Origin: a virus
IMG/VR virus record: IMGVR_UViG_3300042521_002634
Coordinates: 34,427 to 98,426 of that record
Strand: one strand, 5' to 3'
DNA: 64,000 nt
Shown here: piece after piece, positions 1 to 64,000 of the stretch
How positions within the stretch are numbered: position 1 is the stretch's first letter
How the letters are laid out: each line of letters opens with the position of its first letter
Notes under the pieces: generated by a model
What the model was told of the DNA's origin: nothing
Database searches by the model: none
The model's input: the letters and a program-made list of their open reading frames with translations, nothing else
Translations under genes and position numbers: made by a program

Positions 1-279
1 GGCGTCAGCGTCTGCGGAAGTTAAGGTCGTGCCAGCTGCCTCTGCTTTATCGTACACTGGAATAAATTCTAAAGTTACTTGATATACCTCAAGATCATTG
101 AGGATGTCGGAGTCGTCGATCATAATCGGCAGCCAAGTACCGTCTGCACGCACGTACATTTTCTTTTTTTCTTGGCTTGAAAACACGAGGTAGGTGATAT
201 TTGCGCTCTCAGCGTCGACACCAGCGAAGAGAATCTCATTCTCTTTAATCTCTGTTGGCCATTGTTTAGCAACGTTCAT
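1..279 (-). CDS. Hypothetical protein, 3' end outside window
   Basis: An open frame of 93 codons with no stop begins at an ATG at 279 and runs off the left edge. It starts immediately after the stop of the 280-660 gene, so it is the next gene of the same leftward unit. The N-terminus reads MNVAKQWPTEIKENEILFAG and the rest alternates hydrophobic and polar residues in a way that suggests beta structure. I do not recognise the family. Its position downstream of the head genes suggests a virion role (inference). Confidence 0.75.
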   Translation of the reverse strand, partial: MNVAKQWPTEIKENEILFAGVDAESANITYLVFSSQEKKKMYVRADGTWLPIMIDDSDILNDLEVYQVTLEFIPVYDKAEAAGTTLTSADADA

Positions 280-660
280 TTAGTACCTGCCGTCTATTGA
301 TTCTTTAAACATTTTTTCCATTTGTTCAGCTGACGCCGTTTTCTTCTTAGAACCTGACAAAAACCAAGACCTGTCAGAATCTTGAAAAGCGCGGATAGTA
401 TACTGAGCACCGCGCGATGTAAACTTTATTATTCCTTCTTTTTCGTTTATATCAAGATCCTCATCAGATTGTAACGGGTACTCGGATGTACGAGAGTACA
501 TAGGGCACATAACTGCAGTTCCTCTAAGACGCACTGAGAACACAGGGCGCGATCCAGCAGGCTTGCCATCTATAGACGTATCTAAAACTGCAACACCTTC
601 CACAAGAAGATACATAGTTTCTGACGACTTATAGTCTGCTATTTTTAGTTTTCTGGCCAT
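280..660 (-). CDS. Hypothetical protein of the head module
   Basis: A 126-residue protein that begins 3 bases after the stop of the giant head-associated gene, so the two are very likely co-transcribed and translationally coupled. It has a basic N-terminus (MARKLKIADYKSSE), a predicted beta-rich middle and a charged C-terminus ending ESIDGRY. No motif is recognised. Context suggests a structural or head-completion protein, but this is inference from position only. Confidence 0.8.
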   Translation of the reverse strand: MARKLKIADYKSSETMYLLVEGVAVLDTSIDGKPAGSRPVFSVRLRGTAVMCPMYSRTSEYPLQSDEDLDINEKEGIIKFTSRGAQYTIRAFQDSDRSWFLSGSKKKTASAEQMEKMFKESIDGRY

Positions 661-663
661 AAG

Positions 664-3600
664 TTAGTTAGATCCTTTGCTTTGTTCATCTGAAGTAAGA
701 TACGTCCACCCTGGGAAATCGTTTTCAATTTCTTGATACTCATAGGTAAACGGTGCGCCAATAGCTCCCGTGTACCTGGTGTACGAAAGATACGCGCCGT
801 TAGTAAGACGAACGATGACTCTTTCTTGTTTTTCATTGTTCAGGTCTTTGACTGCAACAATGACCGCGTTTTCATCTACTGGCGGAGCGTATTCTTTTGC
901 CCGTCCTGATGGATCTTCATTTAGCCAGTCTTTGTACTTTTTCGCGCCACCAAAATCTTCTCCAAACCTGGTTTTAAGATTTTCATCTAGTTTTGTTTGG
1001 AACTTCTTAACTGCGCCTTCTTTTTCCATAACTACACCTTGACCGCCAACTGTCACAACTTCGTCAACAGACCTTCCGTTTATTTCAGTTATTCCGCGGT
1101 TCTTGAGTTCTTCAATCAAAAATGGAACTACTCTTGTGTGAACAACGATGTCTTTTAGCATATCAGTGCTAACTCTGTCCTTGAACATCAGCTCATAGCC
1201 GCCAGGAGCAGCGTTCTTAAGATTGTCGTTTTCTTCAGATCTAGCGCCATAAGTATCGACGTAGTTGGCATAGAAATCAAGTCGCGTGAACAGATCAACC
1301 GCGTCAAATGTCACTGTAGCGTCACTGGCGTCACTGACGCCGTAGCCGATACTTGAGGTTACAGTCATGTCTTTAGGCGAGAAGAATACGTAGTCTGCAC
1401 CGCCCGTGGCCATGTCAGTTTCTGAAGACTGACCCGAGCCGCCGACGCCTTCGGTCCATCTTGCCAACGTCGACATAAGTGCTCTGTTTGGCCCAACGAT
1501 AATGTCTGCTATCTTTTTGGCCGCAAGTTCTGGGTCAGGGCGGTACCCAGCAGACACAGTTAAATTATGCTCTGCAATTTCAATTTTAGCTTCTTTTGCC
1601 AAAGCTGCTGCTTTTTCTTTAGAAACTCGCATCTCGATACGGCCATTGGCGCCAACACCAACGTAGACGTCTTCAACTCCAATACCGTATTTAGTTTTTA
1701 CTTCAGAGAGAATCTCTTGTCTGACTTCTGGTCTAGCTTCATTTCTTGACGCATTTGTTTTTCCACCAAGCACGCTCATAAGCCGATTTTCAATAAGAAC
1801 GCGAAAATCTTGCTCTACCGATGGGCGTGGGTCAACAACGCCAGCAATATTAAATGCTGAGCGCACGCTGTCTGGCGACACGCCGTCTGGGACATCTATG
1901 ATTACATAGTTGTTTAAGGCATTAACTACTTCATCGTAGTCCTCAACGCTTCGTGAAAAGACATGGTCTGTGTAAGAGCCTTGCGCTCCACGGAAAAATT
2001 GAATTTTTACGCCGTTAGGTAGTGTTGCTTCATATGTTGTTCCGTGGCGCCAATTGTTATAAACATTTGTATCTGGCTTTAAAGCTGGGACTGCAGCATC
2101 TTTTCGACTAATCTCTTTGAGTGCTACTCCATTAGTTATTGTGTACTCGTTGCGTTTAAGATCTTGTACATCTTTATACAATTGTTCACCAGCCCAAGCT
2201 GTGAGCTTGTATCTCATTCGAGTTATTTGCTCAGACGTCTCAAGAGAGCGTAGTCTAGTTACACGAACTGACATGTCTTCTATGTCAGTCGAGTCTATCG
2301 CCGCGTAAGAACCAATAATTGCTGCATTCGGCTCGTCTGAAGCTACAAACGCAAACGCATCTGCAAGAGACGGCGTGCCAGGTATTCCTGAAGAAGTGTA
2401 TGGTAACGCTTCTTCAATAATTACTGGCTCAACGCCTGGTCCAACTACTCCCTGCTGTTTATCTTTTTTACTTTTTGGAGGTTCAGGCGCTCTAGGAGCT
2501 AGAGGCATGTTGTCTGGAAACGGAACTTCAGGAGCTTTGGGAGCCCCTTTCGGGGCTTCAGCTTTTGGGAGTTCAGGTCCAGACGGTTCCGGTGCTGTAG
2601 GCGTGCCACCGCCGCCACCTTCTCCACCAACAATTTCAAGAGTCTTAGTTGACTTAATTTTTTCCTTGCTACCGTCTGTTGGCTTGACGTAGACGTAGTT
2701 CCAGTTAGATGGATCATAGCGATGAACAACGTACGTCACACCGTCTTTAGACTTAACTGTCATTCCTGGTTTTACCAGTGTGACTTTGTCTTTTGAAAGT
2801 CCTAGTCCGCTACCAGGCGGTGGAAGATCTTTGTCGATGACGACAACAGGATCGTAGATCGTGCCATCTAAGTTCTTGATTATATGATCAATCGCTTCAG
2901 CTGTGGCTTCTTTTGCAACTGGCTCACCGCCGCTTGCTGAAATTTCATCACGAAGAGCGGCGAGTTCAGCTGCTGCCTCTTCACGAGTTATTTCACCGGC
3001 GTCGTAGCGCTCGCGAATATCTTCAATCTTTGCACGAGTCTTCTTGTACTTAGACTTATCACTGCCTTCAAGACCCCAGTCGCTAGAAAGATACGTTTCA
3101 ATATCGTCAAAGATGACGTCAAACGCATTGCTAACTTCTTCATCGCTTGGTAGTTGCCGTACTTTTGGCTCAGCAAGTTCAGCGTCTGTCGGTGTTGCTT
3201 CTGCGATTAGCTCGTTTACAGAAGGCAGATCGCATGGATTAGTTGCTGCAGACGTTAGTCCGCCTTCGCAATTCCAACCTTTAGCGATTGCTTTGTCCAT
3301 CGCAAAACGAGCAAGTTCATCTTTAAATGCTTCGATAGACTCAGGACTCTTGTCTGCTGGAGCTGTCGGCCGCTGAGCAACTTCTGGCATATTTAGTACA
3401 GAGTCTTCAATGTCAAATCTGTCTAGAACGTCAGCACGACGCTTCTTTAACCGATCTTTGAGACCTTCAGCCATGCCAGGATCTGTGACGATTGAATCAA
3501 CTATTTGATCAATTCTTTGAGGAGTGATGTCCAGCAGTTTTTGAGCTGACGCTTTGCGCTGTTCTTCAGTCATTCCACCAAAGACTCTAGATGCTGATGG

Positions 3601-6600
3601 GTTGATGTCCGGATCTGTAAGAGTATCAATCTCGCCTACGCTGTCGCCAAACATGTCGCCTTTTTCAGCGCCACGAGCACGGAACAGCAGTGCGCCACCC
3701 GGATCTACACGAAGAGGATTTCCATCGTTATCTACAACTATGTTGTCGTACACGAGGCCAGCGACATCGTAGTTACCGAGCCACGCGTCAATTGCAAAAT
3801 CTTCGCGGATCTTATCAATGAACTCACCGTCATTTAGTCGATCAGCAAGAGTTTCACCAGTTGTTGAAACAATAGGTGACACTGTACGTGGTGCGCCGTC
3901 TGCTTCACCTACGCGAACGTCTACAGCGTTTACGCCTAGTTCTTTGTAGAATGCAGACGCAAGAGCTTCGTTCTCTGCGTGCTTGAGAGACTTAGATTCT
4001 TTTACGTAGTAGATGTCACCATCTGGGTCTTCGTACGTTCCGCCGAGGTTTGAACCGAGTTGCGGTCCAACTTTGTCCCAGCTTGCGACGTTTGGCTTGG
4101 CTGGTGTGTCAACTGCTGCGTCGTCACCTGGTCCAAAAATATCTGAGTCAGCTGCACCACCGTCAGCGTCAACGCCAGAAGCTGAAACTTGGCGCAAACT
4201 CACGACAGTCAAGTCTGTTCGTCCACCCATTTCAACTCTGCGAGTGCTGTCTACTTCGTAATTACCCCAAGCAATATGCTCTGCTTCTCCTGAAAACCAA
4301 GACACAGACGCGAACGAGATTGAAGTACCCTCATTTGGCTGTATCTCAAACACAATATGCGTTGTCTCGCTGTTTGGAGGATACTTCAGCAGCGACACGA
4401 TATCCTCAGCTGCTTCATCTTTAGTTGTAAATGAGCGAGCGTCAATAGGCAGAACTACGCCAGGAGTTAGGTACTGCTGAAGTGCCGGGTCATCTTTTCT
4501 CACGTCGATGTAACGATGAAGGCGAACATCATTCTTTTCAGCGGACGCGGCCATCAAACGGAAAAACGCTCCAGCTGAAGATTGATCTGAGAATATGTCA
4601 GCATCTCCGTCAGAGATAGCTTCTTTTCCTGTAGTCCACTCCGGGTACCCGCCGTACTCACTAATCAGCCTGTCGTACTCTGCTAGCGCGACTTCTTCAT
4701 CTCCGCCGCTTTGACGTTTAACAGACTCATAGACTGCGCGACGGAAGCCGCTAGTGCTTTGTACTGGTCGCTTGTCGTCCATATCGTTTGTTGATCCACC
4801 GTCGATACTCATCAGCATTCCCCAGAAACCTCTAAAAGCTTCTCGTTCATCAGCTGAGTCACTAAACGACCACGGCATATAGCTGTCTAATACATTTCCA
4901 AGATTTTCAGCGCTGTACTCGTTTAAGTTTGGATCATTTTGACGGTTAATAAGATCGTCTGCAACTTCTTTAATGCTTGGATTCTTTTCTTCATTCTTCG
5001 CAGCGTCTGTCATCTGCGCCACAGCAAGCGCTGCGCGTTGCGGAGTTGCTAGCTCGCCATTACGCTTGATCGCTTGCTTGATTTCCCAATCGCGTGCAGT
5101 ATTGATGTCAGCCGGGTTAAAGTCTTCTCCACCGATCTTGTCAAGGTCGTCTCGCTGCATAGTGATGCGCTCAACGTTTGTTTCACTGCCTTCAGGTAAC
5201 GCGGAGTCGTAGATGCCAGCGACAACAATGTCGGAGTCGATTCCAGCAAAATCAAGTGATTCATACAAAGCTTCTGCTGGAACTGCTTCATCGCCACCGT
5301 CAAATGGCAAATAGCCAAGTCCGATCGCAACGTCACCATCGCTAGACGGTACCAACGCTTGACGAAGAGCTTTCTGTAGATTTTCTGCAGTAAAACTATT
5401 CGCTAAAATCTGAGGATCATCAGTGTAGTCTGTGCTGTCTTGGTCTACACGTCCGCGTGGGTTGTATTGCTCGAACACATTTAGTTTGTACGAATCGTCA
5501 GAAGTGATAAACGTTTCATCGAACAATGATTGATCTACTGGATCGTTAGTCTCAGGCGTACTAGGAGCTTTTTCTGCAGTAAGGTACGGCACTGCTCCTT
5601 CTTCACTGGCTAACTTTCTAATAGATTTCTCGGCGTTGGACTTAGCTTTTTCTATAGAGAAACCACGAAGCTCGACGTTTTCTATTTGCTTTTTCAGACT
5701 GTTATAGATTTGATCGTTGTTTGGCACGTCGTCAATAGCTACGCCAAGTAGATCTAAAACTTCGCTTGCATCGACAGCTCCACTGTTATAAGAGTCGAAT
5801 AACGCTTTTACTTCGCTAACTACACCGTCTAGCGCCGAAGGCTCAGCAGCGACTTCAAGTTCTGCACGCCTACCACTAAAATCAATAGTTGGAAGAGAGA
5901 GATACTCATCAACTGCTTCCTTGAGCACAGAACCGGCGTCTTGCATGTCTGCATTAGTCGCGTTAGAGAGAAGTTCTGCCATTTCTCCAAGGTCAGCGCG
6001 AGCTTGATCGAAGTAAATATCGTTAAGCTGCGAGCCCTCTGGGTCTATGTTGTCTAGCGCGTCTCTAGCAGAGTCCGACAGCTTATTGATTTTTTCAAGA
6101 ATGTTCGCATCGTCGTCGTCTAAGTCATCGAGATCTGCATCATCAATGTCTGTAAGAATTCCTTCCGCTGTAAGTGCGCCTTCGTCAAGAATGTCTCGAG
6201 CAGCTTCTGGTGATGTAAACGGTGGCTCGCCTGGGCCGGCAGTTGGCAGATCAAGCTCGTCTCCCCATCTATCTACAAATGCATTAACAGCATCTTCTAC
6301 AGACGTTTCGCCATTTTCTATTTGCGAAGCTTGATCGTTTAGATAATCAAGCACATCGTCTGTTAGACTATCAACGTCTACGCCTTTTTCTTCTAACGCT
6401 TCTGTTAGCTTGCTTACAATCTCTTGAGATTTGCCGTAGTCGTCTGGCTCGTCTGGACCGCCTGTAGGTGGCTTGCCTGGGGCGCCGGCTGGTGGCTCGC
6501 CCGGGCCTTCGGTTGTTCCGCCAAACGCACGCGCAATTTCTTCGTCGTCGTAGCCGAGTATGTCAGCGATTTTTGCAAAATAGTCATTTGCAATTTTTTC

Positions 6601-8424
6601 CATCGCCTCGTCTTGATCATCAGAATCTTCAATTTCTTTAGCCGCGTCCATTTTGTCTTGCCGCTCTTCAAAAGCGTTGACAATAGCTTTCTTTTCAGAA
6701 CGATTAAACGAATCATTATCATCAATGTTTCTAATGAGGTCTTCGTACTCGTCGCCATCAATGTTGCCAATGTTGTATCCACTTGTGTTTCTTAGGAACT
6801 CGTCACGCTCGGGGCTACCAGGACCTCCGCCTGTGGGTGGCTCGCCTGGGGCGCCAGTTGGTGGCTCGCCTGGAGCGCCTTTAGTGAGTTCGTCAAACAG
6901 CTCTTCACGCTCGGAGCCTTCGCTGTCGTCTTCAAACCTAGCGTCGAATGCTCCGTCGCGCCCTGGGCCGCCAAGGAACGCATTAGCCTCTGCTGGTGTA
7001 AGACGCGGCTTATTGAACGTGACAACTATTGCATCTGCGCCTTCTAGAGTTGGTGTTGTGTCAATTTCTACGAATCCGCCAAGATCATTAGCTCTCTTAA
7101 CTTGATCAGCAAAAGTCTCTAAATCATATTCGTACTCAGCAAGTGGGAACGAGATACTTACTCCGTTACCCTTTGGAATTGTGTTCGGTACAGCGAATGG
7201 TGGCTCGTCTGCTGGTGTTGACAGAGCTTCAAGATCTTGCTTGTAGTCGTCTTGATCAGCAAGAACAGCTTTTTGAACCTCGCTCCATGAGCGCATTACT
7301 TTTTTATCTTTTGCAAACGGATCAGTGTCAGTCGCTTCCATTCGTCGCACTGAGTAGCCGTAGTCAACGCCTGTGCCAGCCGCGTTAGGTCGTGCTTCGC
7401 GCTTTACTGTATAGCCGTCATCGCTTGTGTATTCAGAATAAGACGTGCGGCCCACTTGTCGCGTTTTGCCTAATTGCTTCCAACCGCTAGGAGCATCCTT
7501 GCGCGTGAGAGTTGCTGAGTCTACATAGACATCGTCCATAGCATCATCACGGTCTGGAAGTTCTTCTACAGCTTTTGTAGGAAGAACAGCTTTAACTGAC
7601 TCACCCTTTGCAGATGGCATAGTGTAGACGCCGTCGTCAAGATCTTTGCTTCCAGTTACCTCGATCTCAATTGCGTCAGTACCTGAAGCGCCAACAACAC
7701 GACCCGACACCGTCTTGAACAGTCCGTCAGGCAGACGTAACTTGAACGACCAGCCGCCGCCCATTTCAGCAAAACGGCCTTTGCGGTCGCGACGTTGAAG
7801 CTTGGCACGAAGACTTCTAGCAGCGTCTGAGTTTCCACCGAGACCAAGAACTGCAATGATAGGTGTCAACTGTAAATCAGCGTCGATTCTAATGTCGCGT
7901 GGAATAGCGCCTACTGGAAGTACTGATATTCGTGTAAACGCATGGCGATGTTCGACAGAACCTGGAGTCTGCGAGTACGCTGCTGCGACAAGATTTCGTA
8001 AGTTATCGTCAATTCGTGGATCAGCGGCAAGCCACTGTGCACGCGCAGCGCGTAGTGACGCTTCATTCATCGTGTGTGAACGAGTAGAAAGCGGATGCGC
8101 GACTGGCAAAAGATCTGTGTTAGACAGACGCTCTACACCAGGCTTTCCAGTTCGTGAAAGGTTTATAAATGAATTTACAGCTCGTATAGCCGCAAAAACT
8201 CGTGCAGCAGGCTTAGCACTTGAAGACGATGTTTGAAGAGATCGTGAAGCTGCTATTACAGCAGAGTACGGTGAAATCTGACGATGTGTTTGCAGCTCTG
8301 AGTTTGCACTGACGACCATATCCATGATCGCACCCTTTAGAGCTTTTTGATATGTCAATGGCAGGTCAGCAAACGCGTGACTATACTGATAGCTGCGTTT
8401 CTTTTGTTTATTGTGCTTAGTCAC
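664..8424 (-). CDS. Giant head-associated multidomain protein with kinase-like and ADP-ribosyltransferase-like segments
   Basis: A 2586-residue protein starting at GTG 8424, 11 bases after the DUF5824 gene and downstream of the portal, where actinophages often carry MuF-like or other injected head proteins. An RDRKGRFAEMGGG segment lies near residue 210. Gly/Pro linkers of GEPPTGAP type near residues 515-545, 635-655 and 730 separate acidic helical regions. Residues about 1300-1380 look ADP-ribosyltransferase-like: LHRY, then GTSISFASVSWF, then an E-x-E in GEAEHI. Residues about 1470-1580 look HipA/PI-kinase-like: a Lys in YYVKESK, then DAWLGNYD, then YDNIVVDNDGNPLRVDPGG with DPG in place of DFG. 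A further segment near 2335-2410 (DMATGGADYVFF, YELMFKD) recalls toxin-like phage domains. Pro-rich linkers occur near 1960-2030. A role as an internal head protein delivered with DNA is inference. Domain calls come from motifs only. Confidence 0.75.
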   Translation of the reverse strand: MTKHNKQKKRSYQYSHAFADLPLTYQKALKGAIMDMVVSANSELQTHRQISPYSAVIAASRSLQTSSSSAKPAARVFAAIRAVNSFINLSRTGKPGVERLSNTDLLPVAHPLSTRSHTMNEASLRAARAQWLAADPRIDDNLRNLVAAAYSQTPGSVEHRHAFTRISVLPVGAIPRDIRIDADLQLTPIIAVLGLGGNSDAARSLRAKLQRRDRKGRFAEMGGGWSFKLRLPDGLFKTVSGRVVGASGTDAIEIEVTGSKDLDDGVYTMPSAKGESVKAVLPTKAVEELPDRDDAMDDVYVDSATLTRKDAPSGWKQLGKTRQVGRTSYSEYTSDDGYTVKREARPNAAGTGVDYGYSVRRMEATDTDPFAKDKKVMRSWSEVQKAVLADQDDYKQDLEALSTPADEPPFAVPNTIPKGNGVSISFPLAEYEYDLETFADQVKRANDLGGFVEIDTTPTLEGADAIVVTFNKPRLTPAEANAFLGGPGRDGAFDARFEDDSEGSEREELFDELTKGAPGEPPTGAPGEPPTGGGPGSPERDEFLRNTSGYNIGNIDGDEYEDLIRNIDDNDSFNRSEKKAIVNAFEERQDKMDAAKEIEDSDDQDEAMEKIANDYFAKIADILGYDDEEIARAFGGTTEGPGEPPAGAPGKPPTGGPDEPDDYGKSQEIVSKLTEALEEKGVDVDSLTDDVLDYLNDQASQIENGETSVEDAVNAFVDRWGDELDLPTAGPGEPPFTSPEAARDILDEGALTAEGILTDIDDADLDDLDDDDANILEKINKLSDSARDALDNIDPEGSQLNDIYFDQARADLGEMAELLSNATNADMQDAGSVLKEAVDEYLSLPTIDFSGRRAELEVAAEPSALDGVVSEVKALFDSYNSGAVDASEVLDLLGVAIDDVPNNDQIYNSLKKQIENVELRGFSIEKAKSNAEKSIRKLASEEGAVPYLTAEKAPSTPETNDPVDQSLFDETFITSDDSYKLNVFEQYNPRGRVDQDSTDYTDDPQILANSFTAENLQKALRQALVPSSDGDVAIGLGYLPFDGGDEAVPAEALYESLDFAGIDSDIVVAGIYDSALPEGSETNVERITMQRDDLDKIGGEDFNPADINTARDWEIKQAIKRNGELATPQRAALAVAQMTDAAKNEEKNPSIKEVADDLINRQNDPNLNEYSAENLGNVLDSYMPWSFSDSADEREAFRGFWGMLMSIDGGSTNDMDDKRPVQSTSGFRRAVYESVKRQSGGDEEVALAEYDRLISEYGGYPEWTTGKEAISDGDADIFSDQSSAGAFFRLMAASAEKNDVRLHRYIDVRKDDPALQQYLTPGVVLPIDARSFTTKDEAAEDIVSLLKYPPNSETTHIVFEIQPNEGTSISFASVSWFSGEAEHIAWGNYEVDSTRRVEMGGRTDLTVVSLRQVSASGVDADGGAADSDIFGPGDDAAVDTPAKPNVASWDKVGPQLGSNLGGTYEDPDGDIYYVKESKSLKHAENEALASAFYKELGVNAVDVRVGEADGAPRTVSPIVSTTGETLADRLNDGEFIDKIREDFAIDAWLGNYDVAGLVYDNIVVDNDGNPLRVDPGGALLFRARGAEKGDMFGDSVGEIDTLTDPDINPSASRVFGGMTEEQRKASAQKLLDITPQRIDQIVDSIVTDPGMAEGLKDRLKKRRADVLDRFDIEDSVLNMPEVAQRPTAPADKSPESIEAFKDELARFAMDKAIAKGWNCEGGLTSAATNPCDLPSVNELIAEATPTDAELAEPKVRQLPSDEEVSNAFDVIFDDIETYLSSDWGLEGSDKSKYKKTRAKIEDIRERYDAGEITREEAAAELAALRDEISASGGEPVAKEATAEAIDHIIKNLDGTIYDPVVVIDKDLPPPGSGLGLSKDKVTLVKPGMTVKSKDGVTYVVHRYDPSNWNYVYVKPTDGSKEKIKSTKTLEIVGGEGGGGGTPTAPEPSGPELPKAEAPKGAPKAPEVPFPDNMPLAPRAPEPPKSKKDKQQGVVGPGVEPVIIEEALPYTSSGIPGTPSLADAFAFVASDEPNAAIIGSYAAIDSTDIEDMSVRVTRLRSLETSEQITRMRYKLTAWAGEQLYKDVQDLKRNEYTITNGVALKEISRKDAAVPALKPDTNVYNNWRHGTTYEATLPNGVKIQFFRGAQGSYTDHVFSRSVEDYDEVVNALNNYVIIDVPDGVSPDSVRSAFNIAGVVDPRPSVEQDFRVLIENRLMSVLGGKTNASRNEARPEVRQEILSEVKTKYGIGVEDVYVGVGANGRIEMRVSKEKAAALAKEAKIEIAEHNLTVSAGYRPDPELAAKKIADIIVGPNRALMSTLARWTEGVGGSGQSSETDMATGGADYVFFSPKDMTVTSSIGYGVSDASDATVTFDAVDLFTRLDFYANYVDTYGARSEENDNLKNAAPGGYELMFKDRVSTDMLKDIVVHTRVVPFLIEELKNRGITEINGRSVDEVVTVGGQGVVMEKEGAVKKFQTKLDENLKTRFGEDFGGAKKYKDWLNEDPSGRAKEYAPPVDENAVIVAVKDLNNEKQERVIVRLTNGAYLSYTRYTGAIGAPFTYEYQEIENDFPGWTYLTSDEQSKGSN

Positions 8425-8435
8425 GTTTACCTACT

Positions 8436-9218
8436 TTATCTCTTCTTTGGTAACAGGTCTGAGTCAATACTGCTGTACAAGTCAACAGCAAGTCTTTTAG
8501 CTCTTATGTACGGACTTTCGTCTGCTCGCACAGCACGAACCCACGCGGCGCGAAGCGCCGGGATAATTTCGTAGCCTTGACCAGAAAATTCAGCAAAAGC
8601 TAATATCGCATCTTCTGGTGTAGCGTAATCTGCTTCATCTTTGATCTCGACGTCAAGAAGTCCAGAAGCCGTGATTGATGTCTTACTTCGTGATGATTTA
8701 GGGTGACCGCTTGGCAGAATATCGTTGTCTTGCTTGTAGTTTGGATTAGCTGGTCGTCCAGATCTTAAAAGTCGAAGATACGCGTTTACACGAGCCATTG
8801 CCCAGCGGTCTCTTGTCATGCCTGGACGATGCGAACTTGAAAATGCTCCAGCGCCGCGACGATAGACTGCCTTAAGTTGCGCCATCGTTGCTCTTCGGCC
8901 ATTTGGAGCTTTTTCATTGTGCTCTTTGACTTTGTTGCGTAGCGCCGTTTCTGTCTTAGCAGAGAACGTAATCTTTTTGCCACCTGCTGCCGAGCCTGGC
9001 TTGTTCTTCTTAGAACCGTAGATACGATCTTTCTTAGGAGCTCGACGAGACTTTGCAAATTCTTGAGATGTAGCTGCGTCTTTAGGCACACAGTTTGGGA
9101 CCATCTTGCCATTTTTCTTTTTCATTCCAACTTGAACATAGCCGTCCCAACAAGGACCGCGCCCTGCGGCGGTAACTGGTTGATACGAATCTAAAAGATC
9201 AATTGGCTCAGTTGACAT
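8436..9218 (-). CDS. DUF5824-type head-module protein
   Basis: A 260-residue protein located 2 bases after the portal stop. Near the N-terminus it has the short motif PCWDGYVQVGMKKKNGKMVP with nearby cysteines, which is widespread in phage head proteins. Residues about 85-170 match the DUF5824 pattern: a KTETALRNKVKEHN helix, then RRATMAQLKAVYRRGAGAF, then RWAMARVNAYLRLLRSG. The C-terminal 80 residues are acidic then helical. The protein is basic overall in its first half. Function is unknown; synteny with portal and the giant protein points to the virion. Confidence 0.8.
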   Translation of the reverse strand: MSTEPIDLLDSYQPVTAAGRGPCWDGYVQVGMKKKNGKMVPNCVPKDAATSQEFAKSRRAPKKDRIYGSKKNKPGSAAGGKKITFSAKTETALRNKVKEHNEKAPNGRRATMAQLKAVYRRGAGAFSSSHRPGMTRDRWAMARVNAYLRLLRSGRPANPNYKQDNDILPSGHPKSSRSKTSITASGLLDVEIKDEADYATPEDAILAFAEFSGQGYEIIPALRAAWVRAVRADESPYIRAKRLAVDLYSSIDSDLLPKKR

Positions 9219-9220
9219 TG

Positions 9221-10948
9221 TTACACCTCTGTTGTTGGCGTCGGCTCTGTCGTCTTTTCTGGTGTCGGCGTCTCTACTGGCGATTCGGCAGCACTCGGCT
9301 GCGCTGTCTCTGTCTCTGGCGCGCCCTGCAAAATCTGCTGTAGTGCAGACGGCACAGGCGCGACGCTCGTAGCTTGCTGTGCGCTTCTTGCAGCGTCCAT
9401 GACGTCAGGCGCGATCGCCGTCAGCACAGCTTGAGTAAGTTCAGGAGAGATTACGCCCTTGTCGATTATCATACGAAGAGCGACTTCCTTAGCTGTTGGT
9501 GCGTCGGCCTCGCTAAATCCATGAGCACGGCGCCAAGTATCGTATGAAACTGCACCACGGTCAAATCCACTGTCAGCGTCTGCAGCGCGGTCATTACGAG
9601 TTGATACCTGCGATGGGTCGTACCAAGCGACAATTCGTGAAACTTCCGTTGGATCAAATCCATTAGCAATCAAGTATGGACGCAGATAGACAACTGTCAG
9701 CGCGTCGGCGATAAGCAGCATCAACGGTTCGATGTGAGCCTTATACAACGACTCATCAATTTGAAGTGCGTTGCTATACTTTACGTTTGCCATTCCGGTA
9801 ACAACATCTTTTGGAATGTCGATGCCTTGAAGAATACGCTCAAGAACACGGTCAGCTCGCTGAGCAAGTGACGGGTCGAACGAACGCTCGAACTTGAACT
9901 GCTTAATCTTGTCACCAAGCTCTGCTGGGCCGCGAATGATCAACGGTACAACAGCGCTTGCTGAGTCCTCGTCGCGGATCGGCGTCGTCATAGCATCGAT
10001 CAGCGCGTCTTCAAATTCGTCTTGTTGCTCTTCAGGCGTCGGCATTGACTCAAAATCTGAGCCCGTGTCGTAAGGATAGTCAGGATCTGGATTAGCAGCG
10101 ACGCTAAGTCCGTCTGGCAAATACAAAGCTCCTGCGTTTAATCGTGACCGCGCAGTTGCACGGAACGTGCGATTCAAAAGCATAAGTTCAGCGCAGAGAT
10201 CTAACAGTCCACGAAGCGATGAATCTGCTTCGTCGCTGTAGCGAGGATGCGCGCGCCAGATGCGGCCAACAAACGCACTTCCTGGAACTTTAATTCCGCC
10301 TTTGCGTGTAGCGTCCTGACCAGACAACTCTCGTCGAGGCGAGATGACGTAGTTACCGCGCGTGTCAAGCGACACTTCGTCTACTGAGCGAATGTCCCAT
10401 GACTCTGGAATACTGTGCCCGGGACGCGCTGGCATCTGCACGAGATAGCACTCGCCTGCAACGCTAAGATTCAACGCTGCGTCTCGAAGCATTCCAGCTT
10501 GGCCGCCGTAAGCAGAGTCAAGACGCGATAGCGCGCGTTCTGCTGCCGCGGCTAGTGCAGCGTCCACCTTAGTGGCTGAACGAACGTTGACAGGCATCTC
10601 TGCTGGGTTCTCAACAACTGCTGCGTGCAAACGAATTCGTGACACGACTGAGCCAACTAAGTTAAAAGCGTATTTAATTTCTCCAATAGCGTCGTAGTAC
10701 TCCCAGGCTTCAGACTGCCATTGGCTAGAACCAGCAGAGCGACGTTGCCTGAACATCTCTGCTTCATTCTTATTGTTTACGCTTACCTGTGCGGCAGCCG
10801 CTGTAAGACCGCGCGGCGCGTTATATGGAACTGAAATAGCTGGTGAGTATCCAGAAGGCACGATAAGCGAAGATGACAATACCTGCGGATTAGTAGCGTT
10901 TGTGCGACGTGTTCGTGCTATTGATTGATTGCGCCTGAAGACGCCCAT
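9221..10948 (-). CDS. Portal protein
   Basis: A 575-residue portal of actinophage type, the dodecameric ring at the vertex through which the terminase pumps DNA. The start is supported by a GAGGAG ribosome-binding site just upstream. The N-terminus has EYYDAIGEIKYAFNLVGSVV, a typical early portal helix. The middle carries the clip/stem-like segment with LERILQGIDIPKDVVTGM followed by KYSNALQIDESLYKAHIEP, a strong portal signature. The C-terminus has a Pro/Thr/Glu-rich tail (about residues 535-575). Length is normal for the family. It lies between the DUF1360 membrane protein and the DUF5824 gene. Confidence 0.92.
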   Translation of the reverse strand: MGVFRRNQSIARTRRTNATNPQVLSSSLIVPSGYSPAISVPYNAPRGLTAAAAQVSVNNKNEAEMFRQRRSAGSSQWQSEAWEYYDAIGEIKYAFNLVGSVVSRIRLHAAVVENPAEMPVNVRSATKVDAALAAAAERALSRLDSAYGGQAGMLRDAALNLSVAGECYLVQMPARPGHSIPESWDIRSVDEVSLDTRGNYVISPRRELSGQDATRKGGIKVPGSAFVGRIWRAHPRYSDEADSSLRGLLDLCAELMLLNRTFRATARSRLNAGALYLPDGLSVAANPDPDYPYDTGSDFESMPTPEEQQDEFEDALIDAMTTPIRDEDSASAVVPLIIRGPAELGDKIKQFKFERSFDPSLAQRADRVLERILQGIDIPKDVVTGMANVKYSNALQIDESLYKAHIEPLMLLIADALTVVYLRPYLIANGFDPTEVSRIVAWYDPSQVSTRNDRAADADSGFDRGAVSYDTWRRAHGFSEADAPTAKEVALRMIIDKGVISPELTQAVLTAIAPDVMDAARSAQQATSVAPVPSALQQILQGAPETETAQPSAAESPVETPTPEKTTEPTPTTEV

Positions 10949-10972
10949 CAGTTTCTCCTCGTCATCAACGGA

Positions 10973-10994
10973 GCGTGTTTACGATCAAACACGC
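10973..10994 (-). terminator. Hairpin at the DUF1360 stop codon
   Basis: Perfect 8-bp stem GCGTGTTT / AAACACGC with a 6-base loop. It straddles the stop codon of the DUF1360 gene and lies just before the portal ribosome-binding site. There is no U-tract, so it may modulate translation or mRNA processing rather than terminate. Confidence 0.35.
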
Positions 10995-11275
10995 GCGGCT
11001 ACTAGTCCTGTGATCGCGGACAGCGCTAAAACACACGCTACCGCAAACACTATGTTAGGTATCATAATATACATAACTACAGTCATTGATGATGTCCAAA
11101 CACTAGTGCACCAGTCACAGGTAATCAGGTAGCCGATGCCGCCTTGTTCGGGCGGATACTTTTTCCAGAGTCTTGTCCGTGCGCGATCAAGCAGTACATC
11201 GGTAGTAACAAGCCTAGTCAGGCGGTAAACGCCAAGAGCAAGCACGACGAAGTGAAATACTGAGATATCGGTCAT
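10985..11275 (-). CDS. DUF1360 family membrane protein
   Basis: A 96-residue protein with an N-terminal hydrophobic segment followed by GVYRLTRLVTTDVLLDRAR, then GGIGYLITCDWCTSVWTSS and one or two further membrane helices. The R-L-T-R-L motif and the paired Cys of CDWC are the hallmarks of DUF1360, a family common in actinophage genomes near head genes; its function is not established. It overlaps the preceding gene by 4 bases, indicating translational coupling. Confidence 0.85.
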   Translation of the reverse strand: MTDISVFHFVVLALGVYRLTRLVTTDVLLDRARTRLWKKYPPEQGGIGYLITCDWCTSVWTSSMTVVMYIMIPNIVFAVACVLALSAITGLVAARV

Positions 11276-11646
11276 TCAGTTGGGTCCTTACTCGAGTGTA
11301 GTGTATTATACGGATTCCAGCTTCGTAATCTGCTTCCGCAACCGCAGCTATCGTCACGAACGAAGATAATCGTCTTACCCGTAGAGGTAGTTAGTGATGA
11401 TTCGGTACGGGCGCTTCCGCTCCAGTTCAACTGTTCAATCGGCTCGGAGAAGATCGTCACAGGTCCTTTGTGTGAGTCCGCCGCGATCAAAACCCGAGAA
11501 TCCGTAATCAGCACGCGAACCGCCTCAACAAGCCTCGTCGGTGGTTGCGGCTGGCTGGTCTTCGTCGTCAACTGCTCAAGCGAGATGCCGTGATTCTGCG
11601 GAGCAACAAGAACTCGAGCCGGAAAGATATCGTGAAGAACCTTCAT
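11272..11646 (-). CDS. Conserved actinophage hypothetical with C-terminal GCGSRLRSWNPY motif
   Basis: A 124-residue protein with overlapping starts and stops on both sides (4 bases each), so it belongs to the HTH-to-portal unit. The N-terminal half is predicted alpha/beta. The C-terminus has a compact DDSCGCGSRLRSWNPYNT motif with two closely spaced cysteines. I recall similar tails in actinophage proteins near the portal, but cannot assign a function. Confidence 0.7.
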   Translation of the reverse strand: MKVLHDIFPARVLVAPQNHGISLEQLTTKTSQPQPPTRLVEAVRVLITDSRVLIAADSHKGPVTIFSEPIEQLNWSGSARTESSLTTSTGKTIIFVRDDSCGCGSRLRSWNPYNTLHSSKDPTE

Positions 11647-12176
11647 CTTGTAATTCTCCTATTTATCGCGCGATAGGTAACTTCTGCAGCCGCGGCGATC
11701 TCTCTAACCGTAACGCCTCTCGAGTACAGCGTGTTCACTAACTGCGTGAAATCCGCGTTCGCTTTTCCATAGGCGGAGGAGGTAGAAGAGGTAGATCTAT
11801 ATCTACTTGCGAGTTGCGCTAAAGCCTTGATACTACTCTTGTCAACTTCAGTGAGCCCCGGTGAAGCGTGCGGCATAACGTTCTTGCGCTTCGGCGCGTA
11901 TCTATCCTTCTTGGCGGGGGCGGTAGGAACGGGGTGAACTGAGTGAACTAAATTAAAGCTTGAGTTTTTCACCGCGGATATTGTTGAATCGGAAGAAGAA
12001 GAGGGAGAGATCCAAGATCTTATTGTAGATCGGGAGCGGGGCGGCGCACAGGCCTTGCCCACGGCTGACATCGACCAACCTGCGGCGACGAGCTCGCGAA
12101 CACGGGCCTTTAACTCGTTACCCGACAATGCGCCGAGGAGGCGGTGCTCACTCTCAGGTAACTGCGCTCTCTCCAT
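11643..12176 (-). CDS. Protein with two helix-turn-helix segments
   Basis: A 177-residue, basic, Ser-rich protein. Two HTH-like segments are visible: residues about 22-55 (ELVAAGWSMSAVGKACA then RSTIRSW) and residues about 150-177 (GVTVREIAAAAEVTYRAINRR). The linker is disordered and carries KKDRYAPKRKN. It opens the unit that continues into the DUF1360 and portal genes and lies downstream of the terminase gene, so it could be a DNA-binding small-terminase-like protein or a late regulator. A TACAAT box sits 6 bases before the ATG, which suggests a leaderless transcript. Confidence 0.7.
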   Translation of the reverse strand: MERAQLPESEHRLLGALSGNELKARVRELVAAGWSMSAVGKACAPPRSRSTIRSWISPSSSSDSTISAVKNSSFNLVHSVHPVPTAPAKKDRYAPKRKNVMPHASPGLTEVDKSSIKALAQLASRYRSTSSTSSAYGKANADFTQLVNTLYSRGVTVREIAAAAEVTYRAINRRITR

Positions 12177-12182
12177 TGCACT

Positions 12183-12188
12183 ATTGTA
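12183..12188 (-). promoter_or_regulatory. -10 box directly before an ATG (leaderless start)
   Basis: TACAAT on the minus strand, separated from the ATG at 12176 by six bases (AGTGCA). With transcription starting about 7 bases downstream of a -10 box, the mRNA would begin at the start codon. No ribosome-binding site is seen. The same geometry occurs at the terminase gene. Confidence 0.5.
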
Positions 12189-12504
12189 TCATACTTAATT
12201 GTGTACATCGCTGCCTTGTTTGACGAACACGACAATACCTGCGGCGGAAAAATCACACCCTGCTTGCGCTGCTCTGCGTGCGTGCCGAAGGCACGCCGCG
12301 TCTTCTGCTAGTGTCATTCACCGCGGCGGAAGACTATGTACAAGGGGAAGTATAGTACCTTGCCATAATTGCCTTGGACGTGAGAGAGGGATATGGATAG
12401 AAATACAGAAAGTGTAAAGTGTCTCCAACTTTTTTAGAAAAATATTTTTTTCTTTGCGAAAAGTTGAGCGCGAGCGAAGAAAAAAGTTGCTCTACTTTTT
12501 TAGA
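12189..12504. other. Gene-free interval between divergent genes
   Basis: Apart from the flanking promoters this 316-base stretch has no convincing ORF. It holds a perfect 7-bp hairpin at 12280-12296 (GCGTGCC-GAA-GGCACGC) and two copies of a GCGGCGGAA-type word resembling the repeats at 39.2-39.6 kb. A poly-T/A stretch near 12430-12455 precedes the rightward gene. Confidence 0.5.
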
Positions 12505-12522
12505 TTCCAAAGTTTTTATAAT
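12505..12522 (+). promoter_or_regulatory. TTCCAGAG-type promoter, plus strand
   Basis: TTCCAAAG, four bases, TATAAT. The ATG at 12529 follows after six bases, so the transcript is probably leaderless. This is the only member of the promoter family found left of 16 kb, and it follows the orientation of its gene. Confidence 0.8.
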
Positions 12523-12528
12523 GATGAC

Positions 12529-12888
12529 ATGATGAAAAGAAAAAACATTGTGAGTGTGCTACAAAGTTTGAGTGAGAAAAGCGCGCGTGCAAAGAGCTTG
12601 CCTCCTCTCACTCGAGCAGAGATGAGCAAGTGGCGAGATCCATTTGGCAGAGAGATGTTGACTAGCGCCTCTGCGTTCGCTCAACAGAAAGAGAAAGCAG
12701 AAAAGAAAAAGCGATTTGTTGTTGTTCGACACAGCGATGGAAAAGCTTGGTCAGGTCCATGGCTTAACGATGGAAAGCGATTCTCCTCAGTAGAAAGCAA
12801 GTGGCACTACTTCTTGCGAGAAGAAGACGCGGAGCAAGCTGTAGAGCGCGAAGGCTTCGACTATAGAGTTGATGTGTTTGAAATGTAG
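12529..12888 (+). CDS. Small basic hypothetical protein, probably leaderless
   Basis: A 119-residue protein, the lone rightward gene in the head module. The ATG at 12529 is chosen because it lies six bases after a TATAAT box; the longer frame upstream simply translates the promoter. The sequence is Lys/Arg-rich in its first 70 residues and ends with an alpha/beta module (KKRFVVVRHSDGKAWSGPW, then REEDAEQAVE, then YRVDVFEM). No family recognised. It is convergent with the gene at 12902. Confidence 0.8.
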   Translation: MMKRKNIVSVLQSLSEKSARAKSLPPLTRAEMSKWRDPFGREMLTSASAFAQQKEKAEKKKRFVVVRHSDGKAWSGPWLNDGKRFSSVESKWHYFLREEDAEQAVEREGFDYRVDVFEM

Positions 12889-12901
12889 AGCGTGACTATG
12901 C

Positions 12902-13345
12902 TTAGACGATGACGTTGATGAATGGTTCATCAGCGAACAAAGCTACAAGCATGTCCGCATCGACAGTGCCGGTTACCGCACGGTTGTTGGCCGCTTGATA
13001 TTGCTCTACCGCACGCTTAGTTGCGTCTGCATACCAGCCGTCTTTGTCAGTGCCTGCTTCATTGAACCCGCATTCGACTAAACGACGTTGAAGGTGATGT
13101 ACTGACAACGACTTGCGTGTTGCTGGGTTTTTGTAGATGCACATGTCAAGCCGCACGTCATCGCTGTCCGCACCGCTTGCGACAATTCCTACGCCAGACT
13201 TGACCGCACGCTTACGCGGCGCAGGTTCAGGTGTTGGTTCAGGTGTTGGTTCAGGAGCAGGCGCTACTGGCTGCTCTTCGACAACTACCGCAGCCTCTGC
13301 CACGACTGGAGTCTCTTCAACTGCTGGGGTTTCTTCGTTGCTCAT
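12902..13345 (-). CDS. Proline-rich protein with C-terminal peptidoglycan-binding-like domain
   Basis: A 147-residue protein. Residues 1-50 are a Glu/Pro/Val-rich extended segment containing EPTPEP repeats, followed by a basic RKRAVK patch. Residues about 80-140 resemble PG_binding_1: VHHLQRRLVECGFNEAG, then GWYADATKRAVEQYQAANN, then GTVDADMLVALF. The extended N-terminus suggests a tether, perhaps on the virion. It follows the terminase gene after 50 bases with its own possible -10 box (TACAAT near 13387). Confidence 0.75.
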   Translation of the reverse strand: MSNEETPAVEETPVVAEAAVVVEEQPVAPAPEPTPEPTPEPAPRKRAVKSGVGIVASGADSDDVRLDMCIYKNPATRKSLSVHHLQRRLVECGFNEAGTDKDGWYADATKRAVEQYQAANNRAVTGTVDADMLVALFADEPFINVIV

Positions 13346-13395
13346 TTGTTTACCGTACTTTCTTTAAAGACTTGATGTGTAATTGTATACCCGCA

Positions 13396-14811
13396 CTAGC
13401 GAGGCGAGAACACACGGCCACCGCCGCGGCCATTGCCGTTCCTAAAGCTTGGCAAGCGTCTGTGCGCCAACGACTTGGCTGTGATAGTTCCTCCGAGGAA
13501 GCCCGCAGGTGGCTTGATTAGCAAAGCAGTAAGTGCGTGAACTAAGGCGTCAACTCTGTCTGGTGACTTGCCTTCACCTGGAATCCATGCGCACATCTGC
13601 GACTCGAGGTCCGCAAGATAATTGACGTGATGCACGCGGTTTTGCTCGTAGGCAAGTGTGATTGGTTCAGCACGCAAGGCTTTGCCGACCTTTGAATGAA
13701 CCTCAAATACTTTGATCGTTGGGTCGATTGTGTTGATGGCATTCCGCACTAGTGCGCCGCCTTGGTTTACTTCTGCTACAACAGGGCACGACCACTTGCG
13801 CGCCATTTGAACTACCGTATTGGCCCAGCGGTCTGGCGCGCCAAGAAGTGACGCGTCCTCGAGAACCCATGAATGACGCTTGTACAAGTCACGTTCGCCT
13901 GTGGAAGCAACAACAACAATCCCGCATTCGTCGCGCGGATTCTCGGCTACGGACGGGTCGACGCCGATGCAGCGCAATGGCGCGCCAAGCGGCAGTTGTT
14001 TTTCCCGGGCGCGTTCAATCAGCTCGATAGTCCACAGCGCGCCTTCGATGTCACTAAGCATTTCACCGTAGAGCTCTTGAGCTGCCAACCGAGTGCCCTC
14101 GTAAACGCCTGTGATTGCGTCAAGATAGGTGCTTGAAAGGTTGCCCGCATTGTCAAGTGTCGAACCTCGTGACACGACAACGCGCCCAGTTTTTTCTGCC
14201 TCGTTCAGCAAGCCGTACAGCATTGGCACACGCTTTGGCGTTGTAGTGCAGATGATTTGTGGATTGGCGCCAAGACGAGTTGCAACTCGAACGTTGTCCC
14301 ACGACGTCATGCCCGCAGCGTCTGGCGACTGACGCCACGCCGCAATCTCGTCGCACCAGGCGTAGTGAAACTGAGGACCGCGAAGGCCGTCGGGTTCGTC
14401 AGCAGTAAAGCAAGTAGCCGTATTTCCGTTGGGCCAAGTCAGACGGCGCTTCGATGGCTCGTATAGTGGGCGCTCGCTTGGCGGCGAAACAGAAATGATA
14501 CCAGATTCGCCTTCAACAATTACGTCACGAACGTCGGCTGCAGTACGAGCGACAAGGGCAAAGCGAAGTTGGCCCATGTTTGTGACCTTAGCTCTATCAC
14601 GAACCCACTCCGCAGCTGACCGCGTCTTACCAGCACCGCGGCCAGCGAGGTACATCCATATTGACCAGTCATCTCCCGGCGGTGGCACTTGTTCCGGCCT
14701 TGCCCAGAGTTTCCAGTCCCACACAAGAAGCTCTGGGTCGATTCCGTCGAGAACTTTGTCACGCTCTTCGCGCGGCAACTTAGCAAGCTCTTCCATGATG
14801 CTCTTGGCCAT
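13396..14811 (-). CDS. Terminase large subunit
   Basis: A 471-residue packaging motor that cuts concatemeric DNA and pumps it through the portal. Walker A is AGRGAGKT at residues 56-63. Walker B is in FHYAWCDEIAAW. The coupling motif is in CTTTPKR. The RNase-H-like nuclease begins at CIGVDPSVAENPRDECGIV and ends around SPDRVDALVHALT. Length is typical. The start is supported by a TACAAT box six bases upstream. It is the first gene of the leftward head module. Confidence 0.95.
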   Translation of the reverse strand: MAKSIMEELAKLPREERDKVLDGIDPELLVWDWKLWARPEQVPPPGDDWSIWMYLAGRGAGKTRSAAEWVRDRAKVTNMGQLRFALVARTAADVRDVIVEGESGIISVSPPSERPLYEPSKRRLTWPNGNTATCFTADEPDGLRGPQFHYAWCDEIAAWRQSPDAAGMTSWDNVRVATRLGANPQIICTTTPKRVPMLYGLLNEAEKTGRVVVSRGSTLDNAGNLSSTYLDAITGVYEGTRLAAQELYGEMLSDIEGALWTIELIERAREKQLPLGAPLRCIGVDPSVAENPRDECGIVVVASTGERDLYKRHSWVLEDASLLGAPDRWANTVVQMARKWSCPVVAEVNQGGALVRNAINTIDPTIKVFEVHSKVGKALRAEPITLAYEQNRVHHVNYLADLESQMCAWIPGEGKSPDRVDALVHALTALLIKPPAGFLGGTITAKSLAHRRLPSFRNGNGRGGGRVFSPR

Positions 14812-14817
14812 GGAGCT

Positions 14818-14823
14818 ATTGTA
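14818..14823 (-). promoter_or_regulatory. -10 box directly before the terminase ATG
   Basis: TACAAT on the minus strand followed by six bases (AGCTCC) and the ATG at 14811. The same spacing is seen at 12183 and in several TTCCAGAG promoters, which supports a leaderless terminase mRNA. The upstream half-site TTCCAGAG is absent here. Confidence 0.5.
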
Positions 14824-15051
14824 CTACGAAGCAGCAGCCTTGTAGCCGCAAGGGCAGTGTTTTGAAAGCATTGGCATCATCCTTGCGCCACACCTCGGGC
14901 AGGGCTCTTCAACTGCCCTGCGCGAGTGATCACGGTCGTCGTAGTGTTTGTACGAAGTTACGTCCGCATGCTTTTTGACAACATGAATCATCGCATCGTT
15001 CGCGCTGTCGTGTCTGGCATCGCAGAACTTGCACTTATGTTTGCCTGCCAC
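14824..15051 (-). CDS. Small zinc-finger protein (C2H2 plus zinc ribbon)
   Basis: A 75-residue protein. The GTG start at 15051 shares one base with the TAG stop of the upstream lysozyme-like gene (TAGTG) and has a GGAG site six bases before it. Residues about 6-25 form a C2H2-like finger (CKFCDARH...HVVKKH) and residues about 50-70 a four-Cys ribbon (CPRCGARM...CPCG). Probably binds nucleic acid or a protein partner. It ends just before the terminase -10 box, so the terminase mRNA probably initiates within this junction. Confidence 0.75.
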   Translation of the reverse strand: MAGKHKCKFCDARHDSANDAMIHVVKKHADVTSYKHYDDRDHSRRAVEEPCPRCGARMMPMLSKHCPCGYKAAAS

Positions 15052-15578
15052 TAAAGACTCCAGTGACCAAGACCACCGTTGTTGTACAGATACTTTGCAA
15101 CAGCGATGTTGCACTCGACAGCGAACAGAACGTCCAAGTGCCCAAACGGCTGTCCGCAGATCTGCATAGTCACTGTTTTCCAAGTTGAGTTGATCTGCAG
15201 CAGCCCGTAGTCTCTTGACTTGTCTCTGTTGAGAGTGCTGTTGTACGCAGTTGGAGTGCATCTTGACTCGCGCCAAGCGATGAATGAAAACTGTTCAACT
15301 GGCAAACCTGCCTCAGCAAACAGCGGCTCAAATTCCGGGCAGCGTCTACTTGACTCTACTGACAGCGCCTTTATCGAGCTTTCTGCAACTGAAGTGCTAG
15401 TAACTGGCGCCGCATCAATCTCGACAGCAGGCGCCACGCTTGAAGGCGTAGTTTCTGTTGCGATTTCTACACGAACTGGCTGCAGATCCGCAGGCTCACC
15501 AAATGTCACGCTTAAACTAAAAGAAGTCAAAGAGTAGCAAACGGCAGCACCAATTGTCACCTTGGTAGACGTCCGCAT
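15051..15578 (-). CDS. Exported lysozyme/transglycosylase-like protein
   Basis: A 175-residue protein with an N-terminal hydrophobic segment (residues 8-27) acting as signal peptide or anchor. A Ser/Thr/Ala/Pro linker covers residues 40-75. The C-terminal lysozyme-like domain has a catalytic-type Glu at E104 in AWRES followed by YGLLQIN at 124-130, the core of SLT/goose-lysozyme folds. It likely cleaves peptidoglycan during entry or lysis. The architecture resembles the protein at 54875-55465. Confidence 0.8.
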   Translation of the reverse strand: MRTSTKVTIGAAVCYSLTSFSLSVTFGEPADLQPVRVEIATETTPSSVAPAVEIDAAPVTSTSVAESSIKALSVESSRRCPEFEPLFAEAGLPVEQFSFIAWRESRCTPTAYNSTLNRDKSRDYGLLQINSTWKTVTMQICGQPFGHLDVLFAVECNIAVAKYLYNNGGLGHWSL

Positions 15579-15579
15579 G

Positions 15580-15921
15580 TTAGCGTCTCGAGTTTACGTC
15601 AAGGTCTTCTGTTCTAAGCATTACTGACCACACGCTGGACAGCGCGTTGCAGAATCTGTCATCACGCAGATGATGCATTCTGTTTTTGTAGTTGTCGTAG
15701 TCAAGTTCTTCAACCGCATTGAGCAAGAACTTTTGCCAAGACTCGTCTTTGATGAAGACACGATACGGGTAGTCTGAACCTGCATGCGTGATGATGTCAG
15801 CTTCTGCAAAGTCTGCAATTGCCTGAATCGACTCGAGATCTCGAGCACGCACTACGAGCGCGTCTGCATCTTCGCGGTGGCGAACCGCACTTAAAAAGCC
15901 TGTCTGTGTAAATACCCACAT
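15580..15921 (-). CDS. Conserved phage hypothetical (MWVFTQTGFLSAV family)
   Basis: A 113-residue protein beginning MWVFTQTGFLSAVRHRED, an N-terminus found in many actinobacterial and phage proteins of unknown function. A strong AAGGAG site precedes the ATG. The middle carries HAGSDYPYRVFIKDESW and the C-terminus is helical. It ends one base before the next gene, so the two are coupled. Confidence 0.75.
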   Translation of the reverse strand: MWVFTQTGFLSAVRHREDADALVVRARDLESIQAIADFAEADIITHAGSDYPYRVFIKDESWQKFLLNAVEELDYDNYKNRMHHLRDDRFCNALSSVWSVMLRTEDLDVNSRR

Positions 15922-15988
15922 TATTATTTCTCCTTGTCATTTTGTCTTTTTGCGTAGCGGGATTGCTACGACTTTATTCAGCGCGATG

Positions 15989-16174
15989 CTAGATGTTGGT
16001 TTCTTCCATCGCTTGAATTTCTTCAAGTGACGCAGACTCTACCGTAACCGAGCTGCCGTACTCTTCTCTCATTGAACGAGCGTATGAAACGCGACGCTCA
16101 GGAGTGACATACGCGACGATGGACTTACCATCACGCGTGATTGTCGTAACCTTGTACATTTCTGGTTCTTTCAT
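15989..16174 (-). CDS. Small hypothetical protein
   Basis: A 61-residue acidic protein starting at 16174, chosen because AAGGAGA lies at the right distance upstream and because longer versions would overlap the DUF6011 gene. It resembles a short beta-strand protein (YKVTTITRDGKSIVAYVT) followed by a helix and an acidic tail. No function recognised. Confidence 0.75.
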   Translation of the reverse strand: MKEPEMYKVTTITRDGKSIVAYVTPERRVSYARSMREEYGSSVTVESASLEEIQAMEETNI

Positions 16175-16195
16175 TTCTGTCTCCTTTGTTAGTTC

Positions 16196-16214
16196 ATTAT
16201 ACACTGCTTTAGAA
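16196..16214 (-). promoter_or_regulatory. Degenerate TTCCAGAG-type promoter
   Basis: TTCTAAAG, five bases, TATAAT, overlapping the end of the upstream DUF6011 gene and feeding the gene starting at 16174. It is the weakest match in the family. Confidence 0.5.
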
Positions 16215-16775
16215 TCCAAACTTTTTTCGACACTCAGGTCCAAGTTGCAACTCACGAGAGCGAACATCTGTGAGCTCAGCTCCACATGAACCGCAGCACG
16301 AGTAGTGCTTGCCGAAGAGTTGCGTGTACTTGTACGGATCAACCGAGAGAATTGCGACGACTTCTTTAGTCTGCTCCGCTGTAAGCTTGCCGCGGTTAAA
16401 CGCGCCCGGAGCTCCATGGAGCGTGCGAATGTAGAGAGTGTTCATGTACTCTTTGATCTCAACAAAAAGCAAGTCATTTGCTACTTTGACTGACGACAGC
16501 TCGAGTTCGTCCGCAGGGATTGCGTACTTTGATTTCGGCACGCTTGCGAGAAGTGTCTGCATTCCGCCGGTCGCTTTCACGCGCTTAGGCAGCGCCAGAA
16601 ACGAGCTGATGTCCGAGCTTGCGTGCGACTTTGTGTAGTGGCCAGCAGAGATCGTGTCTTCAATGTGCTCCGCAGTATCCGCGTCAACCTCTCGGGTTGC
16701 GAGCAAGTCGCGGACAAAGCTGATCTGCTTTGGAGTCGCCATGTGGCGAAGTGTGTCTACGGCAGTAATTGTCAT
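16209..16775 (-). CDS. DUF6011-type zinc-binding protein
   Basis: A 188-residue protein. The start at 16775 has an AAGGAC site; the longer frame only translates promoter sequence. The N-terminal MATPKQISFVRDLLATR motif occurs in many phage proteins with a C-terminal treble-clef finger. The C-terminus (SCCGSCGAELTD...ELQLGPECRKKFG) has the Cys pattern of DUF6011. Such proteins may bind nucleic acid, but the role is unproven. Confidence 0.85.
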   Translation of the reverse strand: MTITAVDTLRHMATPKQISFVRDLLATREVDADTAEHIEDTISAGHYTKSHASSDISSFLALPKRVKATGGMQTLLASVPKSKYAIPADELELSSVKVANDLLFVEIKEYMNTLYIRTLHGAPGAFNRGKLTAEQTKEVVAILSVDPYKYTQLFGKHYSCCGSCGAELTDVRSRELQLGPECRKKFGF

Positions 16776-16817
16776 AACGTCCTTCAGTCGGGCCAAGCGG
16801 GTTTGCTTGACAATTAA

Positions 16818-16835
16818 ATTATATAAACTCTGGAA
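16818..16835 (-). promoter_or_regulatory. TTCCAGAG-type promoter
   Basis: TTCCAGAG, TTTA, TATAAT on the minus strand, feeding the DUF6011 gene through a leader of about 35 bases that ends in an AAGGAC ribosome-binding site. Confidence 0.85.
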
Positions 16836-16873
16836 AATGCTCAACTAAACTCGAGTTGAGAAGACTGCTTGAA

Positions 16874-16899
16874 GAGCCGGGCCCCAACCGGCCCGGCTC
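16874..16899 (-). terminator. GC-rich hairpin after the 16911 gene
   Basis: Perfect 10-bp stem GAGCCGGGCC / GGCCCGGCTC with a 6-base loop, between the stop of the 16911 gene and the promoter of the next unit. A U-tract is not obvious. Confidence 0.6.
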
Positions 16900-16910
16900 C
16901 TCGAATTCAA

Positions 16911-17216
16911 TTAGAATTCGTAGCAGTAGTATTCGTGGCGCTCGCCGACGTAGAGCTTGAGGCCGCCTCTCATCGAGGATCCTTGCAGTACGTACTGGCC
17001 ATTCGCGCGAAGCGTGAACGTCATTGTTTCGCCTTGTGGATTTGGTGTGATAATCCACTGATTGCTCATTGGCGCACCGGTTGCAACAGCGTTGTCGCGT
17101 TGGGCGACCACTGTTTTGTTGTTTTCACTGACCGCGATAACAGTCATCGCAATCGTGTCGGCGCAGAATGAGACGGATGCTCCCATTCCAATTTCTGGTT
17201 TAATCATGGTTTTCAT
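16911..17216 (-). CDS. Hypothetical beta-rich protein
   Basis: A 101-residue protein. The ATG at 17216 follows a GGACAAAA leader. The sequence alternates as short strands (SVSFCADTIAMTVIAVSEN, KTVVAQRDNAVAT, WIITPNPQGETMTFTLRANG) and ends in GERHEYYCYEF, so a small beta barrel is likely. It forms a single-gene unit with its own promoter and hairpin. Function unknown. Confidence 0.8.
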   Translation of the reverse strand: MKTMIKPEIGMGASVSFCADTIAMTVIAVSENNKTVVAQRDNAVATGAPMSNQWIITPNPQGETMTFTLRANGQYVLQGSSMRGGLKLYVGERHEYYCYEF

Positions 17217-17260
17217 TTTTGTCCTTTCGTCGTTGTCAGGCTTGTTTGCTTGACAAGATA

Positions 17261-17278
17261 AATATATCATCTCTGGAA
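17261..17278 (-). promoter_or_regulatory. TTCCAGAG-type promoter
   Basis: TTCCAGAG, ATGA, TATATT, feeding the gene at 17216. Confidence 0.85.
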
Positions 17279-17285
17279 CTCGAGT

Positions 17286-17308
17286 GGCCGGCCAGTTTGT
17301 GGCCGGCC
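17286..17308 (-). terminator. GC-rich hairpin after the 17324 gene
   Basis: Eight-bp stem GGCCGGCC / GGCCGGCC around a 7-base loop, lying between a stop codon and the next promoter. Confidence 0.55.
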
Positions 17309-17323
17309 GGCCGAACCTCGAGT

Positions 17324-17692
17324 TTAGCGGTTTGGGTAGAAGGGAATGTTAAGCAGTTTGCAGTGAGCGTCGATGAAGTCGATGATTGGTTTGCCGAATG
17401 CCGATATGCAGTCGTCGAAGTCGTCGCAGAAGTCTGAACCGGCGTAGTCGTAGCGTACGCCGTAGTTAAGTGTTTCGTCGGCTGAAAAGCCGATATTGAC
17501 GAAGTCGAAGACGTTGCCGTTGTAGTCGTGGCTGAAGTTGTTGAAAAACTCAGTGGTTTCGGTTGGGTCGTCGATGCCGGACTTAGTTGTAAGTAAGTAG
17601 GCGAGTGACAGTTTTGCGTCGAAGCTGACAGTTTCGTTGTCGATGTCGGTAAGCGTGATTTCGTAGGTGTCAGTTTTGAGTTGCGTTTTCAT
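17324..17692 (-). CDS. Acidic hypothetical protein
   Basis: A 122-residue strongly acidic protein (GSDFCDDFDDCISAFG near residue 85), starting at 17692 after a GGACAAAA leader. The N-terminus is beta-like (YEITLTDIDNETVSFDAKL), and the acidic, aromatic-rich remainder resembles the small proteins at 25463 and 25744. These could be paralogous or DNA-mimic-like proteins; that is speculation. It has its own promoter and hairpin. Confidence 0.8.
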   Translation of the reverse strand: MKTQLKTDTYEITLTDIDNETVSFDAKLSLAYLLTTKSGIDDPTETTEFFNNFSHDYNGNVFDFVNIGFSADETLNYGVRYDYAGSDFCDDFDDCISAFGKPIIDFIDAHCKLLNIPFYPNR

Positions 17693-17722
17693 TTTTGTCC
17701 TTTTGTCGTTGTTGGTATATAC

Positions 17723-17740
17723 ATTATACAAACTCTGGAA
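17723..17740 (-). promoter_or_regulatory. TTCCAGAG-type promoter
   Basis: TTCCAGAG, TTTG, TATAAT, preceded by CTCGAG, feeding the gene at 17692. Confidence 0.85.
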
Positions 17741-17747
17741 CTCGAGT

Positions 17748-17909
17748 CTACTGATCGTTCAACCGTACAGCAATCAGTCCAGCCAACCCAAAGGCTATCG
17801 GCACAGGTGTGTTGGCGCCGGCAATGGCAGAAACGACTGAGACTACTCCGCAGCCTGCTGCCACTACCGACGTCCAAATAACGTCACGAAAACGTGAACG
17901 CCAGTTCAT
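17748..17909 (-). CDS. Small membrane protein
   Basis: A 53-residue protein encoded from 17909, with its ATG overlapping the stop of the upstream HTH gene (TAATG), which indicates coupled translation. After a basic start (MNWRSRFRDVIW) it has one long or two short hydrophobic helices (TSVVAAGCGVVSVVSAIAGA, then PIAFGLAGLIAV). Function unknown. Confidence 0.7.
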   Translation of the reverse strand: MNWRSRFRDVIWTSVVAAGCGVVSVVSAIAGANTPVPIAFGLAGLIAVRLNDQ

Positions 17910-18250
17910 TAGGCCTTGCGGCGAGTGCGACCCTTGAGACGCGACGAAGCATCGCGAACTGGAGTGCCTGCTTCATTGATAAGTTTACGGGCCTTGCCGT
18001 AGGTTACGCCCAAAGCTTGAGCTACTTCTACAATTGGCTTTCCTTCTGCGTAAAGCTGCGCTGCAGCTTGTGGAGTTGGAGTTGACATTATTCCTCGTTT
18101 CGTTGTTTGTTGTTTGTGCCGCACTGGCTCGTCAGTTGGCGTCATTGCCAACTGAGCTCGGGAGCGTGCGATAAGCTCCTCCGCCTCGACGAGTAGCATT
18201 TCGCTACTCACGATCAAACTCATTAGTTCGCTCGATAAGGCTGAAGTCAT
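17909..18250 (-). CDS. Small helix-turn-helix protein
   Basis: The frame from ATG 18250 encodes 113 residues, but an internal ATG at 18088 has a much better ribosome-binding site (GAGGAATA) and would give a 59-residue product. That C-terminal part contains the HTH: AAAQLYAEGKPIVEVAQALGVTYGKARKLIN, then a basic tail RLKGRTRRKA (only short pieces quoted elsewhere). The upstream half is a predicted helix. It may be one protein or two nested products. Likely a DNA-binding regulator. Confidence 0.6.
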   Translation of the reverse strand: MTSALSSELMSLIVSSEMLLVEAEELIARSRAQLAMTPTDEPVRHKQQTTKRGIMSTPTPQAAAQLYAEGKPIVEVAQALGVTYGKARKLINEAGTPVRDASSRLKGRTRRKA

Positions 18251-18341
18251 TTAGTTTCTTTCTCAGCAACGCGTTCTCTATTTCTAGCTCCGCGTTTCGT
18301 CTTTGTAAGTAACTCATTGACCATTCTTCTTCCTTTGTCAT
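18204..18341 (-). CDS. Small coiled-coil protein
   Basis: A 45-residue protein from ATG 18341 with a coiled-coil-like heptad run (YLQRRNAELEIENALLRKKL). It overlaps the start of the downstream HTH frame by 47 bases and lies just after the membrane protein gene at 18346. Coding potential is plausible but the overlap lowers confidence. Confidence 0.5.
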   Translation of the reverse strand: MTKEEEWSMSYLQRRNAELEIENALLRKKLNDFSLIERTNEFDRE

Positions 18342-18345
18342 AGCG

Positions 18346-18627
18346 TCAGATCGATGGTATATCATTTTCGTCATAAAGTACACCTTGATCCGCATCTTTT
18401 TTAGGAGCTACTACTCCAAGTAAGGTTTTTGAATCTTTTTGCGCAAAACGCTTGACAGACCACACAGTTGCGAAGTGCACCGCTGGCAGCAGCAGCCCAA
18501 GGCTCGTGATGAAGACGATGCCGGCTGCGAGACTTGTTTCTCCAACAAACGGAATAACAATCAGTGGAATAGCAATTGCTAAACTTAAAAAGATAGCCGC
18601 AAACGTTCCTGGTTGATTTTTTGTCAC
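18346..18627 (-). CDS. Two-helix membrane protein
   Basis: A 93-residue protein starting at GTG 18627 after a GAGGAACAA site. Two hydrophobic segments, FAAIFLSLAIAIPLIVIPF and LAAGIVFITSLGLLLPAV, are joined by a short loop, followed by a basic/acidic cytoplasmic tail. A TATATT box lies about 15 bases upstream of the ribosome-binding site. Function unknown. Confidence 0.7.
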   Translation of the reverse strand: MTKNQPGTFAAIFLSLAIAIPLIVIPFVGETSLAAGIVFITSLGLLLPAVHFATVWSVKRFAQKDSKTLLGVVAPKKDADQGVLYDENDIPSI

Positions 18628-18759
18628 TTGTTCCTCACTTTCAATTTTAATATACCACAATTGCAACCGCTCAGATCATTTACACGACCTCAGCCAGCCA
18701 CTTTTCAATTCCAGCCGGCGAAGTGACTCACAAACGCAGTGCGTGCCTGTGCAGACAGT

Positions 18760-19017
18760 CTAGCCCTGGGTTGGCAGCTGAATTTCTTGCCCAGGGTAGA
18801 TTGTAGACGTGCCAAGGTTTAGAACTAAGTCGTCCATGGCATTTACAACGTTGCCTGAGCAATTTGCCTGAGCGATGCCGTGTAGCGTCTGGCCTTCCTG
18901 CACTGTCACGGCCGGCGAGTTGCAAGTGTACTTGCCACTCTCTTGCGCGACCTTGACTAAGCCTACAGCCGCAACTGCTGCCAGGGCAACAAAAAACATT
19001 TTACGTGCTTTCGTCAT
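18760..19017 (-). CDS. Exported LysM-domain protein
   Basis: An 85-residue protein with a basic start and a hydrophobic signal or anchor (MFFVALAAVAAVGLVKVA) followed by a LysM module: VQEGQTLHGIAQANC, then NAMDDLVLNLGTSTIYPGQEIQLP in two halves. LysM binds peptidoglycan or chitin. As a single cell-wall-anchored LysM in a phage middle region it may act on the host envelope during infection. Confidence 0.85.
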   Translation of the reverse strand: MTKARKMFFVALAAVAAVGLVKVAQESGKYTCNSPAVTVQEGQTLHGIAQANCSGNVVNAMDDLVLNLGTSTIYPGQEIQLPTQG

Positions 19018-19051
19018 TTAAGTCTCCTTCGTCATTGTAGTTGATAGTACT

Positions 19052-19069
19052 ATTTTAACTTCTTTGGAA
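19052..19069 (-). promoter_or_regulatory. TTCCAGAG-type promoter (variant)
   Basis: TTCCAAAG, AAGT, TAAAAT, feeding the LysM gene. Confidence 0.65.
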
Positions 19070-19091
19070 CTGAGTTCCCTAAAGCTTAGCA

Positions 19092-19113
19092 GCCCGGGCG
19101 ACGATTCCCGGGC
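19092..19113 (-). terminator. Hairpin after the 19127 gene
   Basis: Seven-bp stem GCCCGGG / CCCGGGC with an 8-base loop between the stop codon and the next promoter. Confidence 0.55.
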
Positions 19114-19126
19114 GCCAGCGATCTAA

Positions 19127-19351
19127 CTAATAAGCGTACGAGTTTGAGTGACCCCAGACACGTTGATGTACCGCCGCGATGTCCGCAGCCTGCTCGTTGC
19201 TTTCGCATTCCATCTTTAAAATGACGGAATCGCTCGAGTCACCAGTCGGGCTTGCGAACCAAAGTTCAAGGGTTTTGCCGTAGAGCATGTAACCTCTGAA
19301 CGCGCCTTTGCTCTCTCGAACAGTCGAGAGTGCTTCGTCTGTCATTGCCAT
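19127..19351 (-). CDS. Hypothetical small protein
   Basis: A 74-residue protein. The ATG at 19351 is chosen from three nearby ATGs because it is in frame and about eight bases from an AAAGGAC site; the first ATG (19356) hits a stop after four codons. The sequence shows a strand-rich centre (YMLYGKTLELWFASP) and a C-terminal helix. Function unknown. Confidence 0.75.
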   Translation of the reverse strand: MAMTDEALSTVRESKGAFRGYMLYGKTLELWFASPTGDSSDSVILKMECESNEQAADIAAVHQRVWGHSNSYAY

Positions 19352-19395
19352 TTCATTTCGTCCTTTCGTAAGTGCCAACCATTTTGGCTGACAGA

Positions 19396-19416
19396 ATTAT
19401 ATTAACTTCTCTGGAA
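19396..19416 (-). promoter_or_regulatory. TTCCAGAG-type promoter
   Basis: TTCCAGAG, AAGT, TAATAT, feeding the gene at 19351. It abuts the stop codon of the upstream gene. Confidence 0.8.
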
Positions 19417-19587
19417 TCAATGCCCGTAGCGTCGAAGCAGCTCGCACGCGATTGTCATCGGATACGATGACGCGACATTGCGAACTACCTCCGCAACGAT
19501 GTCGTCTTCGCCCAGATCCGGGTAATCGGCTTTCGCGTCTTGGATACCGATCTGTACCTCGACGAGAGCGTCATTTAACGTTCTCAT
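19417..19587 (-). CDS. Small hypothetical protein
   Basis: A 56-residue protein from ATG 19587 (another ATG lies two codons upstream at 19593, but the AAAGG site fits 19587 better). The sequence begins MRTLNDALVEVQIGIQDAKA and ends PMTIACELLRRYGH; it is acidic and helical. Own promoter at 19615. Function unknown. Confidence 0.7.
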   Translation of the reverse strand: MRTLNDALVEVQIGIQDAKADYPDLGEDDIVAEVVRNVASSYPMTIACELLRRYGH

Positions 19588-19614
19588 GCTCATCCTTTCG
19601 TCGTTGATAGATAC

Positions 19615-19632
19615 AATGTATCATCTCCGGAA
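19615..19632 (-). promoter_or_regulatory. TTCCAGAG-type promoter, leftward half of a divergent pair
   Basis: TTCCGGAG, ATGA, TACATT, feeding the gene at 19587. It is back to back with the plus-strand copy at 19671, with about 40 bases between. Confidence 0.8.
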
Positions 19633-19670
19633 CTGAAGTCGTAGGCCGGCTTAGTCAGAGTCCGCTCTAG

Positions 19671-19688
19671 TTCCGGAGATGATATATT
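19671..19688 (+). promoter_or_regulatory. TTCCAGAG-type promoter, plus strand
   Basis: TTCCGGAG, ATGA, TATATT on the plus strand, feeding the rightward gene at 19730 through a leader ending in AACGACGAAAGGACGAAA, the same leader type used by the leftward genes. Confidence 0.85.
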
Positions 19689-19729
19689 TATCTCATCAGC
19701 ACAACGCTGGTAACGACGAAAGGACGAAA

Positions 19730-19978
19730 ATGAAAAAATGGTGCTTGCTTAAAGGAAGCGACATCGGCCCAATGGGACGAGGTCAGAATGGCAAGAAGAA
19801 AGTCTACGAGGTAATCGCAGATGGTTCAGTGTTGCGTTGCTCGTGGGGCATGGCAGAGAAGATCAACCGCCAGTCAAGCGTGCAAGTGTATCACTCAGGC
19901 CAAGCAGCAATGTCAGCCGCGTACGAAAAAGTGTACGCAAAGCGAGACAAGGGATACGCTCTAGCTTACGAAGTTTAA
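19730..19978 (+). CDS. WGR-like domain protein
   Basis: An 82-residue protein. The pattern is that of a minimal WGR module: KKVYEVIADGSVLRCSWG, then SVQVYHSGQAAMSAAYEKVYAKR, then DKGYALAYEV. In other proteins WGR domains bind nucleic acid ends or mediate protein contacts. The ATG at 19730 has an AAAGGAC site. It is one of only three rightward genes in the 12-35 kb region and has its own promoter and terminator. Confidence 0.65.
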   Translation: MKKWCLLKGSDIGPMGRGQNGKKKVYEVIADGSVLRCSWGMAEKINRQSSVQVYHSGQAAMSAAYEKVYAKRDKGYALAYEV

Positions 19979-19997
19979 TCTTCGTAAATGGTAAGTC

Positions 19998-20022
19998 AGC
20001 CAGCCGGCCAAACCGGCTGGCT
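19998..20022 (+). terminator. Hairpin after the WGR-like gene
   Basis: Perfect 10-bp stem AGCCAGCCGG / CCGGCTGGCT around 5 bases, immediately followed by the next plus-strand promoter. Confidence 0.65.
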
Positions 20023-20031
20023 AACTCCAGT

Positions 20032-20049
20032 TTCCAGAGTTGTTATATT
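20032..20049 (+). promoter_or_regulatory. TTCCAGAG-type promoter, plus strand, leaderless
   Basis: TTCCAGAG, TTGT, TATATT, then six bases (GATTAC) and the ATG at 20056. There is no room for a leader. Confidence 0.85.
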
Positions 20050-20055
20050 GATTAC

Positions 20056-20307
20056 ATGACAAACATACAAACACACCAAATAATCAACATCCATCACGAA
20101 CCTGAATACTTGACTACTGTCACGTTTAACTACTACGGCGACCCGTACGCCATATCGCACATCGGCAACCTAAACGGCATCGACAGCTACTGCGTAAACA
20201 GCGTCAACAGCAACGAGTACTACGAATACCTCGCTGCCAACTGCGACTTCATCGTCGACTTGCTCAAAAATAATCCGCGCATCGACGCCGCGCTTCACAG
20301 CAAATAA
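20056..20307 (+). CDS. Small hypothetical protein, probably leaderless
   Basis: An 83-residue protein rich in Asn, Tyr and His (MTNIQTHQIINIHHEPEYL...). The ATG is fixed by the promoter six bases upstream; no ribosome-binding site is present. Acidic and aromatic-rich, like the leaderless genes at 25294-25711. Function unknown. Confidence 0.8.
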   Translation: MTNIQTHQIINIHHEPEYLTTVTFNYYGDPYAISHIGNLNGIDSYCVNSVNSNEYYEYLAANCDFIVDLLKNNPRIDAALHSK

Positions 20308-20321
20308 CAAATAAATAATCG

Positions 20322-20346
20322 GCCAGCCGACTAAAAACCGGCTGGC
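20322..20346. terminator. Bidirectional terminator between convergent genes
   Basis: Eight-bp stem GCCAGCCG / CGGCTGGC flanked by AAATAAATAAT on one side and TATTTATTT on the other, so it has a T-rich tail in both directions. It separates the rightward gene ending at 20307 from the leftward gene ending at 20354. Confidence 0.8.
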
Positions 20347-20353
20347 TATTTAT

Positions 20354-20539
20354 TTACACCGCGCCAAAGTTGCGTTCAGTCCGCACGCGCTCGAGTTCTT
20401 GATTTAGGCTTTCAACTTTAGTCCGCAGCATTTGTATCTCTTCAGCTGCGTTTCTCATCACAGGCGCGGACGGACCAAGTCCATTGCGTTCTGCCAGCGC
20501 AAGAAGACGCCATACAACATCGATTGAACCATCGATCAC
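20354..20539 (-). CDS. Small coiled-coil protein
   Basis: A 61-residue protein. The GTG at 20539 overlaps the TGA of the upstream gene (GTGA), showing coupling. Residues about 30-58 (NAAEEIQMLRTKVESLNQELERV) form a clear coiled coil. Function unknown. Confidence 0.7.
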   Translation of the reverse strand: MIDGSIDVVWRLLALAERNGLGPSAPVMRNAAEEIQMLRTKVESLNQELERVRTERNFGAV

Positions 20540-20736
20540 TTAACTAGTTCCATGGCCACTCCAGTTGACGTGTGCTCTTTCGGATTGTGGCACACTGGCG
20601 GCTCAGATACTTTCACATGAAGAATGACAGTCTCGCCACACTTTGGGCATTTCCATTTATCTTTTCGTTTTGGCAAGCGCTCGTTGCGATCTGTAGCGCC
20701 ACCGCTTTCCTCTTCTTCTGCGGCTGCTTCGTTCAT
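20536..20736 (-). CDS. Small zinc-ribbon protein
   Basis: A 66-residue protein with an acidic N-terminus (MNEAAAEEEESGG), a basic stretch, and a partial ribbon KWKCPKCGETVILHV...PPVCHNPKEH. Cys and His spacing suits one zinc ion. It is coupled to the downstream coiled-coil gene. The promoter region upstream (TATACT near 20770) does not carry the TTCCAGAG element. Confidence 0.7.
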   Translation of the reverse strand: MNEAAAEEEESGGATDRNERLPKRKDKWKCPKCGETVILHVKVSEPPVCHNPKEHTSTGVAMELVK

Positions 20737-20804
20737 TGGTACTCCTTTTAGACAATAGTAGTTGTTAAGTATACCACGTTCTCCAGATAGATTCTGCGAC
20801 TGAC

Positions 20805-21044
20805 TTAACGAGTTCGGCGTGCAGTGCGCCGCAGCCTACGCCGCTCATTACCAGTAAGTCCGCCCCAGACGCCGATCTGTTCGTTGTCTAGCGCGTAGTC
20901 CAAACACTCCTGCCTGACTAAGCACCCAGCGCAGACGACCTTGGCCTGCCGCGTGACTATACGCGATTTCTCGTTATGGAACAAATCTCCTTTGCCGGCG
21001 CACGCCGCATGCTGCATCCAATGCTGCTGCTTAGCGATGCGCAT
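20805..21044 (-). CDS. WhiB-family Fe-S transcriptional regulator
   Basis: A 79-residue WhiB-like protein. The four cluster-binding cysteines are C15 (HAAC), then C39-x2-C42-x5-C48 (VCAGCLVRQEC), followed by the family turn GVWGGLTGNERR and a basic C-terminus. WhiB proteins bind sigma factor region 4 and are essentially restricted to Actinobacteria and their phages; phage copies can alter host transcription. The ATG overlaps the upstream stop (TAATG), so it is expressed from the promoter at 21478. Confidence 0.93.
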   Translation of the reverse strand: MRIAKQQHWMQHAACAGKGDLFHNEKSRIVTRQAKVVCAGCLVRQECLDYALDNEQIGVWGGLTGNERRRLRRTARRTR

Positions 21045-21448
21045 TACTTCACCCCTACTGGGGTGAAGTAACGCTTGACTGATTCTTGGAAGAATGAATG
21101 CTTCCCAGTCGCAACCTCACGTACGTAAATTGGGTACTTCGACCGCGAAGCCGCGATACCCGCAAACGCATACTCTTTTCCATTGACTGAGAAAGTCTTT
21201 CCAAGAAGACCTTCCGGCAAGTCGTACATCGAACCAAAACGAATGTAATCTGTCGCTTCTACTGAAGCGAGATTGACTCCATTTGGTCCAGTCTCGACTG
21301 GCTGAGCTTCAATCTTGAGTGAGTAAAGTTGTCCGTACTTTATGGAGACTTTGCCTCGCTCGAGACCATGTTTTGCGAAGATTGCCACTGCAGCTTTTTC
21401 AAGCTCGTTAGTAATTTCCTGCGCAAGTGATCTGCTTACTGCTGTCAT
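21044..21448 (-). CDS. Conserved phage hypothetical protein
   Basis: A 134-residue alpha/beta protein preceding WhiB in a two-gene unit. The N-terminal helix (MTAVSRSLAQEITNELEKAA) is followed by strands such as KVSIKYGQLYSLKIEAQPV and a C-terminal YFTPVGVK. Short and soluble. No functional motif identified. Confidence 0.8.
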   Translation of the reverse strand: MTAVSRSLAQEITNELEKAAVAIFAKHGLERGKVSIKYGQLYSLKIEAQPVETGPNGVNLASVEATDYIRFGSMYDLPEGLLGKTFSVNGKEYAFAGIAASRSKYPIYVREVATGKHSFFQESVKRYFTPVGVK

Positions 21449-21477
21449 TTGTTTGTCCTTTCGTAGTTGACAAGTTA

Positions 21478-21496
21478 ATTATAACAAACTCTGGAA
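21478..21496 (-). promoter_or_regulatory. TTCCAGAG-type promoter
   Basis: TTCCAGAG with TATAAT five bases away, feeding the 21448 gene and WhiB. Confidence 0.8.
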
Positions 21497-21617
21497 ACTT
21501 AAACAAGTGATTACTTTATGTAAAACCACCACAGATCTTCTTCTTTTTCTTCTTCTAGCCTCGCTCGAGGCGCCGGCTGCCACAGCCACAGCATTGCGCG
21601 TTTGACAGCCGCGAGCA

Positions 21618-22862
21618 CTATCCAACTGCAATCGAGCTGTACGGCGCTCCACCTACAAGTACGATTACATTATACCCACTTAGGTTTCTAGTCGTCGTGA
21701 ACTTTACCGCACCGCTGGCTGAAGAAGTCTTCGTCCAAGTAAAGGATGACTTAGCTTTTGCTAGTGCGCTAATTTGCATCTTTGTTCCGGGGAGCGAAGA
21801 TTCAACTGCGATCTCGTAGCCTTCTGAAGTTTTCGTCACCGCAACTGTTACAGAAGTAGACGACGGCACTTCAGTCCCATTGTCGATCTCTTTGACAATT
21901 GTTGTTGAAGTTGTTGTTGTCACCGCAGGCGCAGAACTAGACCCAGACAATGGAGCGTACAGCAACTTGTTTGGAGAACCCACGCCAGCGTCAGTAATCG
22001 CATCGCTGGTGGCAGAACTCACAATCAACGAAGTAACGTCAGTTACAGACAGCGCTGGACTATTCTGTAGCGCTAACGCCGCGACGCCGGTGACGTGTGG
22101 CGCCGCGTGTGACGTACCTTTAAGAGTTTTAGACGCTGTTGGCGACGTAGCCCACGCTGACAGCACGTTTGCGCCTGGAGCAAATATGTCAACACACTTG
22201 CCGTAGTTAGCCCATGACCACCTAGCGTCGTTTTCATCACTCGCCGCAACGTTGATCGCGCTTGGAGTAGACCCCGGCGAGTAACTGCACGCGTCCTTAT
22301 TGTTGTTGCCGGCTGCAGTAACTACTACAATTCCATCTGCAATCGCGCGATCGACCGCAGCATTTACTTTTGATGACAAGTTTCCACTCATGCTGATATT
22401 CATGACTGCAGGCTCGCCAGTCTTGTGATCTGCTACTGCCCAGTCGATGCCCGCGATCATGTCAGACGTCCAACCATTACCACTACAGTCTGTGACCCGC
22501 ACAGGGACAAGAGTCACCTTTGGCGCTACGCCGTAGGTTGACCCGCCGACTACGCCGGCGACATGAGTGCCATGTCCGTAGCAGTCCTCAGTTCCTCGCC
22601 CATCAAGAATTTTAGTGAAACCCGCACGAATTCTGCCTGTAAACTCTTCATGCGACGAGAGTATGCCACTGTCAACTACGTAGACAGTGACGCCTTGACC
22701 ATTAAGCGCCAGCGAAACGTCTTTGTTCAACGGCAGTGAGCGTTGATCAATGCGATCAATATTCCACTGAGCTGTAGCAACGGCTTCCGCATTTCCATAG
22801 ATTAAGGCGATTACGACGGCAACTATCGCCGCCACAATTGCAAACTTATTTTTTACTTTCAT
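21618..22862 (-). CDS. Secreted subtilisin-like serine protease (S8)
   Basis: A 414-residue protein with an N-terminal signal segment (residues 6-23). The catalytic triad is complete: D64 in VYVVDSG, H97 in YGHGTHVAG, S251 in GTSHAAPHV, and the oxyanion Asn is in TAAGNN (N186). An inhibitor-like prodomain is not evident, since the mature domain begins soon after the signal. The C-terminal 110 residues are a Thr/Ser-rich linker and a small beta domain. It is the last of three coupled genes (ATGA overlap). It is probably exported to the host surface; substrate unknown. Confidence 0.92.
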   Translation of the reverse strand: MKVKNKFAIVAAIVAVVIALIYGNAEAVATAQWNIDRIDQRSLPLNKDVSLALNGQGVTVYVVDSGILSSHEEFTGRIRAGFTKILDGRGTEDCYGHGTHVAGVVGGSTYGVAPKVTLVPVRVTDCSGNGWTSDMIAGIDWAVADHKTGEPAVMNISMSGNLSSKVNAAVDRAIADGIVVVTAAGNNNKDACSYSPGSTPSAINVAASDENDARWSWANYGKCVDIFAPGANVLSAWATSPTASKTLKGTSHAAPHVTGVAALALQNSPALSVTDVTSLIVSSATSDAITDAGVGSPNKLLYAPLSGSSSAPAVTTTTSTTIVKEIDNGTEVPSSTSVTVAVTKTSEGYEIAVESSLPGTKMQISALAKAKSSFTWTKTSSASGAVKFTTTRNLSGYNVIVLVGGAPYSSIAVG

Positions 22863-23068
22863 CGTGAGCTCCTGTATGATTCGTCAGTTGCACGCATGAT
22901 ACTTTCCCATGATGCTTTTCTGTCGTCAGCCTCTGAGCTTCTGACTATTACGCGATCGCCGTACTTAGCACGACGATTTAGTTCACCGCGTTCTTTCCAC
23001 AGAGACCAGCCAGCTACCGCGAAGAAGCTCGCAATGATAGCTTGAAACATAGCTTGAACAACTCTCAT
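22859..23068 (-). CDS. Small membrane protein of the subtilase unit
   Basis: A 69-residue protein. The start at 23068 overlaps the stop of the upstream gene (TAATG). The N-terminus is one membrane helix (MRVVQAMFQAIIASFFAVAGW) followed by a basic, hydrophilic tail ending ATDESYRSSR. It overlaps the protease gene by ATGA. It may assist the protease or the envelope. Confidence 0.75.
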   Translation of the reverse strand: MRVVQAMFQAIIASFFAVAGWSLWKERGELNRRAKYGDRVIVRSSEADDRKASWESIMRATDESYRSSR

Positions 23069-23175
23069 TATCGACCACGCTTGCGCGATATCGACATACC
23101 GGCGATTAAGAACACCGCGACTGCCCAAGCAACCGCAGCGGCAGTATTGTAGAACTCTATATCTATTCTCATCAT
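23068..23175 (-). CDS. Tiny membrane protein of the subtilase unit
   Basis: A 35-residue peptide beginning MMRIDIEFYNT with one membrane helix (AAAVAWAVAVFLIAGM) and a basic end (SISRKRGR). An AAAGGAGAAA ribosome-binding site precedes the ATG and the stop overlaps the next start, so it is very likely a real gene. Confidence 0.7.
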   Translation of the reverse strand: MMRIDIEFYNTAAAVAWAVAVFLIAGMSISRKRGR

Positions 23176-23220
23176 TTTCTCCTTTGTAGTTTGTATTGTG
23201 TCTTACTTTTCTTATTTTAT

Positions 23221-23238
23221 ATATTACATTCTCTGGAA
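23221..23238 (-). promoter_or_regulatory. TTCCAGAG-type promoter
   Basis: TTCCAGAG, AATG, TAATAT, feeding the three-gene subtilase unit. Confidence 0.8.
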
Positions 23239-23829
23239 CTAAACCGGCCCGCTCTGAACTTGTATGTTGAACGGCGCGCTCGTGTTTGCGTCCAACCTTG
23301 CCGCAACAGTAAGCGCAGTCTTGACCGCAGCCTTAGCTTTATCTATGTTGTCCGCACCTTCTGGAAGAAGAGCGTACAGCACACCGAGCGCGTATGGACT
23401 TCCAGTGCCAAGGCCGTAGATGCCACTTGTGTCTTTAACCCACGAGTAGTCTTCTCCGATGACGTACACCGCACCATTGACTGCAGCCAGTATTATTGAT
23501 CCAGACTCATCTGAATGATCTTTGTTGGGTGAAGGCGCTGTGTAACCTTGCTCGTTAAAGCACGCACGCAGTGACGGAACAAAGTCGCTCGTTATGAATT
23601 TGTCAAGTCGGGTGCCGACAAAATTCTTAGCGTCAGGCGGACGGAATGCGTATTGCAAGATGTTGATCGCGCGCACGTCGCCTGCAGCGCCAAGCAGATA
23701 CGCACGATTCCGCGCGACCTTGGCTGAACCTTTAGGTAGAACGTAGACGCGCCCATCTTCTTCAGTGACACGCGAATCAGACCCAACTACAGTCCAGCCA
23801 CTGCCAGTTACTGCAACTATCGTTGTCAT
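23239..23829 (-). CDS. Proteasome beta/HslV-like Ntn hydrolase
   Basis: A 196-residue protein beginning MTTIVAV, so removal of Met exposes an N-terminal Thr as in HslV and proteasome beta subunits. Counting from that Thr, an Asp lies at 17 (GSDSR) and a Lys at about 32 (LPKG), matching the catalytic Thr1/Asp17/Lys33 set. GAAGDVRAINI is the usual turn after strand S4. The length fits a proteasome subunit. It probably forms a self-compartmentalising protease or a subunit that interacts with host proteasome components. Third gene of a unit from 24333. Confidence 0.85.
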   Translation of the reverse strand: MTTIVAVTGSGWTVVGSDSRVTEEDGRVYVLPKGSAKVARNRAYLLGAAGDVRAINILQYAFRPPDAKNFVGTRLDKFITSDFVPSLRACFNEQGYTAPSPNKDHSDESGSIILAAVNGAVYVIGEDYSWVKDTSGIYGLGTGSPYALGVLYALLPEGADNIDKAKAAVKTALTVAARLDANTSAPFNIQVQSGPV

Positions 23830-23837
23830 GCAGTCAA

Positions 23838-24140
23838 CTATACCTTTTTGTCGAGTACGACAGGTGACATCGCATAACGGAACTCTTTTCCATCAAGCTT
23901 GCCTTCGACTATCAATGATCTAGGCCACTTAGCCGCAACAACGCACTCGGCGCCGCGCAGGGCTTCGTACCCGCATAGGTCATTTACAACAACTAGGTCT
24001 CCAGTCTCGTAGTCGGCGACTGAGCGCTTAGCGCGGATCTTCTGCGCATGGCGCGTCACCGCAGTCTCTATCGAGAACGCGACGTCGTCGTAGACTCCAC
24101 TTTGCAGATCTGACAAAAACCTCTCAGCTTTTACCTTCAT
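23838..24140 (-). CDS. Hypothetical protein
   Basis: A 100-residue protein that overlaps the upstream HTH-like gene by 17 bases and ends 8 bases before the proteasome-like gene. It has an SH3-like run (GDLVVVNDLCGYEALRGAECVVAAKW) after a helical N-terminus. It may be a partner of the proteasome-like protein (inference from order only). Confidence 0.75.
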   Translation of the reverse strand: MKVKAERFLSDLQSGVYDDVAFSIETAVTRHAQKIRAKRSVADYETGDLVVVNDLCGYEALRGAECVVAAKWPRSLIVEGKLDGKEFRYAMSPVVLDKKV

Positions 24141-24333
24141 TGCTTAACTCCTCTACCGCACGCTTAATTTTCAGAATATCGGAGTTCTTCGACGTTGTCG
24201 GGTCAGTGACAAAGCGATTAACTTTCCTCGCTGTAGTGCCAGCCGACTCTGCAATTTTCTCAATGCCAATTTTCTTTACGGCATGCGCCAACTCGAGCAT
24301 TTTCTCGATGTGACTTTCTAGTATGACTCCCAT
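24124..24333 (-). CDS. Small putative DNA-binding protein
   Basis: A 69-residue helical protein. Residues about 20-45 (IGIEKIAESAGTTARKVNRFV) look like a helix-turn-helix. First gene of the proteasome-like unit, with a GGAG site before the ATG. It could regulate the unit. Confidence 0.65.
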   Translation of the reverse strand: MGVILESHIEKMLELAHAVKKIGIEKIAESAGTTARKVNRFVTDPTTSKNSDILKIKRAVEELSNEGKS

Positions 24334-24374
24334 GTCTTCTCCTTTGTCGTTTCTTATACCTGATTGTAGATACC

Positions 24375-24391
24375 ATTATACATTCTCTGGA
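24375..24391 (-). promoter_or_regulatory. TTCCAGAG-type promoter
   Basis: TCCAGAG, AATG, TATAAT, feeding the HTH/hypothetical/proteasome-like unit. Confidence 0.8.
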
Positions 24392-24399
24392 TAGCAAGA

Positions 24400-24443
24400 A
24401 GTAGAGCCGATCAAAGTCTCAGCGATTGATTATCGGCGCTACT
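24400..24443 (-). terminator. Hairpin after the 24463 gene
   Basis: Twelve-base arms AGTAGAGCCGAT / ATCGGCGCTACT with one mismatch around a 20-base loop, lying between a stop codon and the next promoter. Confidence 0.5.
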
Positions 24444-24462
24444 CTACTCGCTATGGCAGCGA

Positions 24463-24735
24463 CTATACAGCTAGAGTGACCTCACCCTTAGCGACCTGTG
24501 ACATCAGCCGGCACGCTTGTTTCGTGTCGTCTACTTTGACTGACGTGCCTGTCATGATGTCGAATACGAGATAGTGAGTACGATCATCCGCTCGCAACAC
24601 CGCAAGCTTCTTTCGGCGACGAAAGTACGCTGCTGAGTACCCAGCCGGCAAACTTATGCCCGCTGCAAGTTCTGGGAGCTCTTCAGTCCGCGAACCTGGC
24701 TTAGCTCTATTTTTTGTTTCTGTTTCTGTTGTCAT
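24463..24735 (-). CDS. Hypothetical protein
   Basis: A 90-residue protein with a hydrophilic, Thr/Glu-rich N-terminus and a compact C-terminal alpha/beta segment (YFRRRKKLAVLRADDRTHYLV...). Downstream member of the unit beginning at 25431. No family recognised. Confidence 0.75.
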   Translation of the reverse strand: MTTETETKNRAKPGSRTEELPELAAGISLPAGYSAAYFRRRKKLAVLRADDRTHYLVFDIMTGTSVKVDDTKQACRLMSQVAKGEVTLAV

Positions 24736-24765
24736 TATGTCTCCTTTTGTTTTTGTTGTTATTAC

Positions 24766-25242
24766 TTAATAAATGCTGAATCCGCCGGACTCAACTAAGA
24801 AGTCTGCGAACTCGCGAATATCGTCTACGTCAAGACTGTAGTGCGCTTCCCAAGGGCGAACCTTGCCTTTGCTATCGCATGCATTGCACGTCTTCTTTTT
24901 GTCCATGCCCATGCTGACGCCGACCGTATCCGTTCGGATACCTGTTGCGTCACAGTACTTGCATGGCTCGTCCGGCAACGCAGCAATAGCCGCATCACGT
25001 TCTGAGACGTAGCGAGCAGCGATACCATCTGCAATGTCGTTGTAGAGCTTCAGACCGAGCGCGTAAGCGTCATCTTCGTTCAGCCCATCACCATCGTTAG
25101 TCTGAGCATTCTTCACCTTTGATGCGGTGTCTACGTGCATATCTTCTACGTAGATCCACAGCGGGCGCCAGCCCCAAACGTTGCGTCGGAAGTATTCGCC
25201 CATTTCACTTTTGGCGTTTCTTCCCATTACGTCCATTCCCAT
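24766..25242 (-). CDS. Conserved phage protein with DnaJ-like zinc finger
   Basis: A 158-residue protein of a family recurrent in phage genomes (N-terminus MGMDVMGRNAKSEMGEYFRR, then WGWRPLWIYV). Two CxxC pairs in CKYCDATG and CNACDSKGK form a DnaJ-type zinc finger. It may act as an adaptor or chaperone-like protein; no enzymatic motif. Confidence 0.8.
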   Translation of the reverse strand: MGMDVMGRNAKSEMGEYFRRNVWGWRPLWIYVEDMHVDTASKVKNAQTNDGDGLNEDDAYALGLKLYNDIADGIAARYVSERDAAIAALPDEPCKYCDATGIRTDTVGVSMGMDKKKTCNACDSKGKVRPWEAHYSLDVDDIREFADFLVESGGFSIY

Positions 25243-25293
25243 TATTGTTCTCCTTTTGTAGTGTGTCGTTTTAGTTTTGAAAGAAGCAGAACT

Positions 25294-25431
25294 TTAGAAG
25301 TCCCACTTCTTTACGCGGCAAGCCTGACGATTCGCAAGCTTGCGCTTGTTAGGAATCTGCTGAGCTCTGAGGATATTTCTATCCGCAAAGGCTTGGCGAC
25401 TTTCCGCGTTCCATTTGGTTGATGTTTTCAT
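25294..25431 (-). CDS. Tiny basic protein, leaderless
   Basis: A 45-residue basic protein (MKTSTKWNAESRQAFADRN...CRVKKWDF). The ATG at 25431 lies six bases after a TATAAT box; frames extending upstream translate the promoter itself. Probably nucleic-acid binding by charge; otherwise unknown. Confidence 0.7.
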   Translation of the reverse strand: MKTSTKWNAESRQAFADRNILRAQQIPNKRKLANRQACRVKKWDF

Positions 25432-25437
25432 ATATTC

Positions 25438-25455
25438 ATTATACAATCTCTGGAA
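25438..25455 (-). promoter_or_regulatory. TTCCAGAG-type promoter, leaderless
   Basis: TTCCAGAG, ATTG, TATAAT, then GAATAT and ATG 25431. Preceded by CTCGAG. Confidence 0.85.
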
Positions 25456-25462
25456 ACTCGAG

Positions 25463-25711
25463 TTAAAGACTGAAGATCGAAGTTTGTGAATCAAAGAACT
25501 CCATGTCGTCCTCTTGACCCAACCACTCAGCGAGAGTTTCCGAGTCGGATTCGTTGAAAACGATGTCGATATTTGGCCAGCCGGTGGATTCGGTGGCAAT
25601 GTCGACGACGCGGACAAACGAGTCCGGAATAGTGTTTTTTAGGTCGATAATGGCGTCGAGAAGGTTTTCGGTGGCCAAGTCGACGTTGATGATTTTTGTG
25701 TGGTTGTTCAT
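25463..25711 (-). CDS. Small acidic protein, leaderless
   Basis: An 82-residue acidic protein (MNNHTKIINVDLATENLLDA ... DDMEFFDSQTSIFSL). Start fixed by a TATAAT box six bases upstream. Resembles the neighbouring acidic proteins at 25744 and 17324 in composition. Function unknown. Confidence 0.8.
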   Translation of the reverse strand: MNNHTKIINVDLATENLLDAIIDLKNTIPDSFVRVVDIATESTGWPNIDIVFNESDSETLAEWLGQEDDMEFFDSQTSIFSL

Positions 25712-25717
25712 ATATTC

Positions 25718-25735
25718 ATTATACAATCTCTGGAA
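25718..25735 (-). promoter_or_regulatory. TTCCAGAG-type promoter, leaderless
   Basis: TTCCAGAG, ATTG, TATAAT, then GAATAT and ATG 25711. Nearly identical to the copy at 25438. Confidence 0.85.
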
Positions 25736-25743
25736 ACTCAAGT

Positions 25744-26046
25744 TTAGTAGGGACTTTGGCCGTTGTCGAAGCGGCTGTCAGTCGCGATGAGGGCCAGAAG
25801 GACATCGTAGTTGAAAACTTGTTCGATTTCAGATTCGTCGAAGAGTGGGGCCTCGAACGAGAACGTGGCGGCGTCGTTGCCGAGATTAATGAATGGCTGA
25901 TTGTCGACGAAGTGAATTGTGAATATCGGGTCGAGGCCAAGTTCGTTGAAGTCGATTGTTGCGTTGTTGCAGTTAGCGTAGAAGTAGTCGATGTCGAAGT
26001 CGATTGTAACTGCGTTGTCTGTTTTTGTGATCGTGTAGGTTTTCAT
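25744..26046 (-). CDS. Acidic hypothetical protein
   Basis: A 100-residue acidic protein starting at 26046 after a AAAGGAAAAATC leader. Begins MKTYTITKTDNAVTIDFDID, similar in style to the gene at 17324 (MKTQLKTDTYEITLTDID), suggesting paralogy. Aromatic and acidic throughout. Function unknown. Confidence 0.8.
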   Translation of the reverse strand: MKTYTITKTDNAVTIDFDIDYFYANCNNATIDFNELGLDPIFTIHFVDNQPFINLGNDAATFSFEAPLFDESEIEQVFNYDVLLALIATDSRFDNGQSPY

Positions 26047-26076
26047 GATTTTTCCTTTGTCGTTGTGTATATAAAC

Positions 26077-26094
26077 ATTATACAAACTCTGGAA
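26077..26094 (-). promoter_or_regulatory. TTCCAGAG-type promoter
   Basis: TTCCAGAG, TTTG, TATAAT, feeding the gene at 26046. Confidence 0.85.
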
Positions 26095-26106
26095 ACTCGA
26101 GTTGCT

Positions 26107-26313
26107 CTATCCGAACATCTCGGCCCAGCACTCTGGGTGCGTGCCTGAAACAAGCTGCTCACGAAGACCTCTGCTTAGATCAGGGAACGCGTTCTGTATC
26201 AACGCGCCCGCACTGCGTCGTGCAAGGCCTGAGTTCGGTACTTCTACCTCACCCTTGTATCCGCAATGAACGCACCGCGGCGTCTCGACTACTGAGTAAA
26301 ACTCTGTCCGCAT
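26107..26313 (-). CDS. Small zinc-binding hypothetical protein
   Basis: A 68-residue protein from ATG 26313, which has an AAGGAGCAGAGC leader. It contains CVHCGYKGEVEVP and a distal HPECWAEMF, so a single zinc site formed by CxxC and HxxC is plausible. Second gene of the unit from 26491. Confidence 0.75.
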   Translation of the reverse strand: MRTEFYSVVETPRCVHCGYKGEVEVPNSGLARRSAGALIQNAFPDLSRGLREQLVSGTHPECWAEMFG

Positions 26314-26323
26314 GCTCTGCTCC

Positions 26324-26491
26324 TTAATCCCACAGAGGTTCGCGCGGTGTGAGTGCCGCAATGATGAGACATACGCCCGAGATGCCGAGCTTGAACTGTG
26401 TCGACGTTCTCACGCCGAGGTGCTCTACACCAAGCAACCGCTCGAGTTCATTGATTGCGAGTTCGAATTCATTCTCTGTGTTTACTGCCAT
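26324..26491 (-). CDS. Small protein with C-terminal membrane helix
   Basis: A 55-residue protein from ATG 26491 with an AGGAG site (a further in-frame ATG lies at 26509). Acidic helical N-terminus (FELAINELERLLGVEHL) and a hydrophobic C-terminal stretch (GISGVCLIIAALTP). Function unknown. Confidence 0.65.
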   Translation of the reverse strand: MAVNTENEFELAINELERLLGVEHLGVRTSTQFKLGISGVCLIIAALTPREPLWD

Positions 26492-26521
26492 GTTGTTCTC
26501 CTGTGTCATGTTGATAGTTTA

Positions 26522-26538
26522 ATTATATAAACTCTGGA
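26522..26538 (-). promoter_or_regulatory. TTCCAGAG-type promoter
   Basis: TCCAGAG, TTTA, TATAAT, feeding the 26491 and 26313 genes. It abuts the stop of the upstream gene. Confidence 0.8.
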
Positions 26539-26832
26539 CTAGTACTCTGACATCATTCTGTCGTAGCGAATCTCTTCCGCAACCGCGTCGTCGTCGTACT
26601 TCTCGAGAGCGACCATCGCCTCATCGACGTTGGTGAACTCTTGTTCGTGAATGCAATCTACGTCTGCCGGCTCCCAGTACGTCGCTGGAATTGTCTTCCA
26701 AACTGTCCCGACGATGAGTCCGCTAGTCTGCACTTGCACTTCAAGCCCGAACAAGTCGCCTATCGCGAAGTACTCCGCAATGACGCCTTCAAACGGCTCT
26801 CTTGTTCCCCATTGTTTCTTCGTGTATTTCAT
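26539..26832 (-). CDS. Hypothetical acidic protein
   Basis: A 97-residue protein with a basic start (MKYTKKQWGTREPF) and an acidic beta/alpha body ending AEEIRYDRMMSEY. Single-gene unit with the AAGGACGCAAT leader. No family recognised. Confidence 0.8.
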   Translation of the reverse strand: MKYTKKQWGTREPFEGVIAEYFAIGDLFGLEVQVQTSGLIVGTVWKTIPATYWEPADVDCIHEQEFTNVDEAMVALEKYDDDAVAEEIRYDRMMSEY

Positions 26833-26859
26833 ATTGCGTCCTTTCGTTGTTATATATGC

Positions 26860-26877
26860 ATTATATAAACTCTGGAA
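26860..26877 (-). promoter_or_regulatory. TTCCAGAG-type promoter
   Basis: TTCCAGAG, TTTA, TATAAT, preceded by CTCGAG, feeding the 26832 gene. Confidence 0.85.
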
Positions 26878-26884
26878 CTCGAGT

Positions 26885-27031
26885 TTACTTCTTATTTTGC
26901 TTTTCGATGCACCTGACTAAGTCTTCAGCTATTTCTTTCTTTCTGAAGTACCTAACTCCAGACGGAGTTATTACGTTCCAAGTGTGAATGCTTCTCTCAA
27001 TACGTACCTGTTGTTTCGTCGTTGTAGTCAT
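26885..27031 (-). CDS. Tiny basic protein, leaderless
   Basis: A 48-residue basic protein (MTTTTKQQVRIERSIHTWNV ... VRCIEKQNKK), too short for most gene finders. The ATG is six bases after a TATAAT box. The fold looks like two strands followed by a helix (RKKEIAEDLVRCIEK). Function unknown. Confidence 0.7.
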   Translation of the reverse strand: MTTTTKQQVRIERSIHTWNVITPSGVRYFRKKEIAEDLVRCIEKQNKK

Positions 27032-27037
27032 GCAACC

Positions 27038-27055
27038 ATTATATAAACTCTGGAA
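27038..27055 (-). promoter_or_regulatory. TTCCAGAG-type promoter, leaderless
   Basis: TTCCAGAG, TTTA, TATAAT, then GGTTGC and ATG 27031. Preceded by CTCGAG. Confidence 0.85.
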
Positions 27056-27062
27056 CTCGAGT

Positions 27063-27233
27063 CTATATCGAGATCGGGCAACTCAGGTTCGCATCGTTTG
27101 AGTGGAATCGAAGTTCCTGCTTGCAAACTGCGCAGATTTCGTCTAAGTCTAGACCAACAACGCTGTCGTTGTAGTCACGCATAGCTCGTCGTTTACCTGC
27201 TCGATAAGCGATGTACAGTCCTAAGATTCCCAT
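27063..27233 (-). CDS. Small zinc-binding protein with N-terminal hydrophobic helix, leaderless
   Basis: A 56-residue protein starting MGILGLYIAYRAGKRRAMRD, a short hydrophobic helix plus basic stretch, followed by CAVCKQEL and a distal Cys. The ATG lies six bases after a TATAAT box. Function unknown. Confidence 0.7.
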   Translation of the reverse strand: MGILGLYIAYRAGKRRAMRDYNDSVVGLDLDEICAVCKQELRFHSNDANLSCPISI

Positions 27234-27239
27234 AACTAC

Positions 27240-27256
27240 ATTATAACAGCTCTGGA
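27240..27256 (-). promoter_or_regulatory. TTCCAGAG-type promoter, leaderless
   Basis: TCCAGAG, CTGT, TATAAT, then GTAGTT and ATG 27233. Confidence 0.8.
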
Positions 27257-27266
27257 TGTCCAAAGT

Positions 27267-27355
27267 GGCAGCGGTCTTGCCTTGCAGCCTCCCGCCAGGC
27301 CGATGCTTGAAATTGGCAGCGGTCTTGCCTCTGCAGCCTTCCACCAGGCCGATGT
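27267..27355. repeat. Two tandem copies of a bipartite repeat
   Basis: GGCAGCGGTCTTGCC followed 30-31 bases on by AGGCCGATG, twice in a row (starts 27267 and 27315). The same pair of words with the same spacing recurs at 33909, 35028 and 35340. Here it lies between a promoter and the stop of an upstream gene. Confidence 0.75.
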
Positions 27356-27356
27356 C

Positions 27357-27560
27357 TCAATCGCGTTTAGGGAACGCAATGATCTTAGCATCAGGCGGTT
27401 CAGGCAGCACCTCGATGTCGAGGATGTCAACCATCTCTGCGTCTTCTATTCCCTGCGAGACAGCTGCGAATACCTCACCGTCTATCTCTGTGTATGCGTC
27501 AGGCCCGCGCCTCACGCACAGCCGGACCACTACTGAGTAGAGGACCGTGCCTTCACTCAT
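27357..27560 (-). CDS. Hypothetical protein
   Basis: A 67-residue protein (MSEGTVLYSVVVRLCVRRGP...) whose start overlaps the upstream stop (ATGA). Strand-helix-strand pattern (DGEVFAAVSQGIEDAEMVDILDIEVL, quoted in part) suggests a ferredoxin-like small fold. Function unknown. Confidence 0.75.
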   Translation of the reverse strand: MSEGTVLYSVVVRLCVRRGPDAYTEIDGEVFAAVSQGIEDAEMVDILDIEVLPEPPDAKIIAFPKRD

Positions 27561-27775
27561 GATTGTGCGGCGTCAGGGAACACCAACGGCAGCGCTAACT
27601 GCGCCGTCGGTTTCATCTTGCCGCCTGACAACTGCAGCGCGATACTTCCACGCTCGCCTTCAGGCGCGTTGTCGACGTCTTCCCACTCGTCCTCGGTCCA
27701 GTCTGATGTGTCGACGACGACTAATTGACGAGCATTGCCGTAGTTTCCATCGGCAGCGAAATAGTGAATTGTCAT
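27557..27775 (-). CDS. Hypothetical acidic protein
   Basis: A 72-residue protein (MTIHYFAADGNYGNARQLVV...) with an acidic centre (DWTEDEWEDVDNAPEGE). First gene of a two-gene unit with the 27357 gene. Function unknown. Confidence 0.75.
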   Translation of the reverse strand: MTIHYFAADGNYGNARQLVVVDTSDWTEDEWEDVDNAPEGERGSIALQLSGGKMKPTAQLALPLVFPDAAQS

Positions 27776-27804
27776 TAGGTTATCCTTTCGTTGTTGTTAC
27801 GTAC

Positions 27805-27822
27805 ATTATATAAACTCTGGAA
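27805..27822 (-). promoter_or_regulatory. TTCCAGAG-type promoter
   Basis: TTCCAGAG, TTTA, TATAAT, feeding the 27775 gene. Confidence 0.85.
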
Positions 27823-27833
27823 GAATGAACCAA

Positions 27834-27878
27834 CCCGGGAGGAACACTAAAGGACAAGTAAAGTGTGTCCACCCCGGG
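27834..27878 (-). terminator. Hairpin after the VWA gene
   Basis: CCCGGG arms enclosing an inner GGACA / TGTCC stem, between the VWA gene stop and the next promoter. Confidence 0.45.
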
Positions 27879-27888
27879 CCGGCGATCT

Positions 27889-29682
27889 TTAGCGTTGAAC
27901 TGACTCCAGCGCTCTTGCTGCTGCAGATCCTATCTGCGTCGCTACGTCTGCGGCACTTGTAATCTTCTCGACGAGCTGCACTGACTTGGTGCTCGAGCTA
28001 TTGAGAAGTCGACGAGCGTCGTCACTCGCTAACGGAGACACAACCATGACTCCGACACCAAGTCTTTCGCACTCATCTAACCAGCGTCGTGCGTTCTTCG
28101 TCTCTTCGTGAGTGTAACACAGATCGCTAACGATGACGAGCAATCGCGCGCCTACGCCATTGAGCAAGTTCAACGAACCATCAAGCGCTTTGAATGCTTT
28201 CTCAAAGCGTTCAGTTCCATCTGGCGCCGAGTACACTGTCACCTCTGACAAGTGCTGCCCGGGCTTCAATGTTGGGAACACCCCAGTGCCGTAGTAAACC
28301 ATCGCCGCACGGCCTTGAACTCTCCGCACCGCTTCGCTCATGACCCACGCTGTCACTGCCATCGGCTCCATCGCCGAGGACATTGAACCGCTGATGTCGA
28401 CCATTACGCCGACAGTGAGAGTTGGGTCGTCAGTGTGCGTGCGCTTAGTCCGGCGCCATGGCTCTACTTGCGTCATGATGCCCTTCGACTTAAACGCTGC
28501 TCCCTGCACCATAGCGCGCGTGCGCAACCGGCCAGGAGGAACGATCGACTTAATCTCAGTCTCGTCACGCTCACGATACTTAGCTTTCTCAAGCATCTGC
28601 GCTACCTTGACTGCTGCTGCTCGTTCATCACCACGTGGAGCGCGCTTTTCAACTAGACGACTGTTTGTCTCAGAAGAAGATTCTGGCCCAGTGCCTCTAC
28701 CGAATACTTTGTCCGCAGCGTCCTTGTGTTCTTTCTGCTGCTTCGCTGCACCGCTTCGACTTTTAACTTCACGCTCCCATTCTTCTTGCGTCTGTTGATC
28801 TGCTGCATCGGCTGAACCACCGACAGCTGCGTTGCCAGCTGCTTCCTCGAGTGCTTCCTCGAGTGCTTCCCCGAACTCGCCAAGCTCGCCTAGCCCTGAT
28901 TCACCTTGACCAGGCTCTGGCTCACCAGCTTCAGCTGCTGCCTCTTTAACTAATCTTGCCCACTCACGGGCGACAGGGTAGAGACCTTCAATTGAACTGT
29001 GTGAAGTGTAGTCCTGAGCTTGCAGCCATAGGTTGCGAAGCTTAGTGAAGAGCTCTACACCAAGCTTATTGATTAGAACTTCCTCTACAGTCTCGATGTC
29101 TGACAGCTCGAGTGAACCCGCATCTACGCGTGCTGACGTGAGTGCCGCCATGTGCGCTGCTGTCCACATGCTGCTGGTGTCTACACCGGTGACATTGAGG
29201 TCAGCCATCACTATCTCGAGCGCGCAAGCGCGGAGAAACCCGGAGTTACCTGGCATCAAGGTGACGCCTAAGTTCTCGATACGACCTTCTTCAAGAAGCA
29301 CGAGTGCTTTGAACTCAAGAGACTCGAGGTCCTTCTGCGCTTTAATGAGATCCCAGCGAGAGAACCGAGCGTGGAGAGCTTCATGGAATATGACACCAGA
29401 AGCTTTAGGCCAGTCGAACTGAACGCTGCGTTGCGTCATGTCGCCGATCGACGCCGGCGTTATTGACTTGCCAAACGCTCTCGTCACATCTACTTCGATC
29501 TCTGCAAGCATTGGGTTGTAGCACGCTGGTGCCACGCCGCCACCGGCGCCTGGGCCGACGTACGCGATAACATCTGCGCGTTCTGCCCAGATATTTGTAA
29601 TCTGGCCGATCTGCACGCCTACGCCTAACCACTCGGGTGGCGTAGCCTCAGCTCGAGAGCTATTAATCTTAAAATGTGTCAT
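27889..29682 (-). CDS. VWA-domain protein with N-terminal HExxH motif (CobT/ViaA-like partner)
   Basis: A 597-residue protein. Near residue 96 is FHEALHARFSR, an HExxH metal-binding motif. The middle (about 255-360) is an acidic, Glu/Ala-rich low-complexity region like that of CobT. A C-terminal VWA domain has a full MIDAS start, VDISGSM near residue 428, and later LLVIVSDLCYTH. Directly upstream, as a separate unit, is a MoxR-type AAA+ ATPase, so the pair forms a MoxR-VWA system that usually remodels or inserts metal into a target complex. The target here is unknown. Confidence 0.88.
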   Translation of the reverse strand: MTHFKINSSRAEATPPEWLGVGVQIGQITNIWAERADVIAYVGPGAGGGVAPACYNPMLAEIEVDVTRAFGKSITPASIGDMTQRSVQFDWPKASGVIFHEALHARFSRWDLIKAQKDLESLEFKALVLLEEGRIENLGVTLMPGNSGFLRACALEIVMADLNVTGVDTSSMWTAAHMAALTSARVDAGSLELSDIETVEEVLINKLGVELFTKLRNLWLQAQDYTSHSSIEGLYPVAREWARLVKEAAAEAGEPEPGQGESGLGELGEFGEALEEALEEAAGNAAVGGSADAADQQTQEEWEREVKSRSGAAKQQKEHKDAADKVFGRGTGPESSSETNSRLVEKRAPRGDERAAAVKVAQMLEKAKYRERDETEIKSIVPPGRLRTRAMVQGAAFKSKGIMTQVEPWRRTKRTHTDDPTLTVGVMVDISGSMSSAMEPMAVTAWVMSEAVRRVQGRAAMVYYGTGVFPTLKPGQHLSEVTVYSAPDGTERFEKAFKALDGSLNLLNGVGARLLVIVSDLCYTHEETKNARRWLDECERLGVGVMVVSPLASDDARRLLNSSSTKSVQLVEKITSAADVATQIGSAAARALESVQR

Positions 29683-29715
29683 TTGTCCTTGTCCTTTGTT
29701 GTCCTTGTACTATCA

Positions 29716-29733
29716 ATTATATAAACTCTGGAA
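29716..29733 (-). promoter_or_regulatory. TTCCAGAG-type promoter
   Basis: TTCCAGAG, TTTA, TATAAT, feeding the VWA gene. Confidence 0.85.
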
Positions 29734-29738
29734 AGAGA

Positions 29739-29772
29739 GGTTAGCCTCCCGCACACCTACGGGAGACCAACC
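29739..29772 (-). terminator. Hairpin after the MoxR-type ATPase gene
   Basis: Thirteen-base arms GGTTAGCCTCCCG / CGGGAGACCAACC with one mismatch around 8 bases. Confidence 0.6.
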
Positions 29773-29800
29773 AACGAAGACTGAGCGCGAAAGGCAGCGC

Positions 29801-30793
29801 TTAGATCTTCGCCGGGCGACACTCTTCTCCGAATACTCGGGTGAAGACGTCAGCCACGACTGGGCGATCCATCTCGGGAGCGGCAGCTAGCAAGTTCGCG
29901 ATAGCGAATGATGTGCCGAACTCCTTTGCGAGATCGCGGAACGCTAGAAGCTCACGCATCTGAGGAGCCCATGAGACTTCAGACGACTGCTGCTTCTTAC
30001 TTAAATTTTGCGCCGCAGTGACGATTGGCACCGGAGCTCCTAACTTACGAGCGAGCGACCAATCAGTCGTCATCTCTGCTTGCACAAGGAATCGTGACAA
30101 GAGAGCTTCAGACAATCGCACGCCTGGAGCGTTCGGGTTAGTCGCTGCGATTACGTAGAAACCTGGAGCAGCTTTCACTGTCCCACGCTCTGGGTTAGCA
30201 GTCACAGTGTATTCACGACGGCCATCCATGAGACCGTAGACGATACTGAGCACCTTCGGGTCGATAAGACCTACCTCATCGATGAGCAGCACTCCGCCGC
30301 ACTCCGCTGCTTTAAGCAGTGGGCCGTCCTCCCAGACAAAGCCACCACTTGGTGTCTGCACATATCCGCCGACTAAGTCAGCAACTTCTGTGTCGCCTGA
30401 GCCGAGCACTGTGAACAAGCCACCGGACTCGCCAGTGAACGCAGCTTCAACAACAGCAGTCTTACCGCAACCTGGTGCGCCGTACAAAAGTACGTATGCT
30501 GACATGTCTCTCGACTTGCGAAGCACCATGACATCGTCATGCTCACCCCACTTGCGTGAGTAGTAGTTCTCGCCATTTGGTCGAGTGTAACTCTTCTCGC
30601 CTACAAGCGCGTCTGCAGATATCATTGGAACTTTCTTCTTCGGAGCGATAGTCTTAGCCTTGACGCGTCCTGCGTCGAGAACCATTGACTTCATCTTATC
30701 CGCGAACTCTGAGTGCAGAGTCTGCCCCGCTGCTGCAAGCAGCACTTTGTCTAGCCCCGGGTGGAGCTTGTCGTATTCTGTACTTGATAACAT
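29801..30793 (-). CDS. MoxR-type AAA+ ATPase
   Basis: A 330-residue ATPase. Walker A GAPGCGKT is at residues 105-112 and Walker B is in GGVLLIDEVGLIDP. Sensor 1 is in AATNPNAPGVRLSEALLSRF, with an arginine finger (SRF). MoxR ATPases act as hexameric chaperones together with VWA proteins such as the one encoded next door. The start has an AAAGGACACAAA leader. Confidence 0.9.
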   Translation of the reverse strand: MLSSTEYDKLHPGLDKVLLAAAGQTLHSEFADKMKSMVLDAGRVKAKTIAPKKKVPMISADALVGEKSYTRPNGENYYSRKWGEHDDVMVLRKSRDMSAYVLLYGAPGCGKTAVVEAAFTGESGGLFTVLGSGDTEVADLVGGYVQTPSGGFVWEDGPLLKAAECGGVLLIDEVGLIDPKVLSIVYGLMDGRREYTVTANPERGTVKAAPGFYVIAATNPNAPGVRLSEALLSRFLVQAEMTTDWSLARKLGAPVPIVTAAQNLSKKQQSSEVSWAPQMRELLAFRDLAKEFGTSFAIANLLAAAPEMDRPVVADVFTRVFGEECRPAKI

Positions 30794-30846
30794 TTTGTGT
30801 CCTTTCGTTGTTTGTCGTTTGGTGTGTTACTTACTTATTCATTATT

Positions 30847-30864
30847 ATTATAAAGACTCTGGAA
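30847..30864 (-). promoter_or_regulatory. TTCCAGAG-type promoter
   Basis: TTCCAGAG, TCTT, TATAAT, feeding the MoxR-type gene. It abuts the stop codon of the upstream gene. Confidence 0.8.
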
Positions 30865-30865
30865 G

Positions 30866-31312
30866 CTAACTCTGCTTCCAGTAATCTTCAAAACTAAGAA
30901 ACTTGCGAGCTTTGTTGACTCGGCCAAGAGCCTTGTACGCGAGCTTGCCTCTGGCCGCGTCATCGACATCCTTCTGCGTGAGCTCGACGACGATTGGCTC
31001 TTTGTACAGAGCCCAGCCTCGAGTTGAAAGCTGCTGCATTGTCGAGTCTGTCAACGACGTCAGCCAAGTCGATGCCTGAACTTCAGCACTGCCGGGTCCT
31101 GGCATAACAGGGCTTGGCGTCGGGCCTGTGTAGCATCGCCACTGTCTGCGTGCTACCGCTGGCGAGATCTGTCGACGGAATACTGTAAACGGCATCATAA
31201 GCGATGAAGACGACCTAAGCGGCGGAAACATCATCATTTGATACGACGTTTTGTCGTGCCTAAATTCTAAGTAGAGCATGTGCCCTACAACTTCTGTTGA
31301 ACTGTCATTCAT
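30866..31312 (-). CDS. Hypothetical protein
   Basis: A 148-residue protein. N-terminal half has Met/Phe-rich strands (YQMMMFPPLRSSSSLMMPF), the centre is Pro/Gly-rich, and the C-terminus is helical and basic (ALGRVNKARKFLSFEDYWKQ). No family recognised. Its place next to the ATPase/VWA pair makes it a candidate partner (inference). Confidence 0.75.
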   Translation of the reverse strand: MNDSSTEVVGHMLYLEFRHDKTSYQMMMFPPLRSSSSLMMPFTVFRRQISPAVARRQWRCYTGPTPSPVMPGPGSAEVQASTWLTSLTDSTMQQLSTRGWALYKEPIVVELTQKDVDDAARGKLAYKALGRVNKARKFLSFEDYWKQS

Positions 31313-31341
31313 TATTTTGTCCTTTCGTTTGGTGTGAATAC

Positions 31342-31359
31342 ATTATATAAACTCTGGAA
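31342..31359 (-). promoter_or_regulatory. TTCCAGAG-type promoter
   Basis: TTCCAGAG, TTTA, TATAAT, feeding the 31312 gene. Confidence 0.85.
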
Positions 31360-31360
31360 A

Positions 31361-31392
31361 GCTGCCGGCTGAGGAGGGTTTCAGCCGACAGC
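31361..31392 (-). terminator. Hairpin after the 31429 gene
   Basis: Twelve-base arms GCTGCCGGCTGA / TCAGCCGACAGC with one mismatch around 8 bases. Confidence 0.6.
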
Positions 31393-31428
31393 AGTTCTGT
31401 GCTCAACTTCCGACCGGGAGTTGATTCT

Positions 31429-31806
31429 CTAGACAGCGTGCTCGTGCGAGCACACTGATAGAAAGACTTCGAAACCGAAGTTCACAAGGTCATGCTCTCC
31501 AGCGATGTCCTGAGTGACGACAGTCTGGTCTGACCAGGTGACGAGATGCACGTCATCTGTATCAGGCTCACAGAAGTCCCGGCCGCCGGCTGTAATGCCG
31601 AAGCCAGTCTCTTCACTCCACGAGTCTCCCACAATTGAGGAGATTGCGATGCGAGTCGCGTATGCTGAATCGCTCCAGCGTGGACGAGCTTTCTCGATTG
31701 CCGTGGCAATCAAGCTCAGTCTGTCGCTGCCACCCCAGTGACTGTATAGCCACACGGGAGGAGTATCTTTAGTGTCGCGGAATCCCACGACGAATCTGTC
31801 ACCCAT
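31429..31806 (-). CDS. Conserved phage hypothetical protein (MGDRFVVGF family)
   Basis: A 125-residue protein. The N-terminal pattern MGDRFVVGFRDTKDTPPVWL followed by YSHWGGSDR is recurrent in phage genomes. Soluble alpha/beta protein, with a conserved-looking TGFGITAGG loop and an acidic C-terminus. Function not established. Confidence 0.8.
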   Translation of the reverse strand: MGDRFVVGFRDTKDTPPVWLYSHWGGSDRLSLIATAIEKARPRWSDSAYATRIAISSIVGDSWSEETGFGITAGGRDFCEPDTDDVHLVTWSDQTVVTQDIAGEHDLVNFGFEVFLSVCSHEHAV

Positions 31807-31852
31807 TGCTTTGTCCTTTCGTCATTGCCAAGCGTTATTGCTTGACGAATAC

Positions 31853-31870
31853 ATTATAACAACTCTGGAA
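31853..31870 (-). promoter_or_regulatory. TTCCAGAG-type promoter
   Basis: TTCCAGAG, TTGT, TATAAT, feeding the 31806 gene. Confidence 0.85.
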
Positions 31871-31875
31871 TTACA

Positions 31876-31926
31876 GGCCTAGGCTGTCTTACCGCGTCCT
31901 CACGCATTGGCAAGACAGTCTAGGCC
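31876..31926 (-). terminator. Long hairpin after the 31975 gene
   Basis: Fifteen-base arms GGCCTAGGCTGTCTT / AAGACAGTCTAGGCC with one mismatch around a 21-base loop. A second weaker hairpin with CCAGAC / GTCTGG ends lies at 31925-31971. Confidence 0.6.
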
Positions 31927-31974
31927 AGACCGAACGTCAGCCTGCATTACTATGCACGGCATCAGTCTGGGCTC

Positions 31975-32307
31975 TTACTTGGCGTCGAGGACCGTGTAAG
32001 ACGACTGAACTAGCGTAGCGTCGTGCGCTTCAGGGAACGCAGTCTTGAGCGCTTCACGATCAATCTTGCTCATGTTGCGATGTTGAATTCGCACACGAAC
32101 AGTTCCATTGATTGTGCCACTCTTCGCGTCACCAAGCATTGCACGAAGCTTTTGCTCCGCTTCTGCTTTCTTCGCTTCAAACGCCTTGATTGCTGCTTTC
32201 GCAGAGTTGAACTCTGCAATCGCAATCTCAGTTGCAAGTTCATCGAGAATTGCAACCTGCTCTGCTACTTCGACTGTTGAGGTCGTGATTACTGTTGATG
32301 TTGTCAT
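31975..32307 (-). CDS. Coiled-coil protein resembling YqaJ-associated recombination proteins
   Basis: A 110-residue protein from ATG 32307; the longer frame translates the promoter (FQSLYN). N-terminal Thr/Val-rich strand, then a helix EFNSAKAAIKAFEAKKAEAE, then a beta domain TINGTVRVRIQHR and KTAFPEAHDATLVQ. This helix-plus-small-domain layout is like the C-terminal domain of phage YqaJ-type exonuclease-associated proteins. Tentative; no catalytic motif. Confidence 0.65.
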   Translation of the reverse strand: MTTSTVITTSTVEVAEQVAILDELATEIAIAEFNSAKAAIKAFEAKKAEAEQKLRAMLGDAKSGTINGTVRVRIQHRNMSKIDREALKTAFPEAHDATLVQSSYTVLDAK

Positions 32308-32334
32308 TATTGTCCTTTCGTTGTGTGTATAGTC

Positions 32335-32352
32335 ATTATATAAACTCTGGAA
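32335..32352 (-). promoter_or_regulatory. TTCCAGAG-type promoter
   Basis: TTCCAGAG, TTTA, TATAAT, feeding the 32307 gene. Confidence 0.85.
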
Positions 32353-32406
32353 ACGAGAATCAAAGACGCTCGTTCCCAGAGTTGAATTCATTGTATATCA
32401 GGGGTG

Positions 32407-32820
32407 TTACAGGGTTGCTGACGCCAGCACTCTTGCTGGCTTCGAGTCATCAACATGACTTGCGCCATGGAGCTTGACCCAAGCGTCCCAGTAGCACGTT
32501 GACGAGCCATCGTCGAACGTCACCTGCTGACTCTTCAGGATGAAACCTGGAGAGCAGTTGCATGTGCAACCGGCGTGCTGCGACCAGCTCAATTTGCTGA
32601 TGTCAAGCACTCCTGCAAGTCCGCTCGAGTGAATCATCGACTTGTAGACATTGTACGGGCGACGCTTGCGATTCGCAAGGTTGCTCATAAGTGTCTCATC
32701 TTCGATGCTTACGTACATCCGAGGAGCTGCTGTCAGCTCTCGGCTGCTTGTGTATCTACGTTCAGTGAACGTAATTGACCCTCCAGTGAATTCCACTGTA
32801 CGTCGTCGTTGCGTATTCAT
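32407..32820 (-). CDS. Hypothetical Cys-containing protein
   Basis: A 137-residue protein with HAGCTCNCSPGFIL (three closely spaced Cys) near residue 85 and another Cys in STCYWDAW, which could bind metal. N-terminus basic and beta-like (RRRTVEFTGGSITFTER). Function unknown. Single-gene unit. Confidence 0.75.
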   Translation of the reverse strand: MNTQRRRTVEFTGGSITFTERRYTSSRELTAAPRMYVSIEDETLMSNLANRKRRPYNVYKSMIHSSGLAGVLDISKLSWSQHAGCTCNCSPGFILKSQQVTFDDGSSTCYWDAWVKLHGASHVDDSKPARVLASATL

Positions 32821-32849
32821 TGTCTTGTCCTTTCGTTTGGTGTAAATAC

Positions 32850-32867
32850 ATTATATAAACTCCGGAA
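32850..32867 (-). promoter_or_regulatory. TTCCAGAG-type promoter
   Basis: TTCCGGAG, TTTA, TATAAT, feeding the 32820 gene. Confidence 0.85.
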
Positions 32868-32872
32868 AGTTC

Positions 32873-32947
32873 GGAAGGCCGCTCAAGACGCCACATTCGT
32901 TGAACTCAGTTCTGCCTGTTTAACGGAGTGTCAGCTCCGCACCTTCC
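32873..32947 (-). terminator. Possible terminator hairpin after the 32967 gene
   Basis: Inner stem CGGAG / CTCCG (32924-32939) within outer GGAAGG / CCTTCC arms. Weaker than the other hairpins. Confidence 0.35.
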
Positions 32948-32966
32948 TGGCTATCAGCCAATTCTT

Positions 32967-33161
32967 CTAAACGTTGTTGATTGGCTCAAACCCAAGGTCT
33001 AGCGCGGCGCGGCGCGCTTCCTTAGCAGTCTTGAACCCACTGAACGTCGGGCCGACCACCTCGGTGTTGTGGCCGTCGTACGTGCGGTGTATGCCAAAGT
33101 ACCGACCATTCGGCCCTTTGTATACGACCATCGGCCGTAGAGGCTTAGCTTTCGTTTTCAT
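32967..33161 (-). CDS. Small basic hypothetical protein
   Basis: A 64-residue basic protein (MKTKAKPLRPMVVYKGPNGR...) with a short strand-strand-helix pattern (FSGFKTAKEARRAALDLGFE), reminiscent of small AP2-like DNA-binding repeats but too short to assign. Leader contains AAAGGACGCAAAGA. Confidence 0.7.
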   Translation of the reverse strand: MKTKAKPLRPMVVYKGPNGRYFGIHRTYDGHNTEVVGPTFSGFKTAKEARRAALDLGFEPINNV

Positions 33162-33194
33162 TCTTTGCGTCCTTTCGTTGAAGTTGATAGTGAT

Positions 33195-33211
33195 ATTGTA
33201 ACAACTCTGGA
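33195..33211 (-). promoter_or_regulatory. TTCCAGAG-type promoter
   Basis: TCCAGAG, TTGT, TACAAT, feeding the 33161 gene. It abuts the stop of the upstream gene. Confidence 0.75.
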
Positions 33212-33466
33212 TTAGCTCTCGCCAAGTGGATCGATTACTCGGCGAAGAGCTGTGTCAATATGAGCGTCTGCATAGCTCTTCTCAAAGCGGAAGCCATCAT
33301 CGCAAGCTCGGTGATACACGAACCAGCGATAGAAGACCTCGATGTCTTTTACAACTGGTATGCGTCCGGCTGCGAACTCTGTTCTAAACCGATCACGCAG
33401 CACCGGCGTGTCTATTCCGCTAACTACGTGCTCCAGCTCTGCAAGTTCGACTGATGATACTTTCAT
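33212..33466 (-). CDS. Hypothetical protein
   Basis: An 84-residue protein from ATG 33466; the upstream extension translates the promoter. Sequence begins MKVSSVELAELEHVVSGIDT and is mostly helical with RACDDGFRFEKSYADAHID near the end. Function unknown. Confidence 0.75.
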   Translation of the reverse strand: MKVSSVELAELEHVVSGIDTPVLRDRFRTEFAAGRIPVVKDIEVFYRWFVYHRACDDGFRFEKSYADAHIDTALRRVIDPLGES

Positions 33467-33493
33467 TGTTGTCCTTTCGTTTGGTGTAGAGTC

Positions 33494-33511
33494 ATTATAT
33501 AAACTCTGGAA
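33494..33511 (-). promoter_or_regulatory. TTCCAGAG-type promoter
   Basis: TTCCAGAG, TTTA, TATAAT, feeding the 33466 gene. Confidence 0.85.
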
Positions 33512-33513
33512 AC

Positions 33514-33744
33514 CTAAGAATGAGGACTCATGACTGGGAATGCGCACTCAACACAAACAACCCATGATACTTCTAATTGATCGCATACTACAACAGCTGG
33601 AAAGAATTCGTCGTCTGTCGGGCCAACAACCATTCCGCAGTTGCAGCACTCGCTTGACTCGTAAAAAAAGTCGTAAGCGCCGACTTCAGCTGCGATCATT
33701 GCCTCAATTGGTGTCTCGACTAAGAGAAGGTTATAGCCCAACAC
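33514..33744 (-). CDS. Small zinc-ribbon-like protein
   Basis: A 76-residue protein with a GTG start at 33744 (a TTG follows). It has ECCNCGMVVGP and VVCVECAFP, i.e. two CxxC pairs about 30 residues apart, consistent with a zinc ribbon. It lies straight after the hairpin of the winged-helix gene and shows no promoter of its own, so it may be read through from there. Confidence 0.65.
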   Translation of the reverse strand: MLGYNLLLVETPIEAMIAAEVGAYDFFYESSECCNCGMVVGPTDDEFFPAVVVCDQLEVSWVVCVECAFPVMSPHS

Positions 33745-33780
33745 GATACAACTGGCTCACGTTCATGAGCCAACTGTATC
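33745..33780 (-). terminator. Hairpin after the winged-helix gene
   Basis: Fifteen-base arms GATACAACTGGCTCA / TGAGCCAACTGTATC with two mismatches and a 6-base loop. Confidence 0.55.
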
Positions 33781-33791
33781 AAATCAGAAGC

Positions 33792-34304
33792 CTAAGCTAG
33801 GCGTTTAATTTTTGCCAGACGGTCTTCAAGTTCGGCTACCCGGGCCTGAAGTTTCGCTGTTCGCTCGCTCACAAGAAGATCGATGAGCTGATCTGCAGTG
33901 TGCTTTTTGGCAGCGGTCTTGCCTTTTCGAGTGCTAGCAGGCCGACGTCCAGTTTTAAGGACGACGCCCGGTACAGCTTCAGCGACGGTGCGTGGAGGCA
34001 CAACGTTGCCTTTAGCCCAGTACAGCGACGCTTGATAGCCTTTAGGCGCTTTCATTGATGAGCGAATGAGACGTTCATCCATGGTCTCGGTACGCTTGCT
34101 TACCAGGCCGGCGGCTTCCAAACGAATCAACGCGTTTCTCACTGACACCGGATCGGCTTTTCGTCCGGTCATCTGGCTAATTGCTTGCTGAAGCTCAAGA
34201 ACGCTGAGTGGTTGAGTAGATTCAAGCAACGTAAGTTGAACGTTGTCTTTCAGTGTTTGGAACATCATTATTTTTTCTTCTATTACTTGATTGTACTTGC
34301 GCAT
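33792..34304 (-). CDS. Winged-helix DNA-binding protein with C-terminal coiled coil
   Basis: A 170-residue protein from ATG 34304, which has a GGAGAAAACG leader (an earlier ATG at 34334 lacks one). Residues about 15-75 form a winged-helix: VQLTLLESTQPLSVLELQQA, then DPVSVRNALIRLEAAGLVSK. A basic linker with RRPASTRKGKTAAKK is followed by a coiled coil (TAKLQARVAELEDRLAKIKRL). It is a candidate regulator of the surrounding regulon. The linker overlaps a copy of the bipartite repeat at 33909. Confidence 0.8.
   Translation of the reverse strand: MRKYNQVIEEKIMMFQTLKDNVQLTLLESTQPLSVLELQQAISQMTGRKADPVSVRNALIRLEAAGLVSKRTETMDERLIRSSMKAPKGYQASLYWAKGNVVPPRTVAEAVPGVVLKTGRRPASTRKGKTAAKKHTADQLIDLLVSERTAKLQARVAELEDRLAKIKRLA
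33909..33948. repeat. Bipartite repeat copy inside a gene
   Basis: GGCAGCGGTCTTGCC at 33909 and AGGCCGACGT at 33939, the same 30-base spacing as the intergenic copies. In the encoded protein it spells the basic linker in the winged-helix protein. Confidence 0.65.
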
Positions 34305-34340
34305 CGTTTTCTCCTGTGTCTGTTGTATGTTCATTAATAA

Positions 34341-34748
34341 TTATATATTATCATCTCTGGAAACCCAGTTGCCTTCGGTATCGCCAAAGAGTAGCTGATC
34401 GTCTCCAGTTCTAGTCCAAGAAAACTCGCAGCACGAGTGTTCGTCTTCGTCTTCAAAAAGAGTGTGATACGGGGCACCGGCTCGAAAAATGTTTGGAAGA
34501 GCGCGAGCAACCTTTAGAAAGCAGTCGTGACAGAGCACTGTCATTTCTCGTTCTGGTTCTTCAAACATAAAATCGACGAACATGCCATAGCCGCCAAGTA
34601 AGTCAAGGACCATGCCATTTATAACTTGCGGATACTCTTCACGAGGCTCGTAGTCGATATCTACGTCTTCCACGTATTTTGGATTTTGAACGTGAGTATC
34701 CTGATTACACTCGTCGCAACGAGTCTTTGGGTAGCTGTCTCTTATCAT
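34341..34748 (-). CDS. Cys-rich hypothetical protein, leaderless
   Basis: A 135-residue protein with Cys pairs in TRCDECNQDTH and VLCHDCFLK, likely a zinc site, and an acidic C-terminus ending GNWVSRDDNI. The ATG at 34748 is seven bases after a TATAAT box and lacks a ribosome-binding site, so it is probably leaderless. Function unknown. Confidence 0.75.
   Translation of the reverse strand: MIRDSYPKTRCDECNQDTHVQNPKYVEDVDIDYEPREEYPQVINGMVLDLLGGYGMFVDFMFEEPEREMTVLCHDCFLKVARALPNIFRAGAPYHTLFEDEDEHSCCEFSWTRTGDDQLLFGDTEGNWVSRDDNI
34345..34362 (-). promoter_or_regulatory. TTCCAGAG-type promoter
   Basis: TTCCAGAG, ATGA, TAATAT, feeding the winged-helix gene. It overlaps the end of the upstream gene. 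Confidence 0.8.
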
Positions 34749-34755
34749 TACCAGA

Positions 34756-34772
34756 ATTATATAAACTCTGGA
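34756..34772 (-). promoter_or_regulatory. TTCCAGAG-type promoter, leaderless
   Basis: TCCAGAG, TTTA, TATAAT, then seven bases and ATG 34748. This is the rightmost member of the promoter family. It abuts the stop of the CHAP gene. Confidence 0.8.
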
Positions 34773-35552
34773 TTATTCAATGGTGATCTGAAAAAGTCCA
34801 GTCTCTCGTCCAAGTCGCTCGAGTGAATTAAGCTCGGGTCCAGCTTCAGAGTCGTCTCCAACAAATCCAATTGAGCGCATCCAACGAGCTAAAGCTCTCT
34901 TCGTCTTCTCGTCGAAGATTCCTGGAATGTATCCTTCAAGGTTACACTTCAAGGCCAACGCTCGTTGCAAAGCCTCAGTGTCTAGGTTAGGCTTACTGCT
35001 TGGCCGAATCGCGCGAATTGATATTTTGGCAGCGGTCTCGGGTAATTCGCCTATGGCAGGCCGATGTTTGAACTCAGGCCTGACGAACGCGAGAACGTCG
35101 TTTCTTTCGCGGGCCCTAATAAACACACCGTCTCGGTCCTTTGACGCCTTAGGCAGGCCTGAATTTATTTGAGCCTCGATCGCCGTGAATATTCCCGCTG
35201 ACCGATACCGATGAGTCTCGAGTACGATCCCAACGTGCGGCATTCCAAAAATGGCAGCGGTCGGCCATGCGTAGAAAACAATGTCCCCGGGCCGGGGTCT
35301 CTCTGTCAACCGTCTAGCTCTTATAAACTCGCTCAGGCCGGCAGCGGTCTGCACACAGGAAGGCATAGCCAGGCCGGCGTCTCGAGCGACACAGTCGATG
35401 AACGCTCCTGACCACGGCAAAGCATGGCCGGCGTAGCCGACCCGTTGCGCGAATGGACTTAAGACTCCGGTGCGAACTCGAGTGCCAAGATGAGATTGTG
35501 CCTCGAGAAGAAATGTGTCCCGTAGGTTACTACGAAGCGATTTGCGCGCCAT
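34773..35552 (-). CDS. CHAP-like protein with C-terminal peptidoglycan-binding-like domain
   Basis: A 259-residue protein from ATG 35552. The N-terminal half resembles a CHAP amidase/peptidase: HALPWSGAFIDCVARDAGL followed by RPRPGDIVFYAWP and MPHVGIVLETH (the His). The usual catalytic Cys after the Trp is a Ser here, with a Cys six residues later, so activity is uncertain. Residues about 195-240 (LDTEALQRALALKCNLEG, FDEKTKRALARWMRSIGF) look like PG_binding_1. Overlaps the upstream coiled-coil gene by 23 bases. Confidence 0.75.
   Translation of the reverse strand: MARKSLRSNLRDTFLLEAQSHLGTRVRTGVLSPFAQRVGYAGHALPWSGAFIDCVARDAGLAMPSCVQTAAGLSEFIRARRLTERPRPGDIVFYAWPTAAIFGMPHVGIVLETHRYRSAGIFTAIEAQINSGLPKASKDRDGVFIRARERNDVLAFVRPEFKHRPAIGELPETAAKISIRAIRPSSKPNLDTEALQRALALKCNLEGYIPGIFDEKTKRALARWMRSIGFVGDDSEAGPELNSLERLGRETGLFQITIE
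35028..35067. repeat. Bipartite repeat copy inside the CHAP gene
   Basis: GGCAGCGGTCT at 35028 and AGGCCGATGT at 35058, 30 bases apart. A half-copy of the first word occurs at 35253. Confidence 0.65.
35340..35380. repeat. Second full bipartite repeat copy inside the CHAP gene
   Basis: GGCAGCGGTCT at 35340 and AGGCCGGCGT at 35371, 31 bases apart, read in the same codon phase as the 33909 and 35028 copies (ACC GCT GCC gives T-A-A). Confidence 0.6.
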
Positions 35553-35703
35553 AGAGCTCGATGATTCCGTCAAGAAGATGAATCGCTTCGTTCAGCCGCG
35601 TGGTCATCCGAATGTGTTCCTCTCGAGTCTTTGATTTCTCGATGTCGGCTTCCAGCTGGGTGATGTGCTCTTGAGCGTGCGAGGTCAGTATCTCCAGTGT
35701 CAT
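35530..35703 (-). CDS. Small coiled-coil protein
   Basis: A 57-residue protein from ATG 35703, overlapping the upstream stop (ATGA). Helical throughout (MTLEILTSHAQEHITQLEAD, then EEHIRMTTRLNEAIHLLDGI). This frame is preferred to the overlapping 78-codon frame at 35570-35806 because of the ATGA coupling and regular heptads. Function unknown. Confidence 0.7.
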   Translation of the reverse strand: MTLEILTSHAQEHITQLEADIEKSKTREEHIRMTTRLNEAIHLLDGIIELYGAQIAS

Positions 35704-36659
35704 GATTCAGCCTCTGTTCGTTCTTCTGTGCTCGTGCTCGATAGTTCTCTAGGTTCGTTATTTTCGCCGTCACTATTGTCTCTTTCGATCGATGACTCTG
35801 ATTCACTAACTCCAGCGTCGACTAGTCGAGACGCGACCTCGATCGCGCTTCTCGATAAACGAGCTAGACGATCTGCTACTATATCAGCTGCACTGCGCGA
35901 ATCGGTGACATTCAAATTGGCGTCGACTTCAACTCCTCCACGAACTCCAGCTCGATCAAGAATCTCGGTTGAGGCCTTCAACTTCACCGGCTCGCTAAGA
36001 GCGTTCTCCATAAGATCTTCGAGAACGTCAACAGCGTACGGCGCTGCCTGTACTAGCTTTGCTCGAGCGCGCTCTATATTTTCACCGGGCTTACGCTGAA
36101 CTGAGCCCAGATGAATACGACAGTAGCCGTCGTCCTTCGCGCGGCCAGACGCCCAGAGCATACAGCGAATGCCGTCTTCCTTGACATGACGACAACGCGT
36201 TGGCATCGCCGCTGGTTTTCTTCTGCTACCTGCAGGAAGGCCACCTTCGTTCTGTTCTTTTATCCAGTTGCGAGTAGCGCCGATTACCCAAGGTGGAACG
36301 AGATAGTCAGCCGCAGATTCCGCGAGTAGATCGAGGCCGGTAATGTAATCAGAGTTGACTCGGTCTGGGTCAACTAGAATTGGTTTCTTCTCTGTGAGCG
36401 AGAGCATTCTTCTGGCCTTGGCCATCTCGTCGCTGCGAGCTTGAATAAGACCGGTCGGCACTCCGTTAGAAGCATAGACCGGATCCCAGCCCATCTTGTG
36501 TCGACGAAGAATCGCGCGGTTCTCGTAGTTGTCGTGACAGATGCCGCGCTCTACTTCCTCGATGCCAAGTGCTTCGAGTTGCGGGCGGATATTTATCGGA
36601 GAGTCAACCTGAAGCTCTGGACGCTCAGGCTCTAAAGACAGTGGCTCGAGTTCGCTCAT
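35700..36659 (-). CDS. Putative terminase small subunit-like or DNA-binding protein
   Basis: A 319-residue protein. Residues about 150-185 hold a CxxH/C-type zinc motif (TRCRHVKEDGIRCMLWA ... YCRIHLG). Residues about 200-245 (ARAKLVQAAPYAVDVLEDLM, then SEPVKLKASTEILDRAGVRG) match a helical motif common in actinophage small terminases and related proteins. The C-terminus is Ser/Glu-rich and disordered. It lies far from the large terminase, which weakens the assignment. Confidence 0.55.
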   Translation of the reverse strand: MSELEPLSLEPERPELQVDSPINIRPQLEALGIEEVERGICHDNYENRAILRRHKMGWDPVYASNGVPTGLIQARSDEMAKARRMLSLTEKKPILVDPDRVNSDYITGLDLLAESAADYLVPPWVIGATRNWIKEQNEGGLPAGSRRKPAAMPTRCRHVKEDGIRCMLWASGRAKDDGYCRIHLGSVQRKPGENIERARAKLVQAAPYAVDVLEDLMENALSEPVKLKASTEILDRAGVRGGVEVDANLNVTDSRSAADIVADRLARLSRSAIEVASRLVDAGVSESESSIERDNSDGENNEPRELSSTSTEERTEAES

Positions 36660-36690
36660 GTGAATGTACTACGTTTTAGATGTGAAGTGA

Positions 36691-36726
36691 AGAGCCCGGG
36701 CGGGGAGAGAGCGGTACCCGGGCTCT
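36691..36726 (-). terminator. Strong hairpin after the Lys/Ala/Pro-rich gene
   Basis: Perfect 10-bp stem AGAGCCCGGG / CCCGGGCTCT around a 16-base loop, downstream of the 36742 gene. Confidence 0.65.
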
Positions 36727-36741
36727 TCGTCTTGTGCAGAA

Positions 36742-36933
36742 TTACTTCGCGCCGAACAAACGAGCAAAGAAGCCAGGCTTCTTTTTCGCTGAAACTGGAG
36801 CTGAAGGTGGAGTTAGCACTGGAGCTGGAGTTGGAGTTGAAGCTACAACTGGAGCATCTGTGCGGAGTTCTGCTTTCTTCTTTGGAGCTGCAGCTTTCTT
36901 CGGAGCTGGAGCTTTTTTCTTTGCTGTTGTCAT
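36742..36933 (-). CDS. Lys/Ala/Pro-rich small protein
   Basis: A 63-residue protein. The N-terminus (MTTAKKKAPAPKKAAAPKKK) resembles histone-H1-like tails; the C-terminus ends KKPGFFARLFGAK. It probably binds DNA or membrane surfaces. Single gene with a strong hairpin after it. Confidence 0.75.
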   Translation of the reverse strand: MTTAKKKAPAPKKAAAPKKKAELRTDAPVVASTPTPAPVLTPPSAPVSAKKKPGFFARLFGAK

Positions 36934-36962
36934 GGAGGTGATTTTTCCTTGTTTGGTTGTGA

Positions 36963-37163
36963 TTACTTTGACCCGCGGCCAAAGGCTTTGTCTTTTGGAT
37001 TTAGGTAGCGTGCTGCTGAAGGAACTACTGCAGCAACTCCCGCTGCCCAGAGTGCCGACGGATCCGTGTTACCTGAGAGGTACACTGCGATCGCCGCAGA
37101 GATGAACGAACGAACGTAAGAGGCGACAAGCTTCTTATTCGCTTCACTCAAGAATGCTTCCAT
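36963..37163 (-). CDS. Putative holin
   Basis: A 66-residue protein from ATG 37163 with an AAGGAG leader. After a helical start (MEAFLSEANKKLVASYVRSF) come two short hydrophobic segments (ISAAIAVYLSG and ALWAAGVAAVVPSAARYL) and the ending NPKDKAFGRGSK. This layout is common among actinophage holin-like proteins near lysis genes. A TATACT box lies near 37207. Confidence 0.6.
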   Translation of the reverse strand: MEAFLSEANKKLVASYVRSFISAAIAVYLSGNTDPSALWAAGVAAVVPSAARYLNPKDKAFGRGSK

Positions 37164-37349
37164 ATTTTCATTTCTCCTTAGTGAGCCTTCGGATGAGAGC
37201 TCAGGGTAAGTATACAACAGAGAAGAGGATGCGAGAGTTTTTTGAGTGAGAGAGGAGATTGGACCTGCCTCTCGGATGTCTTTTAGAAACAGGGTTTTGA
37301 CGGTTGAAAAGTCTGCTCAAGAAAATGCTTCTGAGAATGGCTTAGCGGA
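37164..37349. other. Gene-free interval upstream of the holin-like gene
   Basis: Holds the promoter (TATACT near 37207) of the leftward holin-like gene and otherwise shows no convincing ORF. The tRNA-Thr gene begins at its right edge. Confidence 0.5.
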
Positions 37350-37424
37350 TGGAGCCCTCGGTCAGGATTGAACTGACGACCTACCGCTTACAAGGCGGTT
37401 GCTCTACCACTGAGCTACAAGGGC
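37350..37424 (-). tRNA. tRNA-Thr (anticodon TGT)
   Basis: Full cloverleaf on the minus strand: acceptor GCCCTTG / CGAGGGC, D arm GCTCAGTGGTAGAGC, anticodon arm ACCGC-CTTGTAA-GCGGT giving anticodon TGT, T arm with GTTCAAT, and an encoded CCA end (TCCA). Confidence 0.93.
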
Positions 37425-37436
37425 GTGTGTTTTTTG

Positions 37437-37522
37437 TGCGCAGTCTTGGACTCGAACCAAGAAACCTACCGCCCAACCATGGGGTCATGGACGCGGTTGC
37501 TCTACCGTTAATGCTACTGCGC
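37437..37522 (-). tRNA. tRNA-like gene with enlarged anticodon loop
   Basis: Acceptor GCGCAGT / ACTGCGC, a D arm closely matching the neighbouring tRNA-Thr, anticodon stem ACCGC / GCGGT identical to that tRNA, and T arm CTTGG-TTCGAGT-CCAAG are all intact. The anticodon loop is 20 bases rather than 7 and contains its own inverted repeat CCATG-ACCC-CATGG. No CCA is encoded. Identity cannot be assigned: an insertion, an unusual intron-like element or a decayed gene are all possible. Confidence 0.6.
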
Positions 37523-37527
37523 GGTTA

Positions 37528-37785
37528 TTATCTTAGCGGAGATTCTCCTCTGACGATGTCCAAGGCTCTTCTCAATCCGAGACTATAGAGTGTCTTGTCG
37601 TCGTCCGACATTTTCTCTTCCCAGTCTTTTATTAGTTCCGTTAGTTGATCCTCAATTGATTTCATAAACGCGTCAACTGGAGTCACGACAGCTTCTGCGA
37701 TCTGCTCAACGGAGGGCTTCTCGTTGTTCACCATCGCGACTGTTATATCTTTAATTATCGTAGAAATGAGCTCTTGTTTCTTCAT
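37528..37785 (-). CDS. Small hypothetical helical protein
   Basis: An 85-residue helical protein (MKKQELISTIIKDITVAMVN ... LYSLGLRRALDIVRGESPLR), overlapping the glycosyltransferase stop by 4 bases (ATGA). Soluble; function unknown. Confidence 0.75.
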   Translation of the reverse strand: MKKQELISTIIKDITVAMVNNEKPSVEQIAEAVVTPVDAFMKSIEDQLTELIKDWEEKMSDDDKTLYSLGLRRALDIVRGESPLR

Positions 37786-38435
37786 ACTTCGTAAACCGTC
37801 TCCTTGTGATGTCTAACCTTTATCGTCGGATCTATCCAGATTTTATATCCTGACTGCTGAGCTTTGGCGCACCATGAGTAGTCTTCTCCAACGTTCACCC
37901 TCATCTCAGATTCAGAGCTCCACTGCAGTCTTGCGATGAGAAACCAAGGTCTTGGCATATTTTCAAAGACTCCAGATTTCACCGCAAGAAACCCAAAGCC
38001 GACGCCGCCAACTTCAACAGGAAGATCGTGGAGGAGGAACTCGACCTTGTTCACTCGCTTGGGCACACCTCGATCGTCTGGGTAATTGACCGCTACTGTG
38101 CCTGCGGTATCTAAAACGTACAGCCCGGAAACGATGTCCTTGTCTGACTGAAGGAGCTTCACAAAGTCGTGAGCATCCCACTCGATATCTGAGTCGATCC
38201 ACACGATCTTGTCGTAGGTGAATTCTCCACCGGCGATCTGATTTGAGTCGTAGTCGTGCTGCCACTTGTCGATAGCGGTCAGCTCTCGTGCCGTCGGCAC
38301 AAACGACGAGTACTTGTTCAAAAATGTGTAATTAAGTCCAAGCGAGTTAAGTACTCGAGTTGTCTTAACCAAACTCTGTACGTACTCGGCATGAAACATT
38401 CTGCCGGGTGTGGCGATTACGACGTTGAAGTGCAC
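37782..38435 (-). CDS. GT-A type glycosyltransferase
   Basis: A 217-residue enzyme with a GTG start at 38435 that overlaps the upstream TAG (TAGTG). The GT-A fold is marked by VVIATPGRMFHAEY, then the metal-binding DxD motif in KIVWIDSDIEWD, and a C-terminal GEDYSWCAKAQQSGY typical of the catalytic acid region. Phage glycosyltransferases can modify DNA, virion proteins or host envelope; the target is unknown. Confidence 0.82.
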   Translation of the reverse strand: MHFNVVIATPGRMFHAEYVQSLVKTTRVLNSLGLNYTFLNKYSSFVPTARELTAIDKWQHDYDSNQIAGGEFTYDKIVWIDSDIEWDAHDFVKLLQSDKDIVSGLYVLDTAGTVAVNYPDDRGVPKRVNKVEFLLHDLPVEVGGVGFGFLAVKSGVFENMPRPWFLIARLQWSSESEMRVNVGEDYSWCAKAQQSGYKIWIDPTIKVRHHKETVYEV

Positions 38436-38941
38436 TATATAGCCGTAAAGCACTCACGGCACAACAGTGCGTTTAGCGCGGATGCTTCATTCTTTTTGTA
38501 GACTCCAGTAGTTCCTTGACCAATCGGAGTTGGAATAATCTTGTCGGTCGGCTGCTCGCATCTATCGCACACGATTGGCACGATCCACTCGAACGATTTG
38601 CCTCGCTTAAGCGCCTCGGCCATTCCGCGACTCAAGGCGTGCTCAGCGCCGGGACCTTCCGTTTTACGAAGAAAGCATCGGGTATCATTTGTCTTAATTA
38701 CCGGACGCGCGTTCTTGCACGGGCAGTGCATGGCCGACGGTTTGCACACGACCTGCCCACGACCCTCGACGATCGTATGCTTGTGCATCGCGTGGCCACA
38801 GACGCAGATCCTCTGGTCTCGAGGACCATTCTCTCGTCTAATCTCAGTAGCCTCTTCAATTTCCTCAAGCGAGACTCCCAGAATTGCCATGGCCTTTTCC
38901 GTCGCTACTCGAGCGGATTCAACAGATTCAACGTCACTCAT
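38435..38941 (-). CDS. Zinc-binding hypothetical protein
   Basis: A 168-residue protein with several Cys/His clusters: ICVCGHAMHKH, KPSAMHCPCKNA, VCDRCEQP and LLCRECF. They suggest two zinc sites. N-terminus acidic and helical. First gene of the leftward unit from 39 kb; its -10 box overlaps a TGTACA palindrome. Confidence 0.75.
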   Translation of the reverse strand: MSDVESVESARVATEKAMAILGVSLEEIEEATEIRRENGPRDQRICVCGHAMHKHTIVEGRGQVVCKPSAMHCPCKNARPVIKTNDTRCFLRKTEGPGAEHALSRGMAEALKRGKSFEWIVPIVCDRCEQPTDKIIPTPIGQGTTGVYKKNEASALNALLCRECFTAI

Positions 38942-38968
38942 TTTTTGTCCGTTCTGTACATTTTTTAT

Positions 38969-38988
38969 TGTACACGTTATTGTGTACA
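38969..38988. promoter_or_regulatory. TGTACAC palindrome overlapping a -10 box
   Basis: TGTACAC-GTTATT-GTGTACA, a perfect 7-bp inverted repeat, with another TGTACA at 38956. On the minus strand the arm reads GTGTACAAT, merging with a TACAAT -10 box for the 38941 gene. This is a likely repressor operator. Confidence 0.6.
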
Positions 38989-39021
38989 GACATCATTGTA
39001 TCACGGCATCGACTATAAAGT

Positions 39022-39167
39022 ATTACTGACTATACAAAAGTAACTATATTTTTGCATACTACTATTTTCAACTATAGTTCTCGTTACCCCTATACGTATA
39101 CGTATACGTGTATACTAAAAATAATTGAATATAGTAGTATGCTATATAGTTAATATAGTCAGTACTA
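39022..39167. repeat. Long imperfect palindrome in AT-rich DNA
   Basis: The left arm (about 39022-39075) and the reverse complement of the right arm (about 39124-39167) share the ordered blocks CTGACTATA, AACTATA, GCATACTACTAT and TTCAA. The centre at 39091-39106 is TATACGTATACGTATA, itself a perfect palindrome. It sits where transcription diverges. Candidate replication origin or protein-loading site. Confidence 0.65.
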
Positions 39168-39690
39168 AGACACTTTGTTGTGCGCGCACACAGAAAATCC
39201 CCTAGTACACTTTTTTCCCTCTCTCTTTCTTTTTTCTTCGTTCTCTTCTTCCTTAGTCAATAACTGCGGCGAAAAACTGCAACTAGGCCCCAAATTCCTA
39301 ACGTACTATACTTGCCCTCTACTCCTCTTCTCACCTCTTCGCACAAGAATAGTACCTTAGGAGCGGCGAACTTTTGACGTCCCAAGAGTGCCTTCCCCTC
39401 CCTCTCCTCCTCCTCCGCTTTCTCTTCTACTAGCGAAATAACCGCGGCGAAAAAATAGCGTCAAAGCATCCCTTCTTCCCCTTCCTCCGCGGCGATAGAA
39501 GAGAGGGCGGTAGGCGCAAGAGCACCCCAAGCGCAGACAGTGACAGCAGTGACGAAGGCGTTCTTCTATAGAAATAACTGCGGCGAAAAATTCAACCTTA
39601 TATATCTCTTCTTCCTCCGCCTCCGCCGTAGAAATAGTTGGCGGAAGAGAGTTCTCGCCGGGGCGGAGAGTAGATATGATTTGACACATC
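39168..39690. other. Gene-free control region with repeats
   Basis: No convincing ORF. Contains polypyrimidine tracts and three copies of AATAACTGCGGCGAAAAA (39259, 39437 with CCGC, and 39573), plus related GCGGCGA words. Probably a regulatory or replication region. Confidence 0.55.
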
Positions 39691-39927
39691 ATGCGATACA
39701 CAGAAGAAGACAGACACGCTAGAGCTCTTCGCAGAGTAAAGGCATGTGTTGAAACGCTGTGCAACGTCGCCGATGATCTTGACGATCCTGAGGAGATCTC
39801 GCGCAGAGCGGATCTGCTTATCGCGATTGAAGATCTTGGAGACGTGACTAGTTATCTAGTAGACGCGACACGAGTCATCGCATGGCGTGACGTTGTACAC
39901 GAACCTTCTGAGGAAAACTACGAATAG
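39691..39927 (+). CDS. Small helical protein
   Basis: A 78-residue protein opening the rightward genes (MRYTEEDRHARALRRVKACV, then SRRADLLIAIEDLGDVTSYL). A TATGAT box ends ten bases before the ATG with no ribosome-binding site, so a leaderless or near-leaderless start is possible. Function unknown. Confidence 0.7.
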   Translation: MRYTEEDRHARALRRVKACVETLCNVADDLDDPEEISRRADLLIAIEDLGDVTSYLVDATRVIAWRDVVHEPSEENYE

Positions 39928-39938
39928 CAAGGAATAGA

Positions 39939-42900
39939 GTGCGAAAAGCTCGATCTGTCTGGGGGAGAGAGCAAAAAGCATTTAGTAAAATAATTAGAAG
40001 CGGAGCGTGGATTCTCGTACCCGCTGCACTGATCGCGCTTGTCATGCCGCCCGTGACGTCAGTTCAGGCCGCCACTATCTCGAATATCTCGAACACAGGT
40101 TTTGAGGATGGAACTTTCACTGGTTGGAACAAAGGTTCTCAGACAGGAACGTTAGGCAACACGATAACTGGCAACGGTAGTGGCGTAACTATATTTACTG
40201 GTTCTCGTACTTTTACTCACGGCTCTAGAGGTGCTGTTGGAAGTCCGTCTAGTCCGTATTACGCACCAGCAGTTGCTTCTGGCAGTTGGACATTCTCCCC
40301 TAATAACGGAACAAATGCTGTTCTGCTTCAACCCAAAGGTGAACAGACTTTTGACCAAGCGGCAAGTGCTTTGAGCCTTTCGGCTGGCTCGGTAACAGAA
40401 ATCAAAAACATGCTTACATCGCAGGCGCAAGCATCAGGCAACGGTCAAGGTACACCGACAGACGCAGCATGGATAACTCGTGAAGTGGAACTTACAGCAG
40501 GAACGACATATACAATGGCGTGGAACTATGTCGGAACTGACTATGTTCCTTTTAACGATGGCTCTATCACATCACTCATTCCTGTGACTGTTACTGGCAC
40601 TCCAGTAGTAACGGTAAACAACTATGTCAAGCAATACGCACTTCTTGGATTCACCAATCCTGGCACTGGCGACTACTCAACAAATTCTTATGGCTCTACG
40701 GGTTGGCAAACTTCAACATATCAAGTCTCTATAAGCGGTACTTATAAACTTGGTTTTGCTTCGTTTAACCTTGACGATTCAGGCTTACCTCCAGCGCTGA
40801 TGGTTGACAGCGAGGCTGGCTCCACTGAGCGTTGCATTTCTGGAACCTGTACATCATTTGGTGGAGTTGCATCAAATAATGAAACTGCTCCAACGGTTGC
40901 GCCTACAACTACAACTACTGTTGCCCAAACCACTACTACCAGTAGTACAACTACCACAAGTACTACGACGACAACTACTACAACTACTACGATTCCTGCA
41001 CCAACATCGCTCGAAGTTACGAGTCTCTTAGATGATGGTTCAAGCGGAACTCTTCGCTGGGCAATCACCCAAGCGAATGCAACCGCAGGTGGAATCTACG
41101 ACGCAATCACTTTTGATATTGATGGCACAATCACCTTGACCAGTGCGCTCCCTCAAGTTACACAAAACCTCACAGTCACAGGAAACGGAAGAACACAGAC
41201 AATAATTGATGGAAACAATCTCTATCGCCCATTCAATATTGCAAGCACCAAGTCACTGACCATTTCGGACATGACTTTAAAGCAAGGACAAGCAACTAAC
41301 GGCGGTCTGATACTTAATGGTTCGGGCACTTTGTCTGCCACCAACATTCGCTTCACTGGAATGAGTGGAGGCTCTGCGGTATTTAACAATAACAATGGCT
41401 CTGTCTCAACCCTAACGAATACAACATTTGACTATCTATATATTGGTATTGCTGGAGACTATGGTTCAACGCCATCGGCTTTAAGTCAAACGGATTCTGA
41501 TTACACAAATCGCACATACGTTTATGATTCGGTTTTTTCTAATAACACCTACGGAATATCTGGACAAAGATTTTTCAAGATAAACAACACGCAATTTTCC
41601 AACAATACACAGGCTGGCGCTTCGTTGAATGGGCTCAACCGTCAACAGGTAACCAACTCGACATTTACTTCAAACGGTATTGGCTTGTATTTCTCGTCTT
41701 GGATTCCAACAAGTTGGGCTGTTGGCGCTGGCAACCAAACAGTTTCAGGTAGTACATTCAACGGCAACACCACTGCTATTCAATTTGCAAACTCTTGGAA
41801 CAACGGGTCAACCAGTTACAACGGAGCAAGCGCAAACTCGTTCTCAACAGCCAGTGGAAATACATTTGGCGTTACTGCGCTAAACACAAACAATTTCTCT
41901 GGCTCTGGGTATGTGGAGTCCAACAACACAATCACTGCGGCTTACCTGAATCCAGTTACGAACTTGACGGCTGTTGCAAACGCAGACGGAAGTGTTGACC
42001 TTGATTGGGATGCATCGGCGGCAAGCAATTGCGTCATCTACGGTTACTCAGTTAGTTTCTACGACCTCACCGTAATTGGTGGAGCAACATCAGGTGGCTG
42101 GGGCGTTTGGACTAATCAAGGAACCAACTACTCGTTGAGCACTGGGATGTTTTCTGGCAGTAACCCTGTCACGACAGGATATGGACCAGTTCGTTTTGGT
42201 ATCAAAGCAATGACGGGCGGGTGTGTTGGGGTTGGAACTGGTAGTTGCACCTATGGCCCTGAAGTAACTATTGATGCAACAGTTATTGACCCGACTCCCG
42301 TAACAACTACTACCACTAGTACAACTACAACAGTTCCCTATCAGCCCGTTCCAGGTCCCAATAATCCTGGTCAATCCGATAACGGAGGCGACTCTTCGCC
42401 AACTGATACAACAGAACCACCATACATAATCCCATTACCTGAAACAGAATCCACAACGGTGACGCTTCCAACAGAAACATTACCTGGAACCGAATTGCCA
42501 ACAGTAACCATCCCAGAAGAGTGGGAATCAACAGAAACAACTTTACTACCAATTGAAGTAGACCCAACAGAAACTGAAACGGTAGTAGTAATAATTCCAC
42601 CAGATGATTATACCGTCACAGACATAGAAGACGACGAGCCAATCACAACGGTCATATTGGACAATATTCTTGAAAATACGTTCACTACTGATATTGAGGC
42701 TGACGAGGTTGGCGCTGTTCTTGACACGCTCCTTGGCGCAGAACTTACCGACGCTCAATTTGACAATGTCCTAGAAGCCGTGTTTACCGAAGATGTTTCG
42801 GCAGATGTATTCACTGAAGCACTGACGACGATGCTGGATGCAGACATCACCAGCGAACAGTTGACAGTAGTTTTGGATTCAGCATTCTCGGAGGATACTT

Positions 42901-43868
42901 CTGCTGAGAATATGGTGTCGGCTTTGGTGTCAATCTTTGATGGTCCGCTTAGTTCTGGTGACCTAGACAAAGTTATGGACGCAGTATTTGACGAGGACAT
43001 TTCGGCTGCAGACACTATGACCGTACTTGACGACTTGCTTGAAACAAATCTCAGTCAAGCAGAAACAGAAGCAATCTTTGACAGCGTGTTTGACGATGAC
43101 CTTTCCGATGCAGAAACCATTGACCTTATCGTTGATGTATTGAAAGACGGTCTTACCGCAGACAATTTGGGCGCCGCACTTGATGCAGTCTTTGACGAAG
43201 AAGTAAGCACCGAGGTTTTGATTGAAACCTTTACCGCAGTCTTGGGTAATGAACTTAACGAAGAGTCGCTCGGCGTCATCGTGGACGTCTTGGAATCGGA
43301 CACGATTACGGGCGAGCAAGTTGGACAAGTTGTCACATTGGTAATTCAACAGGAAGGTGGTATTCCTAGTGACCAAGCAACGGAACTGGCAACGAGCTCC
43401 AAAGTGCTTGAAAGCATTGACGGCGAACAAGCGACAGAAGTGTTTGCCGCAATCGTTGTTGCCGAGGTCTCGCAAGAAGCGGGTACTGAAATTGCCGAGG
43501 CACTTGCGGGAGCTGTAACAGAAGTAAAAGAAGCATTCCAAGAAGAAATCAATGTGTTTGCTGGAGTATTTGACACGTATGTCCCAGTTGACTCTAGCGT
43601 TGATGTTGGAACTCGTCGTTCTCTTGTCGCTGCAGCTGCAGCCGTATCAACCATGGCCGTGGCTGGCACCGCGGCTGCGGGAGCCCCTAGCGCGCCTAGC
43701 GGCGGCAGTTCGGGCAGTGGCAGTGGCAGCGTTAGTGACAGCAACAACGCAGCACGAAAAGAGAATGAAGCCGAGCAAGAAGCTGCAGGAGAGATTGCAG
43801 GTGGAGAAGAAGACGAAGATGACAAAGAGTTTACCCGTAACAGTATCTACAAATATATCGAGGAGTAA
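39939..43868 (+). CDS. Large secreted beta-helix/repeat surface protein
   Basis: A 1309-residue protein with a GTG start after AAGGAATA. Residues about 22-45 are a signal segment (AWILVPAALIALVMPPV). A beta-rich lectin-like region follows. A poly-Thr linker lies at about 320-353. A right-handed beta-helix runs from about 355 to 680, with repeated asparagine-rich turns (NNTQFSNNTQ). An Fn3-like domain spans about 690-790, and a second Thr/Pro linker follows. From about 905 to 1130 there are around seven acidic 34-residue repeats such as LTDAQFDNVLEAVFTEDVSA. A C-terminal hydrophobic segment near 1226-1249 is followed by an acidic tail. Possibly a host-derived surface protein, adhesin or receptor shield. 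Confidence 0.8.
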   Translation: MRKARSVWGREQKAFSKIIRSGAWILVPAALIALVMPPVTSVQAATISNISNTGFEDGTFTGWNKGSQTGTLGNTITGNGSGVTIFTGSRTFTHGSRGAVGSPSSPYYAPAVASGSWTFSPNNGTNAVLLQPKGEQTFDQAASALSLSAGSVTEIKNMLTSQAQASGNGQGTPTDAAWITREVELTAGTTYTMAWNYVGTDYVPFNDGSITSLIPVTVTGTPVVTVNNYVKQYALLGFTNPGTGDYSTNSYGSTGWQTSTYQVSISGTYKLGFASFNLDDSGLPPALMVDSEAGSTERCISGTCTSFGGVASNNETAPTVAPTTTTTVAQTTTTSSTTTTSTTTTTTTTTTIPAPTSLEVTSLLDDGSSGTLRWAITQANATAGGIYDAITFDIDGTITLTSALPQVTQNLTVTGNGRTQTIIDGNNLYRPFNIASTKSLTISDMTLKQGQATNGGLILNGSGTLSATNIRFTGMSGGSAVFNNNNGSVSTLTNTTFDYLYIGIAGDYGSTPSALSQTDSDYTNRTYVYDSVFSNNTYGISGQRFFKINNTQFSNNTQAGASLNGLNRQQVTNSTFTSNGIGLYFSSWIPTSWAVGAGNQTVSGSTFNGNTTAIQFANSWNNGSTSYNGASANSFSTASGNTFGVTALNTNNFSGSGYVESNNTITAAYLNPVTNLTAVANADGSVDLDWDASAASNCVIYGYSVSFYDLTVIGGATSGGWGVWTNQGTNYSLSTGMFSGSNPVTTGYGPVRFGIKAMTGGCVGVGTGSCTYGPEVTIDATVIDPTPVTTTTTSTTTTVPYQPVPGPNNPGQSDNGGDSSPTDTTEPPYIIPLPETESTTVTLPTETLPGTELPTVTIPEEWESTETTLLPIEVDPTETETVVVIIPPDDYTVTDIEDDEPITTVILDNILENTFTTDIEADEVGAVLDTLLGAELTDAQFDNVLEAVFTEDVSADVFTEALTTMLDADITSEQLTVVLDSAFSEDTSAENMVSALVSIFDGPLSSGDLDKVMDAVFDEDISAADTMTVLDDLLETNLSQAETEAIFDSVFDDDLSDAETIDLIVDVLKDGLTADNLGAALDAVFDEEVSTEVLIETFTAVLGNELNEESLGVIVDVLESDTITGEQVGQVVTLVIQQEGGIPSDQATELATSSKVLESIDGEQATEVFAAIVVAEVSQEAGTEIAEALAGAVTEVKEAFQEEINVFAGVFDTYVPVDSSVDVGTRRSLVAAAAAVSTMAVAGTAAAGAPSAPSGGSSGSGSGSVSDSNNAARKENEAEQEAAGEIAGGEEDEDDKEFTRNSIYKYIEE

Positions 43869-43871
43869 GTT

Positions 43872-44069
43872 ATGAAAAGAAAATTCAGTCCAGTAGGCTT
43901 TGCTAAAAAGTTCGCAAACGAGACAGCAGCACTCTCATTTACCCTAGCAGGTAGTGTTGTCGTGTTTATCACGCTGTCTGGCGACACTAGACGAATGGCT
44001 ATGATCGCAACTGGAGTTGCTTTGTTCGTCCATTACGTTCATGTAATGCTCAAGAACGACATGGAGTAG
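43872..44069 (+). CDS. Small membrane protein
   Basis: A 65-residue protein starting 3 bases after the giant surface protein, so it is in the same unit. Basic N-terminus, then two hydrophobic segments (LSFTLAGSVVVFITLSG and MAMIATGVALFVHYVHVML). It may anchor or export the surface protein (inference). Confidence 0.75.
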   Translation: MKRKFSPVGFAKKFANETAALSFTLAGSVVVFITLSGDTRRMAMIATGVALFVHYVHVMLKNDME

Positions 44070-44109
44070 CTCAACACTATTTCTCTTTGTGTGCACTTTT
44101 GTGCTTTAT

Positions 44110-44156
44110 ATGGTTGTATAATCATTGTATAACGCACATATGCTACAGGAGAAATA
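44110..44156 (+). promoter_or_regulatory. Promoter and leader of the two-HTH gene
   Basis: TATAAT-type boxes (GTATAATC near 44116, GTATAACG near 44128) followed by AGGAGAAATA and the ATG at 44157. The TTCCAGAG element is absent. Confidence 0.5.
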
Positions 44157-44651
44157 ATGACATCTGAAGAAAAGAACAACTTAGTCGCAGAATACGCAGA
44201 AAGAATCAAGCCAATACTGTCTCTTGCCAAAAGAGCGTATGGTTCTAGAGCGCAGACGTCTCCTGCGCATGTTGCCAGTGCCGAGTACACTCGGTTACTT
44301 GTTGATTTTGTTGACAAAAAAGGAAGTCTGCTAAGTCTAGCCAATGAGCTTGGAGTCGCGTACTCTGGACTTCGCCGTCGCGTCATGACTGCGGGTCTCA
44401 CTCCAAAATCAGCAGGAAGAAAGAGTGCATCAAAAACTACTCCAGCTACTGACGAGCTGCTCGCTAAAATTAAATCAGCGCGGGCTGAAGGAACACGAGA
44501 ATACTACGAGCAGCTTGCGGCGGCGTACAGCAACGGTGTGTCGCTATCTGCTATAGCACGTGGGCTTGGTCTATCGCACACTTATCCGCTATATTATGGA
44601 ATTCAGCGGCATCAGCTACGTAACCAGCAGAGTCGCTACACAACAAATTAA
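44157..44651 (+). CDS. Protein with two helix-turn-helix segments
   Basis: A 164-residue protein. HTH one (about 54-80): GSLLSLANELGVAYSGLRRR. HTH two (about 125-150): NGVSLSAIARGLGLSHTYPL. A basic linker (GRKSASKTTP) joins them. Similar in layout to the protein at 11643. Likely a DNA-binding regulator. The ATG follows AGGAGAAATA. Confidence 0.75.
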   Translation: MTSEEKNNLVAEYAERIKPILSLAKRAYGSRAQTSPAHVASAEYTRLLVDFVDKKGSLLSLANELGVAYSGLRRRVMTAGLTPKSAGRKSASKTTPATDELLAKIKSARAEGTREYYEQLAAAYSNGVSLSAIARGLGLSHTYPLYYGIQRHQLRNQQSRYTTN

Positions 44652-44659
44652 ATTTTGTA

Positions 44660-45439
44660 ATGGCGCTAAAGGACTTTTCTGTAAGACGTATAAGTGGTTG
44701 CTACTTTGGTGATATACCGCCTACTCCGCTTTCTCATGAAACTCAAGTCCGTTTGCCAGACGCATACGCCGAACTGTTGAATCTTTCACTTGCATACGGT
44801 TATACAATTGGCTATACTCAAGAGCAAAATGGAAAACTAATTCATCATTTGTTTCCAATAAAAAGCACTGAGTCTGAACAGATATCTACGTCATCTAAGG
44901 TAGATCTAGCACTTCACACTGAAACCGCTTTTCATCCTTATAAGCCAGACTACGTAGTTCTTGCGTGTCTTCGCGGCGACAAAAACGCGGCGACAACGTA
45001 CGCTGACGTAAAGACATTAGTCAAATCGCTGAGCGCTCAATCAATAACTGAGCTGCTTAAAACGCAGTACACTACAAGAGTTGATGCAAGTTTTCGGACA
45101 AATGGAGAACAAGACCAACGAGTAGAACTGTCTATACTAGAAGAAACGTCAAATGGATACCAGATAACGCATGATCAAGCGTTTGTTCAAGGAACTAATA
45201 CAAAGGCGCAAACTGCGCTTGACGAGCTAAATAAAGTGATAGCAAGTAACACTGAAGAAGTTACGTTGAGAGCCGGCGATGTTCTTATCATCAATAACAG
45301 TAGAGCAATTCACGGACGTAAGCCATTTAGTCCAAGATATGACGGAACAGACAGGTGGCTTCTTCGTTGTCTCGTCAGAGAAGAGTTGCCGCCAGAGTCT
45401 GAAAGACGCGGCAGTGTTGTTACTACAGAGAGGTTTTAA
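44660..45439 (+). CDS. Clavaminate-synthase-like Fe(II)/2-oxoglutarate oxygenase
   Basis: A 259-residue enzyme of the TauD/clavaminate synthase fold. The facial triad is H86-x-E88 in LHTETAF and H218 in SRAIHGR, with a 2-oxoglutarate-binding Arg at about 236 in DRWLLR. The pattern HTETAFHPYKPDYVVLACLR resembles amino-acid hydroxylases of the clavaminate synthase group. Substrate unknown; a free amino acid, peptide or surface compound are all possible. It sits 8 bases after the HTH gene and overlaps the next start (TAATG). Confidence 0.82.
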   Translation: MALKDFSVRRISGCYFGDIPPTPLSHETQVRLPDAYAELLNLSLAYGYTIGYTQEQNGKLIHHLFPIKSTESEQISTSSKVDLALHTETAFHPYKPDYVVLACLRGDKNAATTYADVKTLVKSLSAQSITELLKTQYTTRVDASFRTNGEQDQRVELSILEETSNGYQITHDQAFVQGTNTKAQTALDELNKVIASNTEEVTLRAGDVLIINNSRAIHGRKPFSPRYDGTDRWLLRCLVREELPPESERRGSVVTTERF

Positions 45440-45834
45440 TGAACGCAGAAACTTACAGAATAGATCTTTCGCATGTCATAGACAGAATGCATAAAGAATA
45501 TGGTAAAAAAATATTCTGTGGAGAGGGTTGGTATCAACTAATTTGGGACTTAGACTATCAGCTAGCTCTTATTGACCCAGACTATACTATCTTTCAAATT
45601 AAAGAAAAATTTGGAGAACTGCGCTTTTACTACAATTCAAAAGACATGCGCAAGTACTACATGATGAGCGAAATCATTGAAAAGTACGAAGCGATGTCAA
45701 CATCAGTATGCGAAGAAACAGGGCTTCCCGGCGAGTTAATGAAAAGCTCTAAAGGAACATATAAAACGTTAAACAGAGAAAACGCACCGAAAGATTACAA
45801 GCCGGTTCATAATTTGTACCATAGCTTAGACTAA
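45439..45834 (+). CDS. Conserved phage hypothetical (KFGELRFYY family)
   Basis: A 131-residue protein coupled to the oxygenase gene. Motif FQIKEKFGELRFYYNSK is recurrent in phage proteins of unknown function, followed by a helix (MSEIIEKYEAMSTSVCEETG) with one Cys. Convergent with the WhiB gene at 45831 (4-base overlap of stops). Confidence 0.75.
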   Translation: MNAETYRIDLSHVIDRMHKEYGKKIFCGEGWYQLIWDLDYQLALIDPDYTIFQIKEKFGELRFYYNSKDMRKYYMMSEIIEKYEAMSTSVCEETGLPGELMKSSKGTYKTLNRENAPKDYKPVHNLYHSLD

Positions 45835-46181
45835 TTAGTTTGTCTTTGTAAAGTTCTGTGAAAACCGCGTAGTTTATGTTTCAGTGAAATGTCGTTGACG
45901 ATGTACCCTTTTCGCCATCTTTCAATTTCTAACTCATCTCCCCAGATGCCGTATTCGCTGTTTCTCCGAGCAAATTGTTTACATTCAATAGCGACGGGGC
46001 AAACTTTGCATATTGCTCTTGCCAACTCTTCGCGCCTTATTCGCGCGCTTTCTTGCTCGTTGTGCGGCTCGTAAAACAGATGAGTCATGCCTTTGCACTC
46101 AGCGTGTGTCATCCACTCGACGTCTTTGTCGAATGCTTTTTTGTATTTTCTATCTATTGATTCGCCAACGTGGCTTCCCAT
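45831..46181 (-). CDS. WhiB-family Fe-S transcriptional regulator (second copy)
   Basis: A 116-residue WhiB-like protein with C29 (HAEC), then C58-x2-C61-x5-C67 (ICKVCPVAIEC) and the turn YGIWGDE. A 22-residue N-terminal extension and a C-terminal basic tail (HKLRGFHRTLQRQTN) distinguish it from the copy at 20805. It likely targets host sigma factors. Confidence 0.92.
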   Translation of the reverse strand: MGSHVGESIDRKYKKAFDKDVEWMTHAECKGMTHLFYEPHNEQESARIRREELARAICKVCPVAIECKQFARRNSEYGIWGDELEIERWRKGYIVNDISLKHKLRGFHRTLQRQTN

Positions 46182-46213
46182 ATTGTAGTTAAATATACTG
46201 CCAACTACGCTGT

Positions 46214-46462
46214 TTAGTCAACTTCTATAAAAATACATTCACCAGGGCAGTCTTCTGCAGCTTCAACAACATCACCAAGGCGGTCTTCTGCGAAAGAGGC
46301 TAAACCGCTTGCGCCTTCTTCGTTTCCCCGCAGCTTGGAAAATACTTTGCCATTCTCTTGAACGTAGGCCAGTCCATCCTCCAGCATGATGAAAACATCC
46401 GGGGCCACCTCTGCGCACAGTCCATCGCCAGTACATAAGTCTTGATCTATCCAAACACGCAT
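46214..46462 (-). CDS. Ferredoxin ([3Fe-4S]/[4Fe-4S] type)
   Basis: An 82-residue acidic ferredoxin of the actinobacterial P450-partner kind. Cluster ligands are C10 and C16 (LCTGDGLCAEVAPDVF) and C72 followed by Pro (DCPGEC); the middle Cys is replaced by Gly, favouring a [3Fe-4S] cluster. It could feed electrons to the oxygenase, radical SAM or ribonucleotide reductase enzymes encoded nearby, but the partner is unknown. Confidence 0.88.
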   Translation of the reverse strand: MRVWIDQDLCTGDGLCAEVAPDVFIMLEDGLAYVQENGKVFSKLRGNEEGASGLASFAEDRLGDVVEAAEDCPGECIFIEVD

Positions 46463-46569
46463 TCAACTGCCTTACTTGTTAGTTCTGGGTCATAGATGTA
46501 CGATTCTCTGTCTTCTGGATCGTAAAAAGAATTTACACTTTCTAAGTTGTAAAAATAATTGTTTTCCAT
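46447..46569 (-). CDS. Small acidic protein
   Basis: A 40-residue acidic protein (MENNYFYNLESVNSFYDPED ...VECVFG) whose ATG overlaps the upstream stop (TAATG) and whose 3' end overlaps the ferredoxin start by 16 bases. The coupling supports it as a gene. Function unknown. Confidence 0.6.
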   Translation of the reverse strand: MENNYFYNLESVNSFYDPEDRESYIYDPELTSKAVECVFG

Positions 46570-46976
46570 TATTTTTTGCTTGCAGCGCGTCTTGCTGCTA
46601 AGACCCCATAGTCTTTTACTTTTGCATCACCCATGTACTCCCAAGCGTAGCCATCGGCAATCAGCGCGTGGTTGACAGAAGTTTCTGCTCCGTCAAGATA
46701 CAACCAGCCAAGAATGCGTCCATACTTTTCTGAACTGTCTGGTTTTTCAGTTTTGATGACAATTTTTTTTGCGTTGTCAATGAGGTGCTTGACGCGATCT
46801 TTTACCTCAATCCCAAGCGCCTTCTCGGCTAAGTCCGTAGTGCGAGATTCTGGTGTATCAATGCCAGCAAGACGGACTCGCTGGTAGTAAGAAATATTAA
46901 ACCCAAGATCAATATCAACATCTATAGTGTCTCCGTCTACGACTTTAAGAACTCGTTTAATTCTGTACTCGTACAT
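46569..46976 (-). CDS. Staphylococcal-nuclease-like nuclease
   Basis: A 135-residue SNase-fold enzyme. The ligand and catalytic residues line up exactly with staphylococcal nuclease numbering: D21, R35, D40-T41, E43 and R87 (VVDGDTIDVDID, RLAGIDTPE, KYGRILG). No signal peptide, so it probably works inside the cell, for example on host DNA or RNA. Calcium-dependent phosphodiesterase activity is expected. Confidence 0.9.
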   Translation of the reverse strand: MYEYRIKRVLKVVDGDTIDVDIDLGFNISYYQRVRLAGIDTPESRTTDLAEKALGIEVKDRVKHLIDNAKKIVIKTEKPDSSEKYGRILGWLYLDGAETSVNHALIADGYAWEYMGDAKVKDYGVLAARRAASKK

Positions 46977-47263
46977 TATGAGCCTTCAAGATGATCTGGA
47001 ATTCCATTGCCATTTTTGTCTTCTGCATTGCGCCCTGTTGAAATCATCAAACCCGCAAGTGTTCCTGTAATGAAAGTAGCCACTGAGGACAGAACTCCAA
47101 AAAACATTTTGTCGTTTTCGGCTTGAGCGCCAATTGGCTGAGTAACAAATACCAAAGCCCAAAGAACGCCAATAGTAGTAATTGTCAAAACAAAACCAAG
47201 CACGCAACCAATAACAAACTTAAGTCGTGCGTCAAGCTCTGCTGGTGTCAGTCGTGGTCTCAT
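46976..47263 (-). CDS. Two-helix membrane protein with C-terminal EF-hand-like loop
   Basis: A 95-residue protein from ATG 47263, which overlaps the upstream stop (ATGA). Two membrane helices (LKFVIGCVLGFVLTITTIGV and MFFGVLSSVATFITGTLAGL). The tail DKNGNGIPDHLEGS resembles a calcium-binding loop and is common in phage membrane proteins near lysis genes. May be a holin or spanin-like protein. Confidence 0.75.
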   Translation of the reverse strand: MRPRLTPAELDARLKFVIGCVLGFVLTITTIGVLWALVFVTQPIGAQAENDKMFFGVLSSVATFITGTLAGLMISTGRNAEDKNGNGIPDHLEGS

Positions 47264-47460
47264 GGCGCGATTGTCTCCTCTGTTGGATCCCATCCAAGTA
47301 ATGTTTTTGTGCAGTTTCCATCTACTTCGCATATTGGTGGCTCACATTCCTTACTTTCCCAGTTTTTTGGATCTTGGCATGAGTATCTATATGAACCGTC
47401 GTAGCCGCAGGACGATGCTATCGCAATTCCCGCGGCGATAACTAACAACTTAGTTTTCAT
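47260..47460 (-). CDS. Small lipoprotein-like protein
   Basis: A 66-residue protein with a signal peptide and lipobox-like end (LLVIAAGIAIASSC). The exposed part has paired Cys (YSCQDPKNWESKECEPPIC, then DGNCTKT). This type recurs in phage genomes near lysis or envelope genes. Function unknown. Confidence 0.75.
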   Translation of the reverse strand: MKTKLLVIAAGIAIASSCGYDGSYRYSCQDPKNWESKECEPPICEVDGNCTKTLLGWDPTEETIAP

Positions 47461-47602
47461 GGCTAGTGTTTTCGTATTCTGTAATCAACTGACGAAGATC
47501 AAGTAGAGTGTCACAGACCTCAAGAGAAGACAAAAGACTGCGTCCTATTAGTTGTTCCAAGGCCTTATCAATGTGTACAACGGCTTCTTCAGCTACTGGC
47601 AT
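47450..47602 (-). CDS. Small helical protein
   Basis: A 50-residue protein (MPVAEEAVVHIDKALEQLIG ... LITEYENTSHEN) encoded between the holin-like and lipoprotein genes. Its 3' end overlaps the lipoprotein start by 11 bases. Regular helical heptads. Function unknown. Confidence 0.65.
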   Translation of the reverse strand: MPVAEEAVVHIDKALEQLIGRSLLSSLEVCDTLLDLRQLITEYENTSHEN

Positions 47603-47607
47603 GTAAT

Positions 47608-47862
47608 TTATTGTGCTTTCTCTGTAGAGTTTTTGCGATCTACTTTATTAAATACATCATTGATTTCAGCTAAACTGAGCTTTCCATCATCTAAAAACGC
47701 GCGAGATAGCCCTTCAATCACAGTTGCTACACCAGCGATGCCAGCCATGAATATGGCTTTATACAAAGGAATTCCTGCAATAGCGCCAGCTCCAACAACG
47801 CCAAGACCTGACGCAGCAAAAGTTGCCAGAATCCTCAGGCATATGTTCTTTATCTGTTCCAT
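47608..47862 (-). CDS. Holin-like membrane protein
   Basis: An 84-residue protein from ATG 47862 with a GGAAG site; a longer frame to 47958 has a less clear start. Two hydrophobic segments (ILATFAASGLGVVGAGAIAG and AIFMAGIAGVATVIEGL) and an EF-hand-like tail (DDGKLSLAEINDVFNKV). Resembles r1t-type holins. Part of a leftward run with the lipoprotein and small membrane gene. Confidence 0.6.
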   Translation of the reverse strand: MEQIKNICLRILATFAASGLGVVGAGAIAGIPLYKAIFMAGIAGVATVIEGLSRAFLDDGKLSLAEINDVFNKVDRKNSTEKAQ

Positions 47863-48071
47863 AAGACTTCCATATCGTAAGTCTCTCCCTACCGCAAATT
47901 CTATCCCGTATTCTAGACCTGCGAGTTCACAGGCGCTAAACCCTGTCCAATGCGCCATGAGTGAACTGAGTGCAAGTGAGCAGGACGATATCTAGCAGCC
48001 TGCAGCAACTAGTCGCACCGCGCCTGCACAGGCTAATTTTTATAAGAAACCTTGGTTATGTAGCGCCTTAG

Positions 48072-49040
48072 CTATATATCTTGTAGCGCAGAGCTAATGG
48101 TTTTTAGCGTCATTTGTATATCATAACCAATAGTGTCTACTTTTTTATAGTTGCTGACATTCGCGTACTGTGCAAAAATGTCAAAATGCCATTTGTATCT
48201 TGGCACCGCACATATTTCTATACCAGTTGTGTGAGCATCGCACCACATTAAGTTAAGTAAACCAGCTCCTGAGATGCTTGCAACATGACTTGCTTGGCTG
48301 AACTCGCGGACCTGTTCGTATAAACCATAGTCCTGTGCATGCACTACTTTATAATCATTTGCTACAAAGAGGTCTTCGACTGCTTGCTCGTCAGCAAAGT
48401 ATCTAAGTCGTGCCCGTTCTAAGTTCAAACCGCGCTCAGCCTGTCGCTTATATTCTTCGTTATAACGGCTGCGTGATATGTAGATACGACTGTTAGATGG
48501 CGGTTGAAACAAATGACTAAGGTCCTGTCGTAGTATTTTCACGGCATCCTGGTTGTACTTGAACCATTCACTGCTCCCGCATGCCTCAGTTCCCATGTAG
48601 CAGCTACAGAACGGCAGGTAGTGGCGGAAATACGGGGTGAGGTTACACATGTCAAATATGGCAACAACACGCTCGAACTTGTAGTTGTAGCGCGAGATAT
48701 CAATGACGTGGTCTTTATTGTAGCCTGTTAAATCAAAGAAGTCATCAATAACCTTGTGTAGCCAGCCGTTGCCATAATACATTCCCTTATTAGATAAATT
48801 TGTGAGAACAATTTGCGCGTCGTACATGCTTTGAATCATACGCCATTGCGCGTAGATGTCGTGCAACATATGACCGTACTGAGGAACAGATAGCGCTAAG
48901 TATGTGACGCCAGGAAATATCAATGGTTCTGAGTCGTTATTAGTAATTGTAAGATTATTGAGTTCTTGGACGGTGTAGATGCGTCCAGCGACTGGGTGTT
49001 CGGTGATGCTGTCTACAGAAAACTTAGTTTCAGAACTCAT
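48072..49040 (-). CDS. GT61-type glycosyltransferase (DUF563)
   Basis: A 322-residue enzyme. The DUF563/GT61 signature is visible in YLALSVPQYGHMLHDIYAQW, then IYISRSRYNEEYKR, and ASHVASISGAGLLNLMWC near the C-terminus. The GT61 family adds xylose, glucose or similar sugars. The ATG overlaps the upstream radical SAM stop by 11 bases, so the two enzymes are co-expressed. Confidence 0.8.
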   Translation of the reverse strand: MSSETKFSVDSITEHPVAGRIYTVQELNNLTITNNDSEPLIFPGVTYLALSVPQYGHMLHDIYAQWRMIQSMYDAQIVLTNLSNKGMYYGNGWLHKVIDDFFDLTGYNKDHVIDISRYNYKFERVVAIFDMCNLTPYFRHYLPFCSCYMGTEACGSSEWFKYNQDAVKILRQDLSHLFQPPSNSRIYISRSRYNEEYKRQAERGLNLERARLRYFADEQAVEDLFVANDYKVVHAQDYGLYEQVREFSQASHVASISGAGLLNLMWCDAHTTGIEICAVPRYKWHFDIFAQYANVSNYKKVDTIGYDIQMTLKTISSALQDI

Positions 49041-49932
49041 TAGTAGAAAGACCTATCTTGCACGTCGCGCATATTCCAGTTTTTATTCCGTCTTGACCAA
49101 GCATGTTTCTCCAAGGAGCATACGCATCAGAAATAAATATTTCCCATAGTTTATTTTTTGACACGTTGCCCATGATTCCGCCAGCGTGACTGTTGATATC
49201 TGAGCGGGTGTTACAGCAAACCATGACATTTCCGTTGTAGTCAACGTACATATTGTTGAACGGCTGACTGCAAGACTTTGTTCGAACATATGAACTAGAC
49301 ACAATAGAGCTAAGAAATTTAGTTCTACCCGAGCCTTCTTTGCTAAAATTTCTAGCGCGTATGTGCGTAGTTATTCCAACTGTATTGAGATTTACCTCAA
49401 TTCTTTGCCCAGGAATATCTGAAACAATTGAGTACGTAAAACCAAGATCTACAGCTTTTTTGAACAATTTTGACGAAATTTTTTTATGATCGTAAAGTTC
49501 ATTATTACTAAGGTACTGCTGCACAAATAGTTCGTTTAGTCCAGCGTCGCGAAGCTGAAAAATATACTCTCTATCTAGATAGTCTCCGTTTGTATTTGTG
49601 CGCAGTTTAGCTAAAGGAAGCATGTCTCGAGCAGCTTTTATTCGAGACAAGATTATGTCTTTGTTAGACAAAGGCTCATTGTATCTGCTATACGTAATCT
49701 CACCGTCATAGTTTACTTTCGCCAACTGCGAAATTATGTCTAAGTACGTGCTTTCTTCAAGAACAACATTGTGCGAAAGTCTATCAATTTCTGAATTTGG
49801 ACAAAACCAGCATGTTCTGTTGCAAAAGGAAAACAGCTCAATTTCTATAAGACGGACATTTTGCTTAAAAAAATCTTTTGCAAACATGTCATTTTGCAAT
49901 GTCATAGAGCTCGACCCAATTACAATTGACAT
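49030..49932 (-). CDS. Radical SAM/SPASM protein
   Basis: A 300-residue radical SAM enzyme. The 4Fe-4S motif is C37-x3-C41-x2-C44 (SFCNRTCWFCPN). The C-terminus has a SPASM-like set of Cys (VRTKSCSQPF, VMVCCNTRSD, TGICATCKIG). Such proteins mature peptides or modify sugars. Gene overlap with GT61 suggests joint modification of a peptide or glycan. Confidence 0.85.
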   Translation of the reverse strand: MSIVIGSSSMTLQNDMFAKDFFKQNVRLIEIELFSFCNRTCWFCPNSEIDRLSHNVVLEESTYLDIISQLAKVNYDGEITYSRYNEPLSNKDIILSRIKAARDMLPLAKLRTNTNGDYLDREYIFQLRDAGLNELFVQQYLSNNELYDHKKISSKLFKKAVDLGFTYSIVSDIPGQRIEVNLNTVGITTHIRARNFSKEGSGRTKFLSSIVSSSYVRTKSCSQPFNNMYVDYNGNVMVCCNTRSDINSHAGGIMGNVSKNKLWEIFISDAYAPWRNMLGQDGIKTGICATCKIGLSTNEF

Positions 49933-49992
49933 TGTTCTGTAGTCTTGTGCCTAGCTTTCTTTTTAGTTCATAACTAGACATAGTCACATTAC

Positions 49993-52041
49993 TTATTTTT
50001 GATTGTCTTTGATAAACTTTATCTCACACGCGTCCGTCGTGCAGTAAGCTTCACCAATAGCGTCGGCGGCAAGACCACCATAGACGCCTGAAAAATCAAT
50101 TGGAAAAAGACTTCCCATGCTCGAGTTGTACTCTTCTTCACTGATCTGAGTATACGGCATCTGCGGATACGTGGAGTTTCCACTTGGCAAGAACGAAACG
50201 CTCTTCATCTGACCGTCATACATGTGAAGAACTGTGCCAATGTGCCGTGCTTCAGTGTCTGGATCAAAAGAAATTGTCACAGAGACTGAGTTATCTGACC
50301 AATGCCGTTGCGCGGTAGCGGCAAGCGACATCTTTTCAAAGATTGTTACGTCACGCTCAGCGCGTTCAGCCTCAGACTTAATTGGAAAGAACACAACAGA
50401 AGTAGTCATTGGAGACTCGCTTGCTGGTTCAACACGATAGTTAGCCATTTTGAACAATGGCAACATTGGATCGTCGTTTGAAAAACGAATTGCACGGTTA
50501 AAGTACTTACCTCCTGGCGTCCAGTGAACGCCTGGAGACTCTCCAGCAAGAATTGAAACTGTACCTGACGGCTTGACAGTGGTCATTTTAATTGACTCGC
50601 GAATTCCTAACCACTCAGAATACGTATTGTCATAGTCTTTAATCGTCGCATATCCTGCGTCCATCCAGTCACGAAGAACTGGCAAGCCATGAATATCTGC
50701 AAAGTTTGCAACACCCGACATTGACGTTCCAATGCGACGGTTCCGTTGCATAATCGCATTTGTTTCTTCCCAGTGAGTTGGTAGTAACGTCACTGTTTTT
50801 GCGTAAAGGTACGCAAACTTAAGAGTGCGCTTGTAGTCTTCTAAAGACTCATGACGGTTTAGATATGTCTCAACAAGCGTGCAACACTCGTATGACTCTA
50901 GACTTTGCTCGGCGCAAGGATTGTACCCGGCAACGCGATGATCTTTATTATTTACTGGGTCTGCAAGACGCCCGTACTTACGAGAAACGTCCATCCAAAT
51001 AACGCCAGGCTCACCGTTCCTTGCGATACCTTCAACAATAGGTGACAGATCTGTTCCAACTGCTGTTTCAACTGAGTTATTCGACATCCAGCCCCAGCCC
51101 GGTGAGTCAGCGTTATACGAGTTGCGCTCTGGAAATACTTCAGCATTCTTTAAGTTCAAGAAGTCTTGGTCATCAATGCGACCAATCAACAATTCAGCAG
51201 AACGACGAACGTTACCAGAAACTACGCATACACCGATGAGGTTGCCGATGTCAGCAATATCTTTTCTTGTAAGCTTTTCACCAGCTCGATTGTTGAAAAG
51301 ACGACGAATATGAGAGTGTAGTTTCAACAATGGCTCATGGCCAGCCGCAGTTCCACCAAATGTTTTAATTGGCGCGCCGGCTGGGCGAACAAGCTTATAG
51401 TCAAATACAGCTTCATTTTGATCAGATTTTAGATAAGTGTTCAACAATGTTGCCACCGACGTAACCCAGCCTTCACGAGTATCTGGTATTTCAATTACTA
51501 CTGGAGTTTCAGTCGCGCCAGGCTCGTAGATAGTAAAGTCTTTGTCGGCACCCTTGTCATCAAATCCAACGCCAACACCAAGCATTGATGCTTCCATAAG
51601 GAATGCAAATGGTTTGGCTGGATTGTTTTTACTCATTTCAATAGTTGAAACAAAAGCGCAGTTCTGCAGCGCGGCAGAGTTTCGCTGAACATTGACAAGC
51701 GGCGTGCCCATGACCCACAGACCGCGCCCTGGCGGTGTCCACTTAAGGTTGTACATACGGTCAAAAGCTTCTTTAGCACTCGCTTGAGCTTTTGTATCAT
51801 TCCATGGAAGTCTGTTTGATTTGCAGTGATCTTTTTGAAGCGAGTACATTCCGTTAATGACTCTTTCGCATACTTCAGGCCACGTTTCCTTTGTGCCGTC
51901 ATCTTTTAGTCGTGAATACGTCCGAAGAAAAGTAATTTCACCTACAGAGTTGCCCGCGGCATCTTGATATCCAAACGGCGGTTTTTTCTCTTTGTAACTA
52001 GCGACAAACTCATCACTAATGCGAAAAGAAAAGATACTCAC
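49993..52041 (-). CDS. nrdJ: Adenosylcobalamin-dependent ribonucleoside-triphosphate reductase (class II)
   Basis: A 682-residue monomeric class II enzyme of the Lactobacillus leichmannii type that makes deoxynucleotides for phage replication and needs coenzyme B12. The first active-site Cys is C128 (ALQNCAF), followed by the NPCAE core near residue 375. The C-terminal redox pair is C667/C672 (YCTTDACE). GRGLWVMGTPLV and KPSGTVSILAGESPG are also family motifs. The start is by analogy with family length. Confidence 0.93.
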   Translation of the reverse strand: MSIFSFRISDEFVASYKEKKPPFGYQDAAGNSVGEITFLRTYSRLKDDGTKETWPEVCERVINGMYSLQKDHCKSNRLPWNDTKAQASAKEAFDRMYNLKWTPPGRGLWVMGTPLVNVQRNSAALQNCAFVSTIEMSKNNPAKPFAFLMEASMLGVGVGFDDKGADKDFTIYEPGATETPVVIEIPDTREGWVTSVATLLNTYLKSDQNEAVFDYKLVRPAGAPIKTFGGTAAGHEPLLKLHSHIRRLFNNRAGEKLTRKDIADIGNLIGVCVVSGNVRRSAELLIGRIDDQDFLNLKNAEVFPERNSYNADSPGWGWMSNNSVETAVGTDLSPIVEGIARNGEPGVIWMDVSRKYGRLADPVNNKDHRVAGYNPCAEQSLESYECCTLVETYLNRHESLEDYKRTLKFAYLYAKTVTLLPTHWEETNAIMQRNRRIGTSMSGVANFADIHGLPVLRDWMDAGYATIKDYDNTYSEWLGIRESIKMTTVKPSGTVSILAGESPGVHWTPGGKYFNRAIRFSNDDPMLPLFKMANYRVEPASESPMTTSVVFFPIKSEAERAERDVTIFEKMSLAATAQRHWSDNSVSVTISFDPDTEARHIGTVLHMYDGQMKSVSFLPSGNSTYPQMPYTQISEEEYNSSMGSLFPIDFSGVYGGLAADAIGEAYCTTDACEIKFIKDNQK

Positions 52042-52078
52042 AACATACCGCCGTTTCTATATAAAAGTTGAAAATTGC

Positions 52079-52318
52079 TTACTTATTGTTCTCGTTATTG
52101 AACATTTTTTCGTATATGCTTTTGCATTCTTGGCATACTGGAAATTTGTCTGGATCACGAGATGGAATCCAAACTTTACCACATAAAGCGACAACTGGGG
52201 TTCCAAATATTGCCGCCTCTGTCGCTTTAACCTTGTCTACGTAATGTGCGAAAAGGTCGTGGTCACCGTCAACATAAGTTGAAAGTGTTTCTTGCGCTAG
52301 TTCTGACACGTTGGACAC
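52079..52318 (-). CDS. DUF3039 family protein
   Basis: A 79-residue protein with the motif ALCGKVWIPSRDPDKFPVCQ plus CKSIYEKM, the DUF3039 signature, which is typical of Actinobacteria. GTG at 52318 is taken as the start (TTG at 52321 is also possible). Overlaps the glycosylase gene. Function unknown; the Cys set suggests metal binding. Confidence 0.8.
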   Translation of the reverse strand: MSNVSELAQETLSTYVDGDHDLFAHYVDKVKATEAAIFGTPVVALCGKVWIPSRDPDKFPVCQECKSIYEKMFNNENNK

Positions 52319-53094
52319 CAATATAATTCTCTTCCAGCGTGAGTTTCCTGCCTCACAGTGTCGCTACAAATTCGACAAAGTCCGCCTGTTTGTTTATAGA
52401 CATAACTATTTTGCGAGCAACCATGTACTTTAATCTCTTCTTCACTTATATGTTCGGGTTTTACAGTACGTATCTTACCATCAATAGAACCAAGCTTTAA
52501 CAATTCAACTGAATCTTTCCAGATACTTTCAAATTTTTCTTTGGATATCTGTGAGCCATGAATAAACGGAGAAGTATTTGATCTGAACAATAGTTCAGCA
52601 CGGTACACATTTCCAATACCAGCAATCACTGATTGGTCCATTAAAAGAGCAGCAATAGATTTAGAACTTTTCTTAATCTTGTTCCAAGCATGTTCTGGAT
52701 TTGCTTGTGGATGTATCGGATCTGGTCCAAGACGATCAAGTATCTTTTCTACTTCACTAGGGGTTAGTAAGGCGCAGGCCGTTGGCGCTATCAAATCAGC
52801 GTAAAAGTCATCAACCTCAAGACGAAGACGAACACTGTCTTTTGGTTTTGCCTTAGTTCCGTTGTTAAAGTGCAGCCAACCGTACAAACCTAAATGAATA
52901 TGAACCGCGTGTTCGTCATCAAATTTAAGAAACAAGTGTTTACCATGAGCGCCAGCGCCTGTCATTTGTTTTTGATCAATAACTGCGGCGTCAGCAGCGA
53001 ATCTTCCTTGTGGACTTGTTGCAGTTATTTTTTTACCTTTAAAGGCAGCATCACTTAAGTTCGCTAGGTGTCTTATTGAGTGTCCTTCTGGCAT
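52297..53094 (-). CDS. Fpg/Nei family DNA glycosylase
   Basis: A 265-residue DNA glycosylase/AP lyase. It begins MPEGHSIRHL, so the catalytic Pro2 and Glu3 are present after Met removal. The helix-two-turn-helix is followed by a zinc finger (GGLCRICSDTV ... ELYWCPTCQ). MPEGHS is typical of the Nei2 group of endonuclease VIII-like enzymes in Actinobacteria. It removes oxidised bases and may protect phage DNA. Confidence 0.9.
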   Translation of the reverse strand: MPEGHSIRHLANLSDAAFKGKKITATSPQGRFAADAAVIDQKQMTGAGAHGKHLFLKFDDEHAVHIHLGLYGWLHFNNGTKAKPKDSVRLRLEVDDFYADLIAPTACALLTPSEVEKILDRLGPDPIHPQANPEHAWNKIKKSSKSIAALLMDQSVIAGIGNVYRAELLFRSNTSPFIHGSQISKEKFESIWKDSVELLKLGSIDGKIRTVKPEHISEEEIKVHGCSQNSYVYKQTGGLCRICSDTVRQETHAGRELYWCPTCQN

Positions 53095-53113
53095 CTTTTA
53101 ATTATACCTTTTA

Positions 53114-53337
53114 CTAAATCTTTTTCAGCATTTTCATTGCTCTCCAGATTGAAATAGTTGCTAGATGAGAAGAGGCATCATTTTTTCCAAAACTTATGAC
53201 GTAGTCGGCACCGTCACTACACGTGCGTAGGCAGAAACGACGTCGGTATTTACCGATGAATAAGGGTTTGTCTTCATTGCAATATTCTACAATACTTGCG
53301 GTTGAAAAGGTGTTTTGTCAAAAATCACCCACTCCAT
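53114..53337 (-). pseudogene. Small gene interrupted by a frameshift
   Basis: ATG 53337 opens MEWVIFDKTPFQPQVL then stop. A second frame, one base back, overlaps at a run of four T (CCTTTTCAA) and continues STASIVEYCNEDKPLFIGKY and on to a stop at 53114. Read together they give one sensible basic protein of about 73 residues (ending MKMLKKI). Either a mutation, a sequencing error or a programmed -1 shift. No other gene occupies the 53.1-53.4 kb interval. Confidence 0.55.
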
Positions 53338-53397
53338 ACCATGAGTAATATGTATGAAGAACAACCTCCAAAACTCATCTCTAATTAGGAGCACATA

Positions 53398-54240
53398 ATG
53401 GCGAAGAAAGTTGCATGGGACTACGTAGTGCCTGTCAAGCTACCTGCGGATCTTAAAGGAGTAAAACCTGGAAAACTTCCAGACGCTCTGCTCAAAACAG
53501 CAGTTGGTGGTGGCAAACTTCATCATCTTGCAGCCGACGCCTGGGCGGCTATGGTCGCAAAAGCTAAAGCAGACGGTGTCGAGCTTAAGCCAGTCTCATC
53601 TGGAGATACGTATCGCTCGTACGATGCTCAGCTCAAGGTGTTCCTCGAGCGCTATACTAAAGAAGCAAACGGTAACAGTACTCGCACGTTTGAAGGCGTT
53701 AAGTGGTACAAGAAGAACGAGAAACTCGCGAGTCTTGCAGCTCCTGGCACGTCGCAGCATAACTTAGGTATCGCTGTAGACGTTCACACTGCAAGCGGTG
53801 CTCGTCTTGAGTGGTTGATTGATAACGTAAAAGACTTTGGTTTCTCGTGGGAAGTCGTACCGGAAGAGCCGTGGCACCTGCGCTACGTCGCCGGTGACGA
53901 TGTACCAGCTGCGGTTGCAGCGTTCACTGGAGAAGAAGTTTCAACTGTGCCAGCGCCTGCCGCTGCCGCTGCAAAAGAAGAAACTCCAGCACCTGTTGCA
54001 GTTTCTGCTTCTAAGCCTGCACCAGCAAATGACGATGCGGACTCGTTAGACATTGGTTCTCGTGGACCAAAAGTTCGTCAACTTCAACAAGCGCTTAAAG
54101 CAAAAAGCATCTACCAAGGTCCAGTTGACGGAGAGTATGGGCCATTGCTTGCAGCAGCTGTTAAGAAGTTTAAAGTTGCAAATAAACTTGCCGCCGACGG
54201 AAAAGCTGGTGGCAAAGTCTTTAAGTTGCTAGGTATTTAA
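53398..54240 (+). CDS. M15 peptidase with peptidoglycan-binding domain (endolysin candidate)
   Basis: A 280-residue protein. The VanY/M15 fold has SSGDTYRSYDAQLKVF, metal ligands H121 and D128 in SQHNLGIAVDVH, and EEPWHLRYV with the third ligand H160. A Pro/Ala linker covers about 185-215, and a PG_binding_1 domain (VRQLQQALKAKSIYQG, then AVKKFKVANKLAADG) closes it. It should cut peptide crosslinks in peptidoglycan, most likely at lysis. Confidence 0.92.
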   Translation: MAKKVAWDYVVPVKLPADLKGVKPGKLPDALLKTAVGGGKLHHLAADAWAAMVAKAKADGVELKPVSSGDTYRSYDAQLKVFLERYTKEANGNSTRTFEGVKWYKKNEKLASLAAPGTSQHNLGIAVDVHTASGARLEWLIDNVKDFGFSWEVVPEEPWHLRYVAGDDVPAAVAAFTGEEVSTVPAPAAAAAKEETPAPVAVSASKPAPANDDADSLDIGSRGPKVRQLQQALKAKSIYQGPVDGEYGPLLAAAVKKFKVANKLAADGKAGGKVFKLLGI

Positions 54241-54244
54241 GGCC

Positions 54245-54496
54245 ATGGAAATCGTTGTAGCTGTGGTCGGTGTGTTTGGAGCAATTGCGGTAGCGTTGAT
54301 AGAAAAAGATCGACGCGACAGTAAAAAGCACTGGAGTGAAAACAAAGAAGATCACAACTTTGTTGTTGACAAGATTGAAAATCTTGGAAAATCGCTTGGC
54401 AGATCAATTGATCGCGTAGAGGCGACAGGCGTGCGAACAGAAGAAAAACTTGATCAACACATCAACGATCACGCAACCGGCAAGTTAAAGAAGTAG
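54245..54496 (+). CDS. Small membrane protein with coiled coil (DUF2746-like)
   Basis: An 83-residue protein with an N-terminal membrane helix (MEIVVAVVGVFGAIAVALI) and a charged helical remainder (VDKIENLGKSLGRSIDRVEA). Such one-helix coiled-coil proteins follow endolysin genes in actinophages and are thought to assist lysis. Starts 4 bases after the endolysin stop. Confidence 0.7.
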   Translation: MEIVVAVVGVFGAIAVALIEKDRRDSKKHWSENKEDHNFVVDKIENLGKSLGRSIDRVEATGVRTEEKLDQHINDHATGKLKK

Positions 54497-54507
54497 GTAA
54501 TAAGGCG

Positions 54508-54702
54508 ATGGGAAAGAAAAAGAAAATGTCAAAAGACCGTGGGTCTGGTCGAGTAAGAGTTAATCCGCTTACTGGAGAAACAGAAACTGTGTCTGGGACA
54601 AAAGCTGGAAAACGTCGTACTCGACTTTCGTTTGGTCATCCTCTTCGTACTCATGATCTTCACTTCAATAAGAACGAAAGAAAACAATCTACGTCTAAGT
54701 GA
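54508..54702 (+). CDS. Small basic protein
   Basis: A 64-residue very basic protein (MGKKKKMSKDRGSGRVRVNP ... NERKQSTSK). Probably binds nucleic acid. Follows the lysis genes after a short gap with a TAATAAGGCG leader. Function unknown. Confidence 0.7.
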   Translation: MGKKKKMSKDRGSGRVRVNPLTGETETVSGTKAGKRRTRLSFGHPLRTHDLHFNKNERKQSTSK

Positions 54703-54820
54703 CATATGACTTTCTGAAGTTAACAATCTTTGGTAATTACAGAAGGAGATAGCAGCAGCGGCACAACATGCAAGCGCCTCATACAGACCTAAGTGACAGC
54801 TACCTTAGGACAATAATAAA

Positions 54821-54866
54821 GGGGGTCGGCCTACCGCTCGGAGGTGACGGTAGGCCACCTCTTTTT
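54821..54866 (+). terminator. Rho-independent terminator of the lysis unit
   Basis: GTCGGCCTACCG stem pairing with CGGTAGGCC around a GC-rich loop, followed by TCTTTTTATTTTTTATT. This is the clearest intrinsic terminator in the window, on the plus strand. Confidence 0.85.
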
Positions 54867-54874
54867 ATTTTTTA

Positions 54875-55465
54875 TTACGGCGCTGTTGTAGTTGTTGACG
54901 CTTTGCAAACCCGCCAATTGCAAGGGTTCCACGGCTCAAAGCCTGAAAGATTATAAAGAACTAGGCCAGCCTTCAAGTTCGTCAACGGGTCAAGCAATGG
55001 TTCTTGGGTGCAGATGTTCATCTGTCGGCAGACCGCAGCCCACTTGTTTCTTGACAGGTCATAGTTGACGCCGTTGATCTGTAGTAGTCCTGTGTCGGAG
55101 CGATGATTCCATTCGGAGACGCCTGTGATGTTGCAGTTCTTATCCACCATGTCTCCACCGCGTCTGTTCGGGCAACCGCCAGATTCACGCAACACGATTT
55201 GGGTTAATTTGTCGATGGTGTGATCAGGCCAACCTGCCTGCTTGGCAAGTGACGGTAGCCAGGACACATTGCCATGAGCAAATTTTATTTGTTTAGGCGC
55301 GTCAAGCCTCTCATGACTTACCCATTCTTCACTGAATTTGCCCGTTTTTCTATTGGTTTCAAAGGCTTTTTCAACGCGGTGATCGTCAGCTTTTTCTAGA
55401 TTCTGCGCAGTTGTTGGTCCAAGTATTCCGCTAAGAAATAACAAAATAGCACCAATTGTTTTCAT
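54875..55465 (-). CDS. Exported lysozyme/transglycosylase-like protein
   Basis: A 196-residue protein with a signal peptide (residues 4-20), a charged linker, and a lysozyme-like domain with E94 in VLRESGG and GLLQIN at 126-131. Several Cys may form disulfides. C-terminus TTTTAP. Similar in layout to the protein at 15051. Convergent with the lysis genes across the terminator. Confidence 0.8.
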   Translation of the reverse strand: MKTIGAILLFLSGILGPTTAQNLEKADDHRVEKAFETNRKTGKFSEEWVSHERLDAPKQIKFAHGNVSWLPSLAKQAGWPDHTIDKLTQIVLRESGGCPNRRGGDMVDKNCNITGVSEWNHRSDTGLLQINGVNYDLSRNKWAAVCRQMNICTQEPLLDPLTNLKAGLVLYNLSGFEPWNPCNWRVCKASTTTTAP

Positions 55466-55594
55466 GTTGTCAGTCTCCTAGGGTATGTGCCTCTAGTACG
55501 GGCTGTAGTTATATTTTATCGCCTATTTACCTTACATAGTACGCGCGAATTTTACAGCCCTAAAAATATGGACTAAAGGTTTAGATAGTGCTTC

Positions 55595-55933
55595 TCAAGT
55601 ACGCTTATAGTCGTCTTCGTAGCGAACGATGTCGTCTTCTTCAAGATACTTTCCTAGTTGCACTTCGACAATAGTCATTCCACTGTCGCTTGTAGCTTTC
55701 GCTCTATGTCTAGTTTCAGGTGCTATCGCGAACATAGCGCCTGGGTACATCGCGAAGACTGCATCATCTAGTTCAAGTTTTCCTAGTCCTTCAGCAACAG
55801 TCCAGTACTCAGTCCTGCGTTGATGAGACTGCAGGCTTATGCGGTGATCTTTGGCTATCCAAAGTTTTTTAACCTTTATTCCGTAAGTTTCACTTAAAAC
55901 TTCGTAGTGTCCCCAAGGGCGTTCTTCTTTCAT
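55595..55933 (-). CDS. Cupin of mannose-6-phosphate isomerase type II kind
   Basis: A 112-residue cupin beginning MKEERPWGHYEVLSETYG, then ISLQSHQRRTEYWTVAEG and ETRHRAKATSD, which matches the C-terminal isomerase half of ManC/AlgA (RPWG, SLQ-H, H-R-A). The metal-binding His and Glu residues are present. Likely an isomerase in sugar-nucleotide synthesis; see the nucleotidyltransferase at 56679. Confidence 0.8.
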   Translation of the reverse strand: MKEERPWGHYEVLSETYGIKVKKLWIAKDHRISLQSHQRRTEYWTVAEGLGKLELDDAVFAMYPGAMFAIAPETRHRAKATSDSGMTIVEVQLGKYLEEDDIVRYEDDYKRT

Positions 55934-56022
55934 TTAGCCATATTATACAAAGCTTTAAGCAAAAAACAATACTTAAGTTTAATGGTAAAGTACCTTAGTA
56001 CCTTCGCGTAAAGGAATTTATA

Positions 56023-56376
56023 ATGACTGCAGGGATTCTTAATTTAACTATTGAACAAGGAACTACGTACTCGCAGCGGCTAACGTGGAAAATTGACTCT
56101 AATGCAGTCAACCTCACTGGATACACAGCACGAATGAAAGTTAGAGCCGTCAATCGTCGCGACAGAGAGCCTCTAATTTCACTTACCAGCTCAGCGGGAG
56201 GCGGCATCACTCTTGGCGGATCTGCTGGCACAATTGACATAGCGATTAGCGCTGCTTCAACTGCTTCATTGGTGCCAGCAAAATATACTTACGATCTTGA
56301 ATTAGTTTCGTCAGGTGGCGTCGTTACACGACTTGTCAAAGGAACAGTTACTGTTGCGGCAGAAGTGACATACTAA
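56023..56376 (+). CDS. Putative tail-associated beta-structured protein
   Basis: A 117-residue protein (MTAGILNLTIEQGTTYSQRL ...) with alternating strands and a GGGITLGGSAGTIDIAIS segment. The layout resembles N-terminal domains of phage tail-fibre or baseplate proteins. It overlaps the next gene (TAATG). Leader AAAGGAATTTATA. Confidence 0.65.
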   Translation: MTAGILNLTIEQGTTYSQRLTWKIDSNAVNLTGYTARMKVRAVNRRDREPLISLTSSAGGGITLGGSAGTIDIAISAASTASLVPAKYTYDLELVSSGGVVTRLVKGTVTVAAEVTY

Positions 56377-56630
56377 TGTCAAGTGTTGTTTACGTTGATA
56401 AAAGTAACACTACAGTTACAGTTGAAGAAACAACTGTAGTTGTCGAGACGACTACTTCTACTACTGAAGTAGTTGTTTCTAACCTTCAAGGACCACAAGG
56501 CATTCAAGGTCCTACCGGTCCTACTGGTCCTACTGGTCCTTCTGTGACTGGTGCGTCAGGGACATTTACATCTTCAAATGGGAAAACAGTCACAGTTACA
56601 AATGGAGTAATTACAAGTATTGTCCCTTAA
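56376..56630 (+). CDS. Small collagen-like protein
   Basis: An 84-residue protein with a Thr/Val-rich N-terminus (TTVVVETTTSTTEVVV), a short Gly-Pro-rich run (GPQGIQGPTGPTGPTGP) and a beta C-terminus. Likely a short fibre segment. Coupled to the preceding gene. Confidence 0.75.
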   Translation: MSSVVYVDKSNTTVTVEETTVVVETTTSTTEVVVSNLQGPQGIQGPTGPTGPTGPSVTGASGTFTSSNGKTVTVTNGVITSIVP

Positions 56631-56678
56631 TCGTCAGTAACTTTTAAGACAACTTAGGCCAATGCCTGCAGAGGAAAA

Positions 56679-57311
56679 ATGACAACTAACAACAGAGTGT
56701 TGATACTTGCTGCTGGCGACGGTTCTCGCTGGGGAAACTACAAAGGCACAGCAAAGCACTTTGTCAGCGTTGACGGTGAAAAACTTTTGCACAAAACGTG
56801 CAAGCAATTTCTTAAGTATACTTCGGACGTGTACGTAGTTGGAAAGTCTGAAGAGTACTTTTATCATGGAACAAAGTTGTATATTCCACCTCACGACCCC
56901 AGCTGGGGAGATTTTGCAAAGTATCGATCATCAAGAGAACTATGGTCCTCTGGCAGGACAACTCTTGCATTTGGAGATGTCTACTACTCAGACAGCGCAG
57001 TAGAAACAATTATGACAACTTCTGGAAAAATAATGTGGTTTCTTCGTCATAATCATTCAACTATTACTGGCGGACGACCAGAGATTTTTACACTTGCGTT
57101 TGATGACTCAGCGCACGCGCTGATCGATAGTCACCTCGACGCTCTTATTAAAGGAAATGTTCCTCCGCCAGGAGCGTGGAGAACTTACAGAAGCATGGTT
57201 AGACCTAACTATCACGACAATAAAATTCACACGGTTATTGACGACGAAACAACTGACTTTGACTTTCCATATGACTTAGATAACTTTGAAAGTTTGAGAT
57301 TAAATTTGTAA
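56679..57311 (+). CDS. Sugar-nucleotidyltransferase-like protein
   Basis: A 210-residue GT-A fold protein. N-terminal nucleotide-binding motif LILAAGDGSRWGNYKG, then KHFVSVDGEKLLHKT, and a metal-binding region FGDVYYSDSA. Resembles the pyrophosphorylase half of ManC or MobA-like transferases. With the cupin at 55595 it could make an activated sugar for surface or tail glycosylation. Confidence 0.78.
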   Translation: MTTNNRVLILAAGDGSRWGNYKGTAKHFVSVDGEKLLHKTCKQFLKYTSDVYVVGKSEEYFYHGTKLYIPPHDPSWGDFAKYRSSRELWSSGRTTLAFGDVYYSDSAVETIMTTSGKIMWFLRHNHSTITGGRPEIFTLAFDDSAHALIDSHLDALIKGNVPPPGAWRTYRSMVRPNYHDNKIHTVIDDETTDFDFPYDLDNFESLRLNL

Positions 57312-57314
57312 ATA

Positions 57315-57355
57315 GAACCGGGCTGGCAGTCTCTCTCAGGCCGCCAACCCGGTTC
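57315..57355. terminator. Terminator hairpin between convergent genes
   Basis: GAACCGGG / CCCGGTTC arms with GCTGGC / GCCAAC-type inner pairing. It separates the nucleotidyltransferase from the leftward primase gene. Confidence 0.6.
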
Positions 57356-57358
57356 TTA

Positions 57359-57386
57359 TTGGCGCCGCTCTCTCCCAAAGCGCCAA
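57359..57386 (-). terminator. Second hairpin after the primase gene
   Basis: TTGGCGC / GCGCCAA stem around 14 bases, adjacent to the previous hairpin and directly downstream of the primase stop. Confidence 0.5.
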
Positions 57387-57391
57387 ATCTG

Positions 57392-60037
57392 TTATCTAGC
57401 AAACCGTGCTGCAACGCTCCAATCAACTTCGCCAGTTTGAACTACACGAGGTACAAGTTGGCGATGCATGATCTGCGCTCGTGATCCTACGCCGTTAATT
57501 TCAATACCACGCTCGCTAAGCTTGCGTTGAAACGCAATTTGTGTCATTGGCTTTTCACCTCGCTCGTCACTCCACAGACGGTACACAGAGTACAGTGACT
57601 TAACAGGGGTTGCTGTTCCTTCAGACTCTTTAGTTTCTTCAGTCAAGAAAAAGCCGATACGGTCTTCATTTTTTCTATAGACTTCTGCTGCGGCGCTTAC
57701 AACATTACACCAGCCAAGCGAGTCACGAGATGAAGAATTAAGTACCTTAATCGCGCCTTCAACTGCCCACGACAGAACAGCAGGCAGCGCGCCTTCAGGA
57801 TCAAAAATATAGTGCTTAAGGCCAGGATCAGGGTTTTCAGGAACGTTGAGCATTGGAATTGGCCGAATACGTCGCCACATCGCATCATCACTAATAATTG
57901 GCCGGTGATTAGTTGTTACCCACAATTTAGCGCGTGACTGAAACGTAAATGGTTTTTCACCAGGCGAACGCGCTGAGATCTCAGATGAACCAGTCAGCTT
58001 TTTAACTGAGTTTTCTTTCATGCGCTCGTTGTCTGGAAGTTCGTCAACCCACACAAGACGACGACCTCTAAGCTCAGCCCAGTGATACAAATCTGCTCCG
58101 CTGGCGTGACCGTCTCCTTGAGCAAGAATACTAGAGTCTAACGGCCAAGCGTACTGTTGAGTGCCCATAGCCTTGACAAGCGCTTCTACTAGCGTGTTTT
58201 TTCCAGACCCTGAAGGCCCGTAAACTAAAAACATAACATCATGAGTTCGAAGACCAGTCAGCGAGTAACCAGCTGCGCGTTGAATCCACTCTTGATATTC
58301 TTTGTCTCCGTTGGTAGCGAACTCGATGAATTGCTCCCAGCGTACGTTGCGAATACCTGGATTGTACGACACAGGCGCACGACGAGTTATGTAAAGGTCA
58401 GGCCGACCTTTCAATAGTTCACCGGTGCGTAAATCAACTACTCCATTCAAAACTCCAAGCAAGTGCTCATCGGAGTCCCAGTTTTCTACACCTACCAAAA
58501 TTCTCGGATCGGACGTCGCGTTTTCAATTGACCCGGTAAGCCGTGCGTTTGATTTTGCCTGCTGCGCCCACTTAATCACCTCTGACTGCTTATCTGCATC
58601 GTCAAGGTAGTGAACTACTTCGCTGGCAATAATGGGCGCGACTTTTTTAGCAAGTTCGCGCATTTCCAAATTTTCAACATCTGGCTTCCAATATCCGCCG
58701 TCCCAATGAAACCAACCAAGCCCTGGAGTGTACCGAACTGCTGCGCCAAAAGAATCAATAAGTCTTCTACCGTTTCCAGTGTCTGTCAATGTTCGTTTAC
58801 CCGGTTCACCACCTTCGTCTTCACCAAGCGCGTCTGGGTCTTTTGGAACGTCAATATTAGACAGTCTGCTTGCATCAGCAAGTGAATCGCCATCTTCAAC
58901 TGATGACATTACAGTTCCGCCAATAGTGCCGGGCAGATTACTTTGCTGCGAGTAAGCAGCGTACGCTTGCTTTGACTCAGCTTCAAACGCAGCTTGTGTC
59001 GCGGTTTCTTGCGGTGATCGTTTCAATGCTGCGCGCGACTCTTCTTGTGATTTCACGGCCCACTCATTTAGTCCTGGCCATATTTTTTCAGTTCTTGGGT
59101 TGTCAAGAACAAATTGAATTGCACGACGCACGTGCATTAACAGTCCGCCTGGACCTTCAAGCTCTAGAGGCGGTCGAACTTTTTCTGCGTTAAAGCGAAT
59201 CATCATCGTCTCAACAGCAAGTTTTCCTGCTTCTGTATTTACAGGAAACTTATTTGCCAATGCACATGTCATTGCGTATATATCGACTGCTCTTGATCCT
59301 TCATCAATACCATCGCGCAAAAACTTGTCAATATCAATTCTTTCGCCTGCAAAGTCAAGCTCTCCTAGAAATGACCAATCGCCTTCTCCAACGTTTGTTG
59401 CAGACTTACGCCCTCGTTTACGCAGCGCAGACAGCAGCTCTTCGGGCGCGGTTGCAATTTCAATTTCCCACGGCGCCTTGCCTTTTACCCACTCATAGCA
59501 CACTCCTGAGAAGTGACGTGACGGCGCTATTAGCACATATCCATTGTGCTTAATGTCTATTCCGTCAAGACCAGATTTCTTTAAGTTTCCGACCAGTGAC
59601 TCAGACTCGTCGCACTTGTAGAATAAATGGCGTCCTCTAGACACACGACCATTGTACGTGTATTCGCCGGTGATCGCTTCAACAGTTGGCGGAAGCGCTC
59701 CTTCAACCAGCGCTTCAAATTTTTCAAACGAGTCTGGGCCGCCCGCTCTTGGGTCGATATCTATTACAAAAAAGCCGCTAGGTCGACAGTATACGCTGAC
59801 GTTAGTTTCAGGTGTTTGTTCCCACCAGCGAGTAACTACTGCTAGATCACTAGTTGCTTGAACGTTCCATTCAGTTACACTAGGGTGCTTACCTACGTCC
59901 TTGGGTTCTGCGTGAACGCTTCCGCACGTGCACTTACCGTTTACAATGCCATAGCACGGTAAAATACGCCAGCCCATGTTTGCGTACCAAGACGCAGCTG
60001 GTCCAAGTCTATCGGTTGCAGATTCCCATGCCGTCAT
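57392..60037 (-). CDS. Primase-polymerase/SF3 helicase
   Basis: An 881-residue replication protein. N-terminal AEP/Prim-Pol domain: GWRILPCYGIVNGKCTCG, then FFVIDIDPRAGG with D93/D95 and RGRHLFYK. The middle has a D5_N-like region. The SF3 helicase has Walker A GPSGSGKNT near residue 610, Walker B in RLVWVDELPD and sensor-type KLWVTTNHRPII. It likely primes and unwinds phage DNA; it is the only replication initiator-like enzyme in the window. Start ATG follows AAAGGTAATTA. Confidence 0.92.
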   Translation of the reverse strand: MTAWESATDRLGPAASWYANMGWRILPCYGIVNGKCTCGSVHAEPKDVGKHPSVTEWNVQATSDLAVVTRWWEQTPETNVSVYCRPSGFFVIDIDPRAGGPDSFEKFEALVEGALPPTVEAITGEYTYNGRVSRGRHLFYKCDESESLVGNLKKSGLDGIDIKHNGYVLIAPSRHFSGVCYEWVKGKAPWEIEIATAPEELLSALRKRGRKSATNVGEGDWSFLGELDFAGERIDIDKFLRDGIDEGSRAVDIYAMTCALANKFPVNTEAGKLAVETMMIRFNAEKVRPPLELEGPGGLLMHVRRAIQFVLDNPRTEKIWPGLNEWAVKSQEESRAALKRSPQETATQAAFEAESKQAYAAYSQQSNLPGTIGGTVMSSVEDGDSLADASRLSNIDVPKDPDALGEDEGGEPGKRTLTDTGNGRRLIDSFGAAVRYTPGLGWFHWDGGYWKPDVENLEMRELAKKVAPIIASEVVHYLDDADKQSEVIKWAQQAKSNARLTGSIENATSDPRILVGVENWDSDEHLLGVLNGVVDLRTGELLKGRPDLYITRRAPVSYNPGIRNVRWEQFIEFATNGDKEYQEWIQRAAGYSLTGLRTHDVMFLVYGPSGSGKNTLVEALVKAMGTQQYAWPLDSSILAQGDGHASGADLYHWAELRGRRLVWVDELPDNERMKENSVKKLTGSSEISARSPGEKPFTFQSRAKLWVTTNHRPIISDDAMWRRIRPIPMLNVPENPDPGLKHYIFDPEGALPAVLSWAVEGAIKVLNSSSRDSLGWCNVVSAAAEVYRKNEDRIGFFLTEETKESEGTATPVKSLYSVYRLWSDERGEKPMTQIAFQRKLSERGIEINGVGSRAQIMHRQLVPRVVQTGEVDWSVAARFAR

Positions 60038-60227
60038 TAATTACCTTTGAGAGAGATGTTTACAAAAGTTAGTATTGCCACTATACTACATAAAAGTCAT
60101 CGCAAGTGACACTATTAAATAAAACTTAAAAATTCTTTGAATAACAGTTTAGAATCGTGATAAGGATTACACCAGTGTGATATAGTACACATATAAGTAT
60201 ATACTCCTAAGACGATTGGAGACTCCA
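60038..60227. promoter_or_regulatory. Divergent promoter region of the primase and phosphoesterase units
   Basis: AT-rich 190-base interval with a TAGTAT-type box for the leftward primase and TATAGT/TATACT boxes near 60180-60205 for the rightward unit. No ORF. The TTCCAGAG element is absent. Confidence 0.5.
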
Positions 60228-60476
60228 GTGGGCGATTTATTTAATGAAATAAAGAACAGCGCAGTCGGGCAAGGAAAAAAGTCGCGCATAGCCGTGATTC
60301 TAAGTACACTGTCAAAAGAAGAACAAAAAGATCTACTAGCGGCGCTAGACGATCACTCAATACCAGCGTCAAACATTTCACGAGCGATGTCCAAGCGAGG
60401 GCACAAACTTGCAATAAACGTGATTAGCCGCTACCGTCGCGGAGAATTGGTGACCAAGGTCGATGAGTCTCGCTGA
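60228..60476 (+). CDS. Small DNA-binding-like protein
   Basis: An 82-residue protein with a GTG start at 60228, chosen because GGAG lies six bases before it (a TTG at 60216 is an alternative). The C-terminal half (NISRAMSKRGHKLAINVISR, then YRRGELV) looks like a small HTH as in transposase/regulator proteins. It overlaps the phosphoesterase gene by 14 bases. Confidence 0.7.
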   Translation: MGDLFNEIKNSAVGQGKKSRIAVILSTLSKEEQKDLLAALDDHSIPASNISRAMSKRGHKLAINVISRYRRGELVTKVDESR

Positions 60477-61461
60477 CGATATTCGCAAAGAAGACGAAGT
60501 CACCGAGCTGAGAGCCGCGCTAAAGCGCGCGCAGCAAGCCGAGTACAAGGCAAAGCGAAAAGCAGATGACTTAGTAGAAGCAGTCTTAGTTGCAGCTAAA
60601 GATGCCGCACTCGCCGTCGGCAATGGCAAGAAAGTGCCGCACTCTGTACCGCCAAAAGATCCAAGAAAAATAAAGCCAGAAGTTGCGTTAGTGCATGCCA
60701 CTGATTGGCAAAATGGTAAGAAAACGGTTACTTACGGCCTTAAGACGTGCAGTGCTCGTATGGAGCAATTCACTCAAAAAGTTCTCGAGCTCACTACGCT
60801 TCAACGCACTCATCATCCAGTGCGTGAGTGTACTCTTATGTTTGGCGGAGACATGGTTGAAGGCATCACGATATTTCCAGGTCAAGCGTGGGAAGTTGAA
60901 GCTCATCTATTTGAGCAACTATTTGAGACAGTCAAGATCGAAGAAACAATGGTCAGAACGTTTGCAGACTTCTTTGAAAAAGTAAACGTAGTCTGCGAGT
61001 ACGGCAACCACGGCCGCCTCGGCCGCAAAGGTGAAATGCCTGGCAACGACAACATCGACGCGATCTCTTACAGAATAGCTATGGACAGAACAAAAGATCT
61101 AAAAAACGTCACATGGCAAATGTCTCCTGACTGGTATCAAATAGTACAAATAGGTGCGTACAGAGCGTTGCTAGTTCATGGTGACGAGACAAAATCATTT
61201 GGCAGTATCATGAGAAAAGCAAATGCTTGGGCGACTGGTGTAATTGAAGAGTTCAAAGACGTATACATGGGTCATTGGCACACTCCAACAACACTCACTA
61301 TGTCAAATGGTGGAAGAGTATTTATTTCTGGCTCGCCAGAGTCTCACAACGAGTACGCAAGAGAAGTAGTCGGCGCGATTGGCCGACCATCTCAGCGGCT
61401 GCATTTTATAGATCCAGTCAAAGGTAGAGTGACTGCTGAGTACACAGTTTGGTTAGATTAG
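60463..61461 (+). CDS. Calcineurin-like metallophosphoesterase
   Basis: A 332-residue enzyme. N-terminal coiled coil (about 1-45), then metal-binding motifs MFGGDMVEG, EYGNHGRLGRKGE, LLVHGDET and YMGHWHTPT in order. The family hydrolyses phosphomono- or diesters; in phages it may process nucleic acid ends. ATG 60463 overlaps the upstream gene. Confidence 0.87.
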   Translation: MSLADDIRKEDEVTELRAALKRAQQAEYKAKRKADDLVEAVLVAAKDAALAVGNGKKVPHSVPPKDPRKIKPEVALVHATDWQNGKKTVTYGLKTCSARMEQFTQKVLELTTLQRTHHPVRECTLMFGGDMVEGITIFPGQAWEVEAHLFEQLFETVKIEETMVRTFADFFEKVNVVCEYGNHGRLGRKGEMPGNDNIDAISYRIAMDRTKDLKNVTWQMSPDWYQIVQIGAYRALLVHGDETKSFGSIMRKANAWATGVIEEFKDVYMGHWHTPTTLTMSNGGRVFISGSPESHNEYAREVVGAIGRPSQRLHFIDPVKGRVTAEYTVWLD

Positions 61462-61519
61462 CGGAGAATAGGCCAAGATAGTATCTTCACATCGGCACGG
61501 CTGAAAGTGAAGGTAACAA

Positions 61520-61924
61520 ATGGCAAAGTCAAGAAAAGATAAGCCAGAAGAGCATAGTCACCTTGAGCTTACCAAAGCATTTTTTGAGCAATTTGTTGAA
61601 AGTGAAATAGAGTCAGATCTGCAAAGAGTAGGCGTAGTTTGGGCTGGAATTTTAGGCATCGACAAACCAATTTCTGCTTCAACAGTTTCTGCATTACTAA
61701 GTTCGTACGATTTAGTTCTTGCAACTGCTTTAGTTGAGTCTGAAAACCATTGGGCTAGGGCAGCGGCGTTTGCGGTAATGGGTAGCAAGGCTGAACCTGA
61801 AAAACAAGAAGAAAAGCTGGAAATTGAAGGCAAAAGTGAGAAAAGAACAATTGAGCCTATAATTGGCTTTAGGCCATCTTTTGAACCAAATAACGAAAAA
61901 AATCTAACAGTTTTTAAGCGATAG
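61520..61924 (+). CDS. Hypothetical protein
   Basis: A 134-residue protein (MAKSRKDKPEEHSHLELTKA ...) with a helical, acidic N-terminal two-thirds and a charged C-terminus (KAEPEKQEEKLEIEGKSEKR). No family recognised. Follows the phosphoesterase gene with a GAAGGTAACAA leader. Confidence 0.75.
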   Translation: MAKSRKDKPEEHSHLELTKAFFEQFVESEIESDLQRVGVVWAGILGIDKPISASTVSALLSSYDLVLATALVESENHWARAAAFAVMGSKAEPEKQEEKLEIEGKSEKRTIEPIIGFRPSFEPNNEKNLTVFKR

Positions 61925-62022
61925 ATAAAAAACAGCTACAAAATGAGATGATACTATGTCAATTAGTTTTGTGCTGCGCAACAGCACAATACTTTTCATT
62001 TCGCGCCTTGAATGGAGTATGA

Positions 62023-64000
<1,978 letters not shown>

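Follow-up and report, generated by a model that had tools for sequence, protein, structure and literature searches.

An eight-letter word at a fixed distance from the -10 box in about thirty near-identical probable promoters of an actinobacterial virus

How does a virus of actinobacteria start about thirty genes from near-identical promoters in which the usual upstream signal has been replaced? The question is raised by a 64,000-nt stretch of DNA (the window) taken from the 98.4-kb IMG/VR record IMGVR_UViG_3300042521_002634, where the word TTCCAGAG precedes TATAAT-like boxes at a nearly invariant spacing. An eight-letter word placed in this way is an unfamiliar element.

Occurrence of the element

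Exact TTCCAGAG-N4/5-TANNNT matches the window 20 times, against 0.08 +/- 0.27 expected from shuffles. A search of the whole record, as suggested in the first-pass annotation, found 30 sites with up to one mismatch, where 30 Markov simulations averaged 0.9 and never exceeded 4. All 30 lie within 12.5-34.8 kb, each 4-5 bp upstream of a -10-like box. Elsewhere in the record, including its left 34 kb, there is a single extra match, whose box (TAGCCT) is poor; without a box, TTCCAGAG occurs three times in the window, with a chance level of about two. All 31 sites of the first-pass annotation were recovered, with no mismatch to TTCCAGAG at 20, one at 10 and two at one (16214; minus-strand sites are named by their higher coordinate). 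The described spacing also held: 29 sites have a gap of 4, and 16214 and 21496 have one of 5. So did the agreement of site strand with gene strand, including the plus-strand sites 12505 and 20032 and the divergent pair 19632(-)/19671(+), the former reported earlier by its other end, 19615. The putative composite promoters and their genes are:

12505..12522, plus: TTCCAAAG-N4-TATAAT; leaderless gene 12529-12888, ATG at +6
16196..16214, minus: weakest site, TTCTAAAG-N5-TATAAT, outside the one-mismatch set; gene 15989-16174
16818..16835, minus: gene 16209-16775 (DUF6011)
17261..17278, minus: gene 16911-17216; hairpin immediately upstream
17723..17740, minus: gene 17324-17692
19052..19069, minus: TTCCAAAG-N4-TAAAAT; gene 18760-19017
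19399..19416, minus: gene 19127-19351
19615..19632, minus: TTCCGGAG-N4-TACATT; gene 19417-19587; divergent with 19671
19671..19688, plus: TTCCGGAG-N4-TATATT; gene 19730-19978
20032..20049, plus: leaderless gene 20056-20307
21478..21496, minus: N5; genes 21044-21448 and WhiB 20805-21044
23221..23238, minus: TAATAT box; small ORF 23068-23175 and downstream genes
24375..24392, minus: ATCCAGAG-N4-TATAAT; Xre-like gene 24124-24333 and HslV-like block
25438..25455, minus: leaderless gene 25294-25431; orthologues in relatives also leaderless
25718..25735, minus: leaderless gene 25463-25711
26077..26094, minus: gene 25744-26046
26522..26539, minus: GTCCAGAG-N4-TATAAT; gene 26324-26491
26860..26877, minus: gene 26539-26832
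27038..27055, minus: leaderless gene 26885-27031
27240..27257, minus: ATCCAGAG-N4-TATAAT; leaderless gene 27063-27233; orthologues leaderless in DSL-LC01, G001, G007, G023
27805..27822, minus: gene 27557-27775
29716..29733, minus: CobT/VWA-like gene 27889-29682; hairpin immediately upstream
30847..30864, minus: AAA ATPase gene 29801-30793
31342..31359, minus: gene 30866-31312; hairpin immediately upstream
31853..31870, minus: gene 31429-31806; strong hairpin immediately upstream
32335..32352, minus: gene 31975-32307
32850..32867, minus: TTCCGGAG-N4-TATAAT; gene 32407-32820
33195..33212, minus: ATCCAGAG-N4-TACAAT; gene 32967-33161
33494..33511, minus: gene 33212-33466
34345..34362, minus: TAATAT box; winged-helix gene 33792-34304
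34756..34773, minus: ATCCAGAG-N4-TATAAT; leaderless gene 34341-34748, ATG at +7

Promoter anatomy

At seven of the 31 sites (12505, 20032, 25455, 25735, 27055, 27257, 34773) an ATG stands 6-7 nt past the box, and the genes are leaderless, a feature that the first-pass annotation overlooked. Among 317 sites of nine related phages, the ATG falls at +6 in 49 cases, at +7 in 9 and at +0-5 in 2, the next group lying at +27-45 behind a ribosome-binding site; neither GTG nor TTG was found at the leaderless positions of these 317 sites. The leaderless state is shared by orthologous genes across several phages. Because ATGs occur at +6/+7, are nearly absent from +0-5 and return at +27-45 behind a ribosome-binding site, the 31 elements are very probably promoters of one class, and the rigid gap between word and -10 adds to the support for the original view that they behave as such. 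The word occupies positions -24..-17, and its gap to the -10 is 4 nt in 264 cases, with at most three cases at any other length. So fixed a spacing means that word and -10 have to be recognised jointly, as had been argued. The -10 hexamer TATAAT is present, and the leaderless genes would put the start 6-7 nt downstream of it, within the 6-8 nt of a canonical sigma-70/sigma-A promoter.

The reported lack of a -35 box was borne out in the window record, where the best hexamer match 16-19 bp upstream averaged 2.81/6 against 2.62 in shuffled sequence and none reached 5. The label "composite extended -10" proved misleading, since TGn (TG at -15/-14) is found at 26% of window-record sites and at 0/87 in the relatives G004, G023 and G019; in DSL-LC01 and G002 it is found at 77-78%. 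The word, which is part of the site definition, carries 10-16 bits, compared with 1-5 bits in the 11 bases upstream, and likeness among sites is limited to about -26..-7 plus the Shine-Dalgarno sequence. A common ribosome-binding site had been attributed to most leaders: CGAAAGGA is indeed present in 14, which account for all 14 of its occurrences in the window, but not in all 24 leadered units, which have GAAAGGA in 14, AAAGGA in 20 and AGGA in 24. CGAAAGGA is an extended Shine-Dalgarno sequence that is also used by relatives with other promoters. Hairpins with z < -2 in the 45 nt upstream accompany 19% of window-record sites, which is not above control; their excess stands out more in DSL-LC01, G001 and G007. 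Terminator-like hairpins are thus left out of the definition of the promoter.

Distribution among phages and bacterial genomes

The nine phages keep the layout constant and vary the letters (WWCYNRRG), and the composite-promoter class forms a single clade with 96/99 support. In sister phages, L027-L065 among them, the promoters are of the plain extended -10 kind (CCTGATATAAT), and L037/L038/L040 carry CCTGA promoters. No composite sites were seen among the few TATAAT-plus-gene sites of cultured Microbacterium Pumpernickel, Gordonia Forza and GMA2 (one 41-49 kb stretch each). A search of 84,980 genomes of bacteria and archaea for TTCCAGAG-N4-TATAAT-N6-ATG yielded 20 scattered single matches, and no actinobacterium was named in their titles; by this count, which concerns one word, the leaderless form is not above chance in bacterial genomes. 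A related word in the same layout matched mostly within this clade, in many cases with several matches on one contig. When viral contigs were scanned for the plain pattern (14 fixed bases), the matches listed were scattered and single. No relatives that could have pointed to the host were found in bacterial genomes.

Symmetry within the site was considered and discarded. The arms GATTCT...AGAATC of DSL-LC01 suggest an inverted-repeat operator, but L083/L028 (GAAACT...GGAATC) give no co-variation, and the positions of a half-palindrome CYNNRG within the word do not co-vary either (CCAGAG, CTAGGG).

Candidate readers of the word

A phage sigma factor, one of the readers first proposed, was dropped, as no gene with sigma-70 region 2 or 4 was found: Sigma70_r2 is absent from this record (possibly incomplete) and 12 further records, no phage in the clade with composite promoters has Sigma70_r4, not even DSL-LC01, whose genome is complete, and PF04542 and PF04545 had no match in this possibly incomplete record or in composite-class relatives including DSL-LC01. 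The single-subunit phage RNA polymerase profile PF00940 had no match, though its control matched nowhere either, and family scans returned no MotA or AsiA relatives. Candidate adaptors are:

20805..21044, minus: small WhiB (Wbl), second gene of the unit from 21496; Pfam PF02467, 67 bits
33792..34304, minus: winged-helix protein (PadR-like), C-terminal coiled helix, fast-diverging; AF2 pLDDT 83
24124..24333, minus: 69-aa Xre/HipB-like HTH protein; AF2 pLDDT 85.5
44157..44651, plus: outside the block, 164 aa, resembles two HTH units; sub-threshold HTH matches only

The WhiB retains four conserved Cys and the G[VI]WGG turn (as GVWGG) in the alignment and occurs in 9/9 composite-class records; as a clade-specific factor it is not decisive, being present in 20/23 records overall, some of them with other promoters. 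The winged-helix protein matches PadR-family PDB entries from E 0.016 and is encoded in 8/9 composite-class records, and also in phages with other promoters. HTH folds in the PDB match the Xre-like protein at weak E values (0.2-0.9); it occurs in 7/9 composite-class records and, which speaks against an exclusive factor, in the three CCTGA-promoter loci. No candidate has a distribution that coincides exactly with that of the element. Three of them themselves belong to the regulon, whose first activation must therefore come from elsewhere.

Comparison with known systems

In T4 middle promoters (MotA/AsiA) the host sigma-70 -10 is kept and a phage protein reads a substitute for the -35 at a fixed distance, the MotA box being centred near -30. 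The window promoters likewise keep the -10 and carry a word in place of the -35, but at -24..-17 this word nearly touches the -10. Streptomyces phage phiC31 reportedly has multiple early promoters that need a phage-made activator; both would be cases of an actinophage with numerous promoters of similar kind in its early region. Extended -10 promoters (TGnTATAAT) also do without a -35, whereas TGn is a minority feature here, absent from three clade phages, and the conserved word lies farther upstream.

The Start-Associated Sequences of cluster K mycobacteriophages, GGGATAGGAGCCC, lie 3-7 bp before the start codon and have a proposed translational role (PMC3203893). Both they and the window repeats are asymmetric, number dozens and are oriented with non-structural-region genes of an actinophage, but the window repeat differs in sequence and position and is a promoter element. 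L5-type stoperators are repressing sites, asymmetric and oriented, at >20 per genome, with letters that vary by phage, and lie also between genes outside promoters; a single site is recognised by a protein that carries two DNA-binding domains (PMC9283540). Asymmetry, orientation with transcription, a number above twenty and phage-dependent letters are common to both, whereas the window sites are all locked 4-5 bp upstream of a -10, with none away from promoters. WhiB proteins bind sigma-A region 4, and WhiB7 recognises an AT-rich stretch that lies upstream of the -35 (PMC10245118). A small WhiB with the Cys and GVWGG is present in all nine composite-class records, but the window promoters have almost no conserved sequence upstream of -25.

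Alternative explanations

It is unlikely that the word is recognised by host polymerase alone, with sigma-A and host factors (RbpA and CarD, for example), as the strong-promoter preference of a particular host. The perfect TATAAT boxes, the ability of actinobacterial polymerases to initiate with little -35 and the plain extended -10 promoters of sister phages, which host polymerase should be able to read, would fit such a scheme; against it, close relatives differ in the letters of the word, the leaderless pattern, examined for one word, shows no enrichment in bacterial genomes, and polymerase makes no known base-specific contacts at this position (PMC2613000). Rather improbable, too, is a word that serves as operator, with a phage repressor at -24..-17 silencing all promoters in lysogeny in the manner of cluster A mycobacteriophage stoperators. 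An occluding repressor would not need invariant spacing to the -10, sites away from promoters are absent, and a mere operator would leave the promoters without a -35 and, in three phages, without TGn; in favour of an operator are the likeness to the stoperator system (PMC9283540) of asymmetric sites that follow the direction of transcription, number dozens in a genome and have lineage-specific letters, together with a two-HTH candidate, and the predicted temperate nature of DSL-LC01 (PMC10611076).

That the repeats are functionless copies of a duplicated cassette is extremely improbable: one block does hold many small genes with a similar leader, but conservation upstream of the word is almost nil, likeness being confined to the short core and the Shine-Dalgarno sequence, the genes are unrelated to one another, and strongly diverged phages keep the layout.

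Proposed mechanism

An activator or altered polymerase, as the first-pass annotation also considered, is the most likely kind of explanation for this promoter class. Because related viruses keep the layout and change the letters, a virus-supplied steering protein is suggested, and the word is probably read by a phage-encoded adaptor docked on host sigma-A polymerase. TATAAT would be the -10 (-12..-7), read and melted by host sigma-A RNA polymerase, with +1 6-7 nt beyond the box and, at seven genes, on the A of the start codon. The word TTCCAGAG at -24..-17 would act as a core promoter element that replaces the -35 or the TGn extended -10, and would be read by a DNA-binding protein of the phage, docked on the polymerase, for which the WhiB, winged-helix, Xre-like and two-HTH proteins are candidates. 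Word and reader may have diverged jointly in each phage lineage. The scheme draws on position, fixed spacing, start site (indirectly, through leaderless genes), clade restriction, the absence of other promoter elements and that of one tested word from bacterial genomes; we infer that the reader is a protein, phage-encoded and activating. More tentatively, WWCYNRRG (-24..-17) might be a novel core promoter element that the docked adaptor reads within the -35/-10 spacer, with lineage-specific letters, the ancestral extended -10 having decayed in several lineages as the new element took over.

Implications

Phages usually seize the host polymerase by way of the -35 region, or bring a sigma factor or polymerase of their own. 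In this clade conservation falls on the spacer, a region in which polymerase has no known reading of bases. The clade has about thirty natural promoters per phage and nine related versions of the word, its sister phages keep to plain extended -10 promoters, and its leaderless genes give a prediction of the start site at single-base precision; it thus offers a test bed for the origin of a new promoter element and its reader.

Composite promoter sites and predicted transcription start

The window covers bases 34427–98426 of a viral contig 98,426 bases long. The first-pass annotation had described 31 composite sites in the window, each made of an eight-letter word, a spacer and a TATAAT-like box, and 31 of 31 were recovered, with orientation and spacing as stated and confined to 12.5–34.8 kb. 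The exact pattern occurs 20 times in the window against 0.08 expected, and a search of the whole record returned 30 one-mismatch sites compared with 0.9 in simulated sequence. The extended Shine-Dalgarno sequence CGAAAGGA is present 14 times in the window, always inside leaders of the promoter block. Small stem-loops lie between start site and Shine-Dalgarno in the leaders of sites 16835, 17278, 19416, 19671, and 31870 (for example GCCAAAATGGTTGGC downstream of 19416).

Seven of the 31 window sites are leaderless, with ATG starting 6 or 7 nt past the box. Among 317 sites pooled from nine phages of the clade, counting ATGs that open frames of at least 35 codons, 49 ATGs lie at +6, nine at +7 and two at +0 to +5; they are rare at +8 to +26 and reappear from +27, mostly with a ribosome-binding site ahead. 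This distribution matches leaderless and leadered genes served by one fixed start, which sets the predicted transcription start 6–7 nt downstream of the box. Counterparts of two leaderless genes, assigned from N-terminal sequence, are also leaderless in related phages: those of 27063–27233 in DSL-LC01, G001, G007, and G023, and those of 25294–25431 in DSL-LC01, G001, G002, G004, G007, and G017. Judged from sequence, it is close to certain that the composite sites function as promoters.

The word as a promoter element

In 264 cases the word ends exactly 4 nt short of the box; no other gap occurs more than three times. Given a start 6–7 nt past the box, the word occupies −24 to −17; bases upstream of it show little conservation. 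Similarity to a −35 box equals the shuffled background, in agreement with the earlier claim that none is present. The extended −10 TG is found at 26% of window-record sites and at 77–78% in DSL-LC01 and G002, and at none of the 87 sites in G004, G023, and G019. Lacking both −35 and TG, at least three phages retain only the word and the −10 as strongly conserved elements, and the word is read as belonging to the promoter itself. Its information content is somewhat inflated, because sites were collected with a pattern containing the word; the spacing test and the window chance tests are independent of this inflation. No comparable element was found in the literature searched, which took in few subscription papers, and the composite element appears to be undescribed.

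Relatives, host, and history

Actinomycetia phage DSL-LC01 (OQ999401), a complete 129-kb genome from lake water, is the nearest annotated relative of the window; the two share 84% identity in terminase and 75% in AAA ATPase. An actinomycete host was predicted for DSL-LC01, and its paper nowhere mentions promoters (PMC10611076). Two WhiB genes are present, which agrees with an actinobacterial host.

An AAA ATPase scan of IMG/VR gave 69 loci. Among them, a closely related group keeps the layout but spells the word differently (TTCTAAAG, AACTAAAG, ATCTAGGG, TTCTAAGG, AACTCAGG). In phages further away the promoter is ACCTGATATAATAGTAC, an extended −10 that lacks the word. The composite class forms one side of a single branch in the ATPase tree (support 96/99, 98% of bootstrap trees). 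In one simple history, plain extended −10 promoters gained the upstream word once, and TGn was later lost in several lineages; the tree is rooted only at its midpoint, so the direction of change is inferred.

Reading of the word

The first-pass annotation had offered a phage sigma as one possible factor, and this is not supported: no protein with sigma-70 region 2 or 4 was found in the window record or its composite-class relatives. Polymerase apparently does not read spacer bases upstream of −15 (PMC2613000), which makes a further protein the natural reader of the word. The candidate adaptors are:

inside the regulon, small WhiB, with relatives in nine of nine composite-class records
33792–34304, fast-diverging PadR-like winged-helix protein, in eight of nine
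24124–24333, 69-residue Xre/HipB-like protein, in seven of nine
44157–44651, outside the block, protein resembling two HTH units

All four stay in play, since the records lacking a given candidate are partial sequences, and none is demonstrably unique to the composite class. Fold-match E-values are weak (from 0.016 for PadR relatives, 0.2–0.9 for the Xre-like protein), with consistent fold classes.

Reading by host polymerase alone is a live rival. Across 84,980 bacterial and archaeal genomes, TTCCAGAG-N4-TATAAT-N6-ATG had 20 matches, all single and none in a record titled as an actinobacterium, which, for the one word examined there, argues against a host promoter class. Matches to TTCTAAAG-NNGT-TATAAT-N6-ATG were mainly contigs of the composite clade, several with repeated matches. 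The word as a repressor operator is likewise a live rival. A phage-made adaptor is the best, although unproven, reading of the composite promoters.

Neighboring genes and RNA structures

Genes within the block and RNA elements at loci (L-numbers) of related phages include:

window 21618–22862, subtilisin-like protease (Pfam S8), inside the block
window 23239–23829, HslV-like protease (PHROG 1040, 77 bits), in the regulon and adjoining the Xre-like gene
window 27889–30793, AAA ATPase and CobT/VWA-like gene pair, one composite promoter each
L017 17790–17871 (record G001, match at 29075) and L021 12100–12180, ~75-nt hairpin stretch
L048 ~8600–8700, L073 ~14480–14580, and L059 ~14370–14470, ~80-nt leader RNAs

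A 51% identical G001 relative of the subtilisin-like protease sits outside the G001 block. In DSL-LC01 and G001 the HslV-like/Xre-like group is completed by WhiB together with a zinc-ribbon gene. The ATPase pair has relatives in nearly all compared records. Two composite promoters flank the conserved hairpin stretch (GGTTGGAACGACC...CCTTCCGATTATGGAAGG...GTAAAAGTTCCAGGGCACC); the L017 copy has no Rfam match, and the stretch may be a small phage RNA. The ~80-nt leader RNAs share the stretch CGAAACAAT and are closed by a long stem; they start directly behind a promoter of the CCTGA or CGG type, upstream of a ribosome-binding site. Rfam gave no match to the L073 copy, and the element resembles a structured leader of an undescribed kind.

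Possible promoter adaptors in sister phages

In other promoter classes, several phages encode a stand-alone protein, ~200 residues long, whose HTH resembles that of sigma region 4 (PF04545, 28 bits):

L144:452–1054 (record G008), sigma-70 region-4-like HTH protein
L151:2509–3162 (record G014), sigma-70 region-4-like HTH protein
L041–L043, L045–L065, L067, L071–L073, sister-phage loci with the protein or TACTT observation

The carriers tend to show TACTT at the −35 zone of TATAAT sites: 9–10 such sites in G008 and G014, and at most two in records without the protein. The link is imperfect, as several carriers show one or two such sites and G018 none, and the compared records are related to each other. 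The protein may be a sigma-4-like phage adaptor that has a −35 word of its own, and the association with TACTT hints that promoter adaptors could recur among these phages.

Follow-up and report, generated by a model that had tools for sequence, protein, structure and literature searches.

Among described replication origins, the closest counterpart to the element reported here is that of the Sulfolobus plasmid pRN1 (Berkner et al. 2014), a stem-loop of ∼100 nt with a 21-bp stem and a 58-nt loop, which is both essential and movable (PMC4234260). The loop is required, and one damaging change in the stem needed restored symmetry for rescue. pRN1 and pRN2 differ more in the stem-loop than in the sequence on either side of it. 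It is located 54 bp downstream of the replication gene, whose product combines a Prim-Pol and an SF3 (D5-like) helicase with a C-terminal winged helix, and the authors proposed the same type of origin for phage BIP-1 (PMC4234260).

Other systems share some of these features. In RSF1010, the RepB' primase, which belongs to the same superfamily (archaeo-eukaryotic-type), starts synthesis at the DNA hairpins of ssiA and ssiB; each of these sites is 40 nt long, with a short hairpin and specific flanks, there is one per strand, and the iteron origin is separate (PMC4434180). The sso of rolling-circle plasmids and of ICEBs1 are sets of non-coding stem-loops in which structure is kept with different letters, as in the pBAA1 sso; they act on rolling-circle single-stranded DNA and are read by host enzymes (PMC4595007). 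The Prim-Pol of phage NrS-1 has a preferred template start sequence (TTTGGTTA, GTG), where the site is an 8-nt motif and there is no stem-loop (PMC8718748, PMC7102993).

The window, that is, the whole stretch of DNA analysed (64,000 nucleotides), comprises positions 34427–98426 of a 98,426-bp IMG/VR record (G000). The element within it is centred on a palindrome, with the following parts.

39021–39167, no strand: imperfect AT-rich palindrome, arms of ∼50–60 bp (self-reverse-complement score, shuffles, DNA fold)
39026 and 39154: inverted motif pair CTGACTATA / TATAGTCAG
39042 and 39145: inverted motif pair AACTATA / TATAGTT
39054 and 39131: inverted motif pair GCATACTACTAT / ATAGTAGTATGC
39067 and 39125: inverted motif pair TTCAA / TTGAA
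39091–39106: centre of the palindrome, TATACGTATACGTATA

A sequence-only reading of the window had picked out these motifs in inverted order, and all of them are present, from 39026 to 39162. Its account of the surroundings also agrees with what we find: the DNA is AT-rich (the GC content of the palindrome is 25.9%), free of genes and placed between divergent genes, leftward at 38435–38941 and rightward at 39691–39927 and 39939–43868. Divergent transcription alone is not evidence for an origin. When searched in its own record, the palindrome matches its reverse complement with 75% identity over 147 bp (E 2.9e-20). Its local self-complement score is 70, compared with 47 for the runner-up across the 98,426-bp record and 24.4 ± 4.6 (maximum 44) in 2000 dinucleotide shuffles. 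Taken with single-stranded DNA folding z-scores of −6.4 (+ strand) and −7.8 (− strand), these values place the palindrome far beyond chance. The perfect centre that had been described is present in this phage, but it is not a conserved palindrome in relatives, where an asymmetric loop of ∼39 nt with a small inner stem is found; the alternating TATACGTATACG is this phage's form of the conserved loop sequence TATACGYGTA.... Elsewhere in the window, positions 19611–19693 hold a strong inverted repeat (ATACAATGTATCATCTCCGGAACT, a 34-nt loop, AGTTCCGGAGATGATATATTTATC), which is the best large-loop stem and the second-best palindrome of the record.

Relatives were gathered through the CobT/VWA-like protein encoded at 27889–29682 (∼60% identity), and 21 more loci came from a search with aligned Zn-motif proteins (38435–38941). 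A terminase identity for 27889–29682 was dropped in favour of the CobT/VWA-like assignment; the protein is encoded beside a MoxR/AAA ATPase (27889–30793), and this arrangement is conserved in the family and in giant phages of Microbacterium. Nearly all relatives have an imperfect palindrome in the same place upstream of the Zn gene, with other letters (in L023, for example, the arms read ACTCTGTTACTGAACTATTTTT...AAAAATAGTTCAGTTACGGAGT). With 26 relatives aligned (A4), the locus has the following features, where 5' and 3' refer to the orientation of the Zn gene.

38435–38941, minus strand: Zn-motif protein (CxCGH...CxxC), first gene of the leftward block, always adjoining the element
38995–39003, minus strand: predicted extended −10 promoter TGATACAAT of the leftward block (TGnTAnnnT in relatives)
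39056–39079, minus strand: stem P2, 3' arm, the 24 bp common to all relatives (A4 columns 145–168)
39080–39116, minus strand: conserved loop of ∼37–39 nt, TATACGYGTA ... GGGGNTAAC, containing the most conserved A4 columns and nearly constant in length
39091–39106, no strand: inner mini-stem P3, 39091–39096 with 39101–39106 and a 4-nt tip, in the same register in most relatives
39117–39140, minus strand: stem P2, 5' arm (A4 columns 82–105)
39163–39207, minus strand: short inverted repeat SL1, arms 39199–39207 / 39163–39171 (TACTAGGGG / GTCTTAGTA), ∼27 bp apart (match to covariance model R1 at 39053–39210, 118 bits)
39296–39314 and 39344–39362, no strand: arms of a second SL1-like inverted repeat, GTACTAT...ATAGTAC
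39691–39927, plus strand: small divergent gene conserved across the junction, 43–47% identity to relatives

Read in the direction of the Zn gene, the shared order is SL1, 35–50 nt, P2, a loop of ∼39 nt with P3, 13–63 nt, TGnTAnnnT and the Zn gene. The 24 bp of P2 are common to all and the stem is longer in many relatives; the loop starts with TATACGYGTA, ends with GGGGNTAAC and contains the 6-bp P3. SL1 has the form TACTAAG, ∼28 bp, CTTAGTA, and is present as one or two units, which in some phages are tandem with a 59-bp period. Its arm spacing in relatives is 38 bp and its arm letters co-vary, being the same within one phage and different between phages (TACTAAG, TACTAGG, TACTATC, TACTTAG, CACTTAC). 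The TGnTAnnnT box follows the stem after 13–63 nt in nearly all relatives examined. This predicted promoter would serve a one-way late gene block of ∼80 kb, at the head of which the element is located.

The Zn-motif protein had no match in Pfam, PHROG or NCBIfam, a single-sequence search of viral contigs found no relatives, and a search of bacterial genomes with its alignment found none either. Invariably the first gene past the element, it could encode a partner of the element. Between the predicted promoter and the start of this gene there are three TGTACA boxes with 14-bp spacing (38955, 38969 and 38983), which look like operator sites; similar TGTAC repeats are seen in the same place in L030, L005, L056 and L031. 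The divergent gap also holds three copies of AATAACTGCGGCGAAAAA (39259, 39437 and 39574), one of them with CCGCGG, and the equivalent gap in phage DSL-LC01 has three GTTACCG-type dyads (L119, 17.7–17.9 kb).

A covariance model of the element finds a single strong copy per genome, always by the same Zn-motif gene, in about 35 relatives, and the palindrome is thus kept despite changed letters. One strong copy at the fixed junction was found in 13 of 14 further records (57–136 kb) and in the complete genome of DSL-LC01. The model also gives a weak match on the other strand, which a palindrome would be expected to produce. Outside the training set, matches were obtained in DSL-LC01 (75 bits), L029 (66), L109 (98), L092 (80), L152 (113) and L162 (100), as well as in L151; the distant relative L098/G017 gave a weak match only. 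In the loci read, the junction has the Zn gene on one side and, on the other, the small divergent gene and a large secreted repeat protein. The rank of the stem-loop within a genome counts against an origin: in a scan for large-loop repeats the stem-loop came first in only one of six genomes, and in DSL-LC01 it ranks only about sixth among that genome's own inverted repeats. Four Microbacterium phages with the same Zn gene and primase family gave no match to the model. Some of the best large-loop repeats in the stretches fetched from these phages are in the same intergenic gap, the strongest being those of Cece (L116, 4652–4757) and Pumpernickel (L117, ∼4700), upstream of the Zn-gene homologue. 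These are possibly a far relative of the element, but this is only a hint.

Covariation was scored on A4 for the structure named by hand, with shuffled and slid alignments as controls. The proportion of paired cells is 79.8%, against 64.4 ± 1.0% in shuffled and 36–46% (36.5–46.0%) in slid alignments. The number of cells changed on both sides is 173, against 70.8 ± 6.6 and 53–78, respectively, and there are 88 pair types beyond the first, a value reached in none of 500 shuffled alignments (68.4 ± 3.6). In P2, 20 of the 24 pairs have changed on both sides, and the Watson–Crick types per pair require at least 37 whole-pair replacements in this 24-bp stem alone, whatever the tree; in P3, 67.5% of cells are paired and double changes are seen in four of the six pairs. 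This is comparative proof that DNA pairing, rather than letters, has been preserved at one place across about 35 relatives.

Such a signal could come from a structured RNA, a non-coding RNA or leader transcribed in the direction of the Zn gene, with SL1, P2 and P3 as RNA helices below a conserved apical loop. The three helices do covary in one register, the loop is conserved, and at inner conserved pairs such as columns 98/152 and 99/151 the mismatch is U·G and not C·A. An RNA helix tolerates G·U and does not tolerate A·C. The raw mismatch counts (G·T, 63; A·C, 29) and raw RNA folding energies, which are lower on the Zn-gene strand in most elements, appeared to fit this, but the signal vanishes after correction for composition. 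The G·T and A·C mismatches in P2 number 36 and 29, where shuffling by column composition predicts 52 and 40, so that there is no G·U preference, and the composition-corrected folding z-scores favour the Zn-gene strand in just 15 of the 30 elements (means of −4.0 and −3.8). In addition, the promoter that can be recognised is on the downstream side of the element, with no extended −10 pattern at a fixed place on its other side in the relatives examined, and an Rfam search returned no fitting family, only sub-threshold matches to AT-rich hairpins, none of them near the gathering score. Given that there is neither a G·U excess nor a strand bias in folding, the element looks like one maintained as DNA, with a hairpin possible on either strand; this argument is statistical and leaves room for a transcript, and we consider an RNA explanation improbable. 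Strand-neutral covariation is also what template switching would yield, to which long AT-rich palindromes are prone, and quasi-palindrome correction could in principle match the arms with no selection on the structure. Mutation alone is nevertheless very improbable, as selection is needed to explain persistence at one place in about 35 relatives, together with the constant loop length, the conserved loop, the flanking repeats and the promoter.

The main rival is a regulatory element, which the adjacent promoter suggests, as does SL1 with its fixed spacing and its arms identical within a phage. The palindrome and SL1, upstream of the leftward block's promoter, would then be binding sites for phage-specific regulators with fast-diverging recognition sequences, or a cruciform switch driven by supercoiling. 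In nearly all relatives a conserved extended −10 box follows the end of the element after 13–63 nt, SL1 keeps its 38/59-bp spacing while its arms differ between phages, and there are more repeats nearby (TGTACA and AATAACTGCGGCG, three of each). However, whole-pair replacement at 24 or more consecutive positions would demand a protein whose recognition covers over 20 bp of each arm and whose specificity is different in every phage. In addition, the variable distance to the −10 box shows no helical phasing, and no motif is shared through the P2 arms except the innermost ACTAT/ATAGT. Transcription control is, on this balance, a serious but unlikely explanation. A long palindrome with a TACGCGTA-like centre is also reminiscent of the N15-type telRL, which would make this a site for telomere resolution by a protelomerase, or another recombination or packaging site. 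Against this, the ResT/TelK family (PF16684) is absent from six genomes, with a positive control, contigs continue across the site, the sequences of two relatives close through end overlaps (114 and 127 bp), the centre is asymmetric in relatives, and the terminase genes of DSL-LC01 are far away. We rejected the protelomerase site on the first two of these points, and the reading as a whole is scarcely credible.

Some further candidates were also set aside. A rolling-circle double-strand origin was rejected on the absence of an HUH initiator of the Phage_GPA family (PF05840), the only family covered, with a positive control. For an N4-like virion RNA polymerase with a hairpin promoter no support was found: the giant protein at 664–8424 has no polymerase match; a search for T7-like RNA polymerase (PF00940) gave no match, but the control genomes gave none either. 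The protein at 664–8424 has 2586 amino acids and no convincing family match, and at the counterpart place in DSL-LC01 there is a gene for 3289 amino acids between those for the portal and the capsid protease.

The presence of a primase-helicase in the window, which the sequence-only reading had proposed, is borne out by domain searches.

57392–60037, minus strand: candidate initiator, Prim-Pol with D5_N/SF3 helicase and Pox_D5-like C-terminus (PF09250, 4e-31; PF08706, 7e-26; PF03288, 3e-6; TIGR01613, 7e-56)

A homologue of this Prim-Pol–SF3/D5 protein was found in 8 of the 13 records searched, and at least two of the five without one (G003 and G014) end before its expected place. Its gene is 16–33 kb from the element; in the window, only 80 nt separate it from the next gene. 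These large tailed phages, for which Actinomycetia hosts are predicted, also encode a family-A polymerase and an SNF2-type helicase, and DSL-LC01 a RuvC-like resolvase. DSL-LC01, assembled from lake metagenomes, is the closest described genome, and the part of its published description considered here mentions no such element (PMC10611076).

The best explanation for the element is that it is a stem-loop DNA replication origin of the pRN1 type, to which we give a probability of roughly 0.5. The conserved palindrome and the link to a Prim-Pol and SF3/D5 enzyme known from pRN1 (PMC4234260) partly support the proposal of an origin at this place, whereas the change in GC skew that the sequence-only reading had set as a check is missing. 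There is no switch at the site in this record, in DSL-LC01 or in four relatives of 130–136 kb. In six genomes the third-position GC skew follows the gene strand, and the minimum of cumulative GC skew is nearer the primase gene in DSL-LC01 and in this record. The AT-skew minimum of this record, at record position 73853 (window 39427), is close to the element, which gene direction explains. The skew thus gives no support for a bidirectional origin, and is still compatible with a one-way origin.

As in pRN1, the replicon encodes a protein of the Prim-Pol, SF3 (D5-like) helicase and winged-helix type and has a non-coding stem-loop, here with a stem of 24 bp or more and a loop of 37–39 nt, whose pairing is kept while its letters change; that the variation exceeds that of the flanks was, in our case, judged by eye. 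The AT-rich, gene-free setting with an adjoining promoter, at the head of the one-way block, is also consistent with an origin. Unlike pRN1, the primase gene is far from the stem-loop, SL1 repeats and a promoter flank the element, there is an inner stem in the loop of ∼39 nt, and the replicon belongs to a tailed phage (∼130 kb) that encodes a family-A polymerase of its own. The fixed arm spacing of SL1 and its identical arms in tandem units are, moreover, more like a protein site than a free hairpin. The structural and enzymatic features of pRN1 are found here and the position is not, and for this reason we offer the pRN1 type as the best explanation and do not place the element among its proven members. 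In contrast to ssiA and ssiB, the element has a single long hairpin, inside which is a conserved loop, and, unlike the replicons with an sso, these phages have no detectable Phage_GPA family initiator. Part of the family has in its loop a sequence related, but not identical, to the NrS-1 motif, TAACGAAA (reverse complement TTTCGTTA).

We infer that the element is extruded in vivo, recognised by the enzyme and active as an origin. Where the phage DNA is negatively supercoiled or locally melted, the arms of P2 would pair within each strand, exposing the conserved loop of ∼39 nt with the mini-stem P3. The Prim-Pol–SF3 helicase protein would assemble at this exposed loop, possibly with guidance from SL1 and from transcription that starts at the neighbouring extended −10 promoter. 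The helicase would then unwind the DNA, synthesis would be primed in the exposed loop, and the family-A polymerase would extend the product.

More tentatively, the element may represent a distinct family of structured-DNA origins in large freshwater actinobacterial phages, in which each genome has one covarying hairpin plus SL1 and the Prim-Pol–SF3 helicase that recognises them comes from a distant gene. Origin function would in that case depend on pairing and on the letters of the loop, and not on a binding site of fixed sequence. For most large tailed phages we know of no identified origin, and the main support for the stem-loop origin model in the widespread Prim-Pol–SF3 phages comes from a single archaeal plasmid and from one phage for which it was proposed, BIP-1. 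The pairing preserved in about 35 relatives gives this model a sharp bench test, and indicates that covariation statistics, usually a tool for RNA, can also detect structured DNA.
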